Below, piece after piece: positions 1 to 55,031 of a stretch of DNA of 55,031 nucleotides. This stretch comes from Halobacteriales archaeon QS_4_66_20 (GTDB lineage: Archaea > Halobacteriota > Halobacteria > Halobacteriales > Haloarculaceae): contig PXRK01000046.1 of the NCBI GenBank assembly GCA_003021015.1, positions 1 to 55,031 of the forward strand, written 5' to 3'. The position numbers and the translations under genes were made by a program. A model generated the notes under the pieces. That model was not told where the DNA came from. It did no database searches and saw nothing but the letters and a program-made list of their open reading frames with translations. Numbering within the stretch: the stretch's first letter is position 1; each line of letters begins with the position of its first letter.

Positions 1-1
1 G

Positions 2-157
2 ACCGTCAAGCAGCTCGTGGGTGCCGAGACGGCCCAGCGACTCCGCCTCCTCAAGTCGGATCTCGAGGACGAGCCGCTCGAACTCGGTGCGCCCGACGAT
101 GACGTCGACATCTACGGTGGTGACGCGACGACGGTCGCGACTGACGCCGACGAGTGA
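2..157 (+). CDS. C-terminal end of an unknown protein (truncated by window start)
   Basis: An open frame enters from the left edge and stops with TGA at 155-157. About 51 residues are visible, beginning TVKQLVGAETAQRLRLLKSD and ending in a very acidic tail, as is usual for haloarchaeal proteins. The visible part shows no recognisable motif. Its stop codon shares one base with the start codon of the downstream PIN-domain gene, so the two are almost certainly co-transcribed and translationally coupled. From that arrangement it could be the antitoxin or regulatory partner of the PIN protein, but this is inference from context only. Confidence 0.6.
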   Translation, partial: TVKQLVGAETAQRLRLLKSDLEDEPLELGAPDDDVDIYGGDATTVATDADE

Positions 158-726
158 TGAGCGGGGCGCGCCTGCGGACGGTCGTCGCCGATACGAGTGC
201 ACTCGTCAGCCTCGGCGTCCCTCGTGCCGACGCGGACTACGACACCGATATGGCCCCGGACCCTCTCCAGTATCTACTCACTTCGTGTGACGTCTCGGTA
301 CCGCCAGCAGTCGTCTCGGAACTACAGGACCTTACGCAGTATCGGGATATCCACGGCGCCGCAGCGACCAACGTCCTCGCCGCTCGTGACCACTACACGG
401 TCGAAGATCCCTACGAGCGAGACGAGACGCCCGATTCACGGCCGACATTCGGCCTCGACGACGGCGAAACCGACGGGATCGTTCTCGCGAACGCACTCGG
501 CGTCGACGGGTTCCTGACCGACGAGTTCGGCGGCACGAACTTCGCGCTCGTCCATGCCGCCCTCCAGGGCCCGCGCATCGTTCCGACGCCACGACTGCTC
601 TGTGATTATTCTCGCAATGGCTACATGACCGTCGAGGACGCTCGCCGGCTCATTACGACGATCAGTCCACATCGTAGCTGGGAGAATAGTCCCTACGTCG
701 CGCAGCTACTGGCGCATCTCGAATGA
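157..726 (+). CDS. PIN-domain protein, VapC/DUF3368-like
   Basis: The protein has 189 residues. It begins with the PIN signature VVADTSALVSL (Asp near residue 12), has an acidic residue in VVSEL, and a later block LDDGETDGIVLANALGVDGF followed by LTDE that supplies the remaining acidic residues expected in a PIN nuclease site. PIN proteins are Mg2+-dependent RNases, often toxins of VapBC pairs. At about 190 residues it is longer than a classic VapC (about 130) and closer to the DUF3368-like branch. The start was taken at ATG 157, which overlaps the stop of the preceding gene; a GTG at 154 would add one residue. It may be a toxin or an RNA-processing enzyme; the partner lies mostly outside the window. 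Confidence 0.75.
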   Translation: MSGARLRTVVADTSALVSLGVPRADADYDTDMAPDPLQYLLTSCDVSVPPAVVSELQDLTQYRDIHGAAATNVLAARDHYTVEDPYERDETPDSRPTFGLDDGETDGIVLANALGVDGFLTDEFGGTNFALVHAALQGPRIVPTPRLLCDYSRNGYMTVEDARRLITTISPHRSWENSPYVAQLLAHLE

Positions 727-732
727 TCCTTC

Positions 733-782
733 ATACAGTCGTTCGTGATTCAGTACCGCTACGGTGTCACAGTTCGTGCGTC
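733..782 (+). repeat. Fragment of dispersed palindromic-arm element (type E arm)
   Basis: The left arm ATACAGTCGTTCGTGATT and about 50 bp of interior match, on the reverse strand, the right side of the element at 15896-16116 with only a few differences. No clear right arm follows, so this is a truncated copy. It sits between the convergent 3' ends of the PIN gene and the helicase gene. Confidence 0.65.
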
Positions 783-821
783 AGAAAAAACTGATGAACG
801 TGCAACAGGTCATATGAGTGC

Positions 822-3557
822 TCAGGTGCGCGATTTCTCGCGGTCCTGTCCCTCGATCTCGTCGAGCACACGCTGGTGGAACTCCTGGAGCACCGCGGAC
901 TCGTCCTCCGCGAGTACGACGTCGGAGGCCATCAGCGTCGCCAGGCCGAACGCCTTCGGCGTCGGCGAATCGACCCGGGTCGATGCCACCCTGATCTCGC
1001 CCGACTGGATGCCAGCGACGACGTCCTCGATTCCCGCGACGTTGAGTTTGTCCTCCAGAATCTCGCGGTAGGTCTCCTCGATGACCGCGAACGCTTCGAG
1101 GTCCTCCGCAAACCCCAGCAGCATCTCGCTGTTGACCTGCTGTTCGCTCGCGGACTTCTCGTAGCCCTTGTAGCGTTTGAGGATCATCAGCGAGCGGGTC
1201 GCGTTGATCCGGAAGTACCGCTGCAGCAGGTCGGTGCCGTCGAGGCTCGCCCGCAGGTCCGCGCGCACCTCCGCGGGCTCGATGGATTCGAGGATGCCAG
1301 CCAGGTCGACTTTCCGGTTCAGCGGCAAGGAGAGGGTGAACCCGTGGTCGGCGACGGCGACTTTCACGTTCGCGTTTGCCTCCTGGGCGCACCGGTAGGC
1401 CAGCAGCCGCGAGAGACCGTCGTTGAACCGCCGGCCGTAGTTCGAGTGGACGTAGTAGTGGCGCTCGTACTCGTCGTGGTCCAGTTCCTCCTCGATGACG
1501 AGCCGACTGTGGGTGCTGACGCTCTCCGACCCGGCGTAGCGGACCTGCTCGTCGAACATCCGGGTGATCGCCCGGACGCTGTGTTCGTCCAGCGGGAGCT
1601 CCCGCAGCCACACCCGCAGCTCCGAGCGACCGCCGCGGGCGAGCCGTTCGAGCAGTTCCCGCTGGAAGGCCAGTATCTCCCGCCCGAGGTCGTAGGAGAG
1701 GGGGAGCCGCTCGGAGAACCACGACGGCACCGTCGGGCGGGCGGCTGTCCGGTCGACGTACACCTTCGACCCGCGCCGGTAGCGGTACTCGAAGCGGTCG
1801 CCGCCGAGCACGAACACGTCGCCCCCTTCGAGCGTGTCGAGGTACTCCTCGTCGAGCTGGCCGACCCACTCGTCGCCGGTCCGGGTGAACACGTCGCAGG
1901 TGAACGAATCGGGGATCGTCCCGATGTTCGTCATGTAGATCACGCGAGCGAGGCGGCCGCGCTTGCCGATCAGCGGCTCCCCGACGTCGAACTCGTCGTA
2001 GTGGTACTCGCCGTCCGGCGCGTCGTTCGTGTCCCGCCAGATCTTCGCGTAGACGTTTTTCGCCTCCATCCCCTCGTAGTCCGCAGTGAGGTACCGACAG
2101 AGCTGCTCCCACTCCTCGTTGCCGTACTCGCGGTAGGGGTACGCTCGCTCCAGGATGTTGCGGATGTCGGCCTCCGGACGGGGGCCGTTGATCGCCATGC
2201 CGTAGACGTGCTGTGCGGCGACGTCCTGGGCGTTCTCGGGGACGAACACCCGGTCGACAAAGCCCTCCTCGGCCTTCGTGAGCATCACCGCACACTCGAT
2301 CAGTTCGTCGCGGTCCAGCGCGAACACGCGCCCGGTGACCGTCTCGCCGAGCTGGTGGCCGGCCCGGCCCACCCGCTGGAGCAGCGCTGCGACGGATTTG
2401 GGCGAGCCCACCTGCACCACCAGGTCGATGTACGGCATGTCGATGCCCAGCTCCAGCGACGTCGACGTCGTGACGACGTCCAGTTCCCCGCGCTTGAGGT
2501 CCTCCTCGATGGCCTGGCGTTTCTCCTTGGCGAGGCTGCCGTGGTGACAGCCGGAGTTGTCCTCGTCGTAGGCGTCGAACCGCTCGCGGAGGTTGTGCAG
2601 CACGCGCTCGGCGCCCGAGCGGGTGTTCGTGAACACGAGCGTGTTGGTGTGGTCCCCCACGAGGTCGTGCAGCTGCCGGTAGAACCGGTCGTTGACCACG
2701 TCCGCGGGCGTGTCGATGAGGTCGTCGGCCGGGCAGGTCAGTTCCATGTCGAACTCCCGGACGAACCGGGTGTCGACGAGTTCGTACTCCCGGGGCTCAC
2801 CGCCGGGCTCGGCCCGACCCACGAGGAACTTCGCCATCGCGTCCAGCGGCTCGACCGTCGCCGAGCAGCCGATCCGCGTCGGCGAGCCGTCCGCGAGCGC
2901 TTCCAGTCGCTCTAGCGACACCGCCAGGTGGGTGCCGCGCTTGTTCTCCGCGAGGCTGTGGATCTCGTCGACGATGACGTACTCGACGGTCCGGAGCTTC
3001 TCGCGGAACTTCGGGGAGTTGAGCAGGATCGCCAGGGTTTCCGGCGTCGTGTTCAGGATGTGTGGCGTCTCGGTGAGCATCGCCTGGCGCTCGCTGTCGT
3101 CGGTGTCGCCGTGCCGGATCGCGTGACGGATCTCGACGTCCTCGCCGCGGTCGGCGAGCTTCTCGGTGATCCCCTCGAGGGGGACCTCCAGGTTCCGGTG
3201 GATGTCGTTGGCGAGTGACTTCAGCGGCGAGACGTACAGGCAGTAGACGCTGTTCTCGAGGCCTTCCTCTGTCCGGTCGCGGCGAAACAGTTCGTTGATG
3301 ATGCTGCAGTAGCCCGAGAGCGTCTTGCCACTTCCCGTCGGCGACGCCACGAGCGCGTTTTCGCCCTCGTGGATAAGCGGGATCGCCTCCTTCTGTGGGG
3401 GCGTGAAGAAGCCGCCGTTCTGGGGAACGAACTCGCCGAACTGCTCGACCCACCACTCCTGGACAACCGGCTCCAGCAGTTCGAGCACATCGGCGTCGTC
3501 GACCTCTCGGCGGTCGAACTCATCTACGTCGCTGGCGATCCCGTCGGCGTCTCCCAT
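822..3557 (-). CDS. lhr: Lhr-family ATP-dependent helicase
   Basis: A superfamily 2 DNA/RNA helicase of 911 residues, predicted to be cytoplasmic and to work in DNA repair or recombination as Lhr-type enzymes do. Visible motifs are a Q-like segment FTPPQKEAIP (about 51-60), Walker A ASPTGSGKT (71-79), SPLKSLAND (motif Ia), TPETLA (motif Ib), the DEIH box (197-200), GCSAT (motif III), and QRVGRAGH (motif VI, 394-401). Beyond the two RecA domains lies a long C-terminal part of about 500 residues that matches the Lhr-core layout (winged helix plus DUF4145/Lhr C-terminal region). The start ATG at 3557 gives an acidic N-terminus. It is a single-gene unit and converges with the PIN gene. Confidence 0.9.
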   Translation of the reverse strand: MGDADGIASDVDEFDRREVDDADVLELLEPVVQEWWVEQFGEFVPQNGGFFTPPQKEAIPLIHEGENALVASPTGSGKTLSGYCSIINELFRRDRTEEGLENSVYCLYVSPLKSLANDIHRNLEVPLEGITEKLADRGEDVEIRHAIRHGDTDDSERQAMLTETPHILNTTPETLAILLNSPKFREKLRTVEYVIVDEIHSLAENKRGTHLAVSLERLEALADGSPTRIGCSATVEPLDAMAKFLVGRAEPGGEPREYELVDTRFVREFDMELTCPADDLIDTPADVVNDRFYRQLHDLVGDHTNTLVFTNTRSGAERVLHNLRERFDAYDEDNSGCHHGSLAKEKRQAIEEDLKRGELDVVTTSTSLELGIDMPYIDLVVQVGSPKSVAALLQRVGRAGHQLGETVTGRVFALDRDELIECAVMLTKAEEGFVDRVFVPENAQDVAAQHVYGMAINGPRPEADIRNILERAYPYREYGNEEWEQLCRYLTADYEGMEAKNVYAKIWRDTNDAPDGEYHYDEFDVGEPLIGKRGRLARVIYMTNIGTIPDSFTCDVFTRTGDEWVGQLDEEYLDTLEGGDVFVLGGDRFEYRYRRGSKVYVDRTAARPTVPSWFSERLPLSYDLGREILAFQRELLERLARGGRSELRVWLRELPLDEHSVRAITRMFDEQVRYAGSESVSTHSRLVIEEELDHDEYERHYYVHSNYGRRFNDGLSRLLAYRCAQEANANVKVAVADHGFTLSLPLNRKVDLAGILESIEPAEVRADLRASLDGTDLLQRYFRINATRSLMILKRYKGYEKSASEQQVNSEMLLGFAEDLEAFAVIEETYREILEDKLNVAGIEDVVAGIQSGEIRVASTRVDSPTPKAFGLATLMASDVVLAEDESAVLQEFHQRVLDEIEGQDREKSRT

Positions 3558-3687
3558 CCTCTCTGGTCGGTCCGACGGGCTGCAGTTCCTTGGACGTTTG
3601 GAGTGTCCGGTAAGAGTGAAATGAAACTGGGAAGGCCCCCGATACTGGAGCCTACTCGTTTATTACACCGGCAGAACAACTCCCGGT

Positions 3688-4878
3688 ATGGAGTTCAGCC
3701 GCTCGACCGAGCAACGACAGATCACGGAGATGGTCGCGGAGTTCGCCGACGAGGAGATCCGCCCGCGTGCGGCCGAGATCGACGAGACCGACGAGTTTCC
3801 CTGGGATTTGGTCGAGGAGATGGCCGAGCTGGGCCTGATGGGGATGCCGATCCCCGAGGAGTACGGCGGCGCCGGCCTCGACTACCACTCCTACGCGGCG
3901 GCGCTGGAGGAGATCTCGCGGGGCAGCGGCGGCCTCGGCACGGTCGTCGCCGCCCACATCTCGCTGGCGTGCAACATGATCTACGAGTTCGGTGACGAGG
4001 CCCAGAAGGAGGAGTTCCTGACGCCGCTGGCCGAGGGCCACGAAATCGGCGCGTTCGCGCTGTCGGAGGCCGGCGCCGGCAGCGACGTCCCCTCCATGGA
4101 GACGACCGCCACCCGGGACACCGCCGAGCAACGCTCGGCGAGCCCCGAACCGACCGAAGCAGTTCAGGACGGCGACGAGTACGTCATCGACGGCGGGAAG
4201 CTCTGGATCTCCAACGGATCGGTCGCGGACACGGTGATCGTCTTCGCCAAGACCGACCCCGAGGCTGGCGGCAAGGGCATCTCCTCGTTTATCGTCCGTC
4301 CGGAGGAAGACGACGGGTTCATCGTCGAGGGCACCGAGCACAAGCTCGGCGACAAGGGCTGTCCGACCGCCGAACTCCGGTTCGACGGCCTCCGCGTGCC
4401 CGCCAACCGCCTGCTCGGCGAGGAGAACCGGGGGCTGGTGCAGGCGCTGAAGACGCTCAACGGCGGCCGGATCACCATCGCCGCCCGCGGCGTCGGGATC
4501 GCACAGGCCGCACTGGACGAGGCGCTTGGGTACGCCCAGGACCGCGAGCAGTTCGACCAGCCGATCAGTGAGTTCCAGGCGATCCAGCACAAACTCGCCG
4601 ACATGGACACGAAGACGAACGCCGCCCGGATGCTGATGCACCTCGCCGCCGACAGGAAGATGCGCGGCGAGGAGTTCGTCAAGGAGGCCGCCCAGGCGAA
4701 GCTGTACGCCTCCGAGGTGTCCCGCGAGGTCGCAAACGAGGGGATCCAGATCCACGGCGGCTACGGCTACACCAAGGACTTTCCCGCCGAGCGGTTCTAC
4801 CGCGACGCCAAGCTCAACGAGATCTACGAGGGGACCAGCGAGATCCTCCGCAACACGATCGCTGACCAGCTGCTATAG
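3688..4878 (+). CDS. acyl-CoA dehydrogenase
   Basis: A 396-residue FAD-dependent acyl-CoA dehydrogenase that would introduce the alpha-beta double bond in an acyl-CoA and pass electrons to an electron-transfer flavoprotein. The N-terminal helical domain is followed by the flavin/substrate block [10 protein letters not shown] and the [11 protein letters not shown] segment. The C-terminal domain holds [10 protein letters not shown] and ends with [11 protein letters not shown], in which Glu-381 is the expected catalytic base. Length is normal apart from an insert of about 20 residues (around residues 138-157, rich in Ala, Glu and Pro) just before the DEYVIDG strand, which is probably a surface loop. 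It is a stand-alone gene; no ETF or thiolase gene lies beside it. Substrate chain length cannot be read from the sequence. Confidence 0.93.
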
Positions 4879-4960
4879 TAACTACTCGGCGTTGTCGTCG
4901 GGAACGCCAAAACCGAAGCTTTCAATCACACGTAGTCGTAAGCGCCACTCGTAGCCAACT

Positions 4961-5320
4961 ATGAACCGTATCGACGGCGGTAGACGGGCGCTGTCGCAGG
5001 CCAGCGGTGCGTGGCTGGGGCGGGTCATCGCTGACTGTGTCAGTGACGACAGCTCCAGTGCCCGTCGGAGACGGCGCGGGCGTATCTCAGAGGCGTCCGG
5101 GCCGGCCGCCAGCCGCGTCAACACGGCGACTGGGACGCGGGCGGACGGGGACAGCACAGTTCCCGGCCCGGCCGGCAGTGGCGGCGCGGACGCCTACCGT
5201 TGGGACGGTCTCCCAGACACCAATCGGGCAATGCAGTGCGGTGATCGTCACACGACCGATCGGCAGTGCGCCGGCCGGTGTCCGACCGGTCGCGCGCGAG
5301 CGCACAGGAGGGTAATCTAA
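4961..5320 (+). CDS. small hypothetical protein ahead of the redox operon
   Basis: An open frame of 119 codons whose TAA stop overlaps by one base the ATG of the iron-sulfur gene, which suggests coupling. Third-position GC is fairly high in the first two thirds. The product is Arg-rich rather than acidic, which is unusual here, and it has no domain I recognise; scattered Cys residues do not form a clear metal motif. It may be a real small protein or a 5' leader. Confidence is low. Confidence 0.35.
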   Translation: MNRIDGGRRALSQASGAWLGRVIADCVSDDSSSARRRRRGRISEASGPAASRVNTATGTRADGDSTVPGPAGSGGADAYRWDGLPDTNRAMQCGDRHTTDRQCAGRCPTGRARAHRRVI

Positions 5321-6801
5321 TGAGTACAGAGGACACACAAGACGACGAACCACGACACCCATACGAATCGGAGGATTCGTTCCACCCGCTCGGGGAAGAA
5401 TGGGAAGACCGGATGCGCGAGGAGCTCGAGGACACGGAGTACGACGCTGACCTCGGCATGCAGATGGCCCGGGACGCCCAGCGGCTGGTCGCCGGCGAAA
5501 TCTCCGAGGAGGAGTTCTACGCGGAGTATCACGACGACGTCGAGGAGGAGTTCGAGGCCGACGACCGACCGCTGTTCGACGACGTCGACCCCGCCGAGTG
5601 GGACGACATCGAGGACGAGTCGGTAGCTGAATCGCTCGCGGAGGCGGACCTCCAGGGCGACGAAACCTCGCGCCGTGAGATGATGAAAAAGATGGGCGCC
5701 GGCGCGGCCTTTTTGGGGTACGGTGCCTACGCGACGTACGACTTCCAGCCAGCGGACGGCGCCCCGGACAACGTCAGCGGCATCCGGCCGGCGCCGAAAG
5801 ACGAGCGCGAGCACCGCTGGGGGATGGTCATCGATCTCCAGCGCTGTGACAGCTGTCTGGCCTGCGTCGCCGGCTGTATCGACGAGAACGGCACCTCGAC
5901 AGGGGCCAACTGGATGTACGTCTTCACCTACGAGGACGAGGACAGCGAACAGGAGAACTTCCTGGTGCGGCCCTGTCAGCACTGTTCGAACGCCCCGTGT
6001 GCGAAGGTCTGTCCCGTCCGGGCACGGCACACTCGGGGGAAGGACGGCCTCGTGCTGACCGACTACGAGACCTGTATCGGCTGCCGGTACTGCCAGGTCG
6101 CCTGTCCCTACGGCGTCAACTACTTCCAGTGGGGCGAACCCGACGTGGAGATGAGCCGGCTCGAGCACCTCGACATGCGGCCCGAAGAGGTCCGGCAACT
6201 CGAGGGCGGCGACTACGGGGATCGTGACTCCGAACGGTACCAGGAGCTCTCGGATGCCAACGACCACGTCTACGACTACCGCGGCCGCTGGACGGACAGC
6301 CGCCCGCCCCAGGGGACGATGGGCAAGTGTACGATGTGCCCCTCGCGACAGGACGGCCACACCGACAACCCCAAGGGTACTGTCGCCTGCATGGACGCCT
6401 GCGACGCGCAGGGCATGAGCGCGATCCACTTCGGCGACCTCGACGACGAGGAGAGCCGCGCGAACCGCTACCTGCGCCGCCGGACCGAGGTCGAGCGGAC
6501 CGTCCTCGAGAAATGGGAAGGCGTGGAGGACGATGACCTCGACATCGAGACGACCGCGAGCCCGACGTCGGAGATCTCCACGTTCCGGCTGCTGGAGGAC
6601 CTCGGCACGCAGCCGAACATCGTCTACCTCGGCAACGAGCCGGGGCCGAACGCGGAGCAGAGCGAGCCGCCGACGCCGTACGAGGTGTACAGCGGCAGCA
6701 ACAACAAGTGGGGCGTCGAGGTGGTCGACGAGCGCAAGGAGCACCTCGACTACGGGCCGAGCGGACCGCCCGAACAAGAGGGCGAAGAAGGGGGTGAGTG
6801 A
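5320..6801 (+). CDS. 4Fe-4S dicluster-type iron-sulfur protein with Tat anchor (PsrB/DmsB/NrfC-like)
   Basis: A 493-residue electron-transfer subunit. Residues 1-115 form an extremely acidic N-terminal domain. A twin-arginine motif SRREMMKKMG (117-126) with a short hydrophobic stretch follows, so the Tat signal is internal and may remain as a membrane anchor. The remainder carries four groups of cysteines: CDSCLACVAGC (176-186), CQHCSNAPCAKVCP, CIGCRYCQVACP, and CTMC plus CMDAC. That is the pattern for four 4Fe-4S clusters. Start at ATG 5320, with a strong AGGAGG-type site about 10 bases upstream, rather than ATG 5266. The stop overlaps the next gene region. The product likely shuttles electrons between a membrane quinol subunit (next gene) and an unknown partner outside the membrane. 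Confidence 0.88.
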   Translation: MSTEDTQDDEPRHPYESEDSFHPLGEEWEDRMREELEDTEYDADLGMQMARDAQRLVAGEISEEEFYAEYHDDVEEEFEADDRPLFDDVDPAEWDDIEDESVAESLAEADLQGDETSRREMMKKMGAGAAFLGYGAYATYDFQPADGAPDNVSGIRPAPKDEREHRWGMVIDLQRCDSCLACVAGCIDENGTSTGANWMYVFTYEDEDSEQENFLVRPCQHCSNAPCAKVCPVRARHTRGKDGLVLTDYETCIGCRYCQVACPYGVNYFQWGEPDVEMSRLEHLDMRPEEVRQLEGGDYGDRDSERYQELSDANDHVYDYRGRWTDSRPPQGTMGKCTMCPSRQDGHTDNPKGTVACMDACDAQGMSAIHFGDLDDEESRANRYLRRRTEVERTVLEKWEGVEDDDLDIETTASPTSEISTFRLLEDLGTQPNIVYLGNEPGPNAEQSEPPTPYEVYSGSNNKWGVEVVDERKEHLDYGPSGPPEQEGEEGGE

Positions 6802-6803
6802 GG

Positions 6804-8147
6804 ATGGCGACGAGCCCCGGCGAACCCGAGGACATCCTCCGGCCGATCCTCAACACCTCCAAGAAGTACTACATCGCGTTCGGCATCGCCGCCGCAGTCG
6901 CGCTGCTGTGGTCCGCGGTGTACGGCTGGCAGCTCGAAGAGGGCCTGATCGTCACCAACCTCGCGGACTGGGGCAGCGGCGGCGGCAGCCCGTGGGGGCT
7001 GTACATCGGCGCGTTCATCTGGTGGGTCGGCATCGCCCACGGGGGGATCATCCTCTCGGCGGCGGTCCGGCTGTTCGGGATGAAGCGCTACCAGCCGGTC
7101 GCCCGCGTCGCCGAGCTGCTGACGCTCGGCGCGCTGAGCATGGCCGGTCTGTACATTCTCGTCCACATGGGTCGGCCAGACCGTCTCGTGCTGAGCGTCG
7201 TGCCGGCGTACCCCTGGACGGTCAGAACGTCACCGCTCGCGTGGGACGTGACCGTCATCACGTTGTACTTCGTGATGACAGCGACGTACCTCGGCCTGAC
7301 GATCCGGTACGACGTCTACCACCTGCGCGACCGCCTGCCCGACTACCTCGGCCCGTTCTACAGCCTGGTCACGCTGGGTTACAGCGAGACCGAAGAGCAG
7401 ATCATCGAGCGGATGGTCTGGTGGCTTGCGCTGGGCATCATCGTGCTGGCGCCGCTGTTGCTCCACGGTGGTGTGATCCCGTGGCTGTTCTCGCTGATCC
7501 CGTCGATGCCCGGCTGGGACGGCGGAGTCCAGGGGCCACAGTTCCTGACGATCGCACTGACGTCGGCGATCGCGGGCGTGATCATCATCTCGTACGCCCT
7601 GCGGTGGGGCTACGACTGGGACCACATCCTGACCGACGCCATGTTCAGGGGGCTGACGAACTGGCTGGGCCTGTTCGGCCTGCTGTTCCTCTGGCTGCAG
7701 CTCCAGCAGGTGATCAACGGCGTGTTCGCCGAACCGGTCGCCGGCAAGACGGCGATGGTCGCCCGGATCACACAGCCGTACTACATCGTCGCCATCGGGA
7801 CGGTCATCGTGATCCTGGCGTACGTGTTCGCCCAGGCCGTCGACCAGCGCCAGTTCAGCCTCGTCCGGTCGCTGGCGGCGTCGTTCCTGATGCTGTTTGC
7901 GACGCTGACCGAGAAGGTGCTGTTCGTCTTCGAGGGACTGCTGTACCCGCACTTCAGCCTCTACGAGGCGGTGCCGGGCCACTACTTCCCCAGCATCGTC
8001 GAGTTCTCCTCGCTGGCCGGGACGGTCTCGCTGTGTACGCTGTTCTTCCTGGTGATCGTCAAGCTGTTCCCGGTCGTGGAACTGCATGCGGTGGAGGATC
8101 ACCACGACGAGCACGAGGCTGCCCACGACGAGGAGGTGACGTCATGA
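6804..8147 (+). CDS. NrfD/PsrC-family quinol-interacting membrane subunit
   Basis: A 447-residue polytopic protein with about ten hydrophobic helices, from IAAAVALLWSAVYGW near the N-terminus to LCTLFFLVIVKLF near the C-terminus. An HGG and an HMGRPDR segment between helices are typical of the NrfD/PsrC/DmsC family, which oxidises or reduces quinones in the membrane. The His/Glu-rich tail EDHHDEHEAAHDEE is cytoplasmic or could bind metal. Start chosen at ATG 6804, three bases after the upstream stop, with GGGGGTGAG just before it; GTG 6798 is the alternative. It forms an operon with the iron-sulfur gene before it and the small membrane gene after it (4-base overlap). Confidence 0.9.
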   Translation: MATSPGEPEDILRPILNTSKKYYIAFGIAAAVALLWSAVYGWQLEEGLIVTNLADWGSGGGSPWGLYIGAFIWWVGIAHGGIILSAAVRLFGMKRYQPVARVAELLTLGALSMAGLYILVHMGRPDRLVLSVVPAYPWTVRTSPLAWDVTVITLYFVMTATYLGLTIRYDVYHLRDRLPDYLGPFYSLVTLGYSETEEQIIERMVWWLALGIIVLAPLLLHGGVIPWLFSLIPSMPGWDGGVQGPQFLTIALTSAIAGVIIISYALRWGYDWDHILTDAMFRGLTNWLGLFGLLFLWLQLQQVINGVFAEPVAGKTAMVARITQPYYIVAIGTVIVILAYVFAQAVDQRQFSLVRSLAASFLMLFATLTEKVLFVFEGLLYPHFSLYEAVPGHYFPSIVEFSSLAGTVSLCTLFFLVIVKLFPVVELHAVEDHHDEHEAAHDEEVTS

Positions 8148-8413
8148 TCCCTGCACTGCTAAACGCGGCGCTCGGCGTCGTTCCGCTCGCGACCAAGCTC
8201 GACCCCTGGGAGGTGATCCCGCCGGGCATGTGGCTGATCTTCGGCGTCATCGGCCTCCCGGTGTACGTCGCGTTCCTGGGCTGGTTCCTCGGCAAGCCCC
8301 GCCAGCTCAAAACAAGCGCGCTCGGCGTCACGCTGTTCCTGACGCTCGTGACGGCGCTGTGGGGCGGGCTGTTCGCGACCACGCTGGTCATCCGGATCAT
8401 GTTCTTCGGCTGA
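8144..8413 (+). CDS. small membrane protein of the redox operon
   Basis: An 89-residue protein with two clear membrane helices (MWLIFGVIGLPVYVAFLGWF and ALGVTLFLTLVTALWGGLF) joined by a short basic loop, and a weaker hydrophobic N-terminus. The start codon overlaps the stop of the NrfD-like gene (ATGA) and has a good AGGAGGTGA site. It is presumably an assembly or stabilising subunit of the iron-sulfur/NrfD complex. I do not recognise a named family. Confidence 0.75.
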   Translation: MIPALLNAALGVVPLATKLDPWEVIPPGMWLIFGVIGLPVYVAFLGWFLGKPRQLKTSALGVTLFLTLVTALWGGLFATTLVIRIMFFG

Positions 8414-8496
8414 CCGGCACCCTCGATTCTCCTGGGCCGATCCCGTCGTCGGCGCGAACCCGAAAAGGTCACCCGTCTACGCTCCTAACTTCAGGT

Positions 8497-9678
8497 ATGT
8501 CCATTACGGAAGCCGAACTCGAAGGGCGCCTCGGCGAGATCGAGGAGCCGCTCGTCGGCGACGACATCGTCTCGCTGGACCTCATCAACGACGTCACCAT
8601 CGACGGCGACGTCGCGCACATCTCGGTGGCGTTCAACACCCCCTACGCCCCGACGGAGATGGAACTCGGCTCGCAGATCCGCGAGGTCGTGAGCGACGCC
8701 GGGCTCGATCCGCAGCTCTCTGCGGATGTCTCGCATCAGGACTGGTACGACGACGAAATCTTCCCGAACATCCGCAACGTCGTCGCGGTCGCCTCCGGGA
8801 AAGGCGGCGTCGGCAAGACGACGGTCGCGGCGAACCTGGCGGCTGGACTCGACTCGCTCGGCGCCCGCGTCGGCCTGCTGGACGCCGACATTCACGGGCC
8901 GAACGTCCCGCGCGTACTGCCGGTCGAAGAGGAGCCCTCGGTGACGCCCGACGAGGAGCGGCTCATCCCCGGCGTCTCCGACGGCGTGAAGCTCATGAGC
9001 ATGGGCTTTCTCGTCAAGAACAAGGACGACCCCGCGATCCTCCGCGGCCCGATGGTCAACAACGTGATGACTCACTTCCTGGAGAACGTCGAGTGGGGGA
9101 GCCTCGACTACCTCGTCGTGGACCTCCCGCCGGGCACCGGCGACGCCTCCCTCGATCTGCTGCAGTCGCTCCCGGTGACGGGCGCCGCCATCGTCACGAC
9201 GCCCCAGCAGATGTCGCTCGACGACGCCCGGAAGGGACTGCGCCTCTTCGAGAAGCACGACACGCCGCTTCTGGGCCTGGTCGAGAACATGAGCACGTTT
9301 CACTGCCCGAACTGCGGCGATAACCACGACCCGTTCGGCTCGGAAGGGGCGGCGAAGATCGTCGAGGACTACGACGTCTCCCTGCTGGGATCGCTGCCGA
9401 TCCACGAGGACTACGGCGCGGACGGGTCGGAGGCGCCCGTGGTCAAGAAGGAGGACAGCCCGGTCCACGAGCCGACCGTCCAGCTGATCGAGGAGCTGGC
9501 CGACCGGATCGGCGAGATCAACCGCCGGAAGGTCGCCGGCAAGCTCCAGACGATCGACGGCGGCTCCGCGTTCGACGACGAACCCTCCGGCACCGCCCGC
9601 CTCGAAAGCAGCGGGGCGCGCAGCACCGGTGGCGGCGGCGGGATCGGCGGCCCCGGCCAGGGCCCGCCGGGTATGTAG
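8497..9678 (+). CDS. apbC: Mrp/NBP35/ApbC-type iron-sulfur cluster carrier ATPase
   Basis: A 393-residue P-loop ATPase that binds and delivers Fe-S clusters. Residues 1-85 are a MIP18/DUF59 domain. Then come the deviant Walker A SGKGGVGKTT (about 100-109), LLDADIHGPNVPR (switch I), DYLVVDLPPGTGD (Walker B/switch II), and the CPNC pair in TFHCPNCGD, which holds the bridging cluster at the dimer interface. The Gly-rich tail (GGGGGIGGPGQGPPGM) is common in haloarchaeal copies. It lies just downstream of an iron-sulfur membrane complex that would need cluster delivery, but 83 bases separate the genes, so it may have its own promoter. Confidence 0.92.
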   Translation: MSITEAELEGRLGEIEEPLVGDDIVSLDLINDVTIDGDVAHISVAFNTPYAPTEMELGSQIREVVSDAGLDPQLSADVSHQDWYDDEIFPNIRNVVAVASGKGGVGKTTVAANLAAGLDSLGARVGLLDADIHGPNVPRVLPVEEEPSVTPDEERLIPGVSDGVKLMSMGFLVKNKDDPAILRGPMVNNVMTHFLENVEWGSLDYLVVDLPPGTGDASLDLLQSLPVTGAAIVTTPQQMSLDDARKGLRLFEKHDTPLLGLVENMSTFHCPNCGDNHDPFGSEGAAKIVEDYDVSLLGSLPIHEDYGADGSEAPVVKKEDSPVHEPTVQLIEELADRIGEINRRKVAGKLQTIDGGSAFDDEPSGTARLESSGARSTGGGGGIGGPGQGPPGM

Positions 9679-9716
9679 CCGCCGCGACGAGCACGCCGTT
9701 CGTACGGACTGCTGTA

Positions 9717-9726
9717 ATTGTTTTTT
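9717..9726 (+). terminator. T-rich stretch after apbC, possible terminator
   Basis: A run of six T (9721-9726) lies about 45 bases after the apbC stop. Archaeal termination often needs only a U-rich tract. No clear hairpin precedes it. Confidence 0.3.
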
Positions 9727-9759
9727 AGGTCTCCTTCGCACTCCTGGAGTTTTCTGGCC

Positions 9760-9776
9760 ATACTGATTATTGTGAC
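9760..9776 (+). repeat. Solo arm of dispersed element (type A)
   Basis: ATACTGATTATTGTGAC matches the left arm of the type A elements (for example 49085-49102). No matching right arm is seen before 9938. Confidence 0.5.
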
Positions 9777-9938
9777 GGCTCTTACCTAATCTGGCGAAAC
9801 AACTGTCGTATGTATGATATTGATAACGGTTGGTACACAAGATACAACGCGCATACTGACCAATATCGACAGGGGAGCTACTAGCGACTCTGTAATTTCA
9901 CCAATCAATTTAACCAAATCGGAGTTCATGGGGCACAC

Positions 9939-10463
9939 ATGTCGGAGAAAAGAACATCAGCCGTTGAAATTCGTCGGTTTCAGTCCGAGGACGGCGAGCG
10001 TATCCGTGAGTTGAACGAAATTGCAATGGCCACGACTCCTGAGTTTGAGCCAGATGTTCCAGACAAGGACCTCCGAGATGTTCAAAGCAACTACCTCTGC
10101 AGTGGCAGGGAATTTCTCGTTGCGATTGTAGATGGTACAATCGTTGGTATGGGAGCCTACACGACACCGGATGAGTGGAAAGAGGAGTTCATTCAACTCG
10201 ATAGCCAAACCACTGAACTGACACGAATGCGTGTTGATCCTGAGTGCCATGGGCAAGGGGTTGGGAGGGCTGTCTACCACGACCTTGAACAGCGTGCGCG
10301 GCACGATGGATATGAACAGTTTGTGTTGGACACAGGTGTCGAGAACGACACCGCGCGTGCTTTCTACGAGAGCCTTGGATTCCAATTCCAGCAGGAGGTG
10401 TCCATCCACTTTGGAGATCTATCATTTGAGTTGGTACTGTACAAAAAGTCCATCATTGAATAG
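9939..10463 (+). CDS. GNAT-family N-acetyltransferase
   Basis: A 174-residue acetyltransferase. It shows the GNAT core: strand LVAIVDGTIVGMGAY, the acetyl-CoA pyrophosphate loop in RMRVDPECHGQGVGRAVY (Q-x-x-G-x-A type), and the C-terminal ENDTARAFYESLGF motif. It transfers an acetyl group from acetyl-CoA to an amine, but the substrate cannot be told. The gene is visibly AT-richer than its neighbours, uses many A/T-ending codons and is less acidic, and the flanking DNA is also AT-rich. This points to horizontal acquisition. It is a single gene with no partner. Confidence 0.88.
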   Translation: MSEKRTSAVEIRRFQSEDGERIRELNEIAMATTPEFEPDVPDKDLRDVQSNYLCSGREFLVAIVDGTIVGMGAYTTPDEWKEEFIQLDSQTTELTRMRVDPECHGQGVGRAVYHDLEQRARHDGYEQFVLDTGVENDTARAFYESLGFQFQQEVSIHFGDLSFELVLYKKSIIE

Positions 10464-10535
10464 TTGTACTACATCTTGCACTGGCCCACCTAACAACCTC
10501 CTGATAGATGCCGCTGTTTCACTATATTCGGCAAG

Positions 10536-10607
10536 AGCGATTGTGACTGTGTACCGGGTCGACTGCACGTTGTCACGTGGTCGCTCTCGGACCGACTCAC
10601 AATCAGC
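10536..10607 (-). repeat. Degraded copy of the 82-bp dispersed element
   Basis: The interior reads almost the same as the reverse complement of 22471-22552, including TGTGACTGTGTACCGGGTCG. The arms AGCGATTGTGACT and ACTCACAATCAGC are shortened and have diverged. It lies in the 403-bp gap between the acetyltransferase and fumC (10464-10866), which otherwise holds only the next repeat and the fumC promoter region. Confidence 0.55.
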
Positions 10608-10651
10608 CCGCAAACCACCCGTTCACGTGATCTGGGCACGAAAACGATCAT

Positions 10652-10762
10652 ATACAGCCAGACGTGACTCCGTACAGTGCCAGGACAATCCATCGGCTGT
10701 GTCATGGCGCGAACAACGGGAATTGGGACAGCATGACTCGAGTGAATCACGTCTGGCTGTAT
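10652..10762 (+). repeat. Dispersed palindromic-arm element, type F, complete
   Basis: Arms ATACAGCCAGACGTGACT and its near-perfect complement (17 of 18). The whole 111 bp is similar to 15914-16023 in the opposite orientation. An 8-bp direct repeat AACGATCA flanks it at 10643-10650 and 10763-10770. Confidence 0.8.
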
Positions 10763-10866
10763 AACGATCACTATGCGACACCGGGGATTGTACCCTACGG
10801 CGATACGAAGTCACAGCAGTCCGTATCAGTAGCTTTTACGCGCCGGCGGCCGAACCGTCGGCCGAT

Positions 10867-12279
10867 ATGGGAGACGACAGTTTTCGGACCGAACGCGACA
10901 GCCTCGGGGAGATGCAGGTGCCGGCAGACGCCTACTGGGGCGCACAGACCCAGCGGGCCGTCGAGAACTTCCCGATCAGCGGGATCACGTTCGGCCGCCG
11001 GTTCGTGCGCGCGCTCGGGGTCGTCAAGAAGGCCGCGGCCCAGGCCAACCGCGACCTAGACCTGCTCGGCGAGGAGCGCGCCGACTGCATCATCGAGGCG
11101 GCCGACGAGGTGATCGCCGGCGAGCACGACGACCAGTTCCCGGTCGACGTGTTCCAGACCGGCTCTGGCACCTCCTCGAACATGAACGCAAACGAGGTGA
11201 TCGCCAACCGCGCGACCGAACTGTACGGCGCCGAGTTGGGGAGCCGCGAGATCCACCCCAACGACCACGTCAACTACGGCCAGTCGAGCAACGACGTGAT
11301 CCCGACGGCGATGCACGTCGCCAGCCTGGAGGCCGTCGAGCGCGGCGTCCTGCCCGCACTCGCCGCGCTGCGGGACGAACTCGCAGCCAAGGAGTCAGCG
11401 TTCGAGGATGTCGTGAAAACGGGGCGGACCCACCTCCAGGACGCGACGCCGATCACGCTCGGCCAGGAGTTCGGCGGCTACCGGGCGCAGGTCGAGAAGG
11501 GGATCGAGCGCGTTCGCGGGACGCGCGAGCACCTCTCGGAACTCGCACTCGGCGGCACCGCCGTCGGGACTGGACTGAACACCCACCCCGAGTTCCCGAC
11601 GCTGGCCGCGGAGTACATCTCCGAGGAGACGAACATCGACTTCCGGGAGGCCGACAACCACTTCGAGGCGCAGGCCGCCCACGACGCGATGAGCGAGGCC
11701 CACGGCGCGCTGCGGACGGTGGCCGGGAGCCTCAACAAGATCGCCAACGACCTCCGCCTGCTGGCTTCCGGCCCGCGCAACGGCCTCGGCGAGGTCGACC
11801 AGCCCGAGAACCAGCCCGGGTCGTCGATCATGCCCGGCAAGATCAACCCCGTGGTCGCCGAGGCGGTCAATCAGGTCCACAAGCAGGTCGTCGGCAACGA
11901 TGCCGCCGTCTCGGCGGGTGCCGCGGAGGGCCAGATCGACCTGAACCTCTACAAGCCGGTGCTGGCGCACAACTTCCTGCAGTCTGCCGACCTGATCGCC
12001 AACGGCAGCGAGACCTTCGCCGAGAAGTTCGTCGCCAAACTGGAGGCCGACCGCGAGCACTGCAAGCGCCAGGTCCAGCAGAGCATGGCGCTGGCGACGG
12101 CCCTCAACCCGGCGATCGGTTACGACAAGGCCAGCGAGGTCGCCAAGGCCGCGCTCAAGGAGGACAAGACCGTCCGCGAGGTCGCCGTCGAGAAGGGCTA
12201 CCTCACCGAGGGGGAGGCCGACGAGGTGCTCGATCCCCGGAAGATGACCGAGCGTGTGATCCTCGGCGACGAGGACTGA
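10867..12279 (+). CDS. fumC: class II fumarate hydratase
   Basis: A 470-residue class II fumarase of the TCA cycle, converting fumarate and malate reversibly. It has the lyase-1 superfamily signatures GSGTSSNMNANEV (about 99-111), GRTHLQDA (186-193, His-189) and the mobile catalytic loop signature GSSIMPGKIN (318-327). The length is that of the bacterial and archaeal homotetrameric enzyme, and the acidic surface fits a cytoplasmic haloarchaeal protein. The start ATG follows an AT-rich stretch (about 10827-10840) that could hold its TATA element. It is monocistronic. Aspartase is the main alternative for this superfamily, but the sequence context matches fumarase better. Confidence 0.93.
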   Translation: MGDDSFRTERDSLGEMQVPADAYWGAQTQRAVENFPISGITFGRRFVRALGVVKKAAAQANRDLDLLGEERADCIIEAADEVIAGEHDDQFPVDVFQTGSGTSSNMNANEVIANRATELYGAELGSREIHPNDHVNYGQSSNDVIPTAMHVASLEAVERGVLPALAALRDELAAKESAFEDVVKTGRTHLQDATPITLGQEFGGYRAQVEKGIERVRGTREHLSELALGGTAVGTGLNTHPEFPTLAAEYISEETNIDFREADNHFEAQAAHDAMSEAHGALRTVAGSLNKIANDLRLLASGPRNGLGEVDQPENQPGSSIMPGKINPVVAEAVNQVHKQVVGNDAAVSAGAAEGQIDLNLYKPVLAHNFLQSADLIANGSETFAEKFVAKLEADREHCKRQVQQSMALATALNPAIGYDKASEVAKAALKEDKTVREVAVEKGYLTEGEADEVLDPRKMTERVILGDED

Positions 12280-12346
12280 TCTCGTCGTAGGCGCCACCAG
12301 CGGATAGTGGTGATCGACCCACCTGACTTGTGAGATCGACGGAGGA

Positions 12347-12364
12347 TTTATACGATCGTATAAA
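12347..12364. promoter_or_regulatory. 18-bp perfect palindrome overlapping the TATA region of the RHH/PIN operon
   Basis: TTTATACGATCGTATAAA is fully self-complementary and ends 12 bases before the antitoxin start at 12377. It contains TATA-like sequence in both halves, so a repressor bound here would block TBP. This is what is expected of the operator for a ribbon-helix-helix autoregulator encoded just downstream. Confidence 0.7.
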
Positions 12365-12376
12365 CAAGCGACACAC

Positions 12377-12601
12377 ATGAGCACCGACAGGGAGTCCGTC
12401 CCCGTTTCGCTACCGTCGGAACTGGTACGTGAACTCGACGAACTCGTCGAGGAGGGAGTGTTCAGTTCGCGATCGGAGGCGTTGCGATACGGCGCCCGGT
12501 TGGTTGTTCGCGAGGAGCGCCTCGCCAGACTTCACCAAAGTACCGACCAGCGGGCGCGTGAAGACGTTCGGGAGCGGATGGACCGGAAACGTGTATCTTG
12601 A
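12377..12601 (+). CDS. ribbon-helix-helix (CopG/VapB-like) antitoxin
   Basis: A 74-residue protein whose N-terminal 45 residues form a CopG/MetJ-type ribbon-helix-helix: strand VPVSLPSELV, helix ELDELVEEG, then SSRSEALRYGARLVVREE. The C-terminal 25 residues are charged and probably wrap the toxin. It overlaps the following PIN gene by 11 bases, a typical toxin-antitoxin arrangement. A perfect 18-bp palindrome upstream is a likely operator for autorepression by the dimer or the complex. Confidence 0.85.
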   Translation: MSTDRESVPVSLPSELVRELDELVEEGVFSSRSEALRYGARLVVREERLARLHQSTDQRAREDVRERMDRKRVS

Positions 12602-12974
12602 TACAGACGTCATCCTCGCGCTGTTGAAAGTCGACGACTGGCTCGCGAGCCAGGTTGATCCAGCTACGCTCGCGGAACCAAAGACGTCAGTAGCGACAGC
12701 TATCGAGGTGCAGTACGTAATGGAAGACGAGTGGAACCGAGACCGTCTGTCGACGGTACACGACGCGATCGTTGACGAGGGTGTCGACCTTGTCCCACTG
12801 ACTACTGACATGATGGACGAAGCAGGCTCACTCCGTCGGTCGTACGGTCGGATAAACGTTTTCGACGGAGTCCATCTCGGAGCAGCAAAGGCATATAACG
12901 AGCCGATCGTGTCGACGGACACGCTGTACCCGGAGATAGACGGAGTCAACCATATTGATCCGCGCGATCTGTGA
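12591..12974 (+). CDS. PIN-domain toxin (VapC-like)
   Basis: A 127-residue PIN nuclease when started at GTG 12591, which places YLDTDVILALLK at the N-terminus as in VapC proteins. The acidic active-site residues are visible: Asp-4 in LDTD, Glu in TAIEVQYV, Asp in NVFDGVHLGAA and Asp in IVSTDTL. Longer versions begun further upstream read through the antitoxin gene in another frame and have no domain support. It would cleave RNA (tRNA, rRNA or mRNA) when free of the RHH antitoxin encoded by the overlapping upstream gene. Confidence 0.85.
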   Translation: MYLDTDVILALLKVDDWLASQVDPATLAEPKTSVATAIEVQYVMEDEWNRDRLSTVHDAIVDEGVDLVPLTTDMMDEAGSLRRSYGRINVFDGVHLGAAKAYNEPIVSTDTLYPEIDGVNHIDPRDL

Positions 12975-13134
12975 TCGGAATCGAACTACTCGACCCCTGG
13001 ATGACCGAGCGGGTCAGCCTCGGCGACGAGACGTGATCCCCGGGCCATTGCTGTACGATGGTACAATACCGAACTGAATCCACTATATTCATTTAGTGGA
13101 AAAATACTTTTTTGGCTCTATCGTAGTGGCGTCC

Positions 13135-13380
13135 ATGTCAGCGGAGACGGACGAGCAGGGACGGCTCTACCTCCCCAAAGAGCTGCGGGAAAAGTTCGGC
13201 GAAAAGTTCCAGATCGTCACGTACGAGGACCGAATCGAACTCCTTCCGGTCGCGGACGACCCCCTCGCCGCCGTCCGGGATGCAGCGGGCGAGCTGGCGG
13301 AGACGCCCATCGGCGAAATCGAACGCGACATCGACGCCCAGGCCGAAGCCGACGCCGGCGGGGACGGAACGGAGCAATGA
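13135..13380 (+). CDS. AbrB/SpoVT-type antitoxin
   Basis: An 81-residue protein with a swapped-hairpin AbrB DNA-binding domain at the N-terminus (TDEQGRLYLPKELREKFGEK, then FQIVTYEDRIELLPV) and an acidic helix-rich tail. Such proteins in haloarchaea usually precede a PIN toxin gene. Start taken at ATG 13135, which begins at the conserved domain; GTG 13096 would add 13 unlikely residues. Its stop overlaps the ATG of a short reading frame that looks like the beginning of a PIN gene (see next entry), so the antitoxin appears orphaned. Confidence 0.8.
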   Translation: MSAETDEQGRLYLPKELREKFGEKFQIVTYEDRIELLPVADDPLAAVRDAAGELAETPIGEIERDIDAQAEADAGGDGTEQ

Positions 13381-13430
13381 CCGTTTACGTCGAGACCGAA
13401 GCGGATTCCGCTGGAGCTCGACGGGGGTGA
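13377..13430 (+). pseudogene. stub of a PIN-domain toxin gene
   Basis: ATG at 13377 overlaps the antitoxin stop (ATGA). The 17-codon frame reads MTVYVETEADSAGARRG. The first seven residues are what haloarchaeal PIN toxins in this position commonly begin with, and the rest resembles a distal piece joined by deletion. The toxin body is missing, so this is best read as a deleted toxin gene. Confidence 0.5.
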
Positions 13431-13513
13431 GTAGCGTTACGGTTTCGCTGCCGCCCGGCTCCCGCCCGTCCCCCAGCGCCAGTTTCTTACACTGAACCCG
13501 AGAACCCCGGTCC

Positions 13514-14008
13514 ATGTCGTCCCTGAAGCGGTACGTAATCTACTGCGGCCTGCTCGCGCCGGTCGTCTCGCTCGGAAGCACCACCCTCGCGACAGTCCTC
13601 GCCCCGGCCTCGGAGTTCACCTGGCAGGCATACGCTCTCTCGGATCTGGGCCGGCCCGACGCGCGGACGTTCCTGCTGTTCAACGCCGGGCTGATCCTTG
13701 GCGGCGTGCTGGGACTGGCGTTCGCCTGGCCGCTGTGGCGCCGGAGCCGGAACCTGGTCGAACTGATCGGCACCGTCACGTTCGCGGTGACGGTCGTCGG
13801 CCTCGGGCTAGTCGGCGTCTTTCACCTCCCGAGGGACCTGCACGGTCCGGTCGCCCTGCTGTTTTTCGTCGGCGGGCCGGTCACACAGTGGCTCTACGGC
13901 GCCGGACAGGCACTCGCTGGGGACGGCCGGTTCGGCGCTGTCTCCACCGCACTGGGCCTCGTGCACGTCGCCGGCTGGCTTGGATGGATTCTGACGGTCG
14001 AGGACTGA
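13514..14008 (+). CDS. DUF998-family membrane protein
   Basis: A 164-residue integral membrane protein with about five helices: YVIYCGLLAPVVSLGSTTLATVL, FLLFNAGLILGGVLGLAFAWPL, LIGTVTFAVTVVGLGLVGVF, PVALLFFVGGPVTQWLYGAG and TALGLVHVAGWLGWIL. The WQAYALSDLGRPDA segment after the first helix is typical of DUF998 proteins, whose function is not known. It is somewhat shorter than usual for the family. It stands alone; a dispersed element begins 10 bases after its stop. Confidence 0.75.
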   Translation: MSSLKRYVIYCGLLAPVVSLGSTTLATVLAPASEFTWQAYALSDLGRPDARTFLLFNAGLILGGVLGLAFAWPLWRRSRNLVELIGTVTFAVTVVGLGLVGVFHLPRDLHGPVALLFFVGGPVTQWLYGAGQALAGDGRFGAVSTALGLVHVAGWLGWILTVED

Positions 14009-14018
14009 CGGCAGAGTG

Positions 14019-14166
14019 ATAGGATTGTTGTGACTCGTTACCGCCGCCGATTCGCCATACTCCGGTCTCATATACACCCGGACGTGCTTCGCCTCGTGGT
14101 GATGACGCCATGTTTCTCGTCGATGGCGCAACCTACCTCCACAGGAGCGATCACAACAGTCAGTAT
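14019..14166 (+). repeat. Dispersed element type A, enlarged and rearranged
   Basis: The left arm ATAGGATTGTTGTGACT and about 40 bp of interior match the type A elements at 42098 and 49085. The right arm is GATCACAACAGTCAGTAT. A type G arm beginning ATACACCCGGACGTG lies inside near 14073, suggesting a second element inserted and was partly lost. The right end abuts the stop codon of the Hsp20-like gene. Confidence 0.65.
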
Positions 14167-14639
14167 CAGGCGCTTGCGTCCCCGTCAGCGTCAGTCGCGT
14201 CGCCGGTCCCACCCTCGCCGTCGTCGACATTCACGGATTCCGGTTCGTCGCTCCCTGCGCCGGCCTCGTCGACTTTCGGCAGGCGCACGTGGATCGTGCC
14301 GTCCGATTTGACGGTGGCGGTCGCGCGCGTCGGGTCGACGGTCGCCTCCGACGGGAGGTCGACCCGCCCGTCGAGCGACAGCCCGCGGCCGGGGAACTGC
14401 ATCTCGAACCCCTCGTAGAACTCCCGGAAGCGGTCGATCCGGACGACGATAGCGCCGTCGTCGTACCGCACCTGGACGTCGCTTTTCGCCGCCCCCGGGG
14501 CGTCGAAGACGGCGAGGTAGGCGTCGTCGCTCTCCAGCAGGTCGACCGGAAGCGGCCGGCGCTCCTGTGCCCGCCCGACCGTCCGCCCGATGGATTCGAG
14601 CACCCGGGAGCCGATGGTGTCGCCCAGCTCCTTGATCAC
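14166..14639 (-). CDS. Hsp20/alpha-crystallin-like small heat-shock protein
   Basis: A 157-residue protein begun at GTG 14639, which overlaps the stop of the upstream zinc-ribbon gene (GTGA). The middle part shows the alpha-crystallin-like beta sandwich: PVDLLESDDAYLAVFDAPGA, DVQVRYDDGAIVVRIDR, then SLDGRVDLPSEATVDPTRAT and GTIHVRLPKVDE. The C-terminal 35 residues are a disordered acidic tail. Small heat-shock proteins hold unfolded clients; haloarchaeal members of this kind are sometimes annotated as GvpH-like. The stop codon coincides with the 3-bp TCA next to a dispersed repeat element. Confidence 0.72.
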   Translation of the reverse strand: MIKELGDTIGSRVLESIGRTVGRAQERRPLPVDLLESDDAYLAVFDAPGAAKSDVQVRYDDGAIVVRIDRFREFYEGFEMQFPGRGLSLDGRVDLPSEATVDPTRATATVKSDGTIHVRLPKVDEAGAGSDEPESVNVDDGEGGTGDATDADGDASA

Positions 14640-14794
14640 AGTTCGACCTCCGTGAGCGAGTCCGTCCGCCCGCAGTACGGACACGCGAAATCGTCCAGGC
14701 CGACGCTGTCGGGCATGTCGTAGGTGTAGTGCAGTTCGAACATGTCGAGTTCGCAGGTGTCGTCGTTGCAGACGATTTCGAGTGTGGCCGGCAT
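14636..14794 (-). CDS. small haloarchaeal zinc-ribbon protein
   Basis: A 52-residue protein with two pairs of cysteines or near pairs: CNDDTCELDMFELHYTY and FACPYCGRTDSLTEVEL. This looks like a compact zinc ribbon of the small haloarchaeal DUF7559-like group. ATG 14794 begins directly at the conserved region; the longer frame upstream has no support. It overlaps the Hsp20-like gene by four bases and is probably its operon partner. Function unknown. Confidence 0.7.
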   Translation of the reverse strand: MPATLEIVCNDDTCELDMFELHYTYDMPDSVGLDDFACPYCGRTDSLTEVEL

Positions 14795-14919
14795 GCCCGC
14801 CCCTACGGAGTGATTGCCCTTCAACGATGGGGTCAGCGCCCGGACAGCCGCCGGGGCCACGACGGGCATCTGTCGCTCGCAGGGTAAGATTCAATTGTGC
14901 GGGCTCAGTAAAGGCGGGC

Positions 14920-15159
14920 ATGGCAGAGATACTCGCGGAGAATCTGTCCGGTAAAGCTGTAATGGGCTCGGACGGCGCCGAGCTCGGCATGCTGTACAAC
15001 ATTACGATGGATCTGGAGACGGGTCGGCTCGACCATCTGGTCGTCGACCCCGACGAGAGCTACGCCTCCACGGAGTTCGACACAGACCAGCAGGGCCGCT
15101 CCCTGATCCCGGTCAGCCGGGTCCAGGCGGTCAAAGACCACATGATCATCGAGCGCTAG
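14920..15159 (+). CDS. PRC-barrel domain protein
   Basis: A 79-residue protein that is a single PRC-barrel: ILAENLSGKAVMGSDGAELG, MLYNITMDLETGRLDHLVVD and SLIPVSRVQAVKDHMIIER. In archaea such stand-alone barrels occur beside RNA-maturation or cell-division genes; several have been linked to CdpB-type roles, but this short copy cannot be assigned. It lies five bases upstream of the NOB1 gene, so the two form an operon, as is common in haloarchaea. Confidence 0.85.
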   Translation: MAEILAENLSGKAVMGSDGAELGMLYNITMDLETGRLDHLVVDPDESYASTEFDTDQQGRSLIPVSRVQAVKDHMIIER

Positions 15160-15163
15160 TCGA

Positions 15164-15622
15164 ATGTACGTTCTCGATTCGTCCGCTTTTATCAACGAGT
15201 TTCACACCGAGGAGACGATCGCGTCGGTGCCGCTCGTCCGCGAGGAACTCGAAGACGAGAGCGCCTACCGGTTCGACGCGCTCGAAGGGTCGGGCATGCA
15301 CCTGCACATCCCGGACGCGGAGACCGTCGAGCGGATCGAACGGGCGGCCCGGGAAACGGGGGACTTCGACGAGCTCTCGCGGACCGACGTCCGGCTGATC
15401 GCCGCGGCGTTCGAACTGGACGGCTCGCTCGTCACCGACGACTACGCGATGCAGAACGTCGCCGAGAAGCTCAACGTCGCCGTCGAGGTGATCGCCCGCG
15501 ACGGGATCGAGGAACAGCGCGCCTGGACGTTCCAGTGCCAGGGCTGCGGTCGGGAGTTCGACGATAACCACGACCGCTGTCCGATCTGCGGGAGCACGCT
15601 CTCGCGCAAGAACCCGGCCTAG
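15164..15622 (+). CDS. nob1: rRNA maturation endonuclease NOB1
   Basis: A 152-residue protein with an N-terminal PIN domain (YVLDSSAFI with catalytic Asp-5, LSRTDVRLIAAAFEL, LVTDDYAMQNVAEKL) and a C-terminal zinc ribbon (FQCQGCGREF and CPICGSTL). This domain order and length are those of archaeal Nob1, the endonuclease that cuts the 3' end of 16S rRNA during small-subunit maturation. It follows the PRC-barrel gene by five bases. Its TAG stop overlaps the stop of the convergent gene downstream within a shared CTAG. Confidence 0.92.
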   Translation: MYVLDSSAFINEFHTEETIASVPLVREELEDESAYRFDALEGSGMHLHIPDAETVERIERAARETGDFDELSRTDVRLIAAAFELDGSLVTDDYAMQNVAEKLNVAVEVIARDGIEEQRAWTFQCQGCGREFDDNHDRCPICGSTLSRKNPA

Positions 15623-15774
15623 CGGGAGGCCGACACCTCTTCGTCCAGGTTTTCCAGCCCGAGTTCGACCAGCTGGCGGAGGGTCTCCTCCTCTGTCAGG
15701 TCGAACTTCCGGGCTAGCCGCCTGATCTCCTGTGCACGACCGTCCTCACAGACGATCGTGAAGCGAGTCGGCAT
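15619..15774 (-). CDS. small CopG-like or helical regulator, haloarchaeal
   Basis: A 51-residue protein reading MPTRFTIVCEDGRAQEIRRL and continuing with two predicted helices (RLARKFDLTEEETLRQLVELGLENL). The short strand plus two helices suggests a ribbon-helix-helix fold, so a DNA-binding role is likely but not shown. ATG 15774 is preferred over the longer frame starting at 15807. It converges on nob1 with overlapping stop codons. Confidence 0.6.
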   Translation of the reverse strand: MPTRFTIVCEDGRAQEIRRLARKFDLTEEETLRQLVELGLENLDEEVSASR

Positions 15775-15895
15775 GCGATCTGATAGCCTGCGCAGGAATG
15801 TAAACACTTGTCAGACGCCCGACTGACACGACGGCGCCTCGCCGCCATCCGCGACAGCCCGCCGGGGCGCGACACAGCTCATATGGTCGTGCGTG

Positions 15896-16116
15896 ATACG
15901 GTCGTTCGTGACTATACAGCCAGACGTGATTTACTCAAGCCGTGCCATCCCAAATCTCGTTTTCGGGGCACGACACAGCCGATGGACTGTCGTGGCACTG
16001 TCCGGAGTCACGTCTGGCTGTATATTATTGGAACTGCCTCGTCATATCGGGCGTTTGCCGGGCTGTGGCGCACGAACTGTGACACCGTAGCGGTACAGAG
16101 TCACGCACGACCGTCT
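15896..16116 (+). repeat. Dispersed element type E with a type F element inserted in it
   Basis: Left arm ATACGGTCGTTCGTGACT at 15896-15913, right arm AGTCACGCACGACCGTCT ending at 16116. Total 221 bp, of which 110 bp is the inner element, leaving one unit of 111 bp. A further copy of the left arm (15881-15897) stands immediately outside. The right end abuts the CPBP protease stop codon. Most of the 341-bp gap 15775-16115 is this composite. Confidence 0.75.
15914..16023 (-). repeat. Dispersed element type F nested inside type E
   Basis: Arms ATACAGCCAGACGTGATT and its complement; 110 bp; similar along its whole length to 10652-10762 in the opposite orientation. Confidence 0.8.
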
Positions 16117-16907
16117 CAGAGGCCGCCAGTCGCTTCGAGGTACAGCAGCGCGTAGATCGACACGTTCCACAGCGCGTGCATCGCGATCGGAACGAACAGG
16201 TTCTGGGTGAACTCGTAGGCGGCGCCGAGAGTGAGGCCGGCCGCGGCCGCGATGGCGACGTACACGAGCTGGCTGCCCGACCCCACGAGGGCGACGTAGT
16301 GGACCAGCCCAAAGACGGCCGACGCAGCCAGGACGCCGGGGACGATGCCGTACGCGCGGCGGAACCGGCCCTGGACGAGCCCGCGGAACAACAGCTCCTC
16401 GGCGGGGGCGTTCAACAGGACGACCACTGGGATCATGAACAGGTACAGGCCGGGGCTGTCCTTTCCGGCCTCGACCGCGGCGTTGTCGGCTGGTTCGAGG
16501 CCGAACTGCGCGAACAACGACTCCAGCGCGCTCAGCGATCCCACGAGGACGACGAATCCGACGACGATCACCGCGACGCTGCGCAGGGAGGGTACGCCCG
16601 CCGGGACGAGCGAGCGACAGTCCTGCCAGACGACGTAGCCCACACAGACCAGCAGGAACGACGCGAAGTGCACGCTCGTCGAGGTGACGTTCACCGCAAC
16701 TGGCGCCGACTCCTCGGTCAGCCCCGCGCCCGACAGCAGGCCGCGCGATAGCCCGACAAGCACGATTCCGACCATGAACGCGCCGGCGACCAGAAGCAGC
16801 GAGTGCGTGATCGCGCGCGTCCGCTCCTCGTGGCTGCCGAAGCGGAACAGCGGCCGCTCCGGCTCGGCGTCGACGACCGCGGGCTCACCCGCAGAGTCTG
16901 TCGTCAT
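16116..16907 (-). CDS. CPBP-family intramembrane metalloprotease
   Basis: A 263-residue membrane protein with about seven to eight helices. The conserved CPBP (Rce1/Abi) motifs are in order: PAEELLFRGLVQG (EExxxR), FGLVHYVAL (FxxxH) and MHALWNVSIY (HxxxN). These form the metal site of an intramembrane protease. Start at ATG 16907 after GGGAGAC; the ATG pair at 16940/16937 is possible. The TGA stop coincides with the end of a dispersed repeat. It converges toward the nob1 region and is separated from the downstream pgi gene. Its substrates are not known; some relatives modify prenylated proteins or bacteriocins. Confidence 0.88.
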   Translation of the reverse strand: MTTDSAGEPAVVDAEPERPLFRFGSHEERTRAITHSLLLVAGAFMVGIVLVGLSRGLLSGAGLTEESAPVAVNVTSTSVHFASFLLVCVGYVVWQDCRSLVPAGVPSLRSVAVIVVGFVVLVGSLSALESLFAQFGLEPADNAAVEAGKDSPGLYLFMIPVVVLLNAPAEELLFRGLVQGRFRRAYGIVPGVLAASAVFGLVHYVALVGSGSQLVYVAIAAAAGLTLGAAYEFTQNLFVPIAMHALWNVSIYALLYLEATGGL

Positions 16908-16997
16908 CGGCTCGTCTCCCCGTACTGGCTTCAGCATCAAGATTGCACCGGTGTCTCTCTCGCCTCGACGCTCCGGGGGAGCCCCGACTTCTCTGTC

Positions 16998-18299
16998 TCA
17001 CTCCACGACGAGGCGTTCCTTCCGGGCGACGGCCTCGGCTTCCTCGAACTCGCCGCCGCCCAGCAGGCCGCGTGCGGCGCGTTTCCCCCACTCGACGGCG
17101 GGCTGGGTGAACGTGTCGACCCCGTACAGCTCGCCGGCGAGGATGCAGGCGGCCTCCAGCCCGTACAGCAGTCGGCCGACCCCGGCCGCGTCGAGGCTGT
17201 CGACCTCGATCCGGACGTTCGGCCGGCCTGCCGCCGCCAGGCTCGCCTCCGTCGCCTCGAACTCCGCGTCCAGCAGCTCCCCCAGCCCCGTCCCGCCGAG
17301 ATACGCGAGGTCGTCGATCTCGGTTTCGGGAATCTCGCGGTCGGCTCGCTCGCGCGCCCGGACGAACGTCACCAGCTTGTCCCGCGGTCCGGCGCGGTAC
17401 AGCTGCAGCTGGGAGTGCTGGTCGGTCGCGCCGAGCGCGCGCACGGGCGTCTGACCCTGCCCGTCCTTGCCCAGGCTCTCGGCCCACAGCTGTGCGAACC
17501 ACTCTGCGAACGGCTCCAGCCGCTCGGCGTAGGGCAGCATCGCGTTGACGGTCGCCCCGCGCTGGTCGAGCGCGTACGCGACCGCGCCGTAGGCGTACGC
17601 GGGGCAGTCGAACAGCGAGTACGAGAGCGTTTCGGCGGCGTCCCTGCCGCCGGCGAGCACCGCCTCGACGTCGTGGCCCTGGATCGCCGCCGGGACGAGG
17701 CCGACCGTCGACAGGGCGGCGTACCGGCCGGGGACGCCGTCGGGCACCGGCAGCACCGGCAAGTCGTGGCGCTCGACCAGCGCGCGGAGCGGCCCATCCT
17801 CGCCCGTGGTGACGACCGTCCGCTCGCGCCAGTCGACGCCCGCCCGGTCCATCGCCTCCCGCACCACGAGGAAGTTCGCCAGCGTCTCGGCGGTCATCCC
17901 GGAGCGGGAGACGACGTTGACCGCCGTCCGCGACAGGTCGATCCCGTCCAGCAGCGCCGTCGTGTGTTCGGGGTCGACGTTGTCCAGCACGTAGTGCTCG
18001 GCGGTCGCCCGCTCGGCCCCGAGTGCCGTCGACACCGTCGCCGCGCCCAGCGCGCTGCCGCCGATGCCGACGGTGAGGACGGCGTCGCTATCGGCGACCG
18101 GCGCGACCGCATCCCTGATCGCCGCCGGATCGGTCGTCTCGGGGAGATTCAGCGCCGCGTACCCGAACTCGTCGTCCGCACGGCCCGCGCTGATGCGGTC
18201 GTGTGCGTCTCCGACGCGCTCGTCGAGGCGTTCCAGTTCGTCCCGGCTGAGGCCCGGATCGGCCACGGCCGCCAGGGCGTTCCCGATGTCCACTCTCAT
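16998..18299 (-). CDS. pgi: glucose-6-phosphate isomerase
   Basis: A 433-residue phosphoglucose isomerase of the SIS-domain superfamily (the PGI family proper, not the cupin type of some archaea). Visible signatures are LTVGIGGSALGAATVS near the N-terminus, the sugar-phosphate loop VVSRSGMTAETLANF, and GATDQHSQLQLYRAGPRDK, which is the PGI signature region. It interconverts glucose-6-P and fructose-6-P; in haloarchaea it serves gluconeogenesis and links fructose to glucose-based routes. ATG 18299 is the first in frame with family-like sequence. The sugar genes downstream on the same strand begin 100 bp away. Confidence 0.92.
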   Translation of the reverse strand: MRVDIGNALAAVADPGLSRDELERLDERVGDAHDRISAGRADDEFGYAALNLPETTDPAAIRDAVAPVADSDAVLTVGIGGSALGAATVSTALGAERATAEHYVLDNVDPEHTTALLDGIDLSRTAVNVVSRSGMTAETLANFLVVREAMDRAGVDWRERTVVTTGEDGPLRALVERHDLPVLPVPDGVPGRYAALSTVGLVPAAIQGHDVEAVLAGGRDAAETLSYSLFDCPAYAYGAVAYALDQRGATVNAMLPYAERLEPFAEWFAQLWAESLGKDGQGQTPVRALGATDQHSQLQLYRAGPRDKLVTFVRARERADREIPETEIDDLAYLGGTGLGELLDAEFEATEASLAAAGRPNVRIEVDSLDAAGVGRLLYGLEAACILAGELYGVDTFTQPAVEWGKRAARGLLGGGEFEEAEAVARKERLVVE

Positions 18300-18400
18300 A
18301 CTCCCGTTCTCGACCGGCACGCTGTTAGCTCTCACGGCTCATAGTCAGACTGCCGGTATGGGGCGTTGCACGTCCAGGATCAGTTCGGCAAAGGGCGTCA

Positions 18401-19636
18401 TCAGCCCTCGTCGAACAGCGTCTCGCCCTCGACCATGTGCTCGGCGACGGCGTCCATATCCAGCGTGACGCCGAGGCCGGGCTCCTCGGAGACGGTGACG
18501 TAGCCGTCCTCGATGACGGACTCGTTGACGAGGTCGCTCCACCAGTCGAGTTCGTAGCTGTGGAACTCCACCGCGAGCGCGTTGGGAATGGCCGCGCCGA
18601 CGTGGGCACTGGCCATCGTCGCCACCGGCGAGGAGACGTTGTGCATCGCCACCGGGACGTAGTACTGGTTCGCCACGTCCGCGATCGTGCGGGTCTCGCG
18701 CATCCCGCCGACCTTCGGCATGTCCGGCGCGACGATGTCGACGGCCTGCTGTTCGAGCAGGCGGCGGTGCTCGGTGACGCGGTAGCGGTTCTCGCCGGCC
18801 GCGATCGGCGTCGTCGTCGCCTCCGTGACCGCCGCCTGGACGTCGAGGTTCTCCGGCGGGACCGGATCTTCGAGCCACCAGACGTCGTACTCCTCGAGCG
18901 CGTCGGCGAGCCGGTCGGCGGAGTTTTTCGAGAACGTCCAGTGACAGTCGAATGCGACGTCGGCCCGGTCTTTCACGCGCTCGGTCACCTCCCGGACGAT
19001 CGCTTCCTTGTGGCGGATCTCGCCCGGCCGGAGGTGGCGGTTGGCGCGGTCCTTCTCCAGGCCCGACGGCACGTCGAGGTCGAACTTCAGCGCGTCGTAG
19101 CCCAGTTCGTCGACGACCCGCTCGGCCTCGTCGGCGCAGGCCGCGGGGTCGGCCTCCTGTTCGGTGTGGCAATCGCAGTAGACGCGCACCTCGTCGCGGT
19201 ACTTCCCGCCGAGGAGCTGGTAGGCCGGCACGTCCAGCAGCGTCCCGGCGAGGTCGTGCAGCGCCACCTCGATCCCCGAGATGGCCGTCACGGTCACGCC
19301 CTCGACGGAGCCCTCGCCGGACATCTTCTGGACCAGGTGCTCGTACAGGCGGTCGACGTCCAGCGGGTTCTCGCCGACGATGAACGGCGTCATCCGGTCG
19401 ATCAACTCGGGGACGCCCGCCCCCCAGTACGCCTCGCCGGTGCCGACAACGCCCGCGTCCGTGTACACCCGCACGAGCGTCCACGGGAAGTTGCCGTCGA
19501 CCATCGTCGTCTGGATGTCCGTGATCTCGACGTCGCGAGCCCCTCGCGAGTCTGTTACGCCCATCGCCTCCGAGGAGAGATCCCGCATCGTGTACTCCGC
19601 GTTCGGATCGCGCAACTGCCGGTAATCCCTGGTCAT
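18401..19636 (-). CDS. gnaD: gluconate/xylonate-type sugar-acid dehydratase (enolase superfamily)
   Basis: A 411-residue member of the mandelate racemase/enolase superfamily. The capping domain (VEITDIQTTMVDGNFPWTLV) is followed by the barrel with ALKFDLDVPSG, DVAFDCHWTFS, WWLEDPVPPEN and IAAGENRYR, which supply the Mg2+ ligands and the acid/base residues, then MHNVSSPVATMASAHVGAAI. It closely resembles haloarchaeal GnaD/XacD enzymes, which dehydrate D-gluconate or D-xylonate to 2-keto-3-deoxy acids. Glucose dehydrogenase and TrmB are encoded about 600 bp away, so gluconate in the semi-phosphorylative Entner-Doudoroff pathway is the likely substrate; xylonate cannot be excluded. A TACT-N7-GAGTA site lies about 40-55 bp upstream. 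Confidence 0.85.
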   Translation of the reverse strand: MTRDYRQLRDPNAEYTMRDLSSEAMGVTDSRGARDVEITDIQTTMVDGNFPWTLVRVYTDAGVVGTGEAYWGAGVPELIDRMTPFIVGENPLDVDRLYEHLVQKMSGEGSVEGVTVTAISGIEVALHDLAGTLLDVPAYQLLGGKYRDEVRVYCDCHTEQEADPAACADEAERVVDELGYDALKFDLDVPSGLEKDRANRHLRPGEIRHKEAIVREVTERVKDRADVAFDCHWTFSKNSADRLADALEEYDVWWLEDPVPPENLDVQAAVTEATTTPIAAGENRYRVTEHRRLLEQQAVDIVAPDMPKVGGMRETRTIADVANQYYVPVAMHNVSSPVATMASAHVGAAIPNALAVEFHSYELDWWSDLVNESVIEDGYVTVSEEPGLGVTLDMDAVAEHMVEGETLFDEG

Positions 19637-19676
19637 GGGCTATCCTCTGTCGTGGACCGCCATAGTTCTGATGTCT

Positions 19677-19692
19677 TACTCGCGTCCGAGTA
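19677..19692 (-). promoter_or_regulatory. TrmB-like operator in front of gnaD
   Basis: TACT-CGCGTCC-GAGTA fits the TACT-N7/8-GAGTA motif reported for Halobacterium TrmB. It starts 41 bases upstream of the gnaD start codon on the minus strand, in the promoter zone, and trmB itself is 1.7 kb away. Binding is inferred from the match, not shown. Confidence 0.55.
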
Positions 19693-19697
19693 ATCTT

Positions 19698-19847
19698 TCA
19701 TACAATCACCGTCCCGTCGGCAGTCTCGGTCGTCCCGTAGCCGAACTCGTTTGCCGCCTCGCCGTCGTAGCTGTGCCCGAGACAGCCCGCGAGCGCGCCC
19801 AGCAGCGCCGTCCCCGCGCCGGCGAGGTACATCCGTCTGTCCACCAT
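19698..19847 (-). CDS. tiny predicted lipoprotein
   Basis: A 49-residue frame starting at ATG 19847 with MVDRRMYLAGAGTALLGALAGC, a hydrophobic segment ending in a lipobox-like ALAGC, then an acidic tail of about 26 residues. It could be a small lipid-anchored protein. The arginine pair near the N-terminus would allow Tat export, as is usual for haloarchaeal lipoproteins. It is short and unsupported by a known family. Confidence 0.4.
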   Translation of the reverse strand: MVDRRMYLAGAGTALLGALAGCLGHSYDGEAANEFGYGTTETADGTVIV

Positions 19848-19942
19848 CGCCGGATCTTGGGCACGAGCGGTGAAAAGTCCGACGCGCACCCCACCCGCCG
19901 TATCCGGTAGAGTTTCGTGGGTGAACGCCCACAGCACACACG

Positions 19943-20167
19943 ATGAGAGAGCGCCTGCGCGAGGTGCTGCCACACTACCTCGCGATGTTCATGCTGATCT
20001 GGCTCGTGCTCGGCATCGTCCGGCGCAACGTCGGCCAGCTCGACTTCTGGGTCGAGATCCTGGTGCTGACGCTGGTCTGTTTCGCGTACATGCTGCTGGT
20101 GCAGGCCCTCGGCATCGCGCCGAGTCACTGGCAGGGCGGGTTCGGCGACCGACCCCCCGAAGAGTGA
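19943..20167 (+). CDS. small two-helix membrane protein
   Basis: A 74-residue protein with two membrane helices (HYLAMFMLIWLVLGIVRR and WVEILVLTLVCFAYMLLVQA) and a C-terminal acidic tail. No family recognised. It is divergent from the lipoprotein frame and lies upstream of glucose dehydrogenase by about 100 bp, with its own start after GAACGCCCAC. Confidence 0.65.
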   Translation: MRERLREVLPHYLAMFMLIWLVLGIVRRNVGQLDFWVEILVLTLVCFAYMLLVQALGIAPSHWQGGFGDRPPEE

Positions 20168-20232
20168 CGGAGAACACGGCATTCCGGCGGCTGACGGCGT
20201 CCCAGACGCTCTAGAATTTACTCAGAAACCGG

Positions 20233-20243
20233 TAAATATTTTT
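20233..20243 (+). promoter_or_regulatory. TATA box of glucose dehydrogenase
   Basis: TAAATATTTTT lies 23-33 bases ahead of the gdh ATG in otherwise GC-rich DNA, a spacing that fits a leaderless or short-leader haloarchaeal transcript. A partial TACT-like half-site (TACTCAGAAACC) precedes it at 20219-20230. Confidence 0.6.
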
Positions 20244-20265
20244 CCCCGTGCGATCTACTGTGGGT

Positions 20266-21327
20266 ATGAAAGCCATCGGCATCCGAACGGGCGCGAGCGA
20301 GCCCGAGTTGCTGGAGGTTCCGCGACCCGACCCGGAATCGGGCCAGGCGCTGGTCCGGACGCTCCGGGTGGGAGTCGACGGGACCGACCGCGAGGTGATC
20401 GAGGGGGGCCACGGCGGCTTTCCCGAGGGCGAGGACTACCTCGTGCTCGGCCACGAGGCCGTCGGGGTCGTCGAAGACCCGAACGGCACCCGCTTCGAAG
20501 CCGGGGACGTCGTTGTGCCGACCGTCCGCCGGCCGCCGGCCGGGGGGGAGAACGGCTACTTCGCCCGCGGCGAGGCGGACATGGCGCCGCCCGAGAAGAC
20601 CGTCGAGCGCGGCATCGACGGCGCCCACGGGTTCATGAGCGAGTACTTCCTCAGCGAGGAGCGGTTCCTGATCGAGGCCCCCCCGGAACTCGCCCCGCGG
20701 GGGTTTCTGATCGAGCCGATCAGCATCACCGAGAAGGCGCTCGAACTGGCCTACGCCGCCCGCTCGACGTTCGAGTGGGAGCCCGACACCGCGGCGGTGC
20801 TGGGCAACGGCTCACTGGGGCTGCTCACCGTCGCGATGCTGGCCCGGGAGATGGACGTCTACTGCCTGGGCCGGCGCGACCGGCCGGATCCAACCATCGA
20901 TTTCATCGAGGCGCAGGGCGGGACGTACGTCGACTCCCGGAAGACGCCGGTCGAGCAGATTCCCGAGGAGTACGAACCCGTCGACCTGGTGTACGAGGCG
21001 ACTGGGTACGCGAAACACGCCATCACGAGCCTGTACGCGCTCGCGCCGAACGGCGTCGCGGCGCTGCTGGGCATCCCCGGGGACTGGGAGTTCGAGATCG
21101 ACGGCGGCCGCTTCCAACGGGAGTTCGTGATGGAGAACAAGGCGATGGTCGGCAGCGTGAACTCGGGGCCCGAACAGTTCCGGGCGGCGACCGGGACGCT
21201 CGCGGACCTTCCCGCGGACGCGCTCGACGACCTCGTGACACGGGTCGTCGACTACCGAAAGTTCGAGGGTGCGTTCGAGCAGTCAGACGACGTGATCAAG
21301 ACCGCCGTCCAGTTCGGGGAGCGATGA
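20266..21327 (+). CDS. gdh: glucose 1-dehydrogenase (MDR family)
   Basis: A 353-residue zinc-dependent medium-chain dehydrogenase. The N-terminal catalytic domain contains VGVDGTDREVIEGGHGGFPEG and the LVLGHEAVG block (catalytic zinc His), then APPELAPRGFLIEPISITEKAL with the Glu typical of archaeal GDH. The nucleotide domain has VLGNGSLGLLTVAMLAREMD and GRRDRPDP, whose arginines suggest NADP+ preference. It oxidises glucose to gluconolactone, the first step of the haloarchaeal semi-phosphorylative Entner-Doudoroff pathway. ATG 20266 matches the family start; an upstream ATG at 20248 lies too close to the TATA box. Confidence 0.92.
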   Translation: MKAIGIRTGASEPELLEVPRPDPESGQALVRTLRVGVDGTDREVIEGGHGGFPEGEDYLVLGHEAVGVVEDPNGTRFEAGDVVVPTVRRPPAGGENGYFARGEADMAPPEKTVERGIDGAHGFMSEYFLSEERFLIEAPPELAPRGFLIEPISITEKALELAYAARSTFEWEPDTAAVLGNGSLGLLTVAMLAREMDVYCLGRRDRPDPTIDFIEAQGGTYVDSRKTPVEQIPEEYEPVDLVYEATGYAKHAITSLYALAPNGVAALLGIPGDWEFEIDGGRFQREFVMENKAMVGSVNSGPEQFRAATGTLADLPADALDDLVTRVVDYRKFEGAFEQSDDVIKTAVQFGER

Positions 21328-21399
21328 GCGGGTCGACAGACCTCCCGACGGCAGCGAGCATGGGCAGGCTATTTATCCGTCTGCCACGAGGGCCCTGAC

Positions 21400-22461
21400 A
21401 TGGACGAGGACGACATGTACAGGCAGCTCGAAGCGGTGGGGGCGCAGTTCGACTTCGGGGAGTACGAGGCGAAGGCGTACGTCACGATCCTCGAACACGG
21501 CAGCCTCACTGCGCCGGAGGTCGCCGAGAAGACGGACATCCCGCAGCCGCGGGTGTACGACACCGTCAGGAGCCTCGCGGACAACGGCCTGATCGAACTC
21601 CACGAATCCCGGCCGATGCGGGTGGTCGCGGTCGATCCCGAGGACGCCTTCACCGACATCCGCTCGACGCTCGACGACCTCGTCACGGACCTCTCCGAGC
21701 GGTTCCGCGCGCCGGCCCGGGACGCCGAAGCAGTGTCGTTCGTCACCTCCCGGCAGACGATCCGCCGGTACCTCGAGGATGTCATCTCCACCGCGGAGTA
21801 CGAACTCGTGATCTCGCTGACGCCGAGCCTCCTCTCGCGGTACGAGGAGGAACTGATCGAGCGCCGCGAGGCCGGCGTCACCATCGAGCTGCTGGTCGCG
21901 CCGGCCGTGGACATCCCCGACCCCGAGGAGTACGACTACACGAAGGTCGCGACGACGACCCGCGCCCGCCGCGGGGTGACGACGCCGGTCGTCGCCGTCG
22001 CCGACGGCAGCTACTCGGTGTACACCCCCAACGACGCGCTCGACGCCGGCGACGAGAGCTACGGCGTGATCTTCAGCCGCTCCGAACTCGGGTTCCTGGT
22101 GTCGGCGTTTCTCAACACTGTGGTCTGGAGCTCCTCGAAGAAGATCGCCGAGCCGGCGGACGAGCTCCCGTTCCCCCGACGGTACGCGACCATGCGCCGC
22201 TGCGTCCAGGATCTGGTCGGCACGAACGGCGAGCTGTACGCCACCGTCGAGGGCCGCGACGTCGAAACTGCCGAGTGGGCCACCGTCTCCGGCCGCGTCG
22301 TCGACGTCTCGGCCGGCACCAACCGCGAAACGGCGTCGATCACGATCGACAGCGACGATGGCCGCGTCGCCGTCGGCGGACAGCTTGCCGCCCTCGAGGA
22401 CGTCGAATCCTACGAGATCGCCGTCGGCCGCGACGAACCACCCGAACTGGACCTGACCTGA
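21400..22461 (+). CDS. trmB: TrmB-family sugar-metabolism regulator
   Basis: A 353-residue transcription regulator. Residues about 10-80 are a winged helix-turn-helix (FGEYEAKAYVTILEHGSLTA, then PEVAEKTDIPQPRVYDTVRS). This is followed by a phospholipase-D-like central domain (SFVTSRQTIRRYLEDVIS onward) and a C-terminal sugar-binding domain (about 245-353). TrmB proteins repress or activate glycolytic and gluconeogenic genes in response to sugars. The position 72 bases after gdh and 1.8 kb from gnaD, together with a TrmB-type site in front of gnaD, suggests it controls this local Entner-Doudoroff set. Confidence 0.9.
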   Translation: MDEDDMYRQLEAVGAQFDFGEYEAKAYVTILEHGSLTAPEVAEKTDIPQPRVYDTVRSLADNGLIELHESRPMRVVAVDPEDAFTDIRSTLDDLVTDLSERFRAPARDAEAVSFVTSRQTIRRYLEDVISTAEYELVISLTPSLLSRYEEELIERREAGVTIELLVAPAVDIPDPEEYDYTKVATTTRARRGVTTPVVAVADGSYSVYTPNDALDAGDESYGVIFSRSELGFLVSAFLNTVVWSSSKKIAEPADELPFPRRYATMRRCVQDLVGTNGELYATVEGRDVETAEWATVSGRVVDVSAGTNRETASITIDSDDGRVAVGGQLAALEDVESYEIAVGRDEPPELDLT

Positions 22462-22470
22462 TCGCCGCTG

Positions 22471-22552
22471 ATAGTGATTATTGTGAGTCATTCCGGGATC
22501 GATCGCACGACTGCGTGCGGTCGACCCGGTACACAGTCACAATAATCACTAT
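22471..22552 (+). repeat. Dispersed element, 82-bp subgroup
   Basis: Arms ATAGTGATTATTGTGAGT and ACTGTGATTATTGTGACT-type complement (right arm ends AATAATCACTAT). It is flanked by TGA on both sides (22469-22471 and 22552-22554). It begins 10 bases after the trmB stop. Confidence 0.8.
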
Positions 22553-22629
22553 GAGGCGCTGTTCAAAATAATAATTCATCTCCGAGTAAATTCGTAGCAC
22601 TTAACTAGCGTTCGATACAACTACCAGGT

Positions 22630-23088
22630 ATGGGACTAGACACAGTTCTCGTCGCAGTCGGCGACAAGGACAAGGATCGACTTGAAGCGCTCGCCGCGAC
22701 GGCGGCCGACATCGCGGAGCCGGCCGGTGCGACGGTGGAGCTGGCGCACGTGTTCACCGAGGAGGAGTACGAGCGCGCGAAAGACCAGCTGGATTTCGAC
22801 GACCAGAGCGAGGTGACTCCGGCCGAGGTCGCCAAGCGGTACGTGACGATCAGGGAGATGGGGGACCGCCTGGACGAGGCTGGCGTGCGTTTTGGCTGGC
22901 ACGGGAGCCTGAGCAACGGCACCTCCGAGGGCGAGCGGATCGTCGAACTGGCGGAGACGGTCGACGCCGACCTGATCGTCGTCGGCGGCCGCAAGCGTTC
23001 GCCGGCCGGGAAGGCGATCTTCGGCTCGACCGCCCAGGAGGTCATGCTCAACTCCCCCTGTCCGGTGACGTTCGTCCGCGGCGACTGA
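22630..23088 (+). CDS. universal stress protein (UspA family)
   Basis: A 152-residue single Usp domain. Beta strand 1 TVLVAVGDKDKDRLEALAAT and the ATP-binding loop VGGRKRSPAGKAIFGSTAQE followed by VMLNSPCPVTFVRG are visible (GxxxxG-9-G-S/T type), so it probably binds ATP. AT-rich DNA upstream (22555-22600) carries the promoter. Haloarchaea hold many such paralogs with unclear individual roles. It is a single gene. Confidence 0.88.
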   Translation: MGLDTVLVAVGDKDKDRLEALAATAADIAEPAGATVELAHVFTEEEYERAKDQLDFDDQSEVTPAEVAKRYVTIREMGDRLDEAGVRFGWHGSLSNGTSEGERIVELAETVDADLIVVGGRKRSPAGKAIFGSTAQEVMLNSPCPVTFVRGD

Positions 23089-23141
23089 TCCGAGCTCCGG
23101 GCCACCGCCAGAGCTAACTGGCAACGCGCCGACTCGGGACT

Positions 23142-24122
23142 GTGCAGTATACACAGCTCGGCTCGACGGGCCTCGAGGTTTCGCGGCTCTGTCTGGGCTG
23201 TATGAACTTCGGCAGCGACGCGGCGTGGATGCTCGACGACCGGGGGGAAAGCGTCGATCTCATCCACCGCGCACTCGACGGCGGCATCAACTTTCTGGAC
23301 ACCGCCAACGTCTACTCACACGGCGAGTCCGAGGAGATCGTCGGCGAGGCCATCGCCAGCCGCAACCGCGAGGAACTCGTCGTGGCGACGAAGGTGTTCG
23401 GCGAGATGCGCGACGGGCCCAACGGCAGCGGGCTCTCGCGGAAGCACATCATCGACCAGGCGTACGCGAGCATCGACCGCCTTGGGGTCGAGTACATCGA
23501 CCTCTACCAGATCCACCGCTTCGACGAGGGCACGCCGGTCGAGGAGACGCTGTCGGCGCTGACCCACCTCGTCGACGAGGGCGTGGTCCGCTATCTGGGC
23601 GCGAGCACGATGAGCAGCTACCAGTTTGCGAAAATGCTGTACACCGCTGACCTCGGGGGGGACGAGCGGTTCGTCTCGATGCAGCCCGAGTACAACGCCG
23701 TCGACAGACACGAGGAGGCGAACCTCCTGCCCGTCTGCGAGGGCGAGAACATCGGTGTAATCCCGTGGTCGCCGCTGGCGGGCGGGTTCCTGACGGGCAA
23801 GTACGACCGCGACGGCGACGTGCCGGAGGGGACGCGGGCGGCCGACGACGAGTACACGCAAAACCGGTTCCGCGAGGAGAACTGGGCGGTGCTGGACGAG
23901 ATCGAGGCGATCGCCGACGCGCGGGACGCGTCGATGGCGCAGGTCGCGCTCGCGTGGCTGCTCGCACGGGACGTCGTCGACGCGCCGATCATCGGCCCGC
24001 GGACCGAGGAGCACCTCGACGACGCGCTCGGTGCGGTCGACCTCTCGCTCGACGCCGATGAGGTCGAGCGCATCGCGGCGCCGAAGACGCCGCGCTGGCC
24101 GGCACCGGACAAGGATACCTGA
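23142..24122 (+). CDS. aldo/keto reductase
   Basis: A 326-residue NADPH-dependent aldo/keto reductase. It shows the barrel and catalytic tetrad: GGINFLDTANVYSHGESEE (Asp and Tyr), VVATKVFGEM (Lys), and LYQIHRFDEGTPVEETL (His). The C-terminal cofactor-binding part is IIGPRTEEHLDDAL. It starts with GTG 23142 at the typical MQYTQLGSTGLEVSRLCLG beginning. The substrate is unknown; members of this group act on aldehydes, ketones or sugars. It is 53 bases after the Usp gene on the same strand and may be co-transcribed. Confidence 0.9.
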   Translation: MQYTQLGSTGLEVSRLCLGCMNFGSDAAWMLDDRGESVDLIHRALDGGINFLDTANVYSHGESEEIVGEAIASRNREELVVATKVFGEMRDGPNGSGLSRKHIIDQAYASIDRLGVEYIDLYQIHRFDEGTPVEETLSALTHLVDEGVVRYLGASTMSSYQFAKMLYTADLGGDERFVSMQPEYNAVDRHEEANLLPVCEGENIGVIPWSPLAGGFLTGKYDRDGDVPEGTRAADDEYTQNRFREENWAVLDEIEAIADARDASMAQVALAWLLARDVVDAPIIGPRTEEHLDDALGAVDLSLDADEVERIAAPKTPRWPAPDKDT

Positions 24123-24161
24123 CGGCCCCGACGCAGGGGCGTCCGCCCGCGCGGTGGGGAA

Positions 24162-24533
24162 TCAGTGCTGGAACAGGTCCCGGTGGACCGCGACGTAGAG
24201 CGCGACGACGAGCGCGACGACCATGCCGATCGCGTCCGCCTGTACGATCCGGACGACCGCACTGAGCAGGTACAGCGCGATGGTGGCGTACCACGCCCAC
24301 GGCGTGAGCCCTACGAGGGCGAGCATCGTCACCGCCTGGGCGAGGGCCAGGACCACGAGTCCGGCCCCGAGCGCCGTCCCGACAGCCCCGGCGGCGAGCA
24401 GGCTCACGCCAGCCAGCAGGGAGAACACGGCGCCGAGGAGGCCGAGCACCGCGATCACCCAAATGCCCGTCGGCGTCTCCGGCGCGTCGCTGTAGGTCGG
24501 CTGGTCCACGGACCGGGAATCGTCGGTCACCAT
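24162..24533 (-). CDS. four-helix membrane protein
   Basis: A 123-residue protein with a polar, acidic N-terminus (about 22 residues) and four hydrophobic segments, from GIWVIAVLGLLGAVFSLLAG to IGMVVALVVALYVAVHRDLF. This layout is frequent in haloarchaeal proteins of unknown function. It converges with the aldo/keto reductase gene. I do not recognise a named family. Confidence 0.7.
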   Translation of the reverse strand: MVTDDSRSVDQPTYSDAPETPTGIWVIAVLGLLGAVFSLLAGVSLLAAGAVGTALGAGLVVLALAQAVTMLALVGLTPWAWYATIALYLLSAVVRIVQADAIGMVVALVVALYVAVHRDLFQH

Positions 24534-24594
24534 ATGCGACTGTCAGTCGGAGTGATTAAAAAGCACGTCGGTAGCTCAAATCGCCACTTGACTG

Positions 24595-24704
24595 ATACTG
24601 TCGGACGTGACTCTGTGGAATGGCAAGACACGCAAACCGATGTATTCACACGTTTCAGCACAATTCCGCGGTGGAACTCTCCACGTACTCACGTCCGACA
24701 GTAT
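24595..24704 (+). repeat. Dispersed palindromic-arm element, type C
   Basis: Arms ATACTGTCGGACGTGACT and its complement (right arm ACTCACGTCCGACAGTAT, differing by one base); 110 bp. Flanks are TGA on the left and TAA on the right. Confidence 0.8.
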
Positions 24705-24744
24705 AACTGTGGACGGCTGATCGCGGCTCCGGCGTACGTCGTCG

Positions 24745-25335
24745 TCAACCGCGCCCCGCCAGCCACTCCTCGGCCACGCGGGGGAACAGCAGCATCGCGA
24801 GCGCGGCGACACCGACCGACCAGAGCAGACCCAGCGGCTCCACCCCGGTGACGTCGGCCAGCGCGAGGCCGCCGAACGAGGAAACGGCGAACGTGAGGTT
24901 GAAATAGCCCAGCCGGAGTCCCAGCAGCGTCGGCGCGAGCGTCACCCACCCGGGAGTGTCGGTGGCGAGCGGTTGGATCCAGCCGCCGCGGACCAGCGTG
25001 CCCACGAGGGTCATCGTCAGCCAGGCCACCGTTGCCATCGCCGTCACGTCGAGAAACGCCGTCGTGGGGTACGCCCAGACGAACAAAAGTACCGGGAGGC
25101 TGATGACCGACACCTCGCCGTAGATCCGGACGACGTCGTGGAGGAACACGCCGTAGCCGTCCCTCTCTCGCCGGGAGAGGTGGCCATAGCCGTACCAGAT
25201 CTGGCGGGTCCCCGACTCCGCCGCGGCCGTCTCCCGACCCCGCGGGCCGCGACGCCGCGACGACCGCTCGCCGCCCGCCGCCCGCTCTCCCGGGGATCGG
25301 CGCCCGTAGTTGCCCCGGCCGCCTGGACTGCTCAT
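24745..25335 (-). CDS. membrane protein of unknown function
   Basis: A 196-residue protein. The first 45 residues are Arg- and Gly-rich and likely disordered; a short conserved-looking segment IWYGYGHLSRRERDGYGVFL follows, then about five hydrophobic helices (VISLPVLLFVWAYPTTAFL through GLLWSVGVAALAMLLF). The basic N-terminus is unusual for a haloarchaeal protein and might bind nucleic acid or lipids. No family recognised. Confidence 0.65.
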   Translation of the reverse strand: MSSPGGRGNYGRRSPGERAAGGERSSRRRGPRGRETAAAESGTRQIWYGYGHLSRRERDGYGVFLHDVVRIYGEVSVISLPVLLFVWAYPTTAFLDVTAMATVAWLTMTLVGTLVRGGWIQPLATDTPGWVTLAPTLLGLRLGYFNLTFAVSSFGGLALADVTGVEPLGLLWSVGVAALAMLLFPRVAEEWLAGRG

Positions 25336-25364
25336 GTGCTATGTTGGACACTCCCGTGCATAAT

Positions 25365-25382
25365 AGTCACGCACGACCGTCT
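25365..25382 (+). repeat. Solo right arm of a type E element
   Basis: AGTCACGCACGACCGTCT is the same as the right arm at 16099-16116. It directly abuts the 82-bp element that follows, and its left half is missing. Confidence 0.6.
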
Positions 25383-25383
25383 C

Positions 25384-25465
25384 ATAGTGATTAGTGCGAC
25401 TGTTTTCCAGTTCGACCGCATGCCGTCGTGCGGTCGATACTGTAACGACTCGCACTAGTCACTAT
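25384..25465 (+). repeat. Dispersed element, 82-bp subgroup
   Basis: Left arm ATAGTGATTAGTGCGACT, right arm ACTCGCACTAGTCACTAT; an internal palindrome around CGACCGCATGCCGTCGTGCG; length identical to 22471-22552. It is flanked by TCA on both sides. Confidence 0.78.
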
Positions 25466-25497
25466 CAGCACTCATCTCCCAACAGGAGAACTGTTTC

Positions 25498-26316
25498 CTA
25501 GTCGAACTCGAACAGCACCGTCTCACAGTCCACGCAGGCCAGCACAGGCTGTTCGGGGTTCGCCTGTACCGACCCGGGGCCGCCACAGCAGTTCTGGATC
25601 GTCGTCTCCTCGACATCGCCGCCACAGGCGGGACAGGAGGGCAGGAACACGCGCAGCGGGTGGGCTGCCGGCCCGGCCAGCGAGGGGTCGAGACCCGAGT
25701 CGGCGAGCGTCTCGCTGGCGGCCGTCTCGGCGATCGCAACCGCGGGGCGCAGCCAGACGTCCCGTTCGCCGGCGATCAGGATCCGATCGTTGTACGCACC
25801 GCTCTCGACGTCGCCGGCCGCGGCGTCGGCAGCCCGCGTCGCCAGCGCGTCGGTCGACAGTGCCCGCAACCGTTCTATTCGCTCGACCCACGCGTCCGCG
25901 AACTCGGGGTCCAGCAGCAGGTCCTCCCCCTCCGGCACTAGCACGCCGGCCTCGACCAGCGCCGTCAGCAGTTCCTCCGGATCGGGGTCTGCCGGCGCCT
26001 CGTCTTCCGCATCGCCGAGCGAACCGCCCCCGACCGGCCCGTCCGCGCCGGGGTAACCGTGACCGAAATCGACCGGGAGCGGGTCGACCAGCCGGGGTGC
26101 GATCTGGGGGGTTCCCGGGAGCAAGTAGCCTCGGAGGGCGACTGCGAGCGTTCCCACGACCGCGACGAGCAGCGCGAGCAGCCGGTCGACCAGCAGGAGA
26201 ACCGCAGCCAGCACCGCTACGATTGCGAGATTGAGCACCGTACACGGCCAGCAGCGGTTCTCGCCGGTGTACGCCGGCTGCCTGACCCGCTCCAGGAACC
26301 TGTCGAGCTGTTTCAT
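25498..26316 (-). CDS. membrane-anchored protein with C-terminal cysteine pairs
   Basis: A 272-residue protein started at ATG 26316. A short amphipathic N-terminus (MKQLDRFLERVRQPAYTGEN) precedes a Cys-containing segment CWPC and a long hydrophobic region (VLNLAIVAVLAAVLLLVDRLLALLVAVV). The middle is acidic and helical, and the C-terminus carries CPACGG, NCCGG and CVDC, which could form a zinc site. The pattern is known from uncharacterised haloarchaeal proteins, but I cannot assign a function. A longer start at 26349 adds 11 residues. Confidence 0.7.
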   Translation of the reverse strand: MKQLDRFLERVRQPAYTGENRCWPCTVLNLAIVAVLAAVLLLVDRLLALLVAVVGTLAVALRGYLLPGTPQIAPRLVDPLPVDFGHGYPGADGPVGGGSLGDAEDEAPADPDPEELLTALVEAGVLVPEGEDLLLDPEFADAWVERIERLRALSTDALATRAADAAAGDVESGAYNDRILIAGERDVWLRPAVAIAETAASETLADSGLDPSLAGPAAHPLRVFLPSCPACGGDVEETTIQNCCGGPGSVQANPEQPVLACVDCETVLFEFD

Positions 26317-26355
26317 TGTCTCTCCAGGGGACGCCGCCGGTAAAATCATTGTCGG

Positions 26356-26793
26356 CTATACGCGCTGGGTTGGTTTCAGAACGGGATCGCCGTGCACCAG
26401 CTGGTAGGCGGTGGGGAACCCGGCGAGTCCGACCACCTGGACGACGCTGCCGAGCAGCACTAGCCACCACGAGCTGGCAGTGTGGACCGCGTGCGCGACA
26501 CCCATCGTTGCGAGAAAGAACACTGCGCTGAAGTAGACGAGACGAAGCGGGAGCGACGTCAGTTCCGAACGCCGGGGCCAGGTCCCGACGTCAACGGCCT
26601 CGTTGCGAAAGACCGCGACCGCGATACTCCCCGCCGCAATGGCCTGGAGTCCCGCGATCGGAACGGCATCGGGATAAACCCGCTGGGCCACGATCAACAC
26701 GATGAACGTCGGTGTGGACAGTACCGACAGCTCCATTCCACCGAAGAACACCTGTTCCAGCCACCCCAGCGTGCCCAGGTTTCCGTCGCTCAC
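26356..26793 (-). CDS. four-helix membrane protein
   Basis: A 145-residue protein with about four hydrophobic helices (TPTFIVLIVAQRVYPDAVPI, GLQAIAAGSIAVAVF, LVYFSAVFFLATMGVAHAVH and LVLLGSVVQVVGLAGF). It lies 39 bases upstream of the Cys-pair protein on the same strand, so the two may share a transcript. No known family recognised. Confidence 0.65.
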   Translation of the reverse strand: MSDGNLGTLGWLEQVFFGGMELSVLSTPTFIVLIVAQRVYPDAVPIAGLQAIAAGSIAVAVFRNEAVDVGTWPRRSELTSLPLRLVYFSAVFFLATMGVAHAVHTASSWWLVLLGSVVQVVGLAGFPTAYQLVHGDPVLKPTQRV

Positions 26794-26971
26794 GCCAGCC
26801 CTCCAGTACCCGGCCCCCGGCCGTCTGTCTGTCCTCGCATGTCAGTACCTGATGGTGTTGACGCCGAGCCGTCTTAAACGGTTCGCAACTCGTAATATAG
26901 ATAAAATGAAATATAATACTAAGTATGATTCGTCACTCTCGGGGCGGTTTCAGCTCGATTAGTGAGTTGTT

Positions 26972-27193
26972 ATGCACCCGGACGTGATTCGCCTCATAGT
27001 GGTTGTTGTGATTGTTTTCAGAGTGCCCCGGAAAAACAAGGATTTCGGGGCTTGAACCGTCGGTATTGTGTCTGCCCGGCGGCAAAGAGTCACAACAACC
27101 ACTATCAGTCATCTCGACACAGCTCGGGACTGTCAGGGTCAGTACTCGTGGATATCGTGTCCTGACGTGTCACAGAGTCACGTCCGGGTGTAT
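26972..27193 (+). repeat. Dispersed element type G with a type A element inserted
   Basis: Left arm ATGCACCCGGACGTGATT, right arm AGTCACGTCCGGGTGTAT. The total is 222 bp; removing the inner 110 bp leaves one unit of about 111 bp. It lies in the 586-bp gap 26794-27379, which is AT-rich outside the repeats and divides two divergent transcription units. Confidence 0.75.
26996..27105 (+). repeat. Dispersed element type A nested inside type G
   Basis: Arms ATAGTGGTTGTTGTGATT and its complement ending CAACAACCACTAT; 110 bp. TCA stands on both sides (26994-26996 and 27105-27107). Confidence 0.82.
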
Positions 27194-27231
27194 ATCGTGT
27201 CCTGACGTGTCACAGAGTCACGTCCGGCTGT
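27152..27231 (+). repeat. Two tandem copies of a 40-bp segment at the right end of the type G element
   Basis: The segments 27152-27191 and 27192-27231 are identical except for G versus C next to the terminal TGTA. Each contains the type G right arm. Confidence 0.8.
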
Positions 27232-27339
27232 ACAGTGCTTGCCCGGTCAGGTATGTTTTAATGTACGCCCGTACCCAGTATAGAACTCGCAAGCACTCAT
27301 CACGTTATATCGTATTTCATATCTATAACTATACAAACA

Positions 27340-27350
27340 AAAATTATAAA
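27340..27350 (+). promoter_or_regulatory. TATA box of the sugar ABC operon
   Basis: AAAATTATAAA lies 30-40 bases ahead of the ATG at 27380 within a strongly AT-rich stretch (27290-27375). The spacing fits a short-leader archaeal transcript. Confidence 0.55.
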
Positions 27351-27379
27351 TCGTGTAGAGATAAACAACAACACCTGTG

Positions 27380-28867
27380 ATGGTTAATCAAGAAACAGGA
27401 CGAACCGACGTGTCGAGGAAAGTGTCGCGGCGACGGTTCCTGGGGGCAACAGGAGCGACAGGTGTGGCGCTCGGCATCGCCGGCTGTGTCGGCGGCGACG
27501 ATAGTGACGGCGGCGACGAGATCGACCCCGAGGCGGACATCGAGGAGGACGTCACGATCGAGCTCACGATGGACGGGGACTTCGCGGACGCCCAGGGCGC
27601 GATCCGCGAGGCGCTGTCGAACGCGGGCCTGGACGAGAATATCACCGTCGACATCCTGCCGGGTGACTTCGAGACGGGCGCCCGGCGGTCCGATTTCACG
27701 GCCGCGCTCGACGCGAACCGGTCGAGTCCGGACATCTTTATGATGGACTCCGGCTGGACGATCCCGTTCATCGTCCGCGAGCAGGTGCTCAACCTGGAGG
27801 AGGCACTGACCAGCGACACGCTGGACTACGCGAAAAGCGACTACCTCCCGGCGACGATCAGCACGGCGAGCCACCCGGAGACCGGAAACCTCTACGGGCT
27901 GCCGCTGTTCCCGGACTACCCGGTGATGCAGTACCGCAGGGATCTGGTCGAGGAGGCCGGGTACAACCCCGGCGAGGACAACTGGGCGACCGAGCCGATC
28001 TCCTGGCAGGAGTTCGCCGAGATCGTCGCCGACGTCTGGGAGTACCACGGCCAGGACGCCTACAACTACGGGTTCACCACGCAGGGGGACAACTACGAGG
28101 GGACGTCCTGTTGTACGTTCAACGAGATGATGACGTCGTTCGGCGGCGCCTACTTCGGCGACCACGAGAACCTGTTCGGCCCAGTCGGCGAGCGGCCGAT
28201 CACCGTCGACGACGAGGCTGTCGTCGAGACGATCCAGGTGATGCGGTCGTTCATGTACGGGCCGGACGCGGACGACGCACATCCGGACTACCCCCAGATC
28301 AGCACCTCCGACCTCGTGGAGTTCACGGAGGAACCGTCGCGGGAGCCGTTCACCGCCGGCAACGCTATCTTCCACCGCAACTGGCCGTACTCGGTCAGGA
28401 TCAACGACGAGGAGTACGGCGACGACTTCGACATCATGCCGATGCCCTACGGCGTCGAGGAGGGCGAGGGGAACTTCAGCGGGACCGGCGGCACGAATTC
28501 GGCGCTCGGCGGCTGGCACCTCACTGTCAACCCGAACTCGGACAACCCCAGCGCGGCGGTGCAGGTGCTGGAGGCGTTCGCCAACGAGAGCGTGATGAAC
28601 ACGCTGTTCAAGGAAGGGGGCTGGCTCCCGCCGGACCCGAGTGTGACCGAGGCTGCCGACGAGAGCGTGGCCGGCAGCATGGCCCAGTATCTAGATACGA
28701 TGGCCGTCGCGGGCGAGAACACCGTGCCGCGGCCGGTGACTGTCGTCTGGCCCGACCAGTCGCCGCTGATCTCCGGGGAGATCCACGCCGCCTACACCGG
28801 GGACAAGACGGCTGACAGCGCGATGTCGGACCTCGTCGGCCAACTCGAGGACGCGGAGCAGGTATAG
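27380..28867 (+). CDS. sugar ABC transporter substrate-binding lipoprotein (CUT1 type)
   Basis: A 495-residue extracellular solute-binding protein family 1 member. The Tat signal VSRRRFLGATGATGVALGIA is followed by the lipobox GIAGC, so it is exported folded and lipid-anchored on the outer face, and an acidic linker GGDDSDGGDEID follows. The binding domain contains DIFMMDSGWTIPFIVREQVL, YGLPLFPDYPVMQYRRDL, and FHRNWPYSVRINDE, typical for oligosaccharide binders, and GGWHLTVNPNSDNPSAA. ATG 27380 is favoured over GTG 27377. The first gene of a four-gene importer operon; neighbouring GH68, GH32 and GH13 enzymes suggest sucrose, fructans or alpha-glucosides as substrate. Confidence 0.92.
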   Translation: MVNQETGRTDVSRKVSRRRFLGATGATGVALGIAGCVGGDDSDGGDEIDPEADIEEDVTIELTMDGDFADAQGAIREALSNAGLDENITVDILPGDFETGARRSDFTAALDANRSSPDIFMMDSGWTIPFIVREQVLNLEEALTSDTLDYAKSDYLPATISTASHPETGNLYGLPLFPDYPVMQYRRDLVEEAGYNPGEDNWATEPISWQEFAEIVADVWEYHGQDAYNYGFTTQGDNYEGTSCCTFNEMMTSFGGAYFGDHENLFGPVGERPITVDDEAVVETIQVMRSFMYGPDADDAHPDYPQISTSDLVEFTEEPSREPFTAGNAIFHRNWPYSVRINDEEYGDDFDIMPMPYGVEEGEGNFSGTGGTNSALGGWHLTVNPNSDNPSAAVQVLEAFANESVMNTLFKEGGWLPPDPSVTEAADESVAGSMAQYLDTMAVAGENTVPRPVTVVWPDQSPLISGEIHAAYTGDKTADSAMSDLVGQLEDAEQV

Positions 28868-28882
28868 GAGACGGATCAGCGA

Positions 28883-29893
28883 ATGAGCACTGACACTCAA
28901 AACGACGGGGACAGTGGGCGGCTCGTCATGCGCCCGCTGAACCGTCTCGAAACCGTCAGCGAGCAGGTGTACGCGTACGTTCTCCTGATCCCCGCGGCCG
29001 TCTTGCTCGGCTTCATCGCCTTTTACCCGCTGTTGAACACGCTGTGGTTCTCGTTGCTCGGGGACGACGTGTTTAGCCCTGATCCGTTCGGGGAGTTCAA
29101 CGGGTTCGGGAACTACGCGGATCTGCTGGCGGGCGAGGCACAGCTGCCCCAGCAGTTCCTCGACGTCGGCCTCAGCGGCTCGTTCCCGTTCGTCGAGATG
29201 GGGACACCGTTTCTACAGCAGGCGCTGTTCGTGACGCTCGCGTTCGCGATCATCAGCGTGCTGTTCGAGACGCTGATCGGGTTCGGCCAGGCGTACGTGA
29301 TCGACCAGGACTTCCGGGGCCGCCGGTGGGTCCGCGTCGCCATCATCATCCCGTACGCGCTGCCGATCGTCATCCAGGCGATGATCTTCTACCTCATGTT
29401 CAACCCGACGATCGGCTGGGCAACAGACCTGATGCAGGCGATCGGCGTGTTCGGCGACAACCCGCTGGCGAGCAGCCGCGACTCGTTTTTCATCGTGCTC
29501 GTCGCGGACATCTGGAAGACCTCGGCGTTCATGGCGCTGTTGATCCTCGCAGGGCTCCAGAGCGTCGACCGCAGCCTCTACGACGTGGCGAAGGTCTCGG
29601 GCGCCTCGCCCTGGCAGCAGTTCAAGTACATCACGTTCCCGATCGTCCTGCCGGCGCTTCTGGTCGCGATGTTGTTCCGGACGATGGACGCGATGCGCAT
29701 CTACGGGCTGGTCGACGCGACGGCCGGCTGCGAGCAGGTGCCGTCGATGACGTGTCTGGTGATCACCGCGCTCCAGGGGTCGCGCCGCTGGGCGACGGCC
29801 TCGGCCGTCGCGTTCCTGACGGCGATCGTCATCGGCCTGCTGGTCATCGTCTATCTCATCGGACTCCGGGGCAGCGAGGGAGGTGTTGCCTGA
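28883..29893 (+). CDS. sugar ABC transporter permease (MalF/UgpA-like)
   Basis: A 336-residue membrane subunit with six main helices. The N-terminal helix YVLLIPAAVLLGFIAFYPLL is followed by a loop of about 80 residues, and the EAA loop appears as KVSGASPWQQFKYITFPIVL near residues 240-260, which docks with the ATPase. It lies 16 bases after the binding-protein gene and two bases before the second permease. It forms half of the transmembrane channel of the importer. Confidence 0.92.
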   Translation: MSTDTQNDGDSGRLVMRPLNRLETVSEQVYAYVLLIPAAVLLGFIAFYPLLNTLWFSLLGDDVFSPDPFGEFNGFGNYADLLAGEAQLPQQFLDVGLSGSFPFVEMGTPFLQQALFVTLAFAIISVLFETLIGFGQAYVIDQDFRGRRWVRVAIIIPYALPIVIQAMIFYLMFNPTIGWATDLMQAIGVFGDNPLASSRDSFFIVLVADIWKTSAFMALLILAGLQSVDRSLYDVAKVSGASPWQQFKYITFPIVLPALLVAMLFRTMDAMRIYGLVDATAGCEQVPSMTCLVITALQGSRRWATASAVAFLTAIVIGLLVIVYLIGLRGSEGGVA

Positions 29894-29894
29894 G

Positions 29895-30863
29895 ATGAGC
29901 GCCGACGACGAACATCCCGACCTCGCGGCGATGGAACAGGCCCAGGAGCCCGACCTGGACCGCGGCCCCGTCGAGGCGTGGGCCGCGAAGATGATCTCGA
30001 ACCCCGACCGGGCGTACAGGGCGATGTTCTACACCGCGACGGTGTTCTTCCTGGTCACCACGCTGTTCCCGTTCTACTGGCTGTTCATGGTCGCGATCAC
30101 GCCGGGGCGTGAACTGTCGGAGGTCGGCGCCCTGACGCCGGGCGGGTTCGACCCGACGTCGTTCATCACGATCTTCACCCGGCTGCCGTTCCACCGGTAC
30201 GTGTTCAACAGCTTCCTGATCGCCACCGTCGCGACTGTCATCGTGCTGTTCGTCGCGAGCCTGGCGGGCTACGTGTTCGGCCGGCTGCGGTTCCGCGGGA
30301 GGAACCCGCTCCTCCTGCTCGTGCTGGTCACGTCGTTTTTCCCGCCGGCGGCGTTTTTCGTCCCGCTGAACCGGCTGTTCAACACCCAGGTGGCGGTGCT
30401 GGAGCCGATCATGTCGGAGGGGACGCTGTACAACACGCCGTACGCGATCTTCATCCCGGTGTCGGCGATCTTCCTCCCGCTGTCTATCTTCATCCTGATG
30501 ACGTTCTACTCGCAGATCCCCGACGGGCTCGAGGACGCCGCACGGATCGAGGGGACGACACGCATCGGTGCGCTGTTCCGGGTCATCGTGCCGCTGTCGG
30601 CGCCCGGCGTCGCGACCGCCGGCGTCCTGACGTTCATCACCGTCTACAACGAGTACTTCTTCTCGTCGCTGATGACCGACGGCCGGCCGGAGAACTGGGC
30701 CCCGATGCTCGAAGGGATTCTCGCCTTCCAGGGGCAGTACGAGGTGGACTTCCACCTCATGGCTGCGGCGAGTATCGTCGCCGTGTTGCCGGTCGCGATT
30801 CTGGTCATCGTCGCACAGGAAAAGATCGTCAGCGGCCTCACCGCAGGAGCAGTCAAGGAGTAA
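29895..30863 (+). CDS. sugar ABC transporter permease (MalG/UgpE-like)
   Basis: A 322-residue second permease starting at ATG 29895. A polar N-terminus of about 40 residues is followed by six helices, with the EAA loop DAARIEGTTRIGALFRVIVP at about 212-231 and the conserved C-terminal VSGLTAGAVKE. This is the MalG-type arrangement and ends two bases before the ATPase gene. It pairs with the previous permease. Confidence 0.92.
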   Translation: MSADDEHPDLAAMEQAQEPDLDRGPVEAWAAKMISNPDRAYRAMFYTATVFFLVTTLFPFYWLFMVAITPGRELSEVGALTPGGFDPTSFITIFTRLPFHRYVFNSFLIATVATVIVLFVASLAGYVFGRLRFRGRNPLLLLVLVTSFFPPAAFFVPLNRLFNTQVAVLEPIMSEGTLYNTPYAIFIPVSAIFLPLSIFILMTFYSQIPDGLEDAARIEGTTRIGALFRVIVPLSAPGVATAGVLTFITVYNEYFFSSLMTDGRPENWAPMLEGILAFQGQYEVDFHLMAAASIVAVLPVAILVIVAQEKIVSGLTAGAVKE

Positions 30864-30865
30864 AC

Positions 30866-31993
30866 ATGGCACGAGTCAAACTCGAAAACGTCACGAAACA
30901 GTACGAAGACGTAACGGCAGTCGACGACATGAACCTCGAGATCAAGGACGGCGAGTTCGTCACCTTCGTCGGTCCATCGGGCTGCGGGAAGTCGACGACG
31001 ATGGAGACGATCGCCGGGCTGACGATCCCGACCGACGGGGGGATCTACATCGGCAACGAGAACGTGACGAGAAAGCCGCCGAAAGACCGGGGGATCTCGA
31101 TGGTGTTCCAGAACATCGCGCTGTTCCCCCACATGGACGTGTACGACAACATCTCCTTTGGCCTCCGGCTCCGGAAGTACGACCAGGAGGAGATCGACCA
31201 GCGCGTCGAGAACGCGGCGGACGTCGTCCAGCTCGAGGGGATGATGGACCGCATGCCCGAGGAGATGTCGGGCGGACAGCGCCAGCGCGTCGCGATCGCA
31301 CGCGCTATCGTCCGCAACCCGCGGGTGTTCCTGATGGACGAACCGCTCGCGAACCTCGACGCCGAACTGCGAGTGCACATGCGCACGCAGCTCCAGCGGC
31401 TCCACCGCGAGCTCGACACGACGATCATCTACGTCACCCACGACCAGGCCCAGGCGATGACGATGTCCGACCGGATCGCGGTGATCAACAGCGGCGAACT
31501 CATGCAGGTCGACCCGCCACTGACCTGCTACAACGAGCCCAACAACCTGTTCGTTGCGGGCTTTATCGGCTCGCCGTCGATGAACTTCGTCGAGGGTCAG
31601 ATCACGAACTCGGGTTTCGAGTCGGAGTACATGGACCTCCCGTTCGACCCCGAGACCCAGGGCGTCGAACCCGGTCAGGACGTCACGCTCGGCATCCGCC
31701 CGGAGGACGTGTATCTCGAACCCACCCGCAACCAGGCGGGGACGCCGTCGAAAACCTACGACATGGTGGTCGACGTGCTCGAACCGATGGGCGACGAGGT
31801 CTTCGTCTTCTTGCTCGCCGAGCGAGGGATCGAGACCAGCGCCGACGAGATGGGCGCCGGCCAGCTTCTGATGAGCGTCGAACCGGATGCAGACGCCCAG
31901 GCTGGCCAGGACAAACAGATCGTCATCGACCGCGACAGGGTCCACCTCTTCGACTCCGAAACCGAGCAGGCGATCACGCACGGCCTGAAGTAG
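30866..31993 (+). CDS. sugar ABC transporter ATPase (MalK/UgpC-like)
   Basis: A 375-residue ATPase with Walker A GPSGCGKST (about 36-44), Q-loop MVFQNIALFPHMDVYDN, signature MSGGQRQRVAIARA, Walker B VFLMDEPLANLD and the H-loop VTHDQ. The C-terminal third is a TOBE/MalK regulatory domain (DVTLGIRPEDVYLEPT). It energises the importer formed with the two permeases. Last gene of the operon; a hairpin and T-run follow. Confidence 0.94.
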   Translation: MARVKLENVTKQYEDVTAVDDMNLEIKDGEFVTFVGPSGCGKSTTMETIAGLTIPTDGGIYIGNENVTRKPPKDRGISMVFQNIALFPHMDVYDNISFGLRLRKYDQEEIDQRVENAADVVQLEGMMDRMPEEMSGGQRQRVAIARAIVRNPRVFLMDEPLANLDAELRVHMRTQLQRLHRELDTTIIYVTHDQAQAMTMSDRIAVINSGELMQVDPPLTCYNEPNNLFVAGFIGSPSMNFVEGQITNSGFESEYMDLPFDPETQGVEPGQDVTLGIRPEDVYLEPTRNQAGTPSKTYDMVVDVLEPMGDEVFVFLLAERGIETSADEMGAGQLLMSVEPDADAQAGQDKQIVIDRDRVHLFDSETEQAITHGLK

Positions 31994-31996
31994 CCG

Positions 31997-32016
31997 GGCC
32001 ACAACGGCCATTTTTT
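31997..32016 (+). terminator. hairpin plus T-run after the ABC operon
   Basis: GGCC-ACAAC-GGCC (31997-32009) followed by a six-T run (32011-32016), just after the ATPase stop codon. Confidence 0.5.
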
Positions 32017-32145
32017 CGGGGCGCACTCCCCGAACCCAGCTGGCGTCTTCTCGGGAACAAGAACGATCCAGTGGAGACAGTAGTCACGGCACCGGATGAC
32101 GGCTGTCTGACGCGGTTCTATGTGGCGTGCGTTCGTACCGCACCC

Positions 32146-32589
32146 ATGAGCAGCCAGTCGAGTGGAACAGCGGGAGTCGAGTCGTGGCTGCCGTCGTGTA
32201 CGTTCTGCGGCGGGCAGCTGACCGAGCAACTGCTCGCCCTCCAGAGCTACCCCGGCGAGGCGGCGTCGCTGCCGGCGGGCGTCCCGGACGACGGCGGCCT
32301 CACGCTCTGTCCGGACTGCGCGAGTGAGGTGCTCGAACTGCTCGCCAGCTGGTACCATCACGGACAGCCGTCGGTCGACGAGGACCGCTCCATCGGCGAC
32401 GGGTACCGGGAGGTGGGCGGGACCTGCAGTTTCTGTACGGACGGCCGTGACGGACCGGTGCTCGGAGTCGAACTCTACCGGCGCGTCGGCGACGAGTTGC
32501 CCGCCTACGCGAACTACACGCTCTGTGACAGCTGCCAGTCCGTCTTCGGTGAGTTCCTGCAGAACGTCCGTCGCGAGTCGGAACCGTAG
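32146..32589 (+). CDS. zinc-ribbon protein of unknown function
   Basis: A 147-residue protein with two similar halves. Each has a Cys pair and a later Cys pair: CTFCGG with CPDCASEVLELLASW, and CSFCTDG with CDSCQSVFGEFLQN. This looks like two zinc-binding knuckles arising by duplication. ATG 32146 puts the start just before the first knuckle; the longer frame upstream overlaps the terminator region. It stands between the ABC operon and the GH13 gene but is not obviously part of sugar metabolism. Confidence 0.7.
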   Translation: MSSQSSGTAGVESWLPSCTFCGGQLTEQLLALQSYPGEAASLPAGVPDDGGLTLCPDCASEVLELLASWYHHGQPSVDEDRSIGDGYREVGGTCSFCTDGRDGPVLGVELYRRVGDELPAYANYTLCDSCQSVFGEFLQNVRRESEP

Positions 32590-32625
32590 GGATCTACTGT
32601 CGTGAGACGAGATGGGAACCCCGGT

Positions 32626-34323
32626 TTAGAGTTCGTAAATGATCGCCTCGTACGGACGGAGGTCGAGGGCTGACGGGTCGGTGTCGGGCTCGGGGAGGTT
32701 TGACAGCACGACCGTCGCGTCCGCGACGTCGACTGACGCGGGCGCCTCGAACGTCGGCCGCTCGTCGGAGAAGTTACAGACGATCAACAGCTCCCGGTCC
32801 GCGTCGGGGAGCATCCGGCGGAACGCGTAGATCTGCTCGTCCCCGGGGAGCAGGAGGTCGAACTCGCCGTACACCAGCACGTCCATCCCGTCCCGGAGCG
32901 CGATTAGCTCCCGGTAGTACTCGAAGATCGAGTGTTCGCGCTCGCGGTCGGCCGCGACGTTCACAGTTTCGAAGTCGTCGGCGACGGGCATCCAGGGGTC
33001 GCTCGCCGAGAAGCCCGCGTGCTCGGCGTCGGACCACTGCATCGGCGTCCGGGCGTTGTCACGCGAGAGGCGCTCGACGTTCTCCCTGACCTCCTCGAAC
33101 TCACGGCCGGCCTCGCGCTGGTTCTGCCAGTAGTTGATCGCCCAGGGATCGACCAGATCGTCGGGCGACTCGAAGGAGACGTTGCTCATCCCGATCTCCT
33201 CGCCCTGGTAGACAAATGGCGTCCCCTTGTGGCCGTGCAGCCAGGTCGCAAGCATCGTCGCGGATTCGTAGCGGTATTCGGGGTCGCCGAACCGCGATAC
33301 CGCACGGGGCTGGTCGTGGTTGCTGTGGTACAGCGCGACCCACGTCCCCTCGGCAGCGACGTCCTGCCAGCGCGTCATCGCTTCTTTGAGCTCAGTGAGC
33401 TCCCACTCCTGGTAGTCGAACCAGTCGCGGCCGTCCAGCTGCACGTGATCGAAGTAGATCACCATGTCCAGCAGATTCGACTCCCGGCCGGTCACGTCGA
33501 GCGCCGTCCCGGGGTCGATGAACGTACACTCGCCGATGGTCGCAACCCGGTCGCGGTGCTCGCCGAACCCCCGCTCGGCAAGTTCGTCGAAGAACTCGTG
33601 CATCCGCGGCCCGTTGACGTGTTGTCCGCCGCCGACGAACTCCGCCTCCGGGTCGCCGTCGGGCAGCCCCGGCGCCTTCGAGATCTCGTTGATCACGTCC
33701 AGCCGGAACCCGTCGATCCCGCGTTCGAGCCACCACGAGACGACGTCGTACATCTCCTCGCGGACATCGCTGTTCTCCCAGTTGAGGTCGGGCTGATCCC
33801 GCGTGAACAGGTGGAGGTAGTACTCCGCGCGCTCGTCGTCGTACGTCCAGGCCGGAATGTCGAAATGCGAGTCCCAGTTGTTCGGGTACTCGCCGTCCCG
33901 TCCCGGCCGCCAGATATAGTAGTCCTCGTATTTCTCCTCTCGCGCCCGGGAGCGCTGGAACCACTCGTGGTCGATCGAGGTGTGGTTGACGACCAGATCC
34001 ATCACGAGCCTGATGTCACGGGCGTGCAGTTCCTCGAGCAGCCGGTCCCAGTCGTCCATCGAGCCGTACTCCGGGTTGATCGCGCGGTAGTCCGCGATGT
34101 CGTAGCCGAAATCCGCCTGCGGGGACTCGTAGACGGGGTTGAGCCAGACGGCGTCGACCCCCAGCTCCTCGAGGTAGTCCACCTTCTCGACGATCCCCGG
34201 AATGTCGCCGATCCCGTCCCCGTCGCTGTCGTTGAAACTCCGCGGGTAGACCTGGTAGAAGACGGCCTCCTTCCACCACCTCGCTTCATCAGATACTATC
34301 CCTGTTGTACTAGACTCCTGCAT
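32626..34323 (-). CDS. GH13 alpha-glucosidase (oligo-1,6-glucosidase type)
   Basis: A 565-residue cytoplasmic glycoside hydrolase family 13 enzyme. It begins WWKEAVFYQVYPRSFNDSDG, has the calcium-site-like DSDGDGIGDIPGI, the conserved MDLVVNHTS, QPDLNWEN (family signature), GFRLDVI (nucleophile Asp-209), TIGECTF (acid/base Glu-265) and SNHDQPR (Asp-337). The all-beta C domain ends the protein. This subfamily hydrolyses alpha-glucosides such as isomaltose, maltose, trehalose or sucrose. ATG 34323 is the in-frame start nearest the domain. It is convergent to the ABC operon and belongs to the sugar island. Confidence 0.92.
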   Translation of the reverse strand: MQESSTTGIVSDEARWWKEAVFYQVYPRSFNDSDGDGIGDIPGIVEKVDYLEELGVDAVWLNPVYESPQADFGYDIADYRAINPEYGSMDDWDRLLEELHARDIRLVMDLVVNHTSIDHEWFQRSRAREEKYEDYYIWRPGRDGEYPNNWDSHFDIPAWTYDDERAEYYLHLFTRDQPDLNWENSDVREEMYDVVSWWLERGIDGFRLDVINEISKAPGLPDGDPEAEFVGGGQHVNGPRMHEFFDELAERGFGEHRDRVATIGECTFIDPGTALDVTGRESNLLDMVIYFDHVQLDGRDWFDYQEWELTELKEAMTRWQDVAAEGTWVALYHSNHDQPRAVSRFGDPEYRYESATMLATWLHGHKGTPFVYQGEEIGMSNVSFESPDDLVDPWAINYWQNQREAGREFEEVRENVERLSRDNARTPMQWSDAEHAGFSASDPWMPVADDFETVNVAADREREHSIFEYYRELIALRDGMDVLVYGEFDLLLPGDEQIYAFRRMLPDADRELLIVCNFSDERPTFEAPASVDVADATVVLSNLPEPDTDPSALDLRPYEAIIYEL

Positions 34324-34420
34324 GGATACCACATCAGTACCTACCTACAAGGTTATTTCGGCTATCGGGATATCTCCGTCTCATACGGAGTGGAGACAGT
34401 TCGTCGACGATAGAGAGACA

Positions 34421-35880
34421 GTCAACAACCTCGGGGGCAAGCCCCGAGGCTTGTCAGTGGACTCCCGTTCTAGCCGAGCAATTCGGCAGGCGTGTACTCG
34501 CCGTTCACGTTCAACGTCCCTGACTTGAGGGCCAGTTGACTGGTGGCCCATCCACCGCGAGACTTCTGCCCGCGATGGATATACCCGCAGTATCGGTTCG
34601 CAATGTTCTTTGCATCGTTGTAATCCGCGTTTACCTCGTACCCGCAGTCCTGACACGCGAATTGCTTGTCGTCGCGGTTATCCTCGTGGGTAAACCCACA
34701 CTGCGAGCAACGCTGGCTGGTGTACGCCGGATTCACGAAATCCACGAACAACGGCGTGGACTCGACCTTGTATTCAACCAGTTCCACGAATTTCTTGTAC
34801 GCCCACTGCTGGAACTGCGAGCCGTTGGCGATGTTCTCGCGGATGTAATCGAGGGTCTCGAAAATAATGCCATCGGCATCGGCGTCGTGAGCTTCGTCGA
34901 TGAGGTCGTTGGCGCGGTTATGCAACCAATCCAACGACCAGTCCGAGAAGCGACTGCCGATGGATTTGATAGTGAGGTGTGCCGACCGCGTTCCTGTCTG
35001 TTAGAGGCGGCCTCGGCGTTGCTCGTATTCGTTTCGTTTGTGAGTCAGATAGTCAGCACTGCCGATGAACGCGCCAGTGGAGGTGACGGCGAACGCGCCG
35101 GTCACGTTCAAGTCCACTCCAAGAACCGTTCCGTTCTTGTCGTGGTCGTCGGGCGAACCGACTTCTTGGCGTTCTGTTCCGTCAACCTTGTAATCCGGGT
35201 TTTTCAGCGTGACGTGCAGGGAGAACGTGTCTTCCTGTTGGTCGTACTGGAGTGTGGCGCTTGAGGCATCCCAGTCATCACTCTCGTAGTACCGACCAAA
35301 CGGTGTGCCTTCCCGCTCGTCTGCAGGCGAACGGACGTATTCGGCGGTGACTCTCCCGTTCGGTGTGGAGAGCGTAGCGTGGTCGGCGTTGAACGTCGCA
35401 GAGCGTTTGTCGTAGACAACACTCCAGGAGTCAAACTCCGGTTGACTCGTTTTCTCGCCCTGTTTCAGTTTTTCAACGCCGCTATCGACGGCTTCGATGG
35501 CGCGACGGATTCCTTTCTGGACGAGGTTCGCGGTCAGGTCAGTTTCCTCGCGTAAGTCGTCGTAGAGGGCGTTTTCGGCTTTGCTCTTGCTGGTGATGCA
35601 GTAGTTGTCGTAGCGCCATGCCCACTCGCTTGTGCGGTTTGCACAATGGAGAAATTGGTCTTTGGTCTGATGGAGGCTGTCACGACGCTCGTCTGGTACG
35701 TCGAGTTTGATGGGTACGGTGCGTCGTGGCGCGTTGTCGCCCATCTGTGATTCACATTATAGTCCACTCTCAAATAAGGTTTTATATTTTAAGGTGGGGG
35801 AGTTGGCCTTGCCGTCAAGCGTGGGTAACGTTATTCAGTGTCGGCTTCCTCCACGGGGTCAAGCCCCGGGGCAGTCGCCT
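34421..35880 (-). mobile_element. IS200/IS605-group (tnpB-only, IS1341-like) insertion sequence
   Basis: A single tnpB-type gene with short hairpins near both ends. At the right end, CCTCGGGG-GCAAG-CCCCGAGG (34429-34449) lies 20 bases past the gene; at the left end, a GGGG/CCCC hairpin lies at about 35851-35871. The exact ends are approximate. No tnpA is present, so it would need a tnpA in trans. The region just 3' of tnpB is where the guide RNA of TnpB systems is usually encoded. Confidence 0.7.
34470..35744 (-). pseudogene. tnpB: TnpB RNA-guided nuclease gene interrupted by one nonsense codon
   Basis: The frame runs for 424 codons with a single TAA at 35001-35003 (codon 248), between RRGRL and QTGTRSAHL. 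All other family features are intact: RuvC-I Asp-211 (VLGVDLNVTG), RuvC-II Glu-296 (GIIFETL), RuvC-III Asp-374 (NADYNDAKN), and the zinc ribbon cysteines 346, 349, 364 and 367. Homologs have Gln at this point (QQTGTRSAH), so the codon likely arose from CAA by one substitution. Either the protein is made in two pieces, or the nuclease is dead. An AT-rich promoter lies upstream (about 35755-35800). Sequencing error is also possible. Confidence 0.85.
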
Positions 35881-35910
35881 TGTACCGCCTGTACACCGAC
35901 GTGGTTGTTA

Positions 35911-36020
35911 ATACTGGTGGCTGTAAGTACGTGAAAACTCGAATTGAGAATCCAGGCCGAAAGGTTCTGTATCCTCAGATAGCAGAGACTGGTGAGTAAG
36001 AGAATTACAGCCACCAGTAT
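35911..36020 (+). repeat. Dispersed palindromic-arm element, type B
   Basis: Arms ATACTGGTGGCTGTAAGT and a complement; 110 bp; about eight differences in 110 bases from the reverse complement of 46230-46339. It is flanked by TAA on both sides. It fills the end of the 363-bp gap between tnpB and the next gene (35745-36107). Confidence 0.85.
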
Positions 36021-36107
36021 AACAAAGAGTTGCTACTGGAACAGCCACACCAATGTCTGCGGGCGAACAGTCGCAGGGAACAAACGGCTGGCAGCCCTCG
36101 GTTTGGT

Positions 36108-36398
36108 ATGGTCACGGGTCCGGCGCTGGCTTTTCGGCTCCTGGTCGCAGCCGGCTGTATCCTCGGCCCGACGGCGCTGTTCCTGGGGTTCTGGCGGCTG
36201 CTCGGCCGGCTGCGGGAGGGCGACCTCGTCGACCGCCTCGCGGACCGGGGCGTCGCCAGGCAGCCGGACGTGTCGATGGGGGACGTCCTGGAGACAGTCA
36301 CCGACGCATCCGACGGGCCACGGCGGTGTGAGCAGTGTGGCGTGCGCAATACGACCGGCGCGTCGGTCTGTCGGCGCTGTGGGCGGGGCCTGGAGTAG
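36108..36398 (+). CDS. membrane-anchored zinc-ribbon protein
   Basis: A 96-residue protein with one N-terminal membrane helix (ALAFRLLVAAGCILGPTALFLGFW), an amphipathic linker with a possible short helix, and a C-terminal zinc ribbon (CEQCGVRNTTGASVCRRCG). Such anchor-plus-ribbon proteins are frequent in haloarchaea and of unknown role. ATG 36108 is the first start with the helix at the N-terminus. It is convergent with the second TrmB gene. Confidence 0.68.
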   Translation: MVTGPALAFRLLVAAGCILGPTALFLGFWRLLGRLREGDLVDRLADRGVARQPDVSMGDVLETVTDASDGPRRCEQCGVRNTTGASVCRRCGRGLE

Positions 36399-36444
36399 TC
36401 GGAGCGTCGCGGGCGCCAGTACTGGATCGGGAGGCGAGCGCCGT

Positions 36445-37518
36445 TCATTCGACGGAGAGAATCTGCATGCGGTGGGCTTCGAGTTCCTCGATCATCGCAC
36501 CCCAGCCGCCGACCTCTACCGCGCTGTCGTCGGTCTCGATGATCAGCGCGACCTGTCCCCCGTATGTGGCGACCTGGTCGCTTTCCTTGTACTTCGAGCC
36601 GCTGATCACCACGTCCGAGACGGTGCCCTCGACCGTCCGATCCCGGCCGTTCTCGGTGTCGTACCCGTCGACACGCACCCGGACTGTCGCCCCGTCCTGC
36701 AACAGCGGCAGCACGTCGCGGACGCAGTACCGGATGTCGATGTAGTCGCCGTAGACGTCCTCGACGGTTTCCTCGTAGTACGTCTCCCAGATGTCCCACT
36801 GGGTCGTCAGGAAAAACCAGTGGAAAACGTAGGTGTGGGTCCGGTCGTCGACGATGATGCCGTACACGTTCGCGGAGCCGGCGTGGGGGACGAAACAGGC
36901 TTTCGTCCGGTCGACGGTCACCACGAACGGCGAGGGGATGTCGCAGTAGCGGACCTCCGTCGCCACCTCCGCGACCTCCTCGGCGGGCGGCAGCGCGTCC
37001 CGGCCGGCCACGTCCTCGGTGAAAAAGGAGAGCTTCACGTTCGCCCCGTTGTCCTTGGCCGTCCGGAGCGCGGACCGGAGCTGCTGGTAGTGCTCCGGGT
37101 TCAGCGAGGCCTCGACCTGGTTGGCGGCCCCCCGGACGAACTCGTCGGCCCGGTTCAGCACTGTCTCGAACCGCTTGACGATGCTGACCACGCCCTCCTC
37201 GATCGACGGCTGCTCCCACCGGCGCTCGATCTCGTCGGCAGCGTCGGTAAAGCGAGTCGCGCGCGACGTGAGGTCGTCCCGCAGCACGTCGAGGTCGTGG
37301 GCGCGGGCGTGCAGGGAATCCTGCTCGTACAGTTCGACGTACCCCGCGCTCTCCAGGTCCCGCAACACGTCGTAGATGCGCGGATCGGGCACGTTGCTCG
37401 CCTTGACGATCTCCGTCGCCGGCGACGCCCCCAGTTCGAGAATCGTCACGTAGGCGTCCGCCTGGTACGGCGACAGTCCGGCCTCCTCCAACACGTTGAC
37501 GAGCTCGTCTCGGTCCAT
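36445..37518 (-). CDS. TrmB-family regulator of the sugar island
   Basis: A 357-residue protein of the same build as TrmB: winged helix (VLEEAGLSPYQADAYVTILE, then ATEIVKASNVPDPRIYDVLR), linker helices around residues 70-110, a phospholipase-D-like domain and a C-terminal domain (RVRVDGYDTENGRDRTVEG onward) that would sense a sugar. It lies immediately beside the GH68 gene, divergent from it and sharing a 157-bp intergenic region. It probably controls the GH68, GH32, GH13 and ABC genes. The inducer is unknown. Confidence 0.85.
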   Translation of the reverse strand: MDRDELVNVLEEAGLSPYQADAYVTILELGASPATEIVKASNVPDPRIYDVLRDLESAGYVELYEQDSLHARAHDLDVLRDDLTSRATRFTDAADEIERRWEQPSIEEGVVSIVKRFETVLNRADEFVRGAANQVEASLNPEHYQQLRSALRTAKDNGANVKLSFFTEDVAGRDALPPAEEVAEVATEVRYCDIPSPFVVTVDRTKACFVPHAGSANVYGIIVDDRTHTYVFHWFFLTTQWDIWETYYEETVEDVYGDYIDIRYCVRDVLPLLQDGATVRVRVDGYDTENGRDRTVEGTVSDVVISGSKYKESDQVATYGGQVALIIETDDSAVEVGGWGAMIEELEAHRMQILSVE

Positions 37519-37675
37519 CGTCAGCCCGCCTCCTCGGGGCCCGAGCTGGACCAGTGACGCGGGACCCGCTGCCGTCCGGGTACAGTACAGCCAGTCTGTG
37601 CTGAAGCGTTCACCATCACACTAACAAATAACACCAATTGTAAAAGATTTAGGGGGTTGATGTGCAACGAGTAGT

Positions 37676-39070
37676 ATGGACGGGGACCCACGGGAAAGAG
37701 CACGCCACGGGTCAGCACCGTCGCGGTGGTCGGCCGAGAGTGCGGCCGGGATTACCCGCGCTGCCGAGACTGTGGCCCCGGCGATGACGCCACCGGATCC
37801 GGATCCTGCTGCGGACGTACACCAGTGGGACAGTTGGTTGCTTCGGGACCGGCGCGGCGAGGTCCTGACCGTCGACGGCTGGCAGGTGCTGTTCTCGCTG
37901 ACGACCTCCGCGGAGCTGCTGCCGGGGAAGCGCCACGACGTTGCAGAAATCCGATACTTCTACTCGCGGGACGGCCGTGATTGGGCGTTCGGCGACCGGG
38001 TCTTCGACGGCGGGGCGCTCGGTCAGCGCCAGTGGGCCGGCTCGGCGGTGTACGACGACGGGTCCCTGTACGTCTTCTACACAGCGGCCGGCGACGACGG
38101 CGCCGACGACCTCACCTACAGCCAGCGGATCGCCGCCGCACACGGCGGCAGCCTGACCACCGGGCCGGATGGCGTCGGCGTCGAGGGTTCCTGGACCCAC
38201 GAGACGCTGCTGGAACCCGACGGCAAGTACTACGAGACGCAGGCGCAGTCCCGCGGAATGATCTACACGTTCCGGGACCCGTGGCCGTTCGAGGATCCGG
38301 CGACGGGCAACACCCACCTGCTGTTCGAGGCGAACGCGCCCGTGCCGGAGGGGAGCGACCGCTGTGACGGCGACGCACGCCGACAGGAGTTCAACGGCTG
38401 TGTCGGGATCGCGACGTCGCCGACCGGCGACCTGCTGGAGTGGGAGCTCCGGCCGCCGCTGCTCGAGGCCGTCTGCGTCAACCAGGAGCTCGAACGGCCC
38501 CACGTCATCCGCCGCGATGGCCGGTACTACCTGTTCGTCTCCAGCCACCAGCATACGTTTGCGCCCGGGTTCAACGGGTTCGACGGCCTCTACGGGTTCG
38601 TGGCGGATTCGCTGTTTGGCCCGTACGAACCGCTCAACGGGACGGGGCTGGTGCTGACGAACCCGGCGACAGCGCCCTACCAGTCGTACTCCTGGATGGC
38701 GCACAACCACCCCGACGGGGTGCTCGTCCAGCACTTCCTGAACTACCACGAGTTCGCGGGCGAGTCCCTGGACGTCATCGGGGAACTCCCCGAGCGCGAG
38801 CAGTTCCGGCGGTTCGGCGGGACGCTCGGCGCGACCGTCAGGCTGGGCGTCGACGGCGCAACAACCCGGGTCGAGGGTGCGCTGTCCCCGTGGCACATCC
38901 CGCACGCCGACGAGGAGCTACCGTCACGGGAGGCGCCGTGGTCTCCCGAGGACCGGCTGCTCGACGCCGGCGGGGAACGGAGTCGGGGCGACGGAGTGGA
39001 CCGGAACTGGGACGACCTGCCCACCCGCGGCCGGGATTCGAGTTACCGGCCGGGGTCGGGCTCGCACTGA
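37676..39070 (+). CDS. GH68 fructosyltransferase (levansucrase/inulosucrase type)
   Basis: A 464-residue GH68 enzyme. The catalytic triad is visible: WDSW (51-54, nucleophile Asp-52), FRDP (199-202, transition-state stabiliser Asp-201) and ELERP (271-275, acid/base Glu-273). It also has QRQWAGSAVY and EFNGCVGIA, both typical. The first 45 residues contain no secretion signal, so it may act in the cytoplasm or leave by another route. It cleaves sucrose and transfers fructose to water, sucrose or growing fructan. Its product linkage (levan or inulin) cannot be read. A T-rich stretch (about 37645) may be the TATA element. Sits between TrmB-like regulator and GH32. Confidence 0.9.
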   Translation: MDGDPRERARHGSAPSRWSAESAAGITRAAETVAPAMTPPDPDPAADVHQWDSWLLRDRRGEVLTVDGWQVLFSLTTSAELLPGKRHDVAEIRYFYSRDGRDWAFGDRVFDGGALGQRQWAGSAVYDDGSLYVFYTAAGDDGADDLTYSQRIAAAHGGSLTTGPDGVGVEGSWTHETLLEPDGKYYETQAQSRGMIYTFRDPWPFEDPATGNTHLLFEANAPVPEGSDRCDGDARRQEFNGCVGIATSPTGDLLEWELRPPLLEAVCVNQELERPHVIRRDGRYYLFVSSHQHTFAPGFNGFDGLYGFVADSLFGPYEPLNGTGLVLTNPATAPYQSYSWMAHNHPDGVLVQHFLNYHEFAGESLDVIGELPEREQFRRFGGTLGATVRLGVDGATTRVEGALSPWHIPHADEELPSREAPWSPEDRLLDAGGERSRGDGVDRNWDDLPTRGRDSSYRPGSGSH

Positions 39071-39104
39071 CCCGCAGACCCGGTCACGCCGCCATCGGCA
39101 CCCG

Positions 39105-41354
39105 TCAGCGGTGTGCCGAACACTGCCAGTTCTCTGTGCCGTCCGCGAACGCCTCCCCCATCGTCCAGCCCCTCAGGGAGCTGACGGTCGCGCGTCCGTC
39201 CCTGGCGGTCAGCGAGAAGCGGGTGCTCGCAGCGTCGGTGGGGTAGACCCGGCTGGTGAGGCAGTGGCGCTCGTTGGCGAACAGTTCGACGACGGAGCCG
39301 TCGAGAAACACGCGCAGCGAGAGCGGGCCGTCGTACGGCGTGACGTCCATCCGCTGGGTCCCGCCGAACGACCGGTCGTCGGCGCTTGCGGCCGCCCGGT
39401 TGACGGTGAGCGTCCCGTCGCGGCTGTAAGTGATCGGCGTCTGCTCGCTTCCGTCGGGCGACTCGAACACCGACAGTTCGACTGCCTCGGCGTCGTCCAG
39501 CCGCACCTCAAGGTCGAGTTCGAGCGCCTGGCTGCCGGCGTCGAATCGGTCGCGCTCGCCCGCACCGAGCGCGAGCGAGTCCGGAAGGTCGAGGTCGCCC
39601 TCGCGGAGCTCCCGGAGTTCGGCGGCGGGTCGCTGCCGGAGCCGGCCGTCGGGGCCCAGCGAGAGTTCCCGTGGCAGCGAGAGCGCGCCCGACCAGCCGG
39701 CATCCCACTGGGCGCTGACGTCCCGGGCCTCCTTCAGCCAGCCCCAGGTGAGCCACCGGTCGCCGTCGCGCAGCGACTGCGGGGCGTAGAAGTCGCCGTG
39801 GTCGAGGGTGCCGCGGCGCTCGATACGGAAGCGACCGTTCCGGCGCTCGCCCAGGAAGTACCGCACGGACTCGTAGTCCGAGACGTGCAGCAGCTCCGTC
39901 CCGCCGAGATCGAGCAGTTCCGGACACTCCCAGACCGCGCCCGCCCCCTCCCAGTCGCCGACGAGCAGCGGGCCCTCGTAGCGCCAGTCGGTGAGTGTTT
40001 CGCCGGTGTAGTGCAGCACCGCCCCGCCCGCGTCCGCGAGGCCGGTGCCGATCAGCTGGTGCCAGGTGTCGCCCTCGCGCCAGACGGCGTGGTCGCGGAA
40101 CTCGGCCGCCCAGTGGTCGGTCTCCAGCAGGTCCAGGTCCGCGGGCGGCGCTTCGATGACCGGGTTGTCGGGGTGTTTCTCCCAGCGGCAGAGGCGCTCG
40201 CCGCCGGCCGTGGCCAGGCAGGGCAGTTGCTCGCGCCCGTGGCCGCCGGTGTAGAGGATCCGCGGGGTTGCGCCGTCGTCGACCGCACAGCCCGACCAGC
40301 AGCCGTGCCGGTCCGGGCCGTCGGGCGAGGGTGACAGCGCAACCGGTTCGTCGGTCCAGGTCACGAGGTCGTCGCTGACGGCGTGGCCCCAGTGGATGGT
40401 GCTGTGGAACGGACCGCCGGGGTTGTACTGATAGAAGACGTGGTACCGCCCGCCGTACTCGATGAGGCCGTTCGGGTCGTTCAGCCAGTTGGCCGGTGGC
40501 GTCAGGTGGTACGACGGGCGATCCGCGTCCCCCGACAGCGCCTCGCGCATGCCCGCGAGGTCGACCGCTTCGTGGGGGCGGGAGGGATGGTCGTACCCCC
40601 CCGTCAGCGCCCGGAGACAGCCCGAGAGCACCGCGTCGCGGTCGTCGGCGAAGGTGCCGGCCGCCGACCCGTCGAACACCAGCCCCGCGCCGACGCCCAG
40701 GACTGTGCCCGCTGCCGTGCTCCCGTCGACCGCCGATCGCTCGCCAGCCGTCGCTCCCGTTTTCGTTCCCTTGCCCGCCCGCCAGGAGACGACCCGCATC
40801 TGCTGTGGAACGTCGCTCTCGCCGCGGACGGTCGAGGCGAGAATCTCGCCGCGCTCGGGCAGCACCGTCTCGTAGCGCGCGACCGCCGGTTCGCCCCCGT
40901 CCCGGACCGGGATCCGGAGCGAATCGAAGCGGGACGCGACCGGGTGGTCGTTGTACAGCGACCGCCAGAGCAGCCCCGTTGTCGCACCCGCGGAGTCGTG
41001 CTCGACGACGTCCGGACCGACCGTTTCGACGGCGAGCGCGTCGACGGCCGCCATCCCCGCGCCCGTCAGCAGCAGGTCACCCCCCGCTTCGAGATACGCG
41101 TCGACGGTTTCTGCTACCGTCGCCAGCGGATGCGCTGTCCCGATCGGCCTGTCGGCGTGCCACCAGAGGACGTCGAAACGCTCGGTCAGCCGTCCGGCTG
41201 GCGTCGTGCCGTTGGTGCTGTCGGCGCCGACGTCCTCGAACGGGACCGCTTTCACCGTCCAGCCGAGGTCACCTGCCCGCTCCAGGGCGGCCCGCTGCTC
41301 GTCGGTCAACCCATCGTCGTGGAGAAACGCGACGCTTTCAGCCGACGCTACCAT
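39105..41354 (-). CDS. GH32 fructosidase with N-terminal glutamine-amidotransferase-like (DUF4960-like) domain
   Basis: A 749-residue protein. Residues 1-250 form an alpha/beta domain (SVAFLHDDGLTDEQRAALER, FDVLWWHADRPIG, LLTGAGMAAVDALAV) resembling the class I amidotransferase-like or DUF4960 domain sometimes fused to GH32. Residues 283-580 are the five-bladed GH32 propeller with WLNDPNG (290-296, nucleophile Asp-293), WECPEL (Glu-476) and a FRDH motif (419-422) in place of the usual FRDP. The last 160 residues are the beta-sandwich module. No signal peptide. It hydrolyses beta-fructosides (sucrose, levan or inulin). Convergent to the GH68 gene. Confidence 0.88.
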   Translation of the reverse strand: MVASAESVAFLHDDGLTDEQRAALERAGDLGWTVKAVPFEDVGADSTNGTTPAGRLTERFDVLWWHADRPIGTAHPLATVAETVDAYLEAGGDLLLTGAGMAAVDALAVETVGPDVVEHDSAGATTGLLWRSLYNDHPVASRFDSLRIPVRDGGEPAVARYETVLPERGEILASTVRGESDVPQQMRVVSWRAGKGTKTGATAGERSAVDGSTAAGTVLGVGAGLVFDGSAAGTFADDRDAVLSGCLRALTGGYDHPSRPHEAVDLAGMREALSGDADRPSYHLTPPANWLNDPNGLIEYGGRYHVFYQYNPGGPFHSTIHWGHAVSDDLVTWTDEPVALSPSPDGPDRHGCWSGCAVDDGATPRILYTGGHGREQLPCLATAGGERLCRWEKHPDNPVIEAPPADLDLLETDHWAAEFRDHAVWREGDTWHQLIGTGLADAGGAVLHYTGETLTDWRYEGPLLVGDWEGAGAVWECPELLDLGGTELLHVSDYESVRYFLGERRNGRFRIERRGTLDHGDFYAPQSLRDGDRWLTWGWLKEARDVSAQWDAGWSGALSLPRELSLGPDGRLRQRPAAELRELREGDLDLPDSLALGAGERDRFDAGSQALELDLEVRLDDAEAVELSVFESPDGSEQTPITYSRDGTLTVNRAAASADDRSFGGTQRMDVTPYDGPLSLRVFLDGSVVELFANERHCLTSRVYPTDAASTRFSLTARDGRATVSSLRGWTMGEAFADGTENWQCSAHR

Positions 41355-41446
41355 TTCGAAAAGGTACAACACGAGTTAGTAAATATTTGATGGACAGCAG
41401 TTCGCGGGATACTGGCAAGCTACGCACCTGTTAGGCCAGCCGAGTA

Positions 41447-41464
41447 ATACTGTCGAACGTGACT
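41447..41464 (+). repeat. Solo arm of a type C element
   Basis: ATACTGTCGAACGTGACT differs at one position from the left arm of 24595-24704. The match stops after 22 bases and no right arm follows. Confidence 0.5.
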
Positions 41465-41577
41465 CTTCGAGCGCGAGGGCCCGGCGCTCGACGCCTCGCA
41501 GTGATTGCCGCCCGGAATCGCGACGGCGGCCGCGGCCGGTCGGTGTCTTTTTCGCCTCCCGCGCCCATCTCCGACGC

Positions 41578-41877
41578 ATGGATTCAAACAGCCGGCGCGT
41601 GGATCCCGTTCACCTCTACCTGGGCACGGTGACGGTACTCGCGGGGACCAGCATCCTGCTTTTGTACCTGCTGTACCGGGTCGCCGTGCCGGAGGTGTTC
41701 AACGCGTTTCTCGCCTCGCCCGCGGCGGCGGTAGGGAACAACCCCGAGATCGTCACGCTGTTGCTCGGCGTTCTCCTGGTGATCGGCCTGCTCGTCGTGA
41801 CGGTCGTCGCGTTCGGGGTCCGGGCCGCCAACCGGGCGCCAGTCGACGAGGGGTACGCGCCGCACGACCGGAAGTGA
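41578..41877 (+). CDS. small membrane protein
   Basis: A 99-residue protein with two membrane helices (LYLGTVTVLAGTSILLLYLL and EIVTLLLGVLLVIGLLVVTV). The loop between them is short and polar. It is followed eight bases later by another small membrane gene, so they are probably an operon. No family recognised. Confidence 0.65.
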   Translation: MDSNSRRVDPVHLYLGTVTVLAGTSILLLYLLYRVAVPEVFNAFLASPAAAVGNNPEIVTLLLGVLLVIGLLVVTVVAFGVRAANRAPVDEGYAPHDRK

Positions 41878-41884
41878 GGGCACG

Positions 41885-42046
41885 ATGGAGCAACAGGACA
41901 AGACTGTGGTGGCGGTGTTCGTGCTCGCGCTTCTTGGGGTCTCCTACCTGGCCGCCGTCCACACGTTTGCGCGGGAGTATCTGCTCGTGGCCGGGCTCGC
42001 CTACGCGCTCGTCGCGGCCGCACTGGTGTGGCGCGTGGCTGGGTAG
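41885..42046 (+). CDS. small two-helix membrane protein
   Basis: A 53-residue frame beginning MEQQDKTVVAVFVLALLGV, with two hydrophobic helices (AVFVLALLGVSYLAAVHTF and LLVAGLAYALVAAALVWRVA). It starts eight bases after the previous gene, with an AGGGCACG stretch just before. A dispersed element begins three bases after its stop. The frame is short and has no homology I can name. Confidence 0.55.
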   Translation: MEQQDKTVVAVFVLALLGVSYLAAVHTFAREYLLVAGLAYALVAAALVWRVAG

Positions 42047-42048
42047 TC

Positions 42049-42270
42049 ATACTGCCGGACGTGATTCCGTTACCACCCGGATAGCGCTCAGCATCTGATA
42101 GTGATTGTTGTGACTCTTTACCGCCGTGTATTCGCCAGACGCCAGTTTCGGGCCGTGAAACCGCCGCTACTGCGATGTGGTGCCGAAAATACTCACAACA
42201 ATCACTATGAGACAACCGAAAACCCCAGTCTGAGCAACACTCGGAGTAACATAGTCACGTCCGGCAGTAT
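42049..42270 (+). repeat. Dispersed element type D with a type A element inserted
   Basis: Left arm ATACTGCCGGACGTGATT and right arm AGTCACGTCCGGCAGTAT; total 222 bp, 111 bp once the inner element is removed. TCA stands on both sides; the right TCA is the stop codon of the next gene. Confidence 0.85.
42098..42208 (+). repeat. Dispersed element type A nested inside type D
   Basis: Arms ATAGTGATTGTTGTGACT and complement; 111 bp. It has TGA on both sides. About 89% identical to 49085-49195; among the 12 differences, the fourth base and fourth-from-last base changed together (G/C versus C/G). Confidence 0.88.
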
Positions 42271-42809
42271 CACCCGAGACGCCGGCCCGCCCGCACGAGC
42301 GTTCCGAGGCCGGGAAAGCCGTCACGGTACCAGACTGCCACCGCGAGGACGACGAGCAGCAGTTCGACGAGAAAGAACGGATCGCCGAGTGACTCCCGGA
42401 ACAGCGCCAGGATGCTCAGCGCGCCCTCGTACGGCGTCACCGTGAGCACCGGCCACAGCAGAAACGTCGCGGTCGCATCTGGGTCCCACAGCGCCGGGAG
42501 TGCGTCGACCCCGATGTGGGCGAGCACGCCGATCCCGAAGGCAGCGCCGGCCTCGCCACGGTCGTAGCGCTGCGCCAACGCGGCGACCAGAACGACCAGC
42601 GGGAGCGCGACGAACAGCGAGTGGGCGAGCGATCGCCCGGCCGGCAGCGTCCCGACGTACCACGCCAGGGGTTTGTCCACGAGGTCTGGTACCTGGCTCC
42701 CCAGCGCGAGCCACAGGACTGGTTTGGCGCCTATCGGCCGGTCGGCGCGAGCGCGCACGTACCCGGTCGAGAGCAGGTACGCGACGGCGAGATGTCCCGG
42801 CGGCCACAT
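42270..42809 (-). CDS. YdjM/DUF457-type membrane-bound metal-dependent hydrolase
   Basis: A 179-residue membrane protein beginning MWPPGHLAVAYLLSTGY. It has the conserved pattern of this family: a His in the first helix (GHLAVAY), PDLVDKPLAW, RSLAHSLFVALP and HIGVDALPALW, which together form a likely metal site, plus about four membrane helices. It was begun at ATG 42809 because the longer upstream frame is Arg-rich and unsupported. Its TGA stop coincides with the TCA repeat of the composite element next to it. Substrate unknown. Confidence 0.8.
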   Translation of the reverse strand: MWPPGHLAVAYLLSTGYVRARADRPIGAKPVLWLALGSQVPDLVDKPLAWYVGTLPAGRSLAHSLFVALPLVVLVAALAQRYDRGEAGAAFGIGVLAHIGVDALPALWDPDATATFLLWPVLTVTPYEGALSILALFRESLGDPFFLVELLLVVLAVAVWYRDGFPGLGTLVRAGRRLG

Positions 42810-43042
42810 GCCATGCCGGTTCGCCCCGCAACGGAATAACCCGTTCGACTTCCGCCCGCGGGGAGGCACGCGCGACCTGCGCACGACCGGACTGCCACCG
42901 CGGCGAGCAGGAGACGCCCCTGTTTCAGGTCGACGGCGACGAGCGCGGCGTCGAGCGTGGCGTCGAGCGCGCCGAGGGCCTTTACATCGTCGAACACTCC
43001 TGCTCCCCAACCGATAAGACTGACCGGCCCGGACGGGGGAAC

Positions 43043-43672
43043 ATGCAGACACCCTCCCGACGGCAAGTTCTTGTGACAGCAGTCGCCCTCGGACTTGCCG
43101 GCTGTACCAGCAGTGACGACGGCGGCAACGGCGGGGACGACGGCGGCAACGGCGGGGACGACGGCGGCAACGGCGGGGACGACGGCATGGCTGCTACGCC
43201 GACGGCGACGCCTGCGGAAACGTCCACCGAGACGCCGACCCCCGAGGAAACCCCATCTGAAACGCCGGTCGAGATCCACGATGACTACGAGACGACGGAG
43301 GTGACGGCTCGCTCGTCGGACAGTGAGGTGCTGGGGAGGGTGACAGCGGCGATCGCGGACACGCACGACCTCCGATATCTCGGCCTGAGCGACACCGAGT
43401 CCCTGCCCGAGGATCGCGGGATGCTGTTCGTCTACGACGAGGTCCAAGAGCTCACGTTCGTGATGCGAGAGATGGACTTCCCAATCGACATCGTCTACGC
43501 GGACGACGAGGGCGTCATCACGACCATCCACCACGCCCGCGCGCCCGGTCCCGACGAGGACGGCAATGACCTGCAGTACCCCGGCCGCGGCCAGTACGTC
43601 CTCGAACTCAACCAGCACTGGACGACCGAGCGTGACGTCGAGGCAGGCGACGTGCTCGAATTCGAGTTGTGA
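43043..43672 (+). CDS. Tat lipoprotein with DUF192 domain
   Basis: A 209-residue lipoprotein. SRRQVLVTAVALGLAGC is a Tat signal with lipobox Cys. A linker of three GGNGGDD repeats, encoded by tandem 21-bp units, and a Thr/Pro/Glu-rich stretch follow. Residues about 95-209 are a DUF192 domain (DTESLPEDRGMLFVYDEVQE, then LTFVMREMDFPIDIVYADDE, HARAPG, RGQYVLELNQHW). DUF192 proteins are small, secreted and of unknown function. Start at ATG 43043. Single gene. Confidence 0.88.
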   Translation: MQTPSRRQVLVTAVALGLAGCTSSDDGGNGGDDGGNGGDDGGNGGDDGMAATPTATPAETSTETPTPEETPSETPVEIHDDYETTEVTARSSDSEVLGRVTAAIADTHDLRYLGLSDTESLPEDRGMLFVYDEVQELTFVMREMDFPIDIVYADDEGVITTIHHARAPGPDEDGNDLQYPGRGQYVLELNQHWTTERDVEAGDVLEFEL

Positions 43673-43750
43673 TCGGGAGTTGGACTGGTGCTGAAACTGC
43701 GGCGACCGCTGTAACGTCGAGAGCCCTCGGCGCGATCGCGGCTCCAGCTG

Positions 43751-43907
43751 ATACGGTCGTGCGTGATTATTTTCAGCACTGGGACCCAATATCCGCTGGT
43801 TTCACGGGCTGAAACGCACAACACGCGATTCCATAGCGTCGTCGGGCAAAGCCCGACTGCCTGGGAGACGTAGTCTCCCTCTGGTACAAAGTCACGCACG
43901 ACCGTAT
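43751..43907 (+). repeat. Dispersed element type E with a 47-bp insertion
   Basis: Arms ATACGGTCGTGCGTGATT and complement; TGA on both sides. Its 157 bp equals a 110-bp unit plus about 47 bp, which contains two short hairpins. It fills half of the 301-bp gap 43673-43973. Confidence 0.8.
43841..43879. repeat. Two adjacent hairpins inside the type E element
   Basis: GTCGGGC-AAA-GCCCGAC (43841-43857) and GGGAGAC-GTA-GTCTCCC (43863-43879), both perfect. Two tight hairpins resemble the ends of an IS200/IS605 element joined together (a PATE-like remnant). Confidence 0.6.
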
Positions 43908-43973
43908 GAGTGGGCAGTCGGTTGCCGTCCCCGAAAGATTGAAGCGAGACCTCGACTTATGCTACCATGGACC

Positions 43974-44123
43974 ATGTGTCACCACGAGTACGATCCGATC
44001 GATTGGCCCGAGGCGCCCGAGGAGGAGCACGACGAGGAGTTCGAAGAACAGGAAACGCCCTCGTTCCTGAACGAGGAGCGCGAGACAGACGTCGAACTGG
44101 TCACCGACGGCGGCGACGAGTGA
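43974..44123 (+). CDS. small acidic protein
   Basis: A 49-codon frame beginning MCHHEYDPIDWPEAPEEEHD and continuing with many Glu and Asp; the CHH start could bind a metal. The codon use is normal for this genome. It is not part of a known family that I recognise. An ATG seven bases upstream is in another frame. It lies about 120 bases upstream of the acetolactate-synthase-like gene. Confidence 0.5.
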   Translation: MCHHEYDPIDWPEAPEEEHDEEFEEQETPSFLNEERETDVELVTDGGDE

Positions 44124-44243
44124 TCTGCGGCTCGACACGACATTGACCTTCTCCTCCGCGTGAACGCGGAATCACTACAGCCCCGCCGTCACCCCTCGTT
44201 TCTAGCAACCGGAATTAAGCAATGGGAGCGTCAACAGCTAGCC

Positions 44244-45824
44244 GTGAAAGCATCAGATCTGCTCGTCGCCTGCCTCGAACGCGAGGGCATCGAGCACGTC
44301 TTCGGCCTGCCCGGCGAGGAGATGGAGGACCTGCTGTTCTCGCTGCGGGGCTCCTCGGTGACGTTCGTCCCGGTGCGACACGAACAGGGCGCAGCGTTCA
44401 TGGCTGACGTCCACGGCCGCCTCACCGGCGAGGCCGGCGTCTGCCTGGCGACGCTGGGCCCCGGCGCGACCAACCTCCTCACGGGCGTCGCCGACGCCCA
44501 CCTCGACAAGAGTCCGGTGGTGGCGATCACCGCCCAGGGCGGCCTCGAACGCCTCCACAAGGAAAGTCACCAGGCCATCGATGTCGTCGACACGTTCGAG
44601 CCGGTGACGAAGTGGAACGCTCAGCTGAACGACCCCGACATCGTCCACGAATCCGTCCGGAAGGCGTTCAAACTCGCCGAGTACGAGAAACCCGGCGCGA
44701 CCCACCTCGAACTTCCCGAGGACGTCGCGGCCGAGGAAACTGACGAGACGCCGATGGCGAGCCGCGAGCGCGTCCGGTTCGCGGCGCCGGATCCCGACTC
44801 CCTCAACCGCCTCACCGCAGCACTCGAGAAGGCCATCCGCCCGGTCTGCATCGCCGGCAACGGCGCTGTCCGCACCCACGCGGCCCAGCAACTCCGGGAT
44901 CTCGTCGCTGAAACCGACATCCCGGTCGTCTCGACGTACATGGGCAAGGGCGCGGTCTCCGACGACTCCGGGCGCTCGCTGATGACGCTCGATTCGGGTC
45001 CCGACGGCGCCGCCTCCCGCGCAATCGAGGCCGCCGACCTCATCGTGACCGTCGGGTTCGACATCGCCGAACACGATCCCGCAGACTGGGGCATCGGCGA
45101 CGCGACGCTCGTCCACGCTGACAGCGAACCCGCCGAAGTGTACGAGGTGTACAACCCCGAGATCGAGATCATCGCTGACGTCGGACGCAGTCTCCGGGCG
45201 GTCACCGACTGGTGCCGGGACAACGACGTCACCTACGACCCGACGTGGTACGCCGACATCCGGGAGGAAATCGTCGCCGACGTCGATCGCGATCCGGAAC
45301 CCGAGGCGCCTTTTACCGTCCGGGGCGTCCTGCCGCTCGTCCGCGAGGCGATGGCCGACGACGACGTCCTCGTCTCCGACGTAGGCAGCCACAAGATGGC
45401 GATTGCGCAGAACTTTCCCACGTACGAACCGAACACGTGCATCATCTCGAACGGGCTGGCCTCGATGGGAATCGCAGTGCCGGGCGGCGTCGCAGCGGAC
45501 CTGGCGGTCGAGACGGACGTCGTCGCGGCCACCGGCGACGGCGGGTTCCTGATGAACGCCGCCGAGATCGAGACCGCGACGCGGATGGGCTGTTCGCTCA
45601 CGGTCGTCGTGTTCAACGACGACGACTACGGCCTCATCTCCGAGAAACAACTCGACCACACCGGCGAGTCGTTCGGTACCGGCCTCACGAACCCCGACCT
45701 CGTCACCTTCGCCGAGAGTTTCGGCATCGACGGCTACCGTGCCGAATCTTCCACCGCGCTGAAACGTACCCTCGAAGAAAGTATCGGCGGTGGAATGTCG
45801 CTGATCGAAGTGCCAGTCAAGTGA
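44244..45824 (+). CDS. acetolactate synthase large-subunit-like ThDP enzyme
   Basis: A 526-residue thiamine-diphosphate enzyme. The N-terminal domain has HVFGLPGEEMEDLLFSLRG and VRHEQGAAFMADVHGR, with Glu-47 equivalent to the ThDP-activating Glu of acetolactate synthases. The middle domain (ALEKAIRPVCIAGNGAVR) and the ThDP-binding motif GDGGFLMNAAEIETATRMGC followed by NDDDYGLI are standard. GTG 44244 starts at the conserved VKASDLLVACL; upstream residues from 44160 do not look conserved. It would condense pyruvate or a related oxo acid. No small regulatory subunit lies next to it, so it may be the catabolic or an unassigned member rather than the main IlvB. Confidence 0.85.
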   Translation: MKASDLLVACLEREGIEHVFGLPGEEMEDLLFSLRGSSVTFVPVRHEQGAAFMADVHGRLTGEAGVCLATLGPGATNLLTGVADAHLDKSPVVAITAQGGLERLHKESHQAIDVVDTFEPVTKWNAQLNDPDIVHESVRKAFKLAEYEKPGATHLELPEDVAAEETDETPMASRERVRFAAPDPDSLNRLTAALEKAIRPVCIAGNGAVRTHAAQQLRDLVAETDIPVVSTYMGKGAVSDDSGRSLMTLDSGPDGAASRAIEAADLIVTVGFDIAEHDPADWGIGDATLVHADSEPAEVYEVYNPEIEIIADVGRSLRAVTDWCRDNDVTYDPTWYADIREEIVADVDRDPEPEAPFTVRGVLPLVREAMADDDVLVSDVGSHKMAIAQNFPTYEPNTCIISNGLASMGIAVPGGVAADLAVETDVVAATGDGGFLMNAAEIETATRMGCSLTVVVFNDDDYGLISEKQLDHTGESFGTGLTNPDLVTFAESFGIDGYRAESSTALKRTLEESIGGGMSLIEVPVK

Positions 45825-45931
45825 ACAAACGACGAGAGTCAGGTCCGGATGTGTATCCCCTGTTCGAGGAGTTCCTCACACATACGCGGAATCGAAACGG
45901 ATAACAACAGCCCTCGGGTACAGACAGGTGA

Positions 45932-46016
45932 GCCGAGGTAGCCTAGCCTGGCCAAGGCGCCTGCCTCGAGAGCAGGTGTCTGAGAGGACTCGTGAGTTCA
46001 AATCTCACCCTCGGCG
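45932..46016 (+). tRNA. tRNA-Ser (anticodon CGA)
   Basis: An 85-base type II tRNA. The acceptor stem GCCGAGG (45932-45938) pairs with CCTCGGC (46009-46015) and the discriminator is G. The anticodon stem CCTGC/GCAGG encloses the loop CTCGAGA with anticodon CGA for UCG. A long variable arm (GTCTGAGAGGACTC region) and the T arm with GTTCAAAT follow. No CCA is encoded and no intron is seen. Confidence 0.93.
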
Positions 46017-46086
46017 CTTTTCGACTCGATGTACCAGAATCGACAGCCACGAATTTCCTCCGATCATCGGCACCGGCCTGACAGGG

Positions 46087-46230
46087 TTGTTCGGCTGGAT
46101 GATCGGCAGCTACGGCGGGTACGAGGGGTCGTTGCGTTACGTCGTGACCGCAGGATTGCTGGTCGTGTACTTTGTCATCCTCGTCGGCGTGTGGGAAGCG
46201 CTGAAGCACACCAGCACGCGAGGGGGGTGA
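46087..46230 (+). CDS. small membrane protein with an unclear or lost start
   Basis: The frame ending at TGA 46228-46230 encodes LFGWMIGSYGGYEGSLRYVV and then AGLLVVYFVILVGVWEALKH, a two-helix membrane protein typical of haloarchaea. No ATG or GTG fits upstream in this frame: it runs back into the tRNA gene. A TTG at 46087 is one option (47 residues). An ATG at 46029 is in another frame, so a frameshift in the N-terminal part is likely. The TGA stop is also the TGA beside the adjacent dispersed element. Confidence 0.45.
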   Translation: MFGWMIGSYGGYEGSLRYVVTAGLLVVYFVILVGVWEALKHTSTRGG

Positions 46231-46339
46231 TACTGGTGGCTGTAATTCTTTTACTCACCAGTCTCTGCCATCTGCGGATATAGACCCGTTCCGCCTGGAT
46301 TCTCAGTTCGAGTTTTCACGTACTTACAGCCACCAGTAT
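46230..46339 (-). repeat. Dispersed palindromic-arm element, type B
   Basis: Arms ATACTGGTGGCTGTAATT and complement; 110 bp; about 93% identical to the reverse complement of 35911-36020. TGA stands on both sides; the left one is the stop codon of the small membrane protein. Confidence 0.88.
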
Positions 46340-46366
46340 GAGAACGAGCACGGGGGTTCGAGCCCG

Positions 46367-46519
46367 TCAGACGGGTACGTTCTCGGCGACGAGGAAGATG
46401 AGAATCGAGACCGCGAGGACCCCGACGACGAACGCCGCGGCGAGGCCGGTCGCCATCGGCACCATCGCGTTGGCGTGGCTGGCGAGCGTCTCGGTGCGGT
46501 CGTTGCCGAAGACGTTCAC
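46367..46519 (-). CDS. C-terminal membrane-helix segment of the DUF2070 gene, now a separate frame
   Basis: A 50-codon frame from GTG 46519 to TGA 46367-46369 that reads VNVFGNDRTETLASHANAMV, then a membrane helix AAAFVVGVLAVSILIFLVAE. It overlaps the DUF2070 stop codon by four bases (GTGA). The sequence resembles the C-terminal part of DUF2070 proteins rather than an independent small protein. So it is probably the tail of the upstream gene separated by a deletion and frameshift, unless translational coupling gives two chains. Confidence 0.55.
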   Translation of the reverse strand: MNVFGNDRTETLASHANAMVPMATGLAAAFVVGVLAVSILIFLVAENVPV

Positions 46520-48120
46520 CTCCGTGCGCTCGGGTTGACGACGTGGGTGTCGCTGGTCATCACCTCGGCAGTGTCGACGCGGTCGAGCGACTCCAGAAGT
46601 GTCTCGCGGAGCCCGGGCTCCATGTTGTTGCCGTCGACGAGGACGTAGGCGGTCCGGTTGTCGCCGGCTTCGAGCAGCGCCACGCGGATACCGAGCGGGC
46701 CGATCCCCGCCGCGGGGCCCCAGGGCGTCTCGTCCCAGGCCGTCCCGAGCCGCAGGGGCTGCTGGTCCAGGCCAACGAGGCGCTCGCCGAGGCGGCCGGC
46801 GCCGGCGATCAGGTCGAACGACCGCTGGCTCCCGGGGCCGATGTGTCCGAGGTCGCCGCCTTCGAGGCCGTCGTTGCAGTTGTGCGCGTCGACGAGCAAC
46901 ACGTCCTCAAGGCCGCTGGTCCGGGCCTCCGAGGCGGCGGCCAGGCCGACGGCGTACTCGATGTCGTCGGCGCACGTGGGCGCGAAGGAGTTGACGAGCA
47001 GCGCGTCGTCGCCGAACGCGTGGCCGGTCAGCGTCGCGTCCCCCTCGGTCGTGCGGACGCCCGAGGTCGCAGTGGCGGTGTACTCGACCTGCTGGAGGGC
47101 GCGGTCGGCCGCCGCACAGACCCGATCGACCTCGCGTTCGGTGACCAGGTTGAAGTCGTGGCCCGCCGTGGCGTGTGGCGCGAAGCTCAAGGCGTCGGTC
47201 GCCTTGGCTAGCTGGACCGGGAGGTTGCCGCCGCCGATGTCGCCCATCGGCCCCGGGTGGATCATCGGCAGCACGAACCGCGCTTTCTCCTCGCCCTCCG
47301 GCCGGCGAAAGGAGAGCACGGTGACCGGGACGACCGCCTCCTCGCCGATGTCCTCGAAAAAGCCCTCCAGTTCGCGGGAGTCCTCCGCGAGGTGGCCGAT
47401 GAACCCCTGGATGAAATCCAGCACGGAGACGCCGAGCGAGGAGCGCCACGGGCGGTCGACGATCGCCAGGAACACGAGCGCCGCCGTCGCGTGGACGAGG
47501 CAGGTGATCCCCAGCAGGACGAAGTCGAACGGGTAGATGCTGTACTGCAGTTCCAGCGTCGTGTGCTCGGGCCGGGCGAAAAACGTCTGCAGGAACGGGC
47601 CGCCGACCTGGAAGAAGTAAAGTGTCCCGCTGTAGACGAACAGCAGCACGGCTGCGGCGAGCGTCTGGATGCTGGCGGGCACCAGCGCGAGCAGCGGGTT
47701 CCGGTTGGAGATGGAGAGGATCACGAGCAGGCGGAGTGCGAAGACGGCCGCGAGCGCGACCAGCAGCGCGTCGAGGACGAACTCCTGTGTGAACCCGAGC
47801 AGCCACGACTGCACCCCGGCGACCAACAGCACGGTGACGATGAGTACCTCACAGAGCAGCGCCAACAGCGACGCGCGGTCGCTCGTCAGCCGCCCGCCGA
47901 GCGCGCGGTCGACCGGAGCCGTGAGAAAACTCGCCGCGACCGTCGGGAGGCCGACGAAGAACACGCCGCGCCAGGCGTCGTCGAGCGGGTACGCCGAGTC
48001 GAAGGCGACGATCCCTGTGACCGCGGCGAGTGTGAGCGCCAGCGCGAGGCTGGAGTACCATCTGGGCACCCGGAAGATGTACCGCGACAGCCCCGCGAGG
48101 TTGCTCTGTGTCGTCGTCAC
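46516..48120 (-). CDS. DUF2070-family membrane protein (probably missing its normal C-terminus)
   Basis: A 534-residue archaeal membrane protein started at GTG 48120. The N-terminal half holds about seven membrane helices (SSLALALTLAAVTGIVAF, LVAGVQSWLLGF, LLVALAAVFALRLLVILSIS and others). The second half is a soluble domain with conserved MIHPGPMGDIGGGNLPVQLA, DAHNCNDGLEGGDLGHIGPG and EVMTSDTHVVN. DUF2070 proteins are widespread in Euryarchaeota, with no known activity; the His, Asp and Asn residues hint at an enzyme. After DTHVVN the frame ends abruptly in PSARR; the neighbouring small frame carries the usual last helix. Confidence 0.82.
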   Translation of the reverse strand: MTTTQSNLAGLSRYIFRVPRWYSSLALALTLAAVTGIVAFDSAYPLDDAWRGVFFVGLPTVAASFLTAPVDRALGGRLTSDRASLLALLCEVLIVTVLLVAGVQSWLLGFTQEFVLDALLVALAAVFALRLLVILSISNRNPLLALVPASIQTLAAAVLLFVYSGTLYFFQVGGPFLQTFFARPEHTTLELQYSIYPFDFVLLGITCLVHATAALVFLAIVDRPWRSSLGVSVLDFIQGFIGHLAEDSRELEGFFEDIGEEAVVPVTVLSFRRPEGEEKARFVLPMIHPGPMGDIGGGNLPVQLAKATDALSFAPHATAGHDFNLVTEREVDRVCAAADRALQQVEYTATATSGVRTTEGDATLTGHAFGDDALLVNSFAPTCADDIEYAVGLAAASEARTSGLEDVLLVDAHNCNDGLEGGDLGHIGPGSQRSFDLIAGAGRLGERLVGLDQQPLRLGTAWDETPWGPAAGIGPLGIRVALLEAGDNRTAYVLVDGNNMEPGLRETLLESLDRVDTAEVMTSDTHVVNPSARR

Positions 48121-48231
48121 TGGTCTAGTGACAACATCGATATGAGTTAAAAGTGTGTGGTTTGTCTCCGATGGGGAAACGAGATCGACCGGCGTCGGCG
48201 CAGTGCATCGACGACCTGCGTCAGCGGCCAG

Positions 48232-48780
48232 TCACTCACAGAGCGCGAGGAAGTTCTCGAACACCTCGTCGCCTTCCTCGGTGTGGGCGACTTCGGGGTG
48301 CCACTGGACGCCGAACAGCTCGCGGTCGGCGTCGCTCATCGCCTCGACGCCGCAGACGTCGCTTTTGCCGGTCCGCTCGAACCCGTCGGGCACGCGTTTC
48401 ACCTCGTCGGCGTGGCTGGCCCACACCCGCGTCTCCGGGGTCAGCGAGCCCACCAGCGGGTCGTCGTCGTCGGTGATGTCGACGGTGACGTCGGCGTAGC
48501 CGCCGTAGTCGCCGGGGCCGACCTCGCCGCCGAGTTCGTCGGCGATGATCTGCATGCCCAGGCAGATGCCCAGCACGGGCACGTCCAGGTCGAGGTACTC
48601 GGGGCAGTTGCCGATGCGGTCGATGTCCGGGCCGCCCGAGAGCACGAGACCGTCGGCGTCGATCTCCGCCGGCGGGGTGTCGTTGTCGACGAGAGTCACG
48701 TCCACCCCCATGTCACGGAGCGCACGCTGTTCGAGGTGCGTGAACTGCCCGTGATTGTCGATCACGTCGATGCGCGTCAT
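48232..48780 (-). CDS. guaAA: GMP synthase glutaminase subunit A
   Basis: A 182-residue class I glutamine amidotransferase. The catalytic nucleophile is in GICLGMQII, and the His/Glu pair in VQWHPEVAHTEEG. In archaea the GMP synthase is split into a glutaminase and a separate ATP-PPase subunit (GuaAB), and this is the former. It releases ammonia from glutamine for XMP amination. ATG 48780 begins at MTRIDVIDNHGQF, typical for the family; the longer frame has no support. The synthetase subunit is not in the window. Confidence 0.92.
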   Translation of the reverse strand: MTRIDVIDNHGQFTHLEQRALRDMGVDVTLVDNDTPPAEIDADGLVLSGGPDIDRIGNCPEYLDLDVPVLGICLGMQIIADELGGEVGPGDYGGYADVTVDITDDDDPLVGSLTPETRVWASHADEVKRVPDGFERTGKSDVCGVEAMSDADRELFGVQWHPEVAHTEEGDEVFENFLALCE

Positions 48781-48820
48781 TGCCACCGCGTAGACGACCG
48801 GGAAATAAAGGTTACCCGTT

Positions 48821-49024
48821 CTAGGACGAACAATCCTGCGAGCCGTCTGGCAGCCGCCCCAGCGCGACCAGTCCGACACTCGCCGCCAACGAACCGAGCA
48901 CTACCGCCACTATCACGTCGGAAACGAAGCCGACGCCCAGAAGCCGGAGAACGACCACGGCGACGCAGATGCTACCCTCTACGGCGAGCAGCAGCCGCCA
49001 GTTCAGCTCCGTCCGTCCACTCAC
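48821..49024 (-). CDS. small two-helix membrane protein
   Basis: A 67-residue protein with two helices (WRLLLAVEGSICVAVVVLRLL and VIVAVVLGSLAASVGLVALG). Single gene on the minus strand, 40 bases upstream of guaAA. No family recognised. Confidence 0.55.
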   Translation of the reverse strand: MSGRTELNWRLLLAVEGSICVAVVVLRLLGVGFVSDVIVAVVLGSLAASVGLVALGRLPDGSQDCSS

Positions 49025-49084
49025 ATCGGAACTGTTTCCTCAGCAGGATATAAACGTTCCCGCCAGTTTCTCCGGGAGAGACTC

Positions 49085-49195
49085 ATACTGATTGTTGTGA
49101 CTCGTTACCGCCGGGTATTCGTCAGACGCCAGTTTCGAGCCGTGAAACCGCCGCTATTGCGATGTAGTGGTGAAAATAATTACAACAATCAGTAT
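49085..49195 (+). repeat. Dispersed palindromic-arm element, type A
   Basis: Arms ATACTGATTGTTGTGACT and a complement ending CAACAATCAGTAT; 111 bp; about 89% identical to 42098-42208. TCA stands on both sides; the right TCA is the stop codon of the gamma-glutamyltransferase gene. Confidence 0.88.
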
Positions 49196-50826
49196 CAGAA
49201 TCCAGCGACCTGGCCGTCCTTGCGGGGTTCGGTCGCACCCGAGAGCGTGCCATCGTCGTCGCGGACGGCCTCCGCGCCGCCGAACGCCGACGCGGGTTCG
49301 ACCCGGACGTCGTGGCCCTTGCGTGCGAGTTTCGGGGCGACGCCGGCCGGCAGTCGCTCCTCGATGGCGAGGGTGCCGTCGGCACGGTAGCGCCAGCGCG
49401 GCGCGTCCAGCGCGGCCTGCAGCGGCATGTCGTAGTCGACGAGGTTGGCGAGCACCTGGACGTGGCCCTGGGGCTGCATGTACCCGCCCATGACGCCAAA
49501 GGCGAGCCAGTCCGTCTCGTCGAACCGGGCCAGCGCGGGCACGAGCGTGTGGAACGGCCGCTTGCCGGGTTCCAGGCGGTTCGGGTCCGCCGGATCGAGC
49601 GAGAACGAGGCGCCGCGGTTCTGGAGCGCGATGCCGGTGTCGCCGGCGACCAGCCCGCTACCGAAGCCCGCGAAGCGGGAGTTGATGTACGAGACGAGGT
49701 TCCCCTCGTCGTCGGCGACGGTCAGCAGGACCGTGTCGGCGTCCTCGCCGGTCGCGTCGGGCGTCCCGACCGCCACGTCGGTGAGGGCCTCGTCGGGGCT
49801 GAACTCCGCAGCGCGGCGCTGTGCCCAGGATTGTGTGTGTAGCGGCGGCGCCTCCTCGTAGGCGGGGTCGGTGACGTAGTGGTGGCCGTCGGTGAACGCC
49901 AGCTTCATCGCCTCGGCGAAGGCGTGGATGCGCTCGGGGGAGTCGTAGGGGTGCCCGCCTGCGCCGATTTCCTCCGCGATGTTCAGCGCTTCGAGCGCGA
50001 TCTGGCCCTGATTGTTGGGGCCGAGTTCGAACACCTCGCAGCCGCCGTAGGTCGTCGAGATGGGGTCGAGCCACTCCACCTCGAACTCCGCGAGGTCGTC
50101 GACAGTGAGGAAGCCACCATGCGACTGGACTTCCTCGGCGATCGCTTCGCCGATCGCACCCTCGTAGACGACGTCGGCACCCTCCTCGGCGATCCGGCGC
50201 ATCGACTCGCCGAGCTTCGGGAGCGCGACGGGCTGGCCGACGTCAGGGGCCTCACCGTCGAACAGGAACGCCTCGCGCGCGTGGTCGTCCTGGAACAACT
50301 GTTCGGCGTGCTGCCACTGCGCGGAGACGACCTCCGTGACGGGGTAGCCTTCGGTGGCGTACCCGATGGCCGGGTCGAGGACGTCGGCGAGGGTGAGCCG
50401 GCCGAGGCGTTCGACGGTCGCTTCCCAGCCCCGTGCCGTTCCAGGGACGGTGATGGTGTGCGGGCCGGTGTCGGGCATGGCGACGCCCTCGGGATCGGTG
50501 CCGGATTCGTCGCTGTCGTCCGCGACGGTCTCGCGGACGCGCTCGCGAGTCGCTCGCTCGGGGGCGTGGCCGCAGGCGCGCATCGCGCCGGCGTCGCCGT
50601 CGGCGGTCCGGTAGCAGGCGAAGACGTCGCCGCCGAGGCCGGTGCTGGTGGGTTCGACGACGTTCAGTGTAGCGGCGGTCGCGACGGCGGCGTCGAAGGC
50701 GTTGCCGCCCTCGCGCAGAACGGTCGCGCCCGCCTCCGCAGCGAGCGGCTGGCTCGTCGCGACGACGCCGCGGGGGGCGTACACTGTCGACCGGCGGGAA
50801 CTGAAACGATCGAGGTCGGGATCCAT
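49195..50826 (-). CDS. ggt: gamma-glutamyltransferase
   Basis: A 543-residue Ntn-hydrolase. The precursor would cleave itself before the nucleophile Thr in EDADTVLLTVADDEGNLVSY. Upstream signatures are VVATSQPLAAEAGATVLREG, GGNAFDAAVATAATLNVVEP and STGLGGDVF; downstream FAGFGSGLVAGDTGIALQNR and FGVMGGYMQPQGHVQVL are present. It transfers or hydrolyses gamma-glutamyl groups; haloarchaea use gamma-glutamylcysteine rather than glutathione, so that is a plausible substrate. No signal peptide, so likely cytoplasmic. ATG 50826 puts the protein at the normal family length. Confidence 0.92.
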   Translation of the reverse strand: MDPDLDRFSSRRSTVYAPRGVVATSQPLAAEAGATVLREGGNAFDAAVATAATLNVVEPTSTGLGGDVFACYRTADGDAGAMRACGHAPERATRERVRETVADDSDESGTDPEGVAMPDTGPHTITVPGTARGWEATVERLGRLTLADVLDPAIGYATEGYPVTEVVSAQWQHAEQLFQDDHAREAFLFDGEAPDVGQPVALPKLGESMRRIAEEGADVVYEGAIGEAIAEEVQSHGGFLTVDDLAEFEVEWLDPISTTYGGCEVFELGPNNQGQIALEALNIAEEIGAGGHPYDSPERIHAFAEAMKLAFTDGHHYVTDPAYEEAPPLHTQSWAQRRAAEFSPDEALTDVAVGTPDATGEDADTVLLTVADDEGNLVSYINSRFAGFGSGLVAGDTGIALQNRGASFSLDPADPNRLEPGKRPFHTLVPALARFDETDWLAFGVMGGYMQPQGHVQVLANLVDYDMPLQAALDAPRWRYRADGTLAIEERLPAGVAPKLARKGHDVRVEPASAFGGAEAVRDDDGTLSGATEPRKDGQVAGF

Positions 50827-50939
50827 GGCCCCCGATTGGGAGTCTGGCGTAAAAACAGTTGCAGGGACGTTCGGCCAGGACAGGATATCTACGTATAGCG
50901 ACCGTGAGACTACTGATTTGTGTCGAGATATCTTAGGCA

Positions 50940-50957
50940 AATCACGTCCGGGTGTAT
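50940..50957 (+). repeat. Solo right arm of a type G element
   Basis: AATCACGTCCGGGTGTAT matches the right arm at 27176-27193 apart from the first base. No clear left arm is found; a degenerate ATAGCGACCGTGAGACT lies at about 50895-50911. Confidence 0.5.
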
Positions 50958-51000
50958 AGCCGGGGTAACGAATATACTCGCCCGGAGCGGAATGCTACGT

Positions 51001-51135
51001 ATGGTGTCCAAAACCACTCGCGACGAGATGACCTGGTACGAGTGTGACCAGTGTGGACTGATGTTCGACGAGGAGGAGGACGCCAGACAGCACGAACAGA
51101 ACTGCGACGGTGAGGACGCCTCCTACATCCAGTGA
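51001..51135 (+). CDS. small C2H2-type zinc-finger protein
   Basis: A 44-residue protein: MVSKTTRDEMTWYECDQCGL, followed by MFDEEEDARQHEQNCDGED. CxxC and HxxxxC fit a single zinc finger of the DUF7128-like haloarchaeal group; such tiny zinc fingers can be regulators. The ATG at 51001 is preferred over longer frames that run through the repeat arm. Function unknown. Confidence 0.75.
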   Translation: MVSKTTRDEMTWYECDQCGLMFDEEEDARQHEQNCDGEDASYIQ

Positions 51136-51158
51136 CCAGCCGACGCGGTGAGGCGTCG

Positions 51159-51587
51159 TCACTCGTCGGGGACCAGTTCGAACGACCGCTCCTCGAACTG
51201 ATCTTCTTCGAAGACGAACACGCGCCCGTCGACGGCGTCGTGGTCAACCACAATCTCGTCGCGCAGGCCCCCGCCGCGCGCGCGAACGCCGGGGAACAGC
51301 GTCGTCTCCTCGCCCTCGTCGAGGAGGACGCGCCCGACGCCCGAGTCCTCCAGAATCTCGTCCTCGGTCCGCCGCTCGTCGAGGTACACCAGGACGCCGC
51401 TGGTCTCCGAGTCGTCGGTGACGAGCACGTGCACGTCCTTACCGGGGGTCGTCAGGAACTCCCCCTCCGCCGGCGTCGGGACGCCGCGGTAAAGCACCTC
51501 GCGCCCGTCGAGATACTCGACGAGCACGCCGGCGTCGGTCAACTCGACCGCGAGCGTCGCGGGCGGGACGTCCGAGTGGTACGCCAT
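51159..51587 (-). CDS. DUF5796-like haloarchaeal protein
   Basis: A 142-residue acidic, mostly beta protein: MAYHSDVPPATLAVELTDAG, EVLYRGVPTPAEGEFLTTPG, then VHVLVTDDSETSGVLVYLDE and FVFEEDQFEERSFELVPDE at the end. It matches a family of small conserved haloarchaeal proteins (DUF5796 in my memory) without known function. It converges with the small zinc-finger gene and diverges from the shikimate kinase gene. Confidence 0.72.
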   Translation of the reverse strand: MAYHSDVPPATLAVELTDAGVLVEYLDGREVLYRGVPTPAEGEFLTTPGKDVHVLVTDDSETSGVLVYLDERRTEDEILEDSGVGRVLLDEGEETTLFPGVRARGGGLRDEIVVDHDAVDGRVFVFEEDQFEERSFELVPDE

Positions 51588-51734
51588 AGTCCCTGTAGGA
51601 CCGTGGACGGTAAAACGCCGTTCGGTTCGTCACGACTCCCGTGGCGCCGCCCCACCGCGGTCAGCGCTACCCTGGTCGCGGAACTGGCCGTAACCACCAG
51701 GGGTAAGTACGGTGGTGTGTGAAAGGCAGACACG

Positions 51735-52589
51735 ATGGAAGGGCAGGCAGCCGCGCCCGCGGCGGGGACGGTCCTCAACGCGCTGGCGACCGGGACCGGG
51801 TCGGCGTTCGCGATCGACGAGTACGTCACCGCCACGGTCACGCTCGCCGACGAGCCCGGAGTGACGGGTCACATTGCGGGCGTCGAGGACGGGGACACGC
51901 GCCTGATCGAGCGCTGCGTCGAACGCGTCGTCGAACGGGTCGGCGACGGCCAGGGGGGGACAGTTCGCACCGAGAGCGACGTCGCCCCCGCGGCGGGGCT
52001 GAAATCCTCGAGCGCCGCCGCAAACGCGACGGTGCTGGCGACGCTGTCCGCGCTCGACGCGACCGACGCTGTCTCCCGCGAGGAGGCCGCACGGATCGGC
52101 GTGCAGGCTGCTCGGGACGTCGGCGTCACGGTGACAGGCGCGTTCGACGACGCCAGCGCGAGTATGCTCGGGGGCGTGACGGTTACGGACAATGACGGCG
52201 ACGAACTGCTGGCCCGCGAGACCCGCGACTGGGACGTCCTCGTCTGGACGCCGCCCGAGCGGGCCTACAGCGCCGACGCGGACGCCGAGCGCTGTCGCCG
52301 GATCGCGCCGGTGGCCGACCTCGTCGCCGACCTGGCGCTGTCCGGCGAGTTCGAGCGGGCGATGACGGTCAACGGGTTCGCGTTCTGCGGGGCGCTGGGG
52401 TTCTCCGCGGAGCCGCTCGTCGAGGGGCTGGCCGGCGCCGCGGGCGTCTCGCTGTCCGGCACGGGGCCGAGTTTCACCGCAGTCGGCGACCGCGACGCGC
52501 TCGCGGGCGTCCGCGACGTGTGGGCCGAGCGCGGGGGGCGGGCGTGGCTGACGACCACTCAATTGGAGGGAACACTGATCGATGACTGA
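51735..52589 (+). CDS. aroK: archaeal shikimate kinase (GHMP family)
   Basis: A 284-residue GHMP kinase, the archaeal type of shikimate kinase, which is not related to bacterial AroK. The ATP loop appears as DVAPAAGLKSSSAAANATVL (about 81-100) and the C-terminal motif as GVSLSGTGPSFTAV. It phosphorylates shikimate in aromatic amino acid synthesis. The next gene is chorismate mutase, with an eight-base overlap, a well-known haloarchaeal pairing that supports the assignment over homoserine kinase or mevalonate kinase. Confidence 0.93.
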   Translation: MEGQAAAPAAGTVLNALATGTGSAFAIDEYVTATVTLADEPGVTGHIAGVEDGDTRLIERCVERVVERVGDGQGGTVRTESDVAPAAGLKSSSAAANATVLATLSALDATDAVSREEAARIGVQAARDVGVTVTGAFDDASASMLGGVTVTDNDGDELLARETRDWDVLVWTPPERAYSADADAERCRRIAPVADLVADLALSGEFERAMTVNGFAFCGALGFSAEPLVEGLAGAAGVSLSGTGPSFTAVGDRDALAGVRDVWAERGGRAWLTTTQLEGTLIDD

Positions 52590-52920
52590 CCACGACCACG
52601 AGAGGGGCGGCATCGACGCCACCGAGGAGGCGGCCGGCATCGACCCAGCGGAGATGACACTCGACGAACTCCGCGAGGAGATCCGCGACATCGACTACGA
52701 GCTCGTCGAACTGATCGCCAGACGGACGTACGTCGCCGACACCATCGCGGAGGTGAAAGCCGAGAAGGGACTGCCGACCGTCGACGAGGAACAGGAGGCC
52801 CGCGTCATGGAACGCGCCGGCGAAAACGCCGAACAGTTCGACGTCGACGCGAACCTCGTGAAAGCCATCTTCCGCCTGCTGATCGAACTGAACAAGGTCG
52901 AGCAGCGAGAGAAGCGATAG
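52582..52920 (+). CDS. chorismate mutase (AroQ class)
   Basis: A 112-residue protein. After an acidic N-terminal extension of about 25 residues comes the all-helical AroQ fold: ELREEIRDIDYELVELIARR, TYVADTIAEVKAEKGLPTVD and VMERAGENAEQF, ending in VKAIFRLLIELNKVEQ. Conserved Arg (in ARR) and Lys (in VKAEKG) contribute the active site. It converts chorismate to prephenate. Its start overlaps the end of aroK, so the two are translationally coupled. Confidence 0.9.
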   Translation: MTDHDHERGGIDATEEAAGIDPAEMTLDELREEIRDIDYELVELIARRTYVADTIAEVKAEKGLPTVDEEQEARVMERAGENAEQFDVDANLVKAIFRLLIELNKVEQREKR

Positions 52921-53239
52921 CCAAAACTACCCGCTCAGATGCTGTATCGAACGATCAGAAACGATCACTCGTGGTTCTCTGGCTATCAATCGGCAACACC
53001 ATCTGACCGTTCGTTTGTAAACACCACGACTGTCGTCAGGAAGGCCCTGGAGAGAAAGCTCAGGATACCGTTGACTACTCCAAGGACGGCTATGCGACGA
53101 TCCGCCCGAACGAGCGCGGGGATATGGCGGAGCCCCCCGTCCCGATCGACTCTACCAGCGTTCACACTGAATTGACGGCACATATGTGGCGGAACGGTGC
53201 CCTGACCCCACGGGGCTAGCGCGAACTCTCTGGAGGATG
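52921..53239. other. 319-bp gap without a confident gene
   Basis: On the minus strand a 65-codon frame (52986-53183) contains a hydrophobic stretch, AVLGVVNGILSFLSRAFLTT, that could be a membrane helix of a decayed or very small protein. Nothing else supports a gene. No dispersed element is found here. AT content is slightly raised near 52930-53030. Confidence 0.4.
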
Positions 53240-53731
53240 CTACTCGACGTGGATGGTGCCGGTCATGCCCAGGCTCTCGTGGGGGACGCAGACGTAGTCG
53301 TATTGCCCCGCCACGTCGAACGTGTGTTCGTACGTATTCCCCCGGGGGACGAGAGACCCCTCCGGTGATTCGTCTGGACCGTAGCTGGCAAACCCCTCGG
53401 CGTCGACCGGCAGATCCGCTTCGTCGCTGTCATCGGGCCGGCAACAGACGTTGTGGCCGGCACTCGCGAATCCCCAGGTCACGCTCGCGCCAACCTGCAC
53501 CGTCAACTCCGCGGGTTCGAAGACGTTCTGACTATCTGCGCCCGCGATGACGTCGGCGTCGGGAAACGACGGGCCGGAGAGACACCCCGTAAAGCTGCCG
53601 ACGAGACTGGCACCGAGGATCGAGAGTGCTTCGCGCCGACCGACGCGGTTGGGCGTCCACCGATGTTGCATCGGGGGCGGTCCCTGTCCGGAGCAGTCCC
53701 GGTGATGACAGTCGGAGCCGTTCGAAGTCAT
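53240..53731 (-). CDS. blue copper protein (halocyanin/plastocyanin-like)
   Basis: A 163-residue protein begun at ATG 53731, which overlaps the upstream stop codon (ATGA). A Tat-type signal RREALSILGASLVGSFTGC ends in a lipobox-like Cys. The cupredoxin domain has SASVTWG-like and AGHNVCC (copper His), and the C-terminal CVPHESLGM loop with Cys, His and Met. It would be a membrane-attached electron carrier on the outer face. An alternative start at 53671 removes a His/Cys-rich leader. It shares a transcript with the upstream membrane protein. Confidence 0.85.
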   Translation of the reverse strand: MTSNGSDCHHRDCSGQGPPPMQHRWTPNRVGRREALSILGASLVGSFTGCLSGPSFPDADVIAGADSQNVFEPAELTVQVGASVTWGFASAGHNVCCRPDDSDEADLPVDAEGFASYGPDESPEGSLVPRGNTYEHTFDVAGQYDYVCVPHESLGMTGTIHVE

Positions 53732-54336
53732 GCGGTCGGTTCGGCGGGAGTTTCGGATCCGGTAGCTGGAATATCGGCTTTCAAGAGGACGACACCGACA
53801 CCGAGGGTAACCAGGAGGCCGATGATGTCGCCGACGAAGATAGGAACGCCGCTCAGGACCGTCATCCAGAGGGGGAGCAGCGACGCCCAAACCAACAGGA
53901 GAACGCCGATGACTTTCGGATGGATGTCCGTGGCGAGGACGGTGACACCGAACAGCACGAACGCGAGGTTTTTCGTGATGAGTAATACGAACGGGACAAA
54001 CGCCGGGTCAGGATGCCCGGAAATGAGTCCGACTGCTTCGGCGATCCCGACCACGCCAACGAAGGCCCAGCCGATGGCCGGAATCGCCGCCACGACCGCG
54101 GCCGCTCGCGCCAGGTAGCGTCTTTTGGTGGCGAGGGCCGGAAAGAGCCCGATTGTACCGACCATAATGAACGCTTTGCCGATCTGCGCAAAGGTGTTGG
54201 CCTCCGAGAAGGACGTCCCGGTGTAGGTCGTGAGAACCGAGTTTGCGACGAAGACCGCATACAGCGCTCCCCCGACGAGGAACAGTACTGGTGCCTTCGC
54301 TTCAAGCGATTCCAAGTGGCCTGTTTCTGATGGCAT
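53728..54336 (-). CDS. six-helix membrane protein upstream of the copper protein
   Basis: A 202-residue membrane protein with about six helices (APVLFLVGGALYAVFVANSV, AFIMVGTIGLFPALA, AAAVVAAIPAIGWAFVGVVG, FVPFVLLITKNLAFVLFGVT, IGVLLLVWASLLPLWMTVL and IFVGDIIGLLVTLGVGVVL). No named family recognised. It overlaps the blue copper gene by four bases, so they likely work together, perhaps in copper or electron transfer. AT-rich DNA (54340-54400) carries its promoter. Confidence 0.75.
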   Translation of the reverse strand: MPSETGHLESLEAKAPVLFLVGGALYAVFVANSVLTTYTGTSFSEANTFAQIGKAFIMVGTIGLFPALATKRRYLARAAAVVAAIPAIGWAFVGVVGIAEAVGLISGHPDPAFVPFVLLITKNLAFVLFGVTVLATDIHPKVIGVLLLVWASLLPLWMTVLSGVPIFVGDIIGLLVTLGVGVVLLKADIPATGSETPAEPTA

Positions 54337-54479
54337 AGCGCAACGTATGCTGATTGAGGAGTTATAGTTAACCTATATGACATTATAGCAACAGAATTGA
54401 CATTTCGGAAAGTACGTGTCGGCCGGGAAGAGCTCAATGGCGACCGGATTTAACAGCCCCTCCGGTGAACAACAGGTAC

Positions 54480-55031
54480 ATGACCGCCGACGAAACGGCT
54501 GTATCAGGGCTCTCAGCTGACGAAGCATTCGCTCTCGTCGCAGACGAGACGCGTCTGGAGATACTGCGGACGCTGTTCAAGCGCAGCGAGTACGACACGA
54601 TGTCAAACTTCAGCTACCACCTCGACAAACTCGAGGGCCACTTCATCAGTCGAACCGACGAAGGCTACGCCACTCGGCAGACTGGCCGACGAATCGTCGA
54701 GGCCGTTATCTCGGGGACGGTGACTGACGACCCTGTGGTTCATCGGGAACCCACGGACAGAGAGTGTCCCCTCTGTGGGGCTCAAATCGAGATAAGCTAC
54801 CAGCAAGAGCGTGTCGAACTGTATTGTACGGAATGTGCCGGTTTCGTGAGACACGAGGAGTCAGGGGAACAGTTCGACGCCGAGTTCGGTACGCTCGGTC
54901 ACATCTATCTTCCCCCGGCGGGCATCCAGGGACGGACTCCGACGGAGATGCATACTGCCGCTGTAGTCTGGTCGAACTTGGAAGTCCTGGGCACTAGCGC
55001 GGGCGTCTGTTCGCGCTGTTCCGGCCGCATC
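54480..55031 (+). CDS. winged-helix transcriptional regulator (DUF7347/DUF7351-like), truncated by window end
   Basis: An open frame of 184 codons runs off the right edge. Residues 1-75 resemble a winged helix-turn-helix (EAFALVADETRLEILRTLF, NFSYHLDKLEGHFISRTDEG, TGRRIVEAVISG). A zinc-ribbon part follows (ECPLCGAQIEISY and YCTECAGF), and a second Cys pair CSRCSGR lies at the edge. This is the layout of haloarchaeal HTH proteins with a C-terminal DUF7351 domain. The winged-helix part is unusually short (only about 14 residues between LRTLF and NFSYHLD), which suggests loss of one helix. It diverges from the membrane protein gene. Confidence 0.82.
   Translation, partial: MTADETAVSGLSADEAFALVADETRLEILRTLFKRSEYDTMSNFSYHLDKLEGHFISRTDEGYATRQTGRRIVEAVISGTVTDDPVVHREPTDRECPLCGAQIEISYQQERVELYCTECAGFVRHEESGEQFDAEFGTLGHIYLPPAGIQGRTPTEMHTAAVVWSNLEVLGTSAGVCSRCSGRI

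Follow-up and report, generated by a model that had tools for sequence, protein, structure and literature searches.

The window analysed here, a stretch of 55,031 bp from a salt-loving archaeon, holds many short dispersed elements whose terminal arms differ between copies and match within a copy, and the question is what keeps the two arms alike. The first-pass annotation offered two answers: related transposases with shifted specificity had made the elements, or pairing of the arms was itself under selection. It is very probable that the elements are MITEs moved in trans by transposases of the IS630 family (IS630/Tc1/mariner, DDE_3), and the end signals of the subfamilies most likely mimic those of different IS630-type elements, one for each subfamily.

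Elements in the window

The elements were short, mainly 82 and 110-111 bp, with terminal inverted repeats and no transposase gene. Their core reads TA-N9-GTGAYT...ARTCAC-N9-TA, since the outer A and T of ATA..TAT could be assigned to the target duplication, and complete units mostly had one GTGACT-like end and one GTGATT-like end. The copies and fragments were as follows, + meaning that the GTGACT-like end is on the left.

733..760, +, lone CAGTCGTTC-type arm with an interior piece (fragment)
9703..10825, candidate long element, paired CGGACTGCT ends 1123 bp apart, flanks TCG/TCA
10652..10762, +, complete 111-bp element, CAGCCAGAC arms, target duplication TA
14019..14166, composite without clean duplication, outer arms like xTGATTGTT, left arm 1 base short, with an arm of CACCCGGAC type between them at 14072
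15881..16116, composite, its outer element having ends of CGGTCGTGC type and enclosing one CGGTCGTTC arm as well as a nested CAGCCAGAC element
15914..16023, -, complete 110-bp CAGCCAGAC element, TA duplication, nested within the composite 15881..16116
22471..22552, 82-bp element, GTGATTATT arms, TGA duplication, near-complete long hairpin
24595..24704, +, 110-bp element, CTGTCGGAC arms, flanks TGA/TAA and so without clean duplication
25384..25465, 82-bp element, arms GTGATTAGT/GTGACTAGT, TCA duplication
26972..27193, outer CACCCGGAC element, split by the element 26996..27105
26996..27105, -, 110-bp element, GTGGTTGTT arms, TCA duplication, in a CACCCGGAC-type interior
35911..36020, +, 110-bp element, CTGGTGGCT arms, TAA duplication
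42049..42270, outer CTGCCGGAC element, TCA duplication, split by the element 42098..42208
42098..42208, +, 111-bp element, GTGATTGTT arms, TGA duplication, in a CTGCCGGAC-type interior
43751..43907, -, CGGTCGTGC element, 157 bp (155-bp core), TGA duplication, insert of about 46 bp with two small hairpins
46230..46339, -, 110-bp element, CTGGTGGCT arms, TGA duplication
49085..49195, +, 111-bp element, CTGATTGTT arms, TCA duplication
50940..50957, -, lone CACCCGGAC arm (fragment)

Ten complete copies were confirmed at the places first annotated, while 14019-14166 and 15881-16116 were composites, 43751-43907 contained an insert, and the entries at 733, 9760, 25365, 41447 and 50940 were fragments or lone arms. 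The TCA duplication of 49085..49195 doubles as the TGA stop of a minus-strand ORF (49195-50940). Some copies may carry passenger genes, such as the GNAT-type acetyltransferase ORF (9939-10463) which lies, together with other arms and copies, between the CGGACTGCT ends of 9703..10825; alternatively, later insertions might have broken up a 109-bp element here.

Abundance and arm matching

The family was real and genome-wide, with the pattern ATA-N9-GTGAYT-N50-75-ARTCAC-N9-TAT found at 90 places in the 2.89-Mb genome versus 0 in the backwards control. In 778,524 bp, made up of the window and 40 stretches mostly picked for holding elements, 119 ATA..TAT pairs 40-300 bp apart agreed at no fewer than 14 of the 16 arm positions, versus 1, 2, 1 and 13 pairs for the control start trinucleotides TAA, AAT, TTA and ATT. 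When the arms of 96 elements were recognised separately, the two arms of an element differed on average at 0.57 of 9 positions, versus 4.41 with shuffled partners (2000 shuffles, lowest 3.55), and the nearest type was the same at both arms in 81 of the 96, versus 10.6 by shuffling (highest 21). The arms thus match beyond chance, although they do not always match as first claimed, mixed arms being present in 14 of 101 elements. Across four genomes, 140 arm-identical elements fell into 15 arm types.

Target duplications and empty sites

A target duplication flanked 81 of 87 same-arm elements (64 TNA and 17 TA). It was TNA for most arm types and TA for CAGCCAGAC and CACCCGGAC; the TA types had 17 two-bp and 1 three-bp duplications, versus 2 and 103 for the others (Fisher p = 1e-17, a nominal value as the copies are related). 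In the four-genome set the duplication was present in 123/140 elements with identical arms, 29/34 with one mismatch and 9/16 with two or three mismatches, and mixed-arm copies were frequently without it.

Nested copies revealed the empty sites. The site of 26996..27105 reads CCTCAGTCATC in intact CACCCGGAC-type sisters, and that of 42098..42208 reads AGCATCTGAGACAAC in intact CTGCCGGAC-type sisters. The elements have the look of inserted transposons rather than of structures maintained for their pairing.

IS630-family elements in related haloarchaea

Related haloarchaea carry candidates for the autonomous partner, IS630-family (DDE_3) elements of about 1.05-1.15 kb, with TNA or TA duplications and CTNAG-like sites, and related transposases were present in 134 of 392 genomes of the order. 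One such element, in a genome of the same genus (G002), occupied six loci at four distinct sites, with ends TAGTGATTAG/TAGTGACTAG, a length of about 1.12 kb and a TNA duplication at all of them. With a match of no more than about 10 bp between them, the IS630 ends escaped the inverted-repeat scan and were detected by multi-copy comparison. Ends and duplications were assigned at 41 of 67 IS loci and none at the other 26, the assignment itself requiring a TA start and a TNA or TA duplication; some assignments (e.g. L365) look doubtful. By eye, the end type tracks the transposase tree, in which both TNA and TA groups occur.

Two arm types of the window were found exactly at IS ends: the ends of one IS clade were exactly TACGGTCGTGC, and another clade had TAGTGATTAGT at one end. 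The latter end, seen in two genomes, equals one arm of 25384..25465. CGGTCGTGC was exact at both ends of two ISs and at one end of two more, and GTGATTAGT matched one IS end only. The other 11 of the 13 arm types tested lay 1-3 mismatches from an IS end. Together, the 13 MITE types had 21 mismatches to their nearest IS ends, versus 35.0 in column-mixed controls (lowest of 2000: 25). Taken singly, 7 of the 13 lay nearer to an IS end than did 95% of letter-permuted controls, and the other 6 did not (CTGATTGTT 0.26, CAGCCAGAC 0.18); the nearest ends for GTGATTGTT and GTGGTTGTT came from ISs of the other duplication length. The motif TTTRCY stood at core position 19 in 26/30 ends of 15 TNA-group ISs and in 31/318 MITE ends, with a window background of 1/1031, so most MITE ends were without it.

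These likenesses suggest that the IS630 transposases move the elements, which would be non-autonomous transposons, normally geneless and mobilised in trans. The transposase would recognise the 11-bp TA-N9 end, and both ends would have to suit one transposase, therefore copies that move would have matching arms. Insertion duplicates either TNA, mostly as TGA/TCA and often within CTSAG, or TA, according to the arm type, and each N9 type would correspond to the ends used by a particular IS630 subgroup. Mixed-arm copies could form after insertion, through nesting, for which the arms' own GTGA is a target, and recombination between neighbouring copies. The idea of related transposases with shifted specificity is supported by the arm type going with the duplication length and by IS630 elements with like or identical ends in relatives.

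Interiors shared between arm types

Most interior clusters held a single arm type, as would be expected if every arm type had arisen separately as a MITE from an IS of its own and the shared interior blocks came from convergence or chance. That reading is unlikely, since one interior cluster in G009 mixed 14 GTGGTTGTT copies with 5 CGGACGTTC copies, a CACCCGGAC-type interior was also found with CTGTCGGAC/CTGTCGAAC arms and a TTA duplication, GTGATTGTT and CTGATTGTT had interiors in common, and length, GTGAYT and end asymmetry recurred across arm types. The view of a single family, which separate origins from unrelated ISs with no shared interior would contradict, has therefore survived, the like-ended ISs also being one family.

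A few interiors were seen with more than one pair of arms, both arms having changed together, which gives the impression of a single chassis adapted to several transposases. Under mobilisation by IS630 transposases, one interior lineage would have switched from one pair of ends to another in pursuit of different transposases. A tentative extension, which we hold quite possible, is that an old 110-bp MITE chassis spread through Halobacteria and repeatedly exchanged both ends in concert, by nesting in the arms' GTGA and then recombination, becoming the substrate of different IS630 transposases and even switching between TA and TNA.

Source of the transposase

DDE_3 had no match in the window's own genome, a MAG of 89% completeness. 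Multicopy ISs are easily lost in assembly, and a parent transposase in the same genome is not a strict requirement for a MITE, since the transposase can be lost; it may formerly have been present in this host. Among the 11 other carriers DDE_3 was found in G002, G013, G004 and G009 and gave no match in seven (G006, G008, G012, G017, G095, G179 and G134). Near-complete G095 had 18 arm matches, and within 1.5 kb around them no long element with such arms was observed.

These absences would suit a host-encoded or otherwise unlinked transposase (like RAYT on REP) as the mover, the likeness to IS630 ends being convergence on TA/CTNAG targets; so would G002, which has two identical 111-bp copies at different places and no long element with those arms around strict arm matches. 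Such a mover is nevertheless improbable, for convergence fits poorly with element ends identical over 11 bp to two types of IS end, the joint likeness of the 13 types to IS ends beyond controls, and the recurrence of both duplication lengths among the ISs.

Other leads were dropped. DDE_Tnp_1 (IS4/IS5) had 1 match in the own genome and was present in 9 of 11 relatives, and no such arms were among the best 1-2 inverted pairs at each of 47 transposase loci. In G002 a lone arm lies next to a DDE_3 gene, but it points away from the gene. Identical ends 130-3500 bp apart, in the window and further loci, formed 21 pairs. The 13 with duplication were either copies 155-222 bp long that were nested or held an insert, or, in two cases, an 880-bp stretch from one copy to another; the 8 without comprised a single nested pair, stretches running from copy to copy, and the ends at 9703-10825. 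In viral contigs ATASTGATTGYTGTGAYT matched 51 stretches, none at element spacing among the best three or fewer partner arms of each, and with a G+C of 30-46% in all 51 they were read as chance, as was the single match in phage records (E = 4). A DNA probe of 27 genomes gave weak matches only, in 8 of them.

Constancy of the arms

The arms fall into few near-invariant types. Summed over sets, 25/2904 arm positions deviated versus 590/7981 interior positions, the arm figure being lowered because the sets were chosen by arm and allowed each element no more than one mismatch there. That the pairing of the arms (as a hairpin in RNA or single-stranded DNA) is itself selected or actively repaired, with one-arm changes compensated, is very unlikely. 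In its favour, the six window elements folded all exceeded shuffles in stability (z -4.3 to -9.8), arm matching is far above chance and in some interiors the two arms have changed jointly. Against it, inverted ends alone suffice for stable folding, matching arms go together with target duplications, the four-genome set had 34 elements with one arm mismatch versus only 3 singleton types with both arms changed, and the Rfam scan of the window at gathering scores returned only a tRNA. With one-armed changes predominating and no other Rfam match in the window, the elements did not behave as a structured RNA family.

Comparison with known systems

The elements resemble IS630-family ISs in their kind of ends, TA or TNA duplication and CTNAG-like sites, and differ in being mostly 82-111 bp and geneless, versus about 1.05-1.15 kb with a transposase. 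The Tc4/Tc5 transposons of Caenorhabditis, although eukaryotic, share the TNA duplication at CTNAG. Correia elements, RUP and Nezha are bacterial IS630-type MITEs, small, non-autonomous and tied to IS630-type transposases; each is described with one terminal repeat, whereas many end types, some on common interiors, are present here. This natural series of end types, together with a transposase tree to which ends and two duplication lengths have been assigned, serves as a ready data set on how a transposase of the Tc1/mariner type changes its end and target specificity. If the chassis did swap its ends, it would be a parasite of transposons which changes hosts via end exchange.

In a literature search on haloarchaeal MITEs, SMR repeats, archaeal IS630/Tc1 and TNA, only PMC3119063 among the papers listed treats these repeats. 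The SMR-A repeats of Haloquadratum walsbyi (HqIRS42, HqIRS43 and HqIRS55) are about 110 bp long, with prominent terminal inverted repeats, no gene and many copies, as in the window; in PMC3119063 they are described without target duplication or likeness to known transposons, with enigmatic mobility and a preference for near-terminal palindromes of PATEs/IS605 elements. On the Haloquadratum plasmid PL47 and the greater part of PL100, no family element turned up at the setting used, the one inverted pair found there (106 bp) being unrelated. A Haloquadratum genome (G111) had three family copies of 109-110 bp in 140 kb, with IS630-like ends and duplications TGA, TCA and TGA; unlike the description of SMR-A, duplications thus flank 3/3 Haloquadratum copies, in addition to the 81/87 above. 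The Haloquadratum walsbyi copies of this family are probably its SMR-A repeats, which the end-swapping chassis, if true, would explain too. The IS630 link offers an explanation of how small repeats without a known mover spread, and it ties abundant haloarchaeal repeats, described as enigmatic in PMC3119063, to a specific transposase family, which makes their movement testable.

Distribution of the elements and matching of the arms

The window (55,031 bp, G+C content 65.6%) was contig 46 of an assembly of 86 contigs (2.89 Mb, 89% complete), and it belonged to the genus of Halovenus aranensis, since 700 bp of a contig from the same-genus genome G004 matched H. aranensis NZ_FNFC01000018.1 exactly. 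Complete elements were mainly 110-111 bp long, in addition to an 82-bp subgroup and nested pairs of about 220 bp. The strict two-arm pattern (ATA-N9-GTGAYT-N50-75-ARTCAC-N9-TAT) was found at 90 places in the own genome vs none in the backwards control. It was carried by 8 of 97 relatives and 5 of 392 genomes of the order (own genome counted in both), spanning three families by the family codes of the genome set, and like elements were present on plasmids of Halovenus salina, Halorubrum salinarum and a Halobacterium sp.

The first-pass annotation had held that the two arms of an element always match, which was too strong. When arms were recognised separately in the own genome, and counted as matching if they shared their nearest type or differed at no more than one position, 87 of 101 elements had matching arms and 14 were mixed. 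A four-genome set (stretches totalling 1.66 Mb, partly picked for holding elements, up to three arm mismatches allowed) gave 190 elements, 188 of them distinct in sequence, with identical arms in 140 (15 types), one mismatch in 34 and two or three in 16. Twelve arm types had at least four copies and three had one. In nine subfamilies, 25 of 2904 cells at 22 arm positions deviated from the consensus, vs 590 of 7981 in the interior; the subfamilies had been chosen on their arms, each element being allowed no more than one mismatch, which lowered the arm figure, but the ceiling so imposed (4.5%) is well above the observed 0.9%.

Target duplications

Most arm types were flanked on both sides by TGA or TCA, rarely TAA or TTA, around a core TA...TA, and types CAGCCAGAC and CACCCGGAC were flanked by TA. 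Duplication length tracked arm type, with 17 two-bp and 1 three-bp cases in the TA types vs 2 and 103 in the others. Three copies in the window bear on the duplications:

42049-42270, interrupted copy; empty site AGCATCTGAGACAAC in intact CTGCCGGAC-interior copies
26972-27193, interrupted copy; empty site CCTCAGTCATC in intact CACCCGGAC-type interiors
15914, nested copy; length consistent with a TA duplication

At the first two sites TNA occurred once when empty and twice when filled. Sequence alone would fit equally a TNA duplication with core TA..TA and a one-base or no duplication with core ATA..TAT, and these cannot be told apart.

TNA insertions (49085-49195 and others in the own genome) often hit a TGA stop codon and duplicated TGA, leaving the frame intact. 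Among 27 insertions with an incoming open frame of at least 150 codons, 17 frames ended exactly at the duplication, while each of the other two frames gave 5; at 100 codons it was 23/63 insertions vs 103/551 control CTGAG sites (p = 0.002). This excess may be survivorship.

IS630-family elements as candidate movers

An IS630 element in G002, a genome of the same genus, occupied six loci at four distinct sites with about 1.12 kb in common, had ends TAGTGATTAG and CTAGTCACTA, and was flanked by duplications TTA, TGA, TCA and TGA. Relatives of its DDE domain were found in 134 of 392 order genomes, the own genome not among them. Ends and duplications could be assigned in 41 of 67 IS loci with a near-full domain match, MITE arms not being used as reference. 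The ends of the TNA-duplicating group differed by clade (TAGTGAYTAG, TACGGTCGTGC, TAGGGTCGG and others). A distant group duplicated TA, except one subclade of four (L389, L372, L386 and L393) with TNA, which appears to have gone over from TA to TNA; this subclade inside a mostly TA-duplicating haloarchaeal IS630 group is a natural case of target-length change. The reading frame of the IS630 copy in locus L238 (1470-1490) was divided in two at seven consecutive A, as would be expected of a programmed frameshift, and copy L247 was one base shorter.

Thirteen MITE arm types differed from their nearest IS ends by 21 mismatches jointly, while controls expected 35.0 and the lowest of 2000 was 25. 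Taken singly, 7 of the 13 types lay nearer to an IS end than 95% of controls did, and two matched an IS end exactly. TTTRCY at position 19 was present in 26 of 30 ends of 15 TNA ISs and in 31 of 318 MITE ends (background 1/1031), the latter chiefly of types GTGATTGTT, CTGATTGTT, CGGTCGTGC and CGGACGTTC. The elements are quite probably MITEs moved in trans by IS630-family (DDE_3) transposases, with confidence slightly reduced because 7 of 11 other carriers searched had no DDE_3 (4 had it) and one of the two exact matches was to one IS end only. With no DDE_3 match in the own MAG (89% complete) and exact IS-end matches limited to two arm types, an unlinked host transposase keeps a small probability as the mover.

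Shared interiors

The majority of interior clusters were tied to one arm type and some were not. One cluster in genome G009 had GTGGTTGTT arms in 14 copies and CGGACGTTC arms in 5, with TNA duplications in 18 of these 19 copies and an internal polymorphism common to both arm types. A CACCCGGAC-type interior, whose usual duplication is TA, was seen once between the arm pair CTGTCGGAC/CTGTCGAAC with TTA duplicated, and near-identical interiors bore GTGATTGTT or CTGATTGTT alternately. Because interiors are thus common to different arm types, one 110-bp chassis may have repeatedly exchanged both ends in concert, following different IS630 transposases, a reading to which we give slightly less than even chances. 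The mechanism of the elements is ordinary, that of a MITE; unusual is the range of end types, some of them on common interiors.

Mixed and nested copies

The 14 mixed elements kept a duplication in 6 cases (2 or 3 arm differences) and had none in 8, including all five with at least five arm differences. Some may have arisen by insertion of one element into the GTGA of another's arm, or by joining of the left end of one to its neighbour's right end across a like interior. Selection for arm pairing alone is disfavoured by the one-armed changes and by arm constancy; the stable folds of the elements are expected from inverted ends anyway, and the only Rfam match in the window at gathering scores was a tRNA.

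One multiply nested complex of such mixed copies in the own genome (L066, 8186-8519) recurred at L164 1470-1640 in G134. The latter belongs to a different family, and the recurrence points either to movement of the complex across families or to mis-binning. The CGGTCGTGC element at 43751-43907 of the window was lengthened by about 46 bp, perhaps another small mobile piece, in which there was a pair of small hairpins (GTCGGGC-AAA-GCCCGAC and GGGAGAC-GTA-GTCTCCC). In genome G095 a 50-bp hairpin (L106, 1501-1550) was made up of a back-to-back pair of GTGATTGCT ends, a minimal element of arms only.

Possible passenger unit

Identical ends TACGGACTGCT lay 1123 bp apart at 9703-10825 of the window, flanked by TCG and TCA, and enclosed a 174-aa ORF (9939-10463) for a GNAT-type acetyltransferase (Pfam Acetyltransf_1, E = 2.7e-20) together with several element arms and copies. 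Likeness to IS630 proteins within 9703-10825 did not exceed chance. The same end type was present on a 109-bp element of genome G017, and the halves of that element aligned weakly with the two ends of the window unit. A long MITE with a passenger gene could account for the unit, as could a small MITE split by insertions.

Relation to SMR-A of Haloquadratum

In the Haloquadratum walsbyi genome (G111, 140 kb examined) three copies of 110, 110 and 109 bp were found, the second and third sharing 89% and 93% identity with the first. They started with ATAGTGA, carried TCTTTACC or TATTTACC blocks, and had duplications TGA, TCA and TGA. PMC3119063 describes the SMR-A repeats of this species as elements of about 110 bp whose inverted ends are prominent, and which make no target duplication, are unrelated to known transposons and are mobilised in an enigmatic way. 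We think that the three copies are probably SMR-A elements. They agree in length but carry duplications; SMR-A may have been described without them because the reading with one-base or no duplication was taken. The probable link of the elements to IS630 is unusual too, in that it offers a mover for SMR-A-like repeats.
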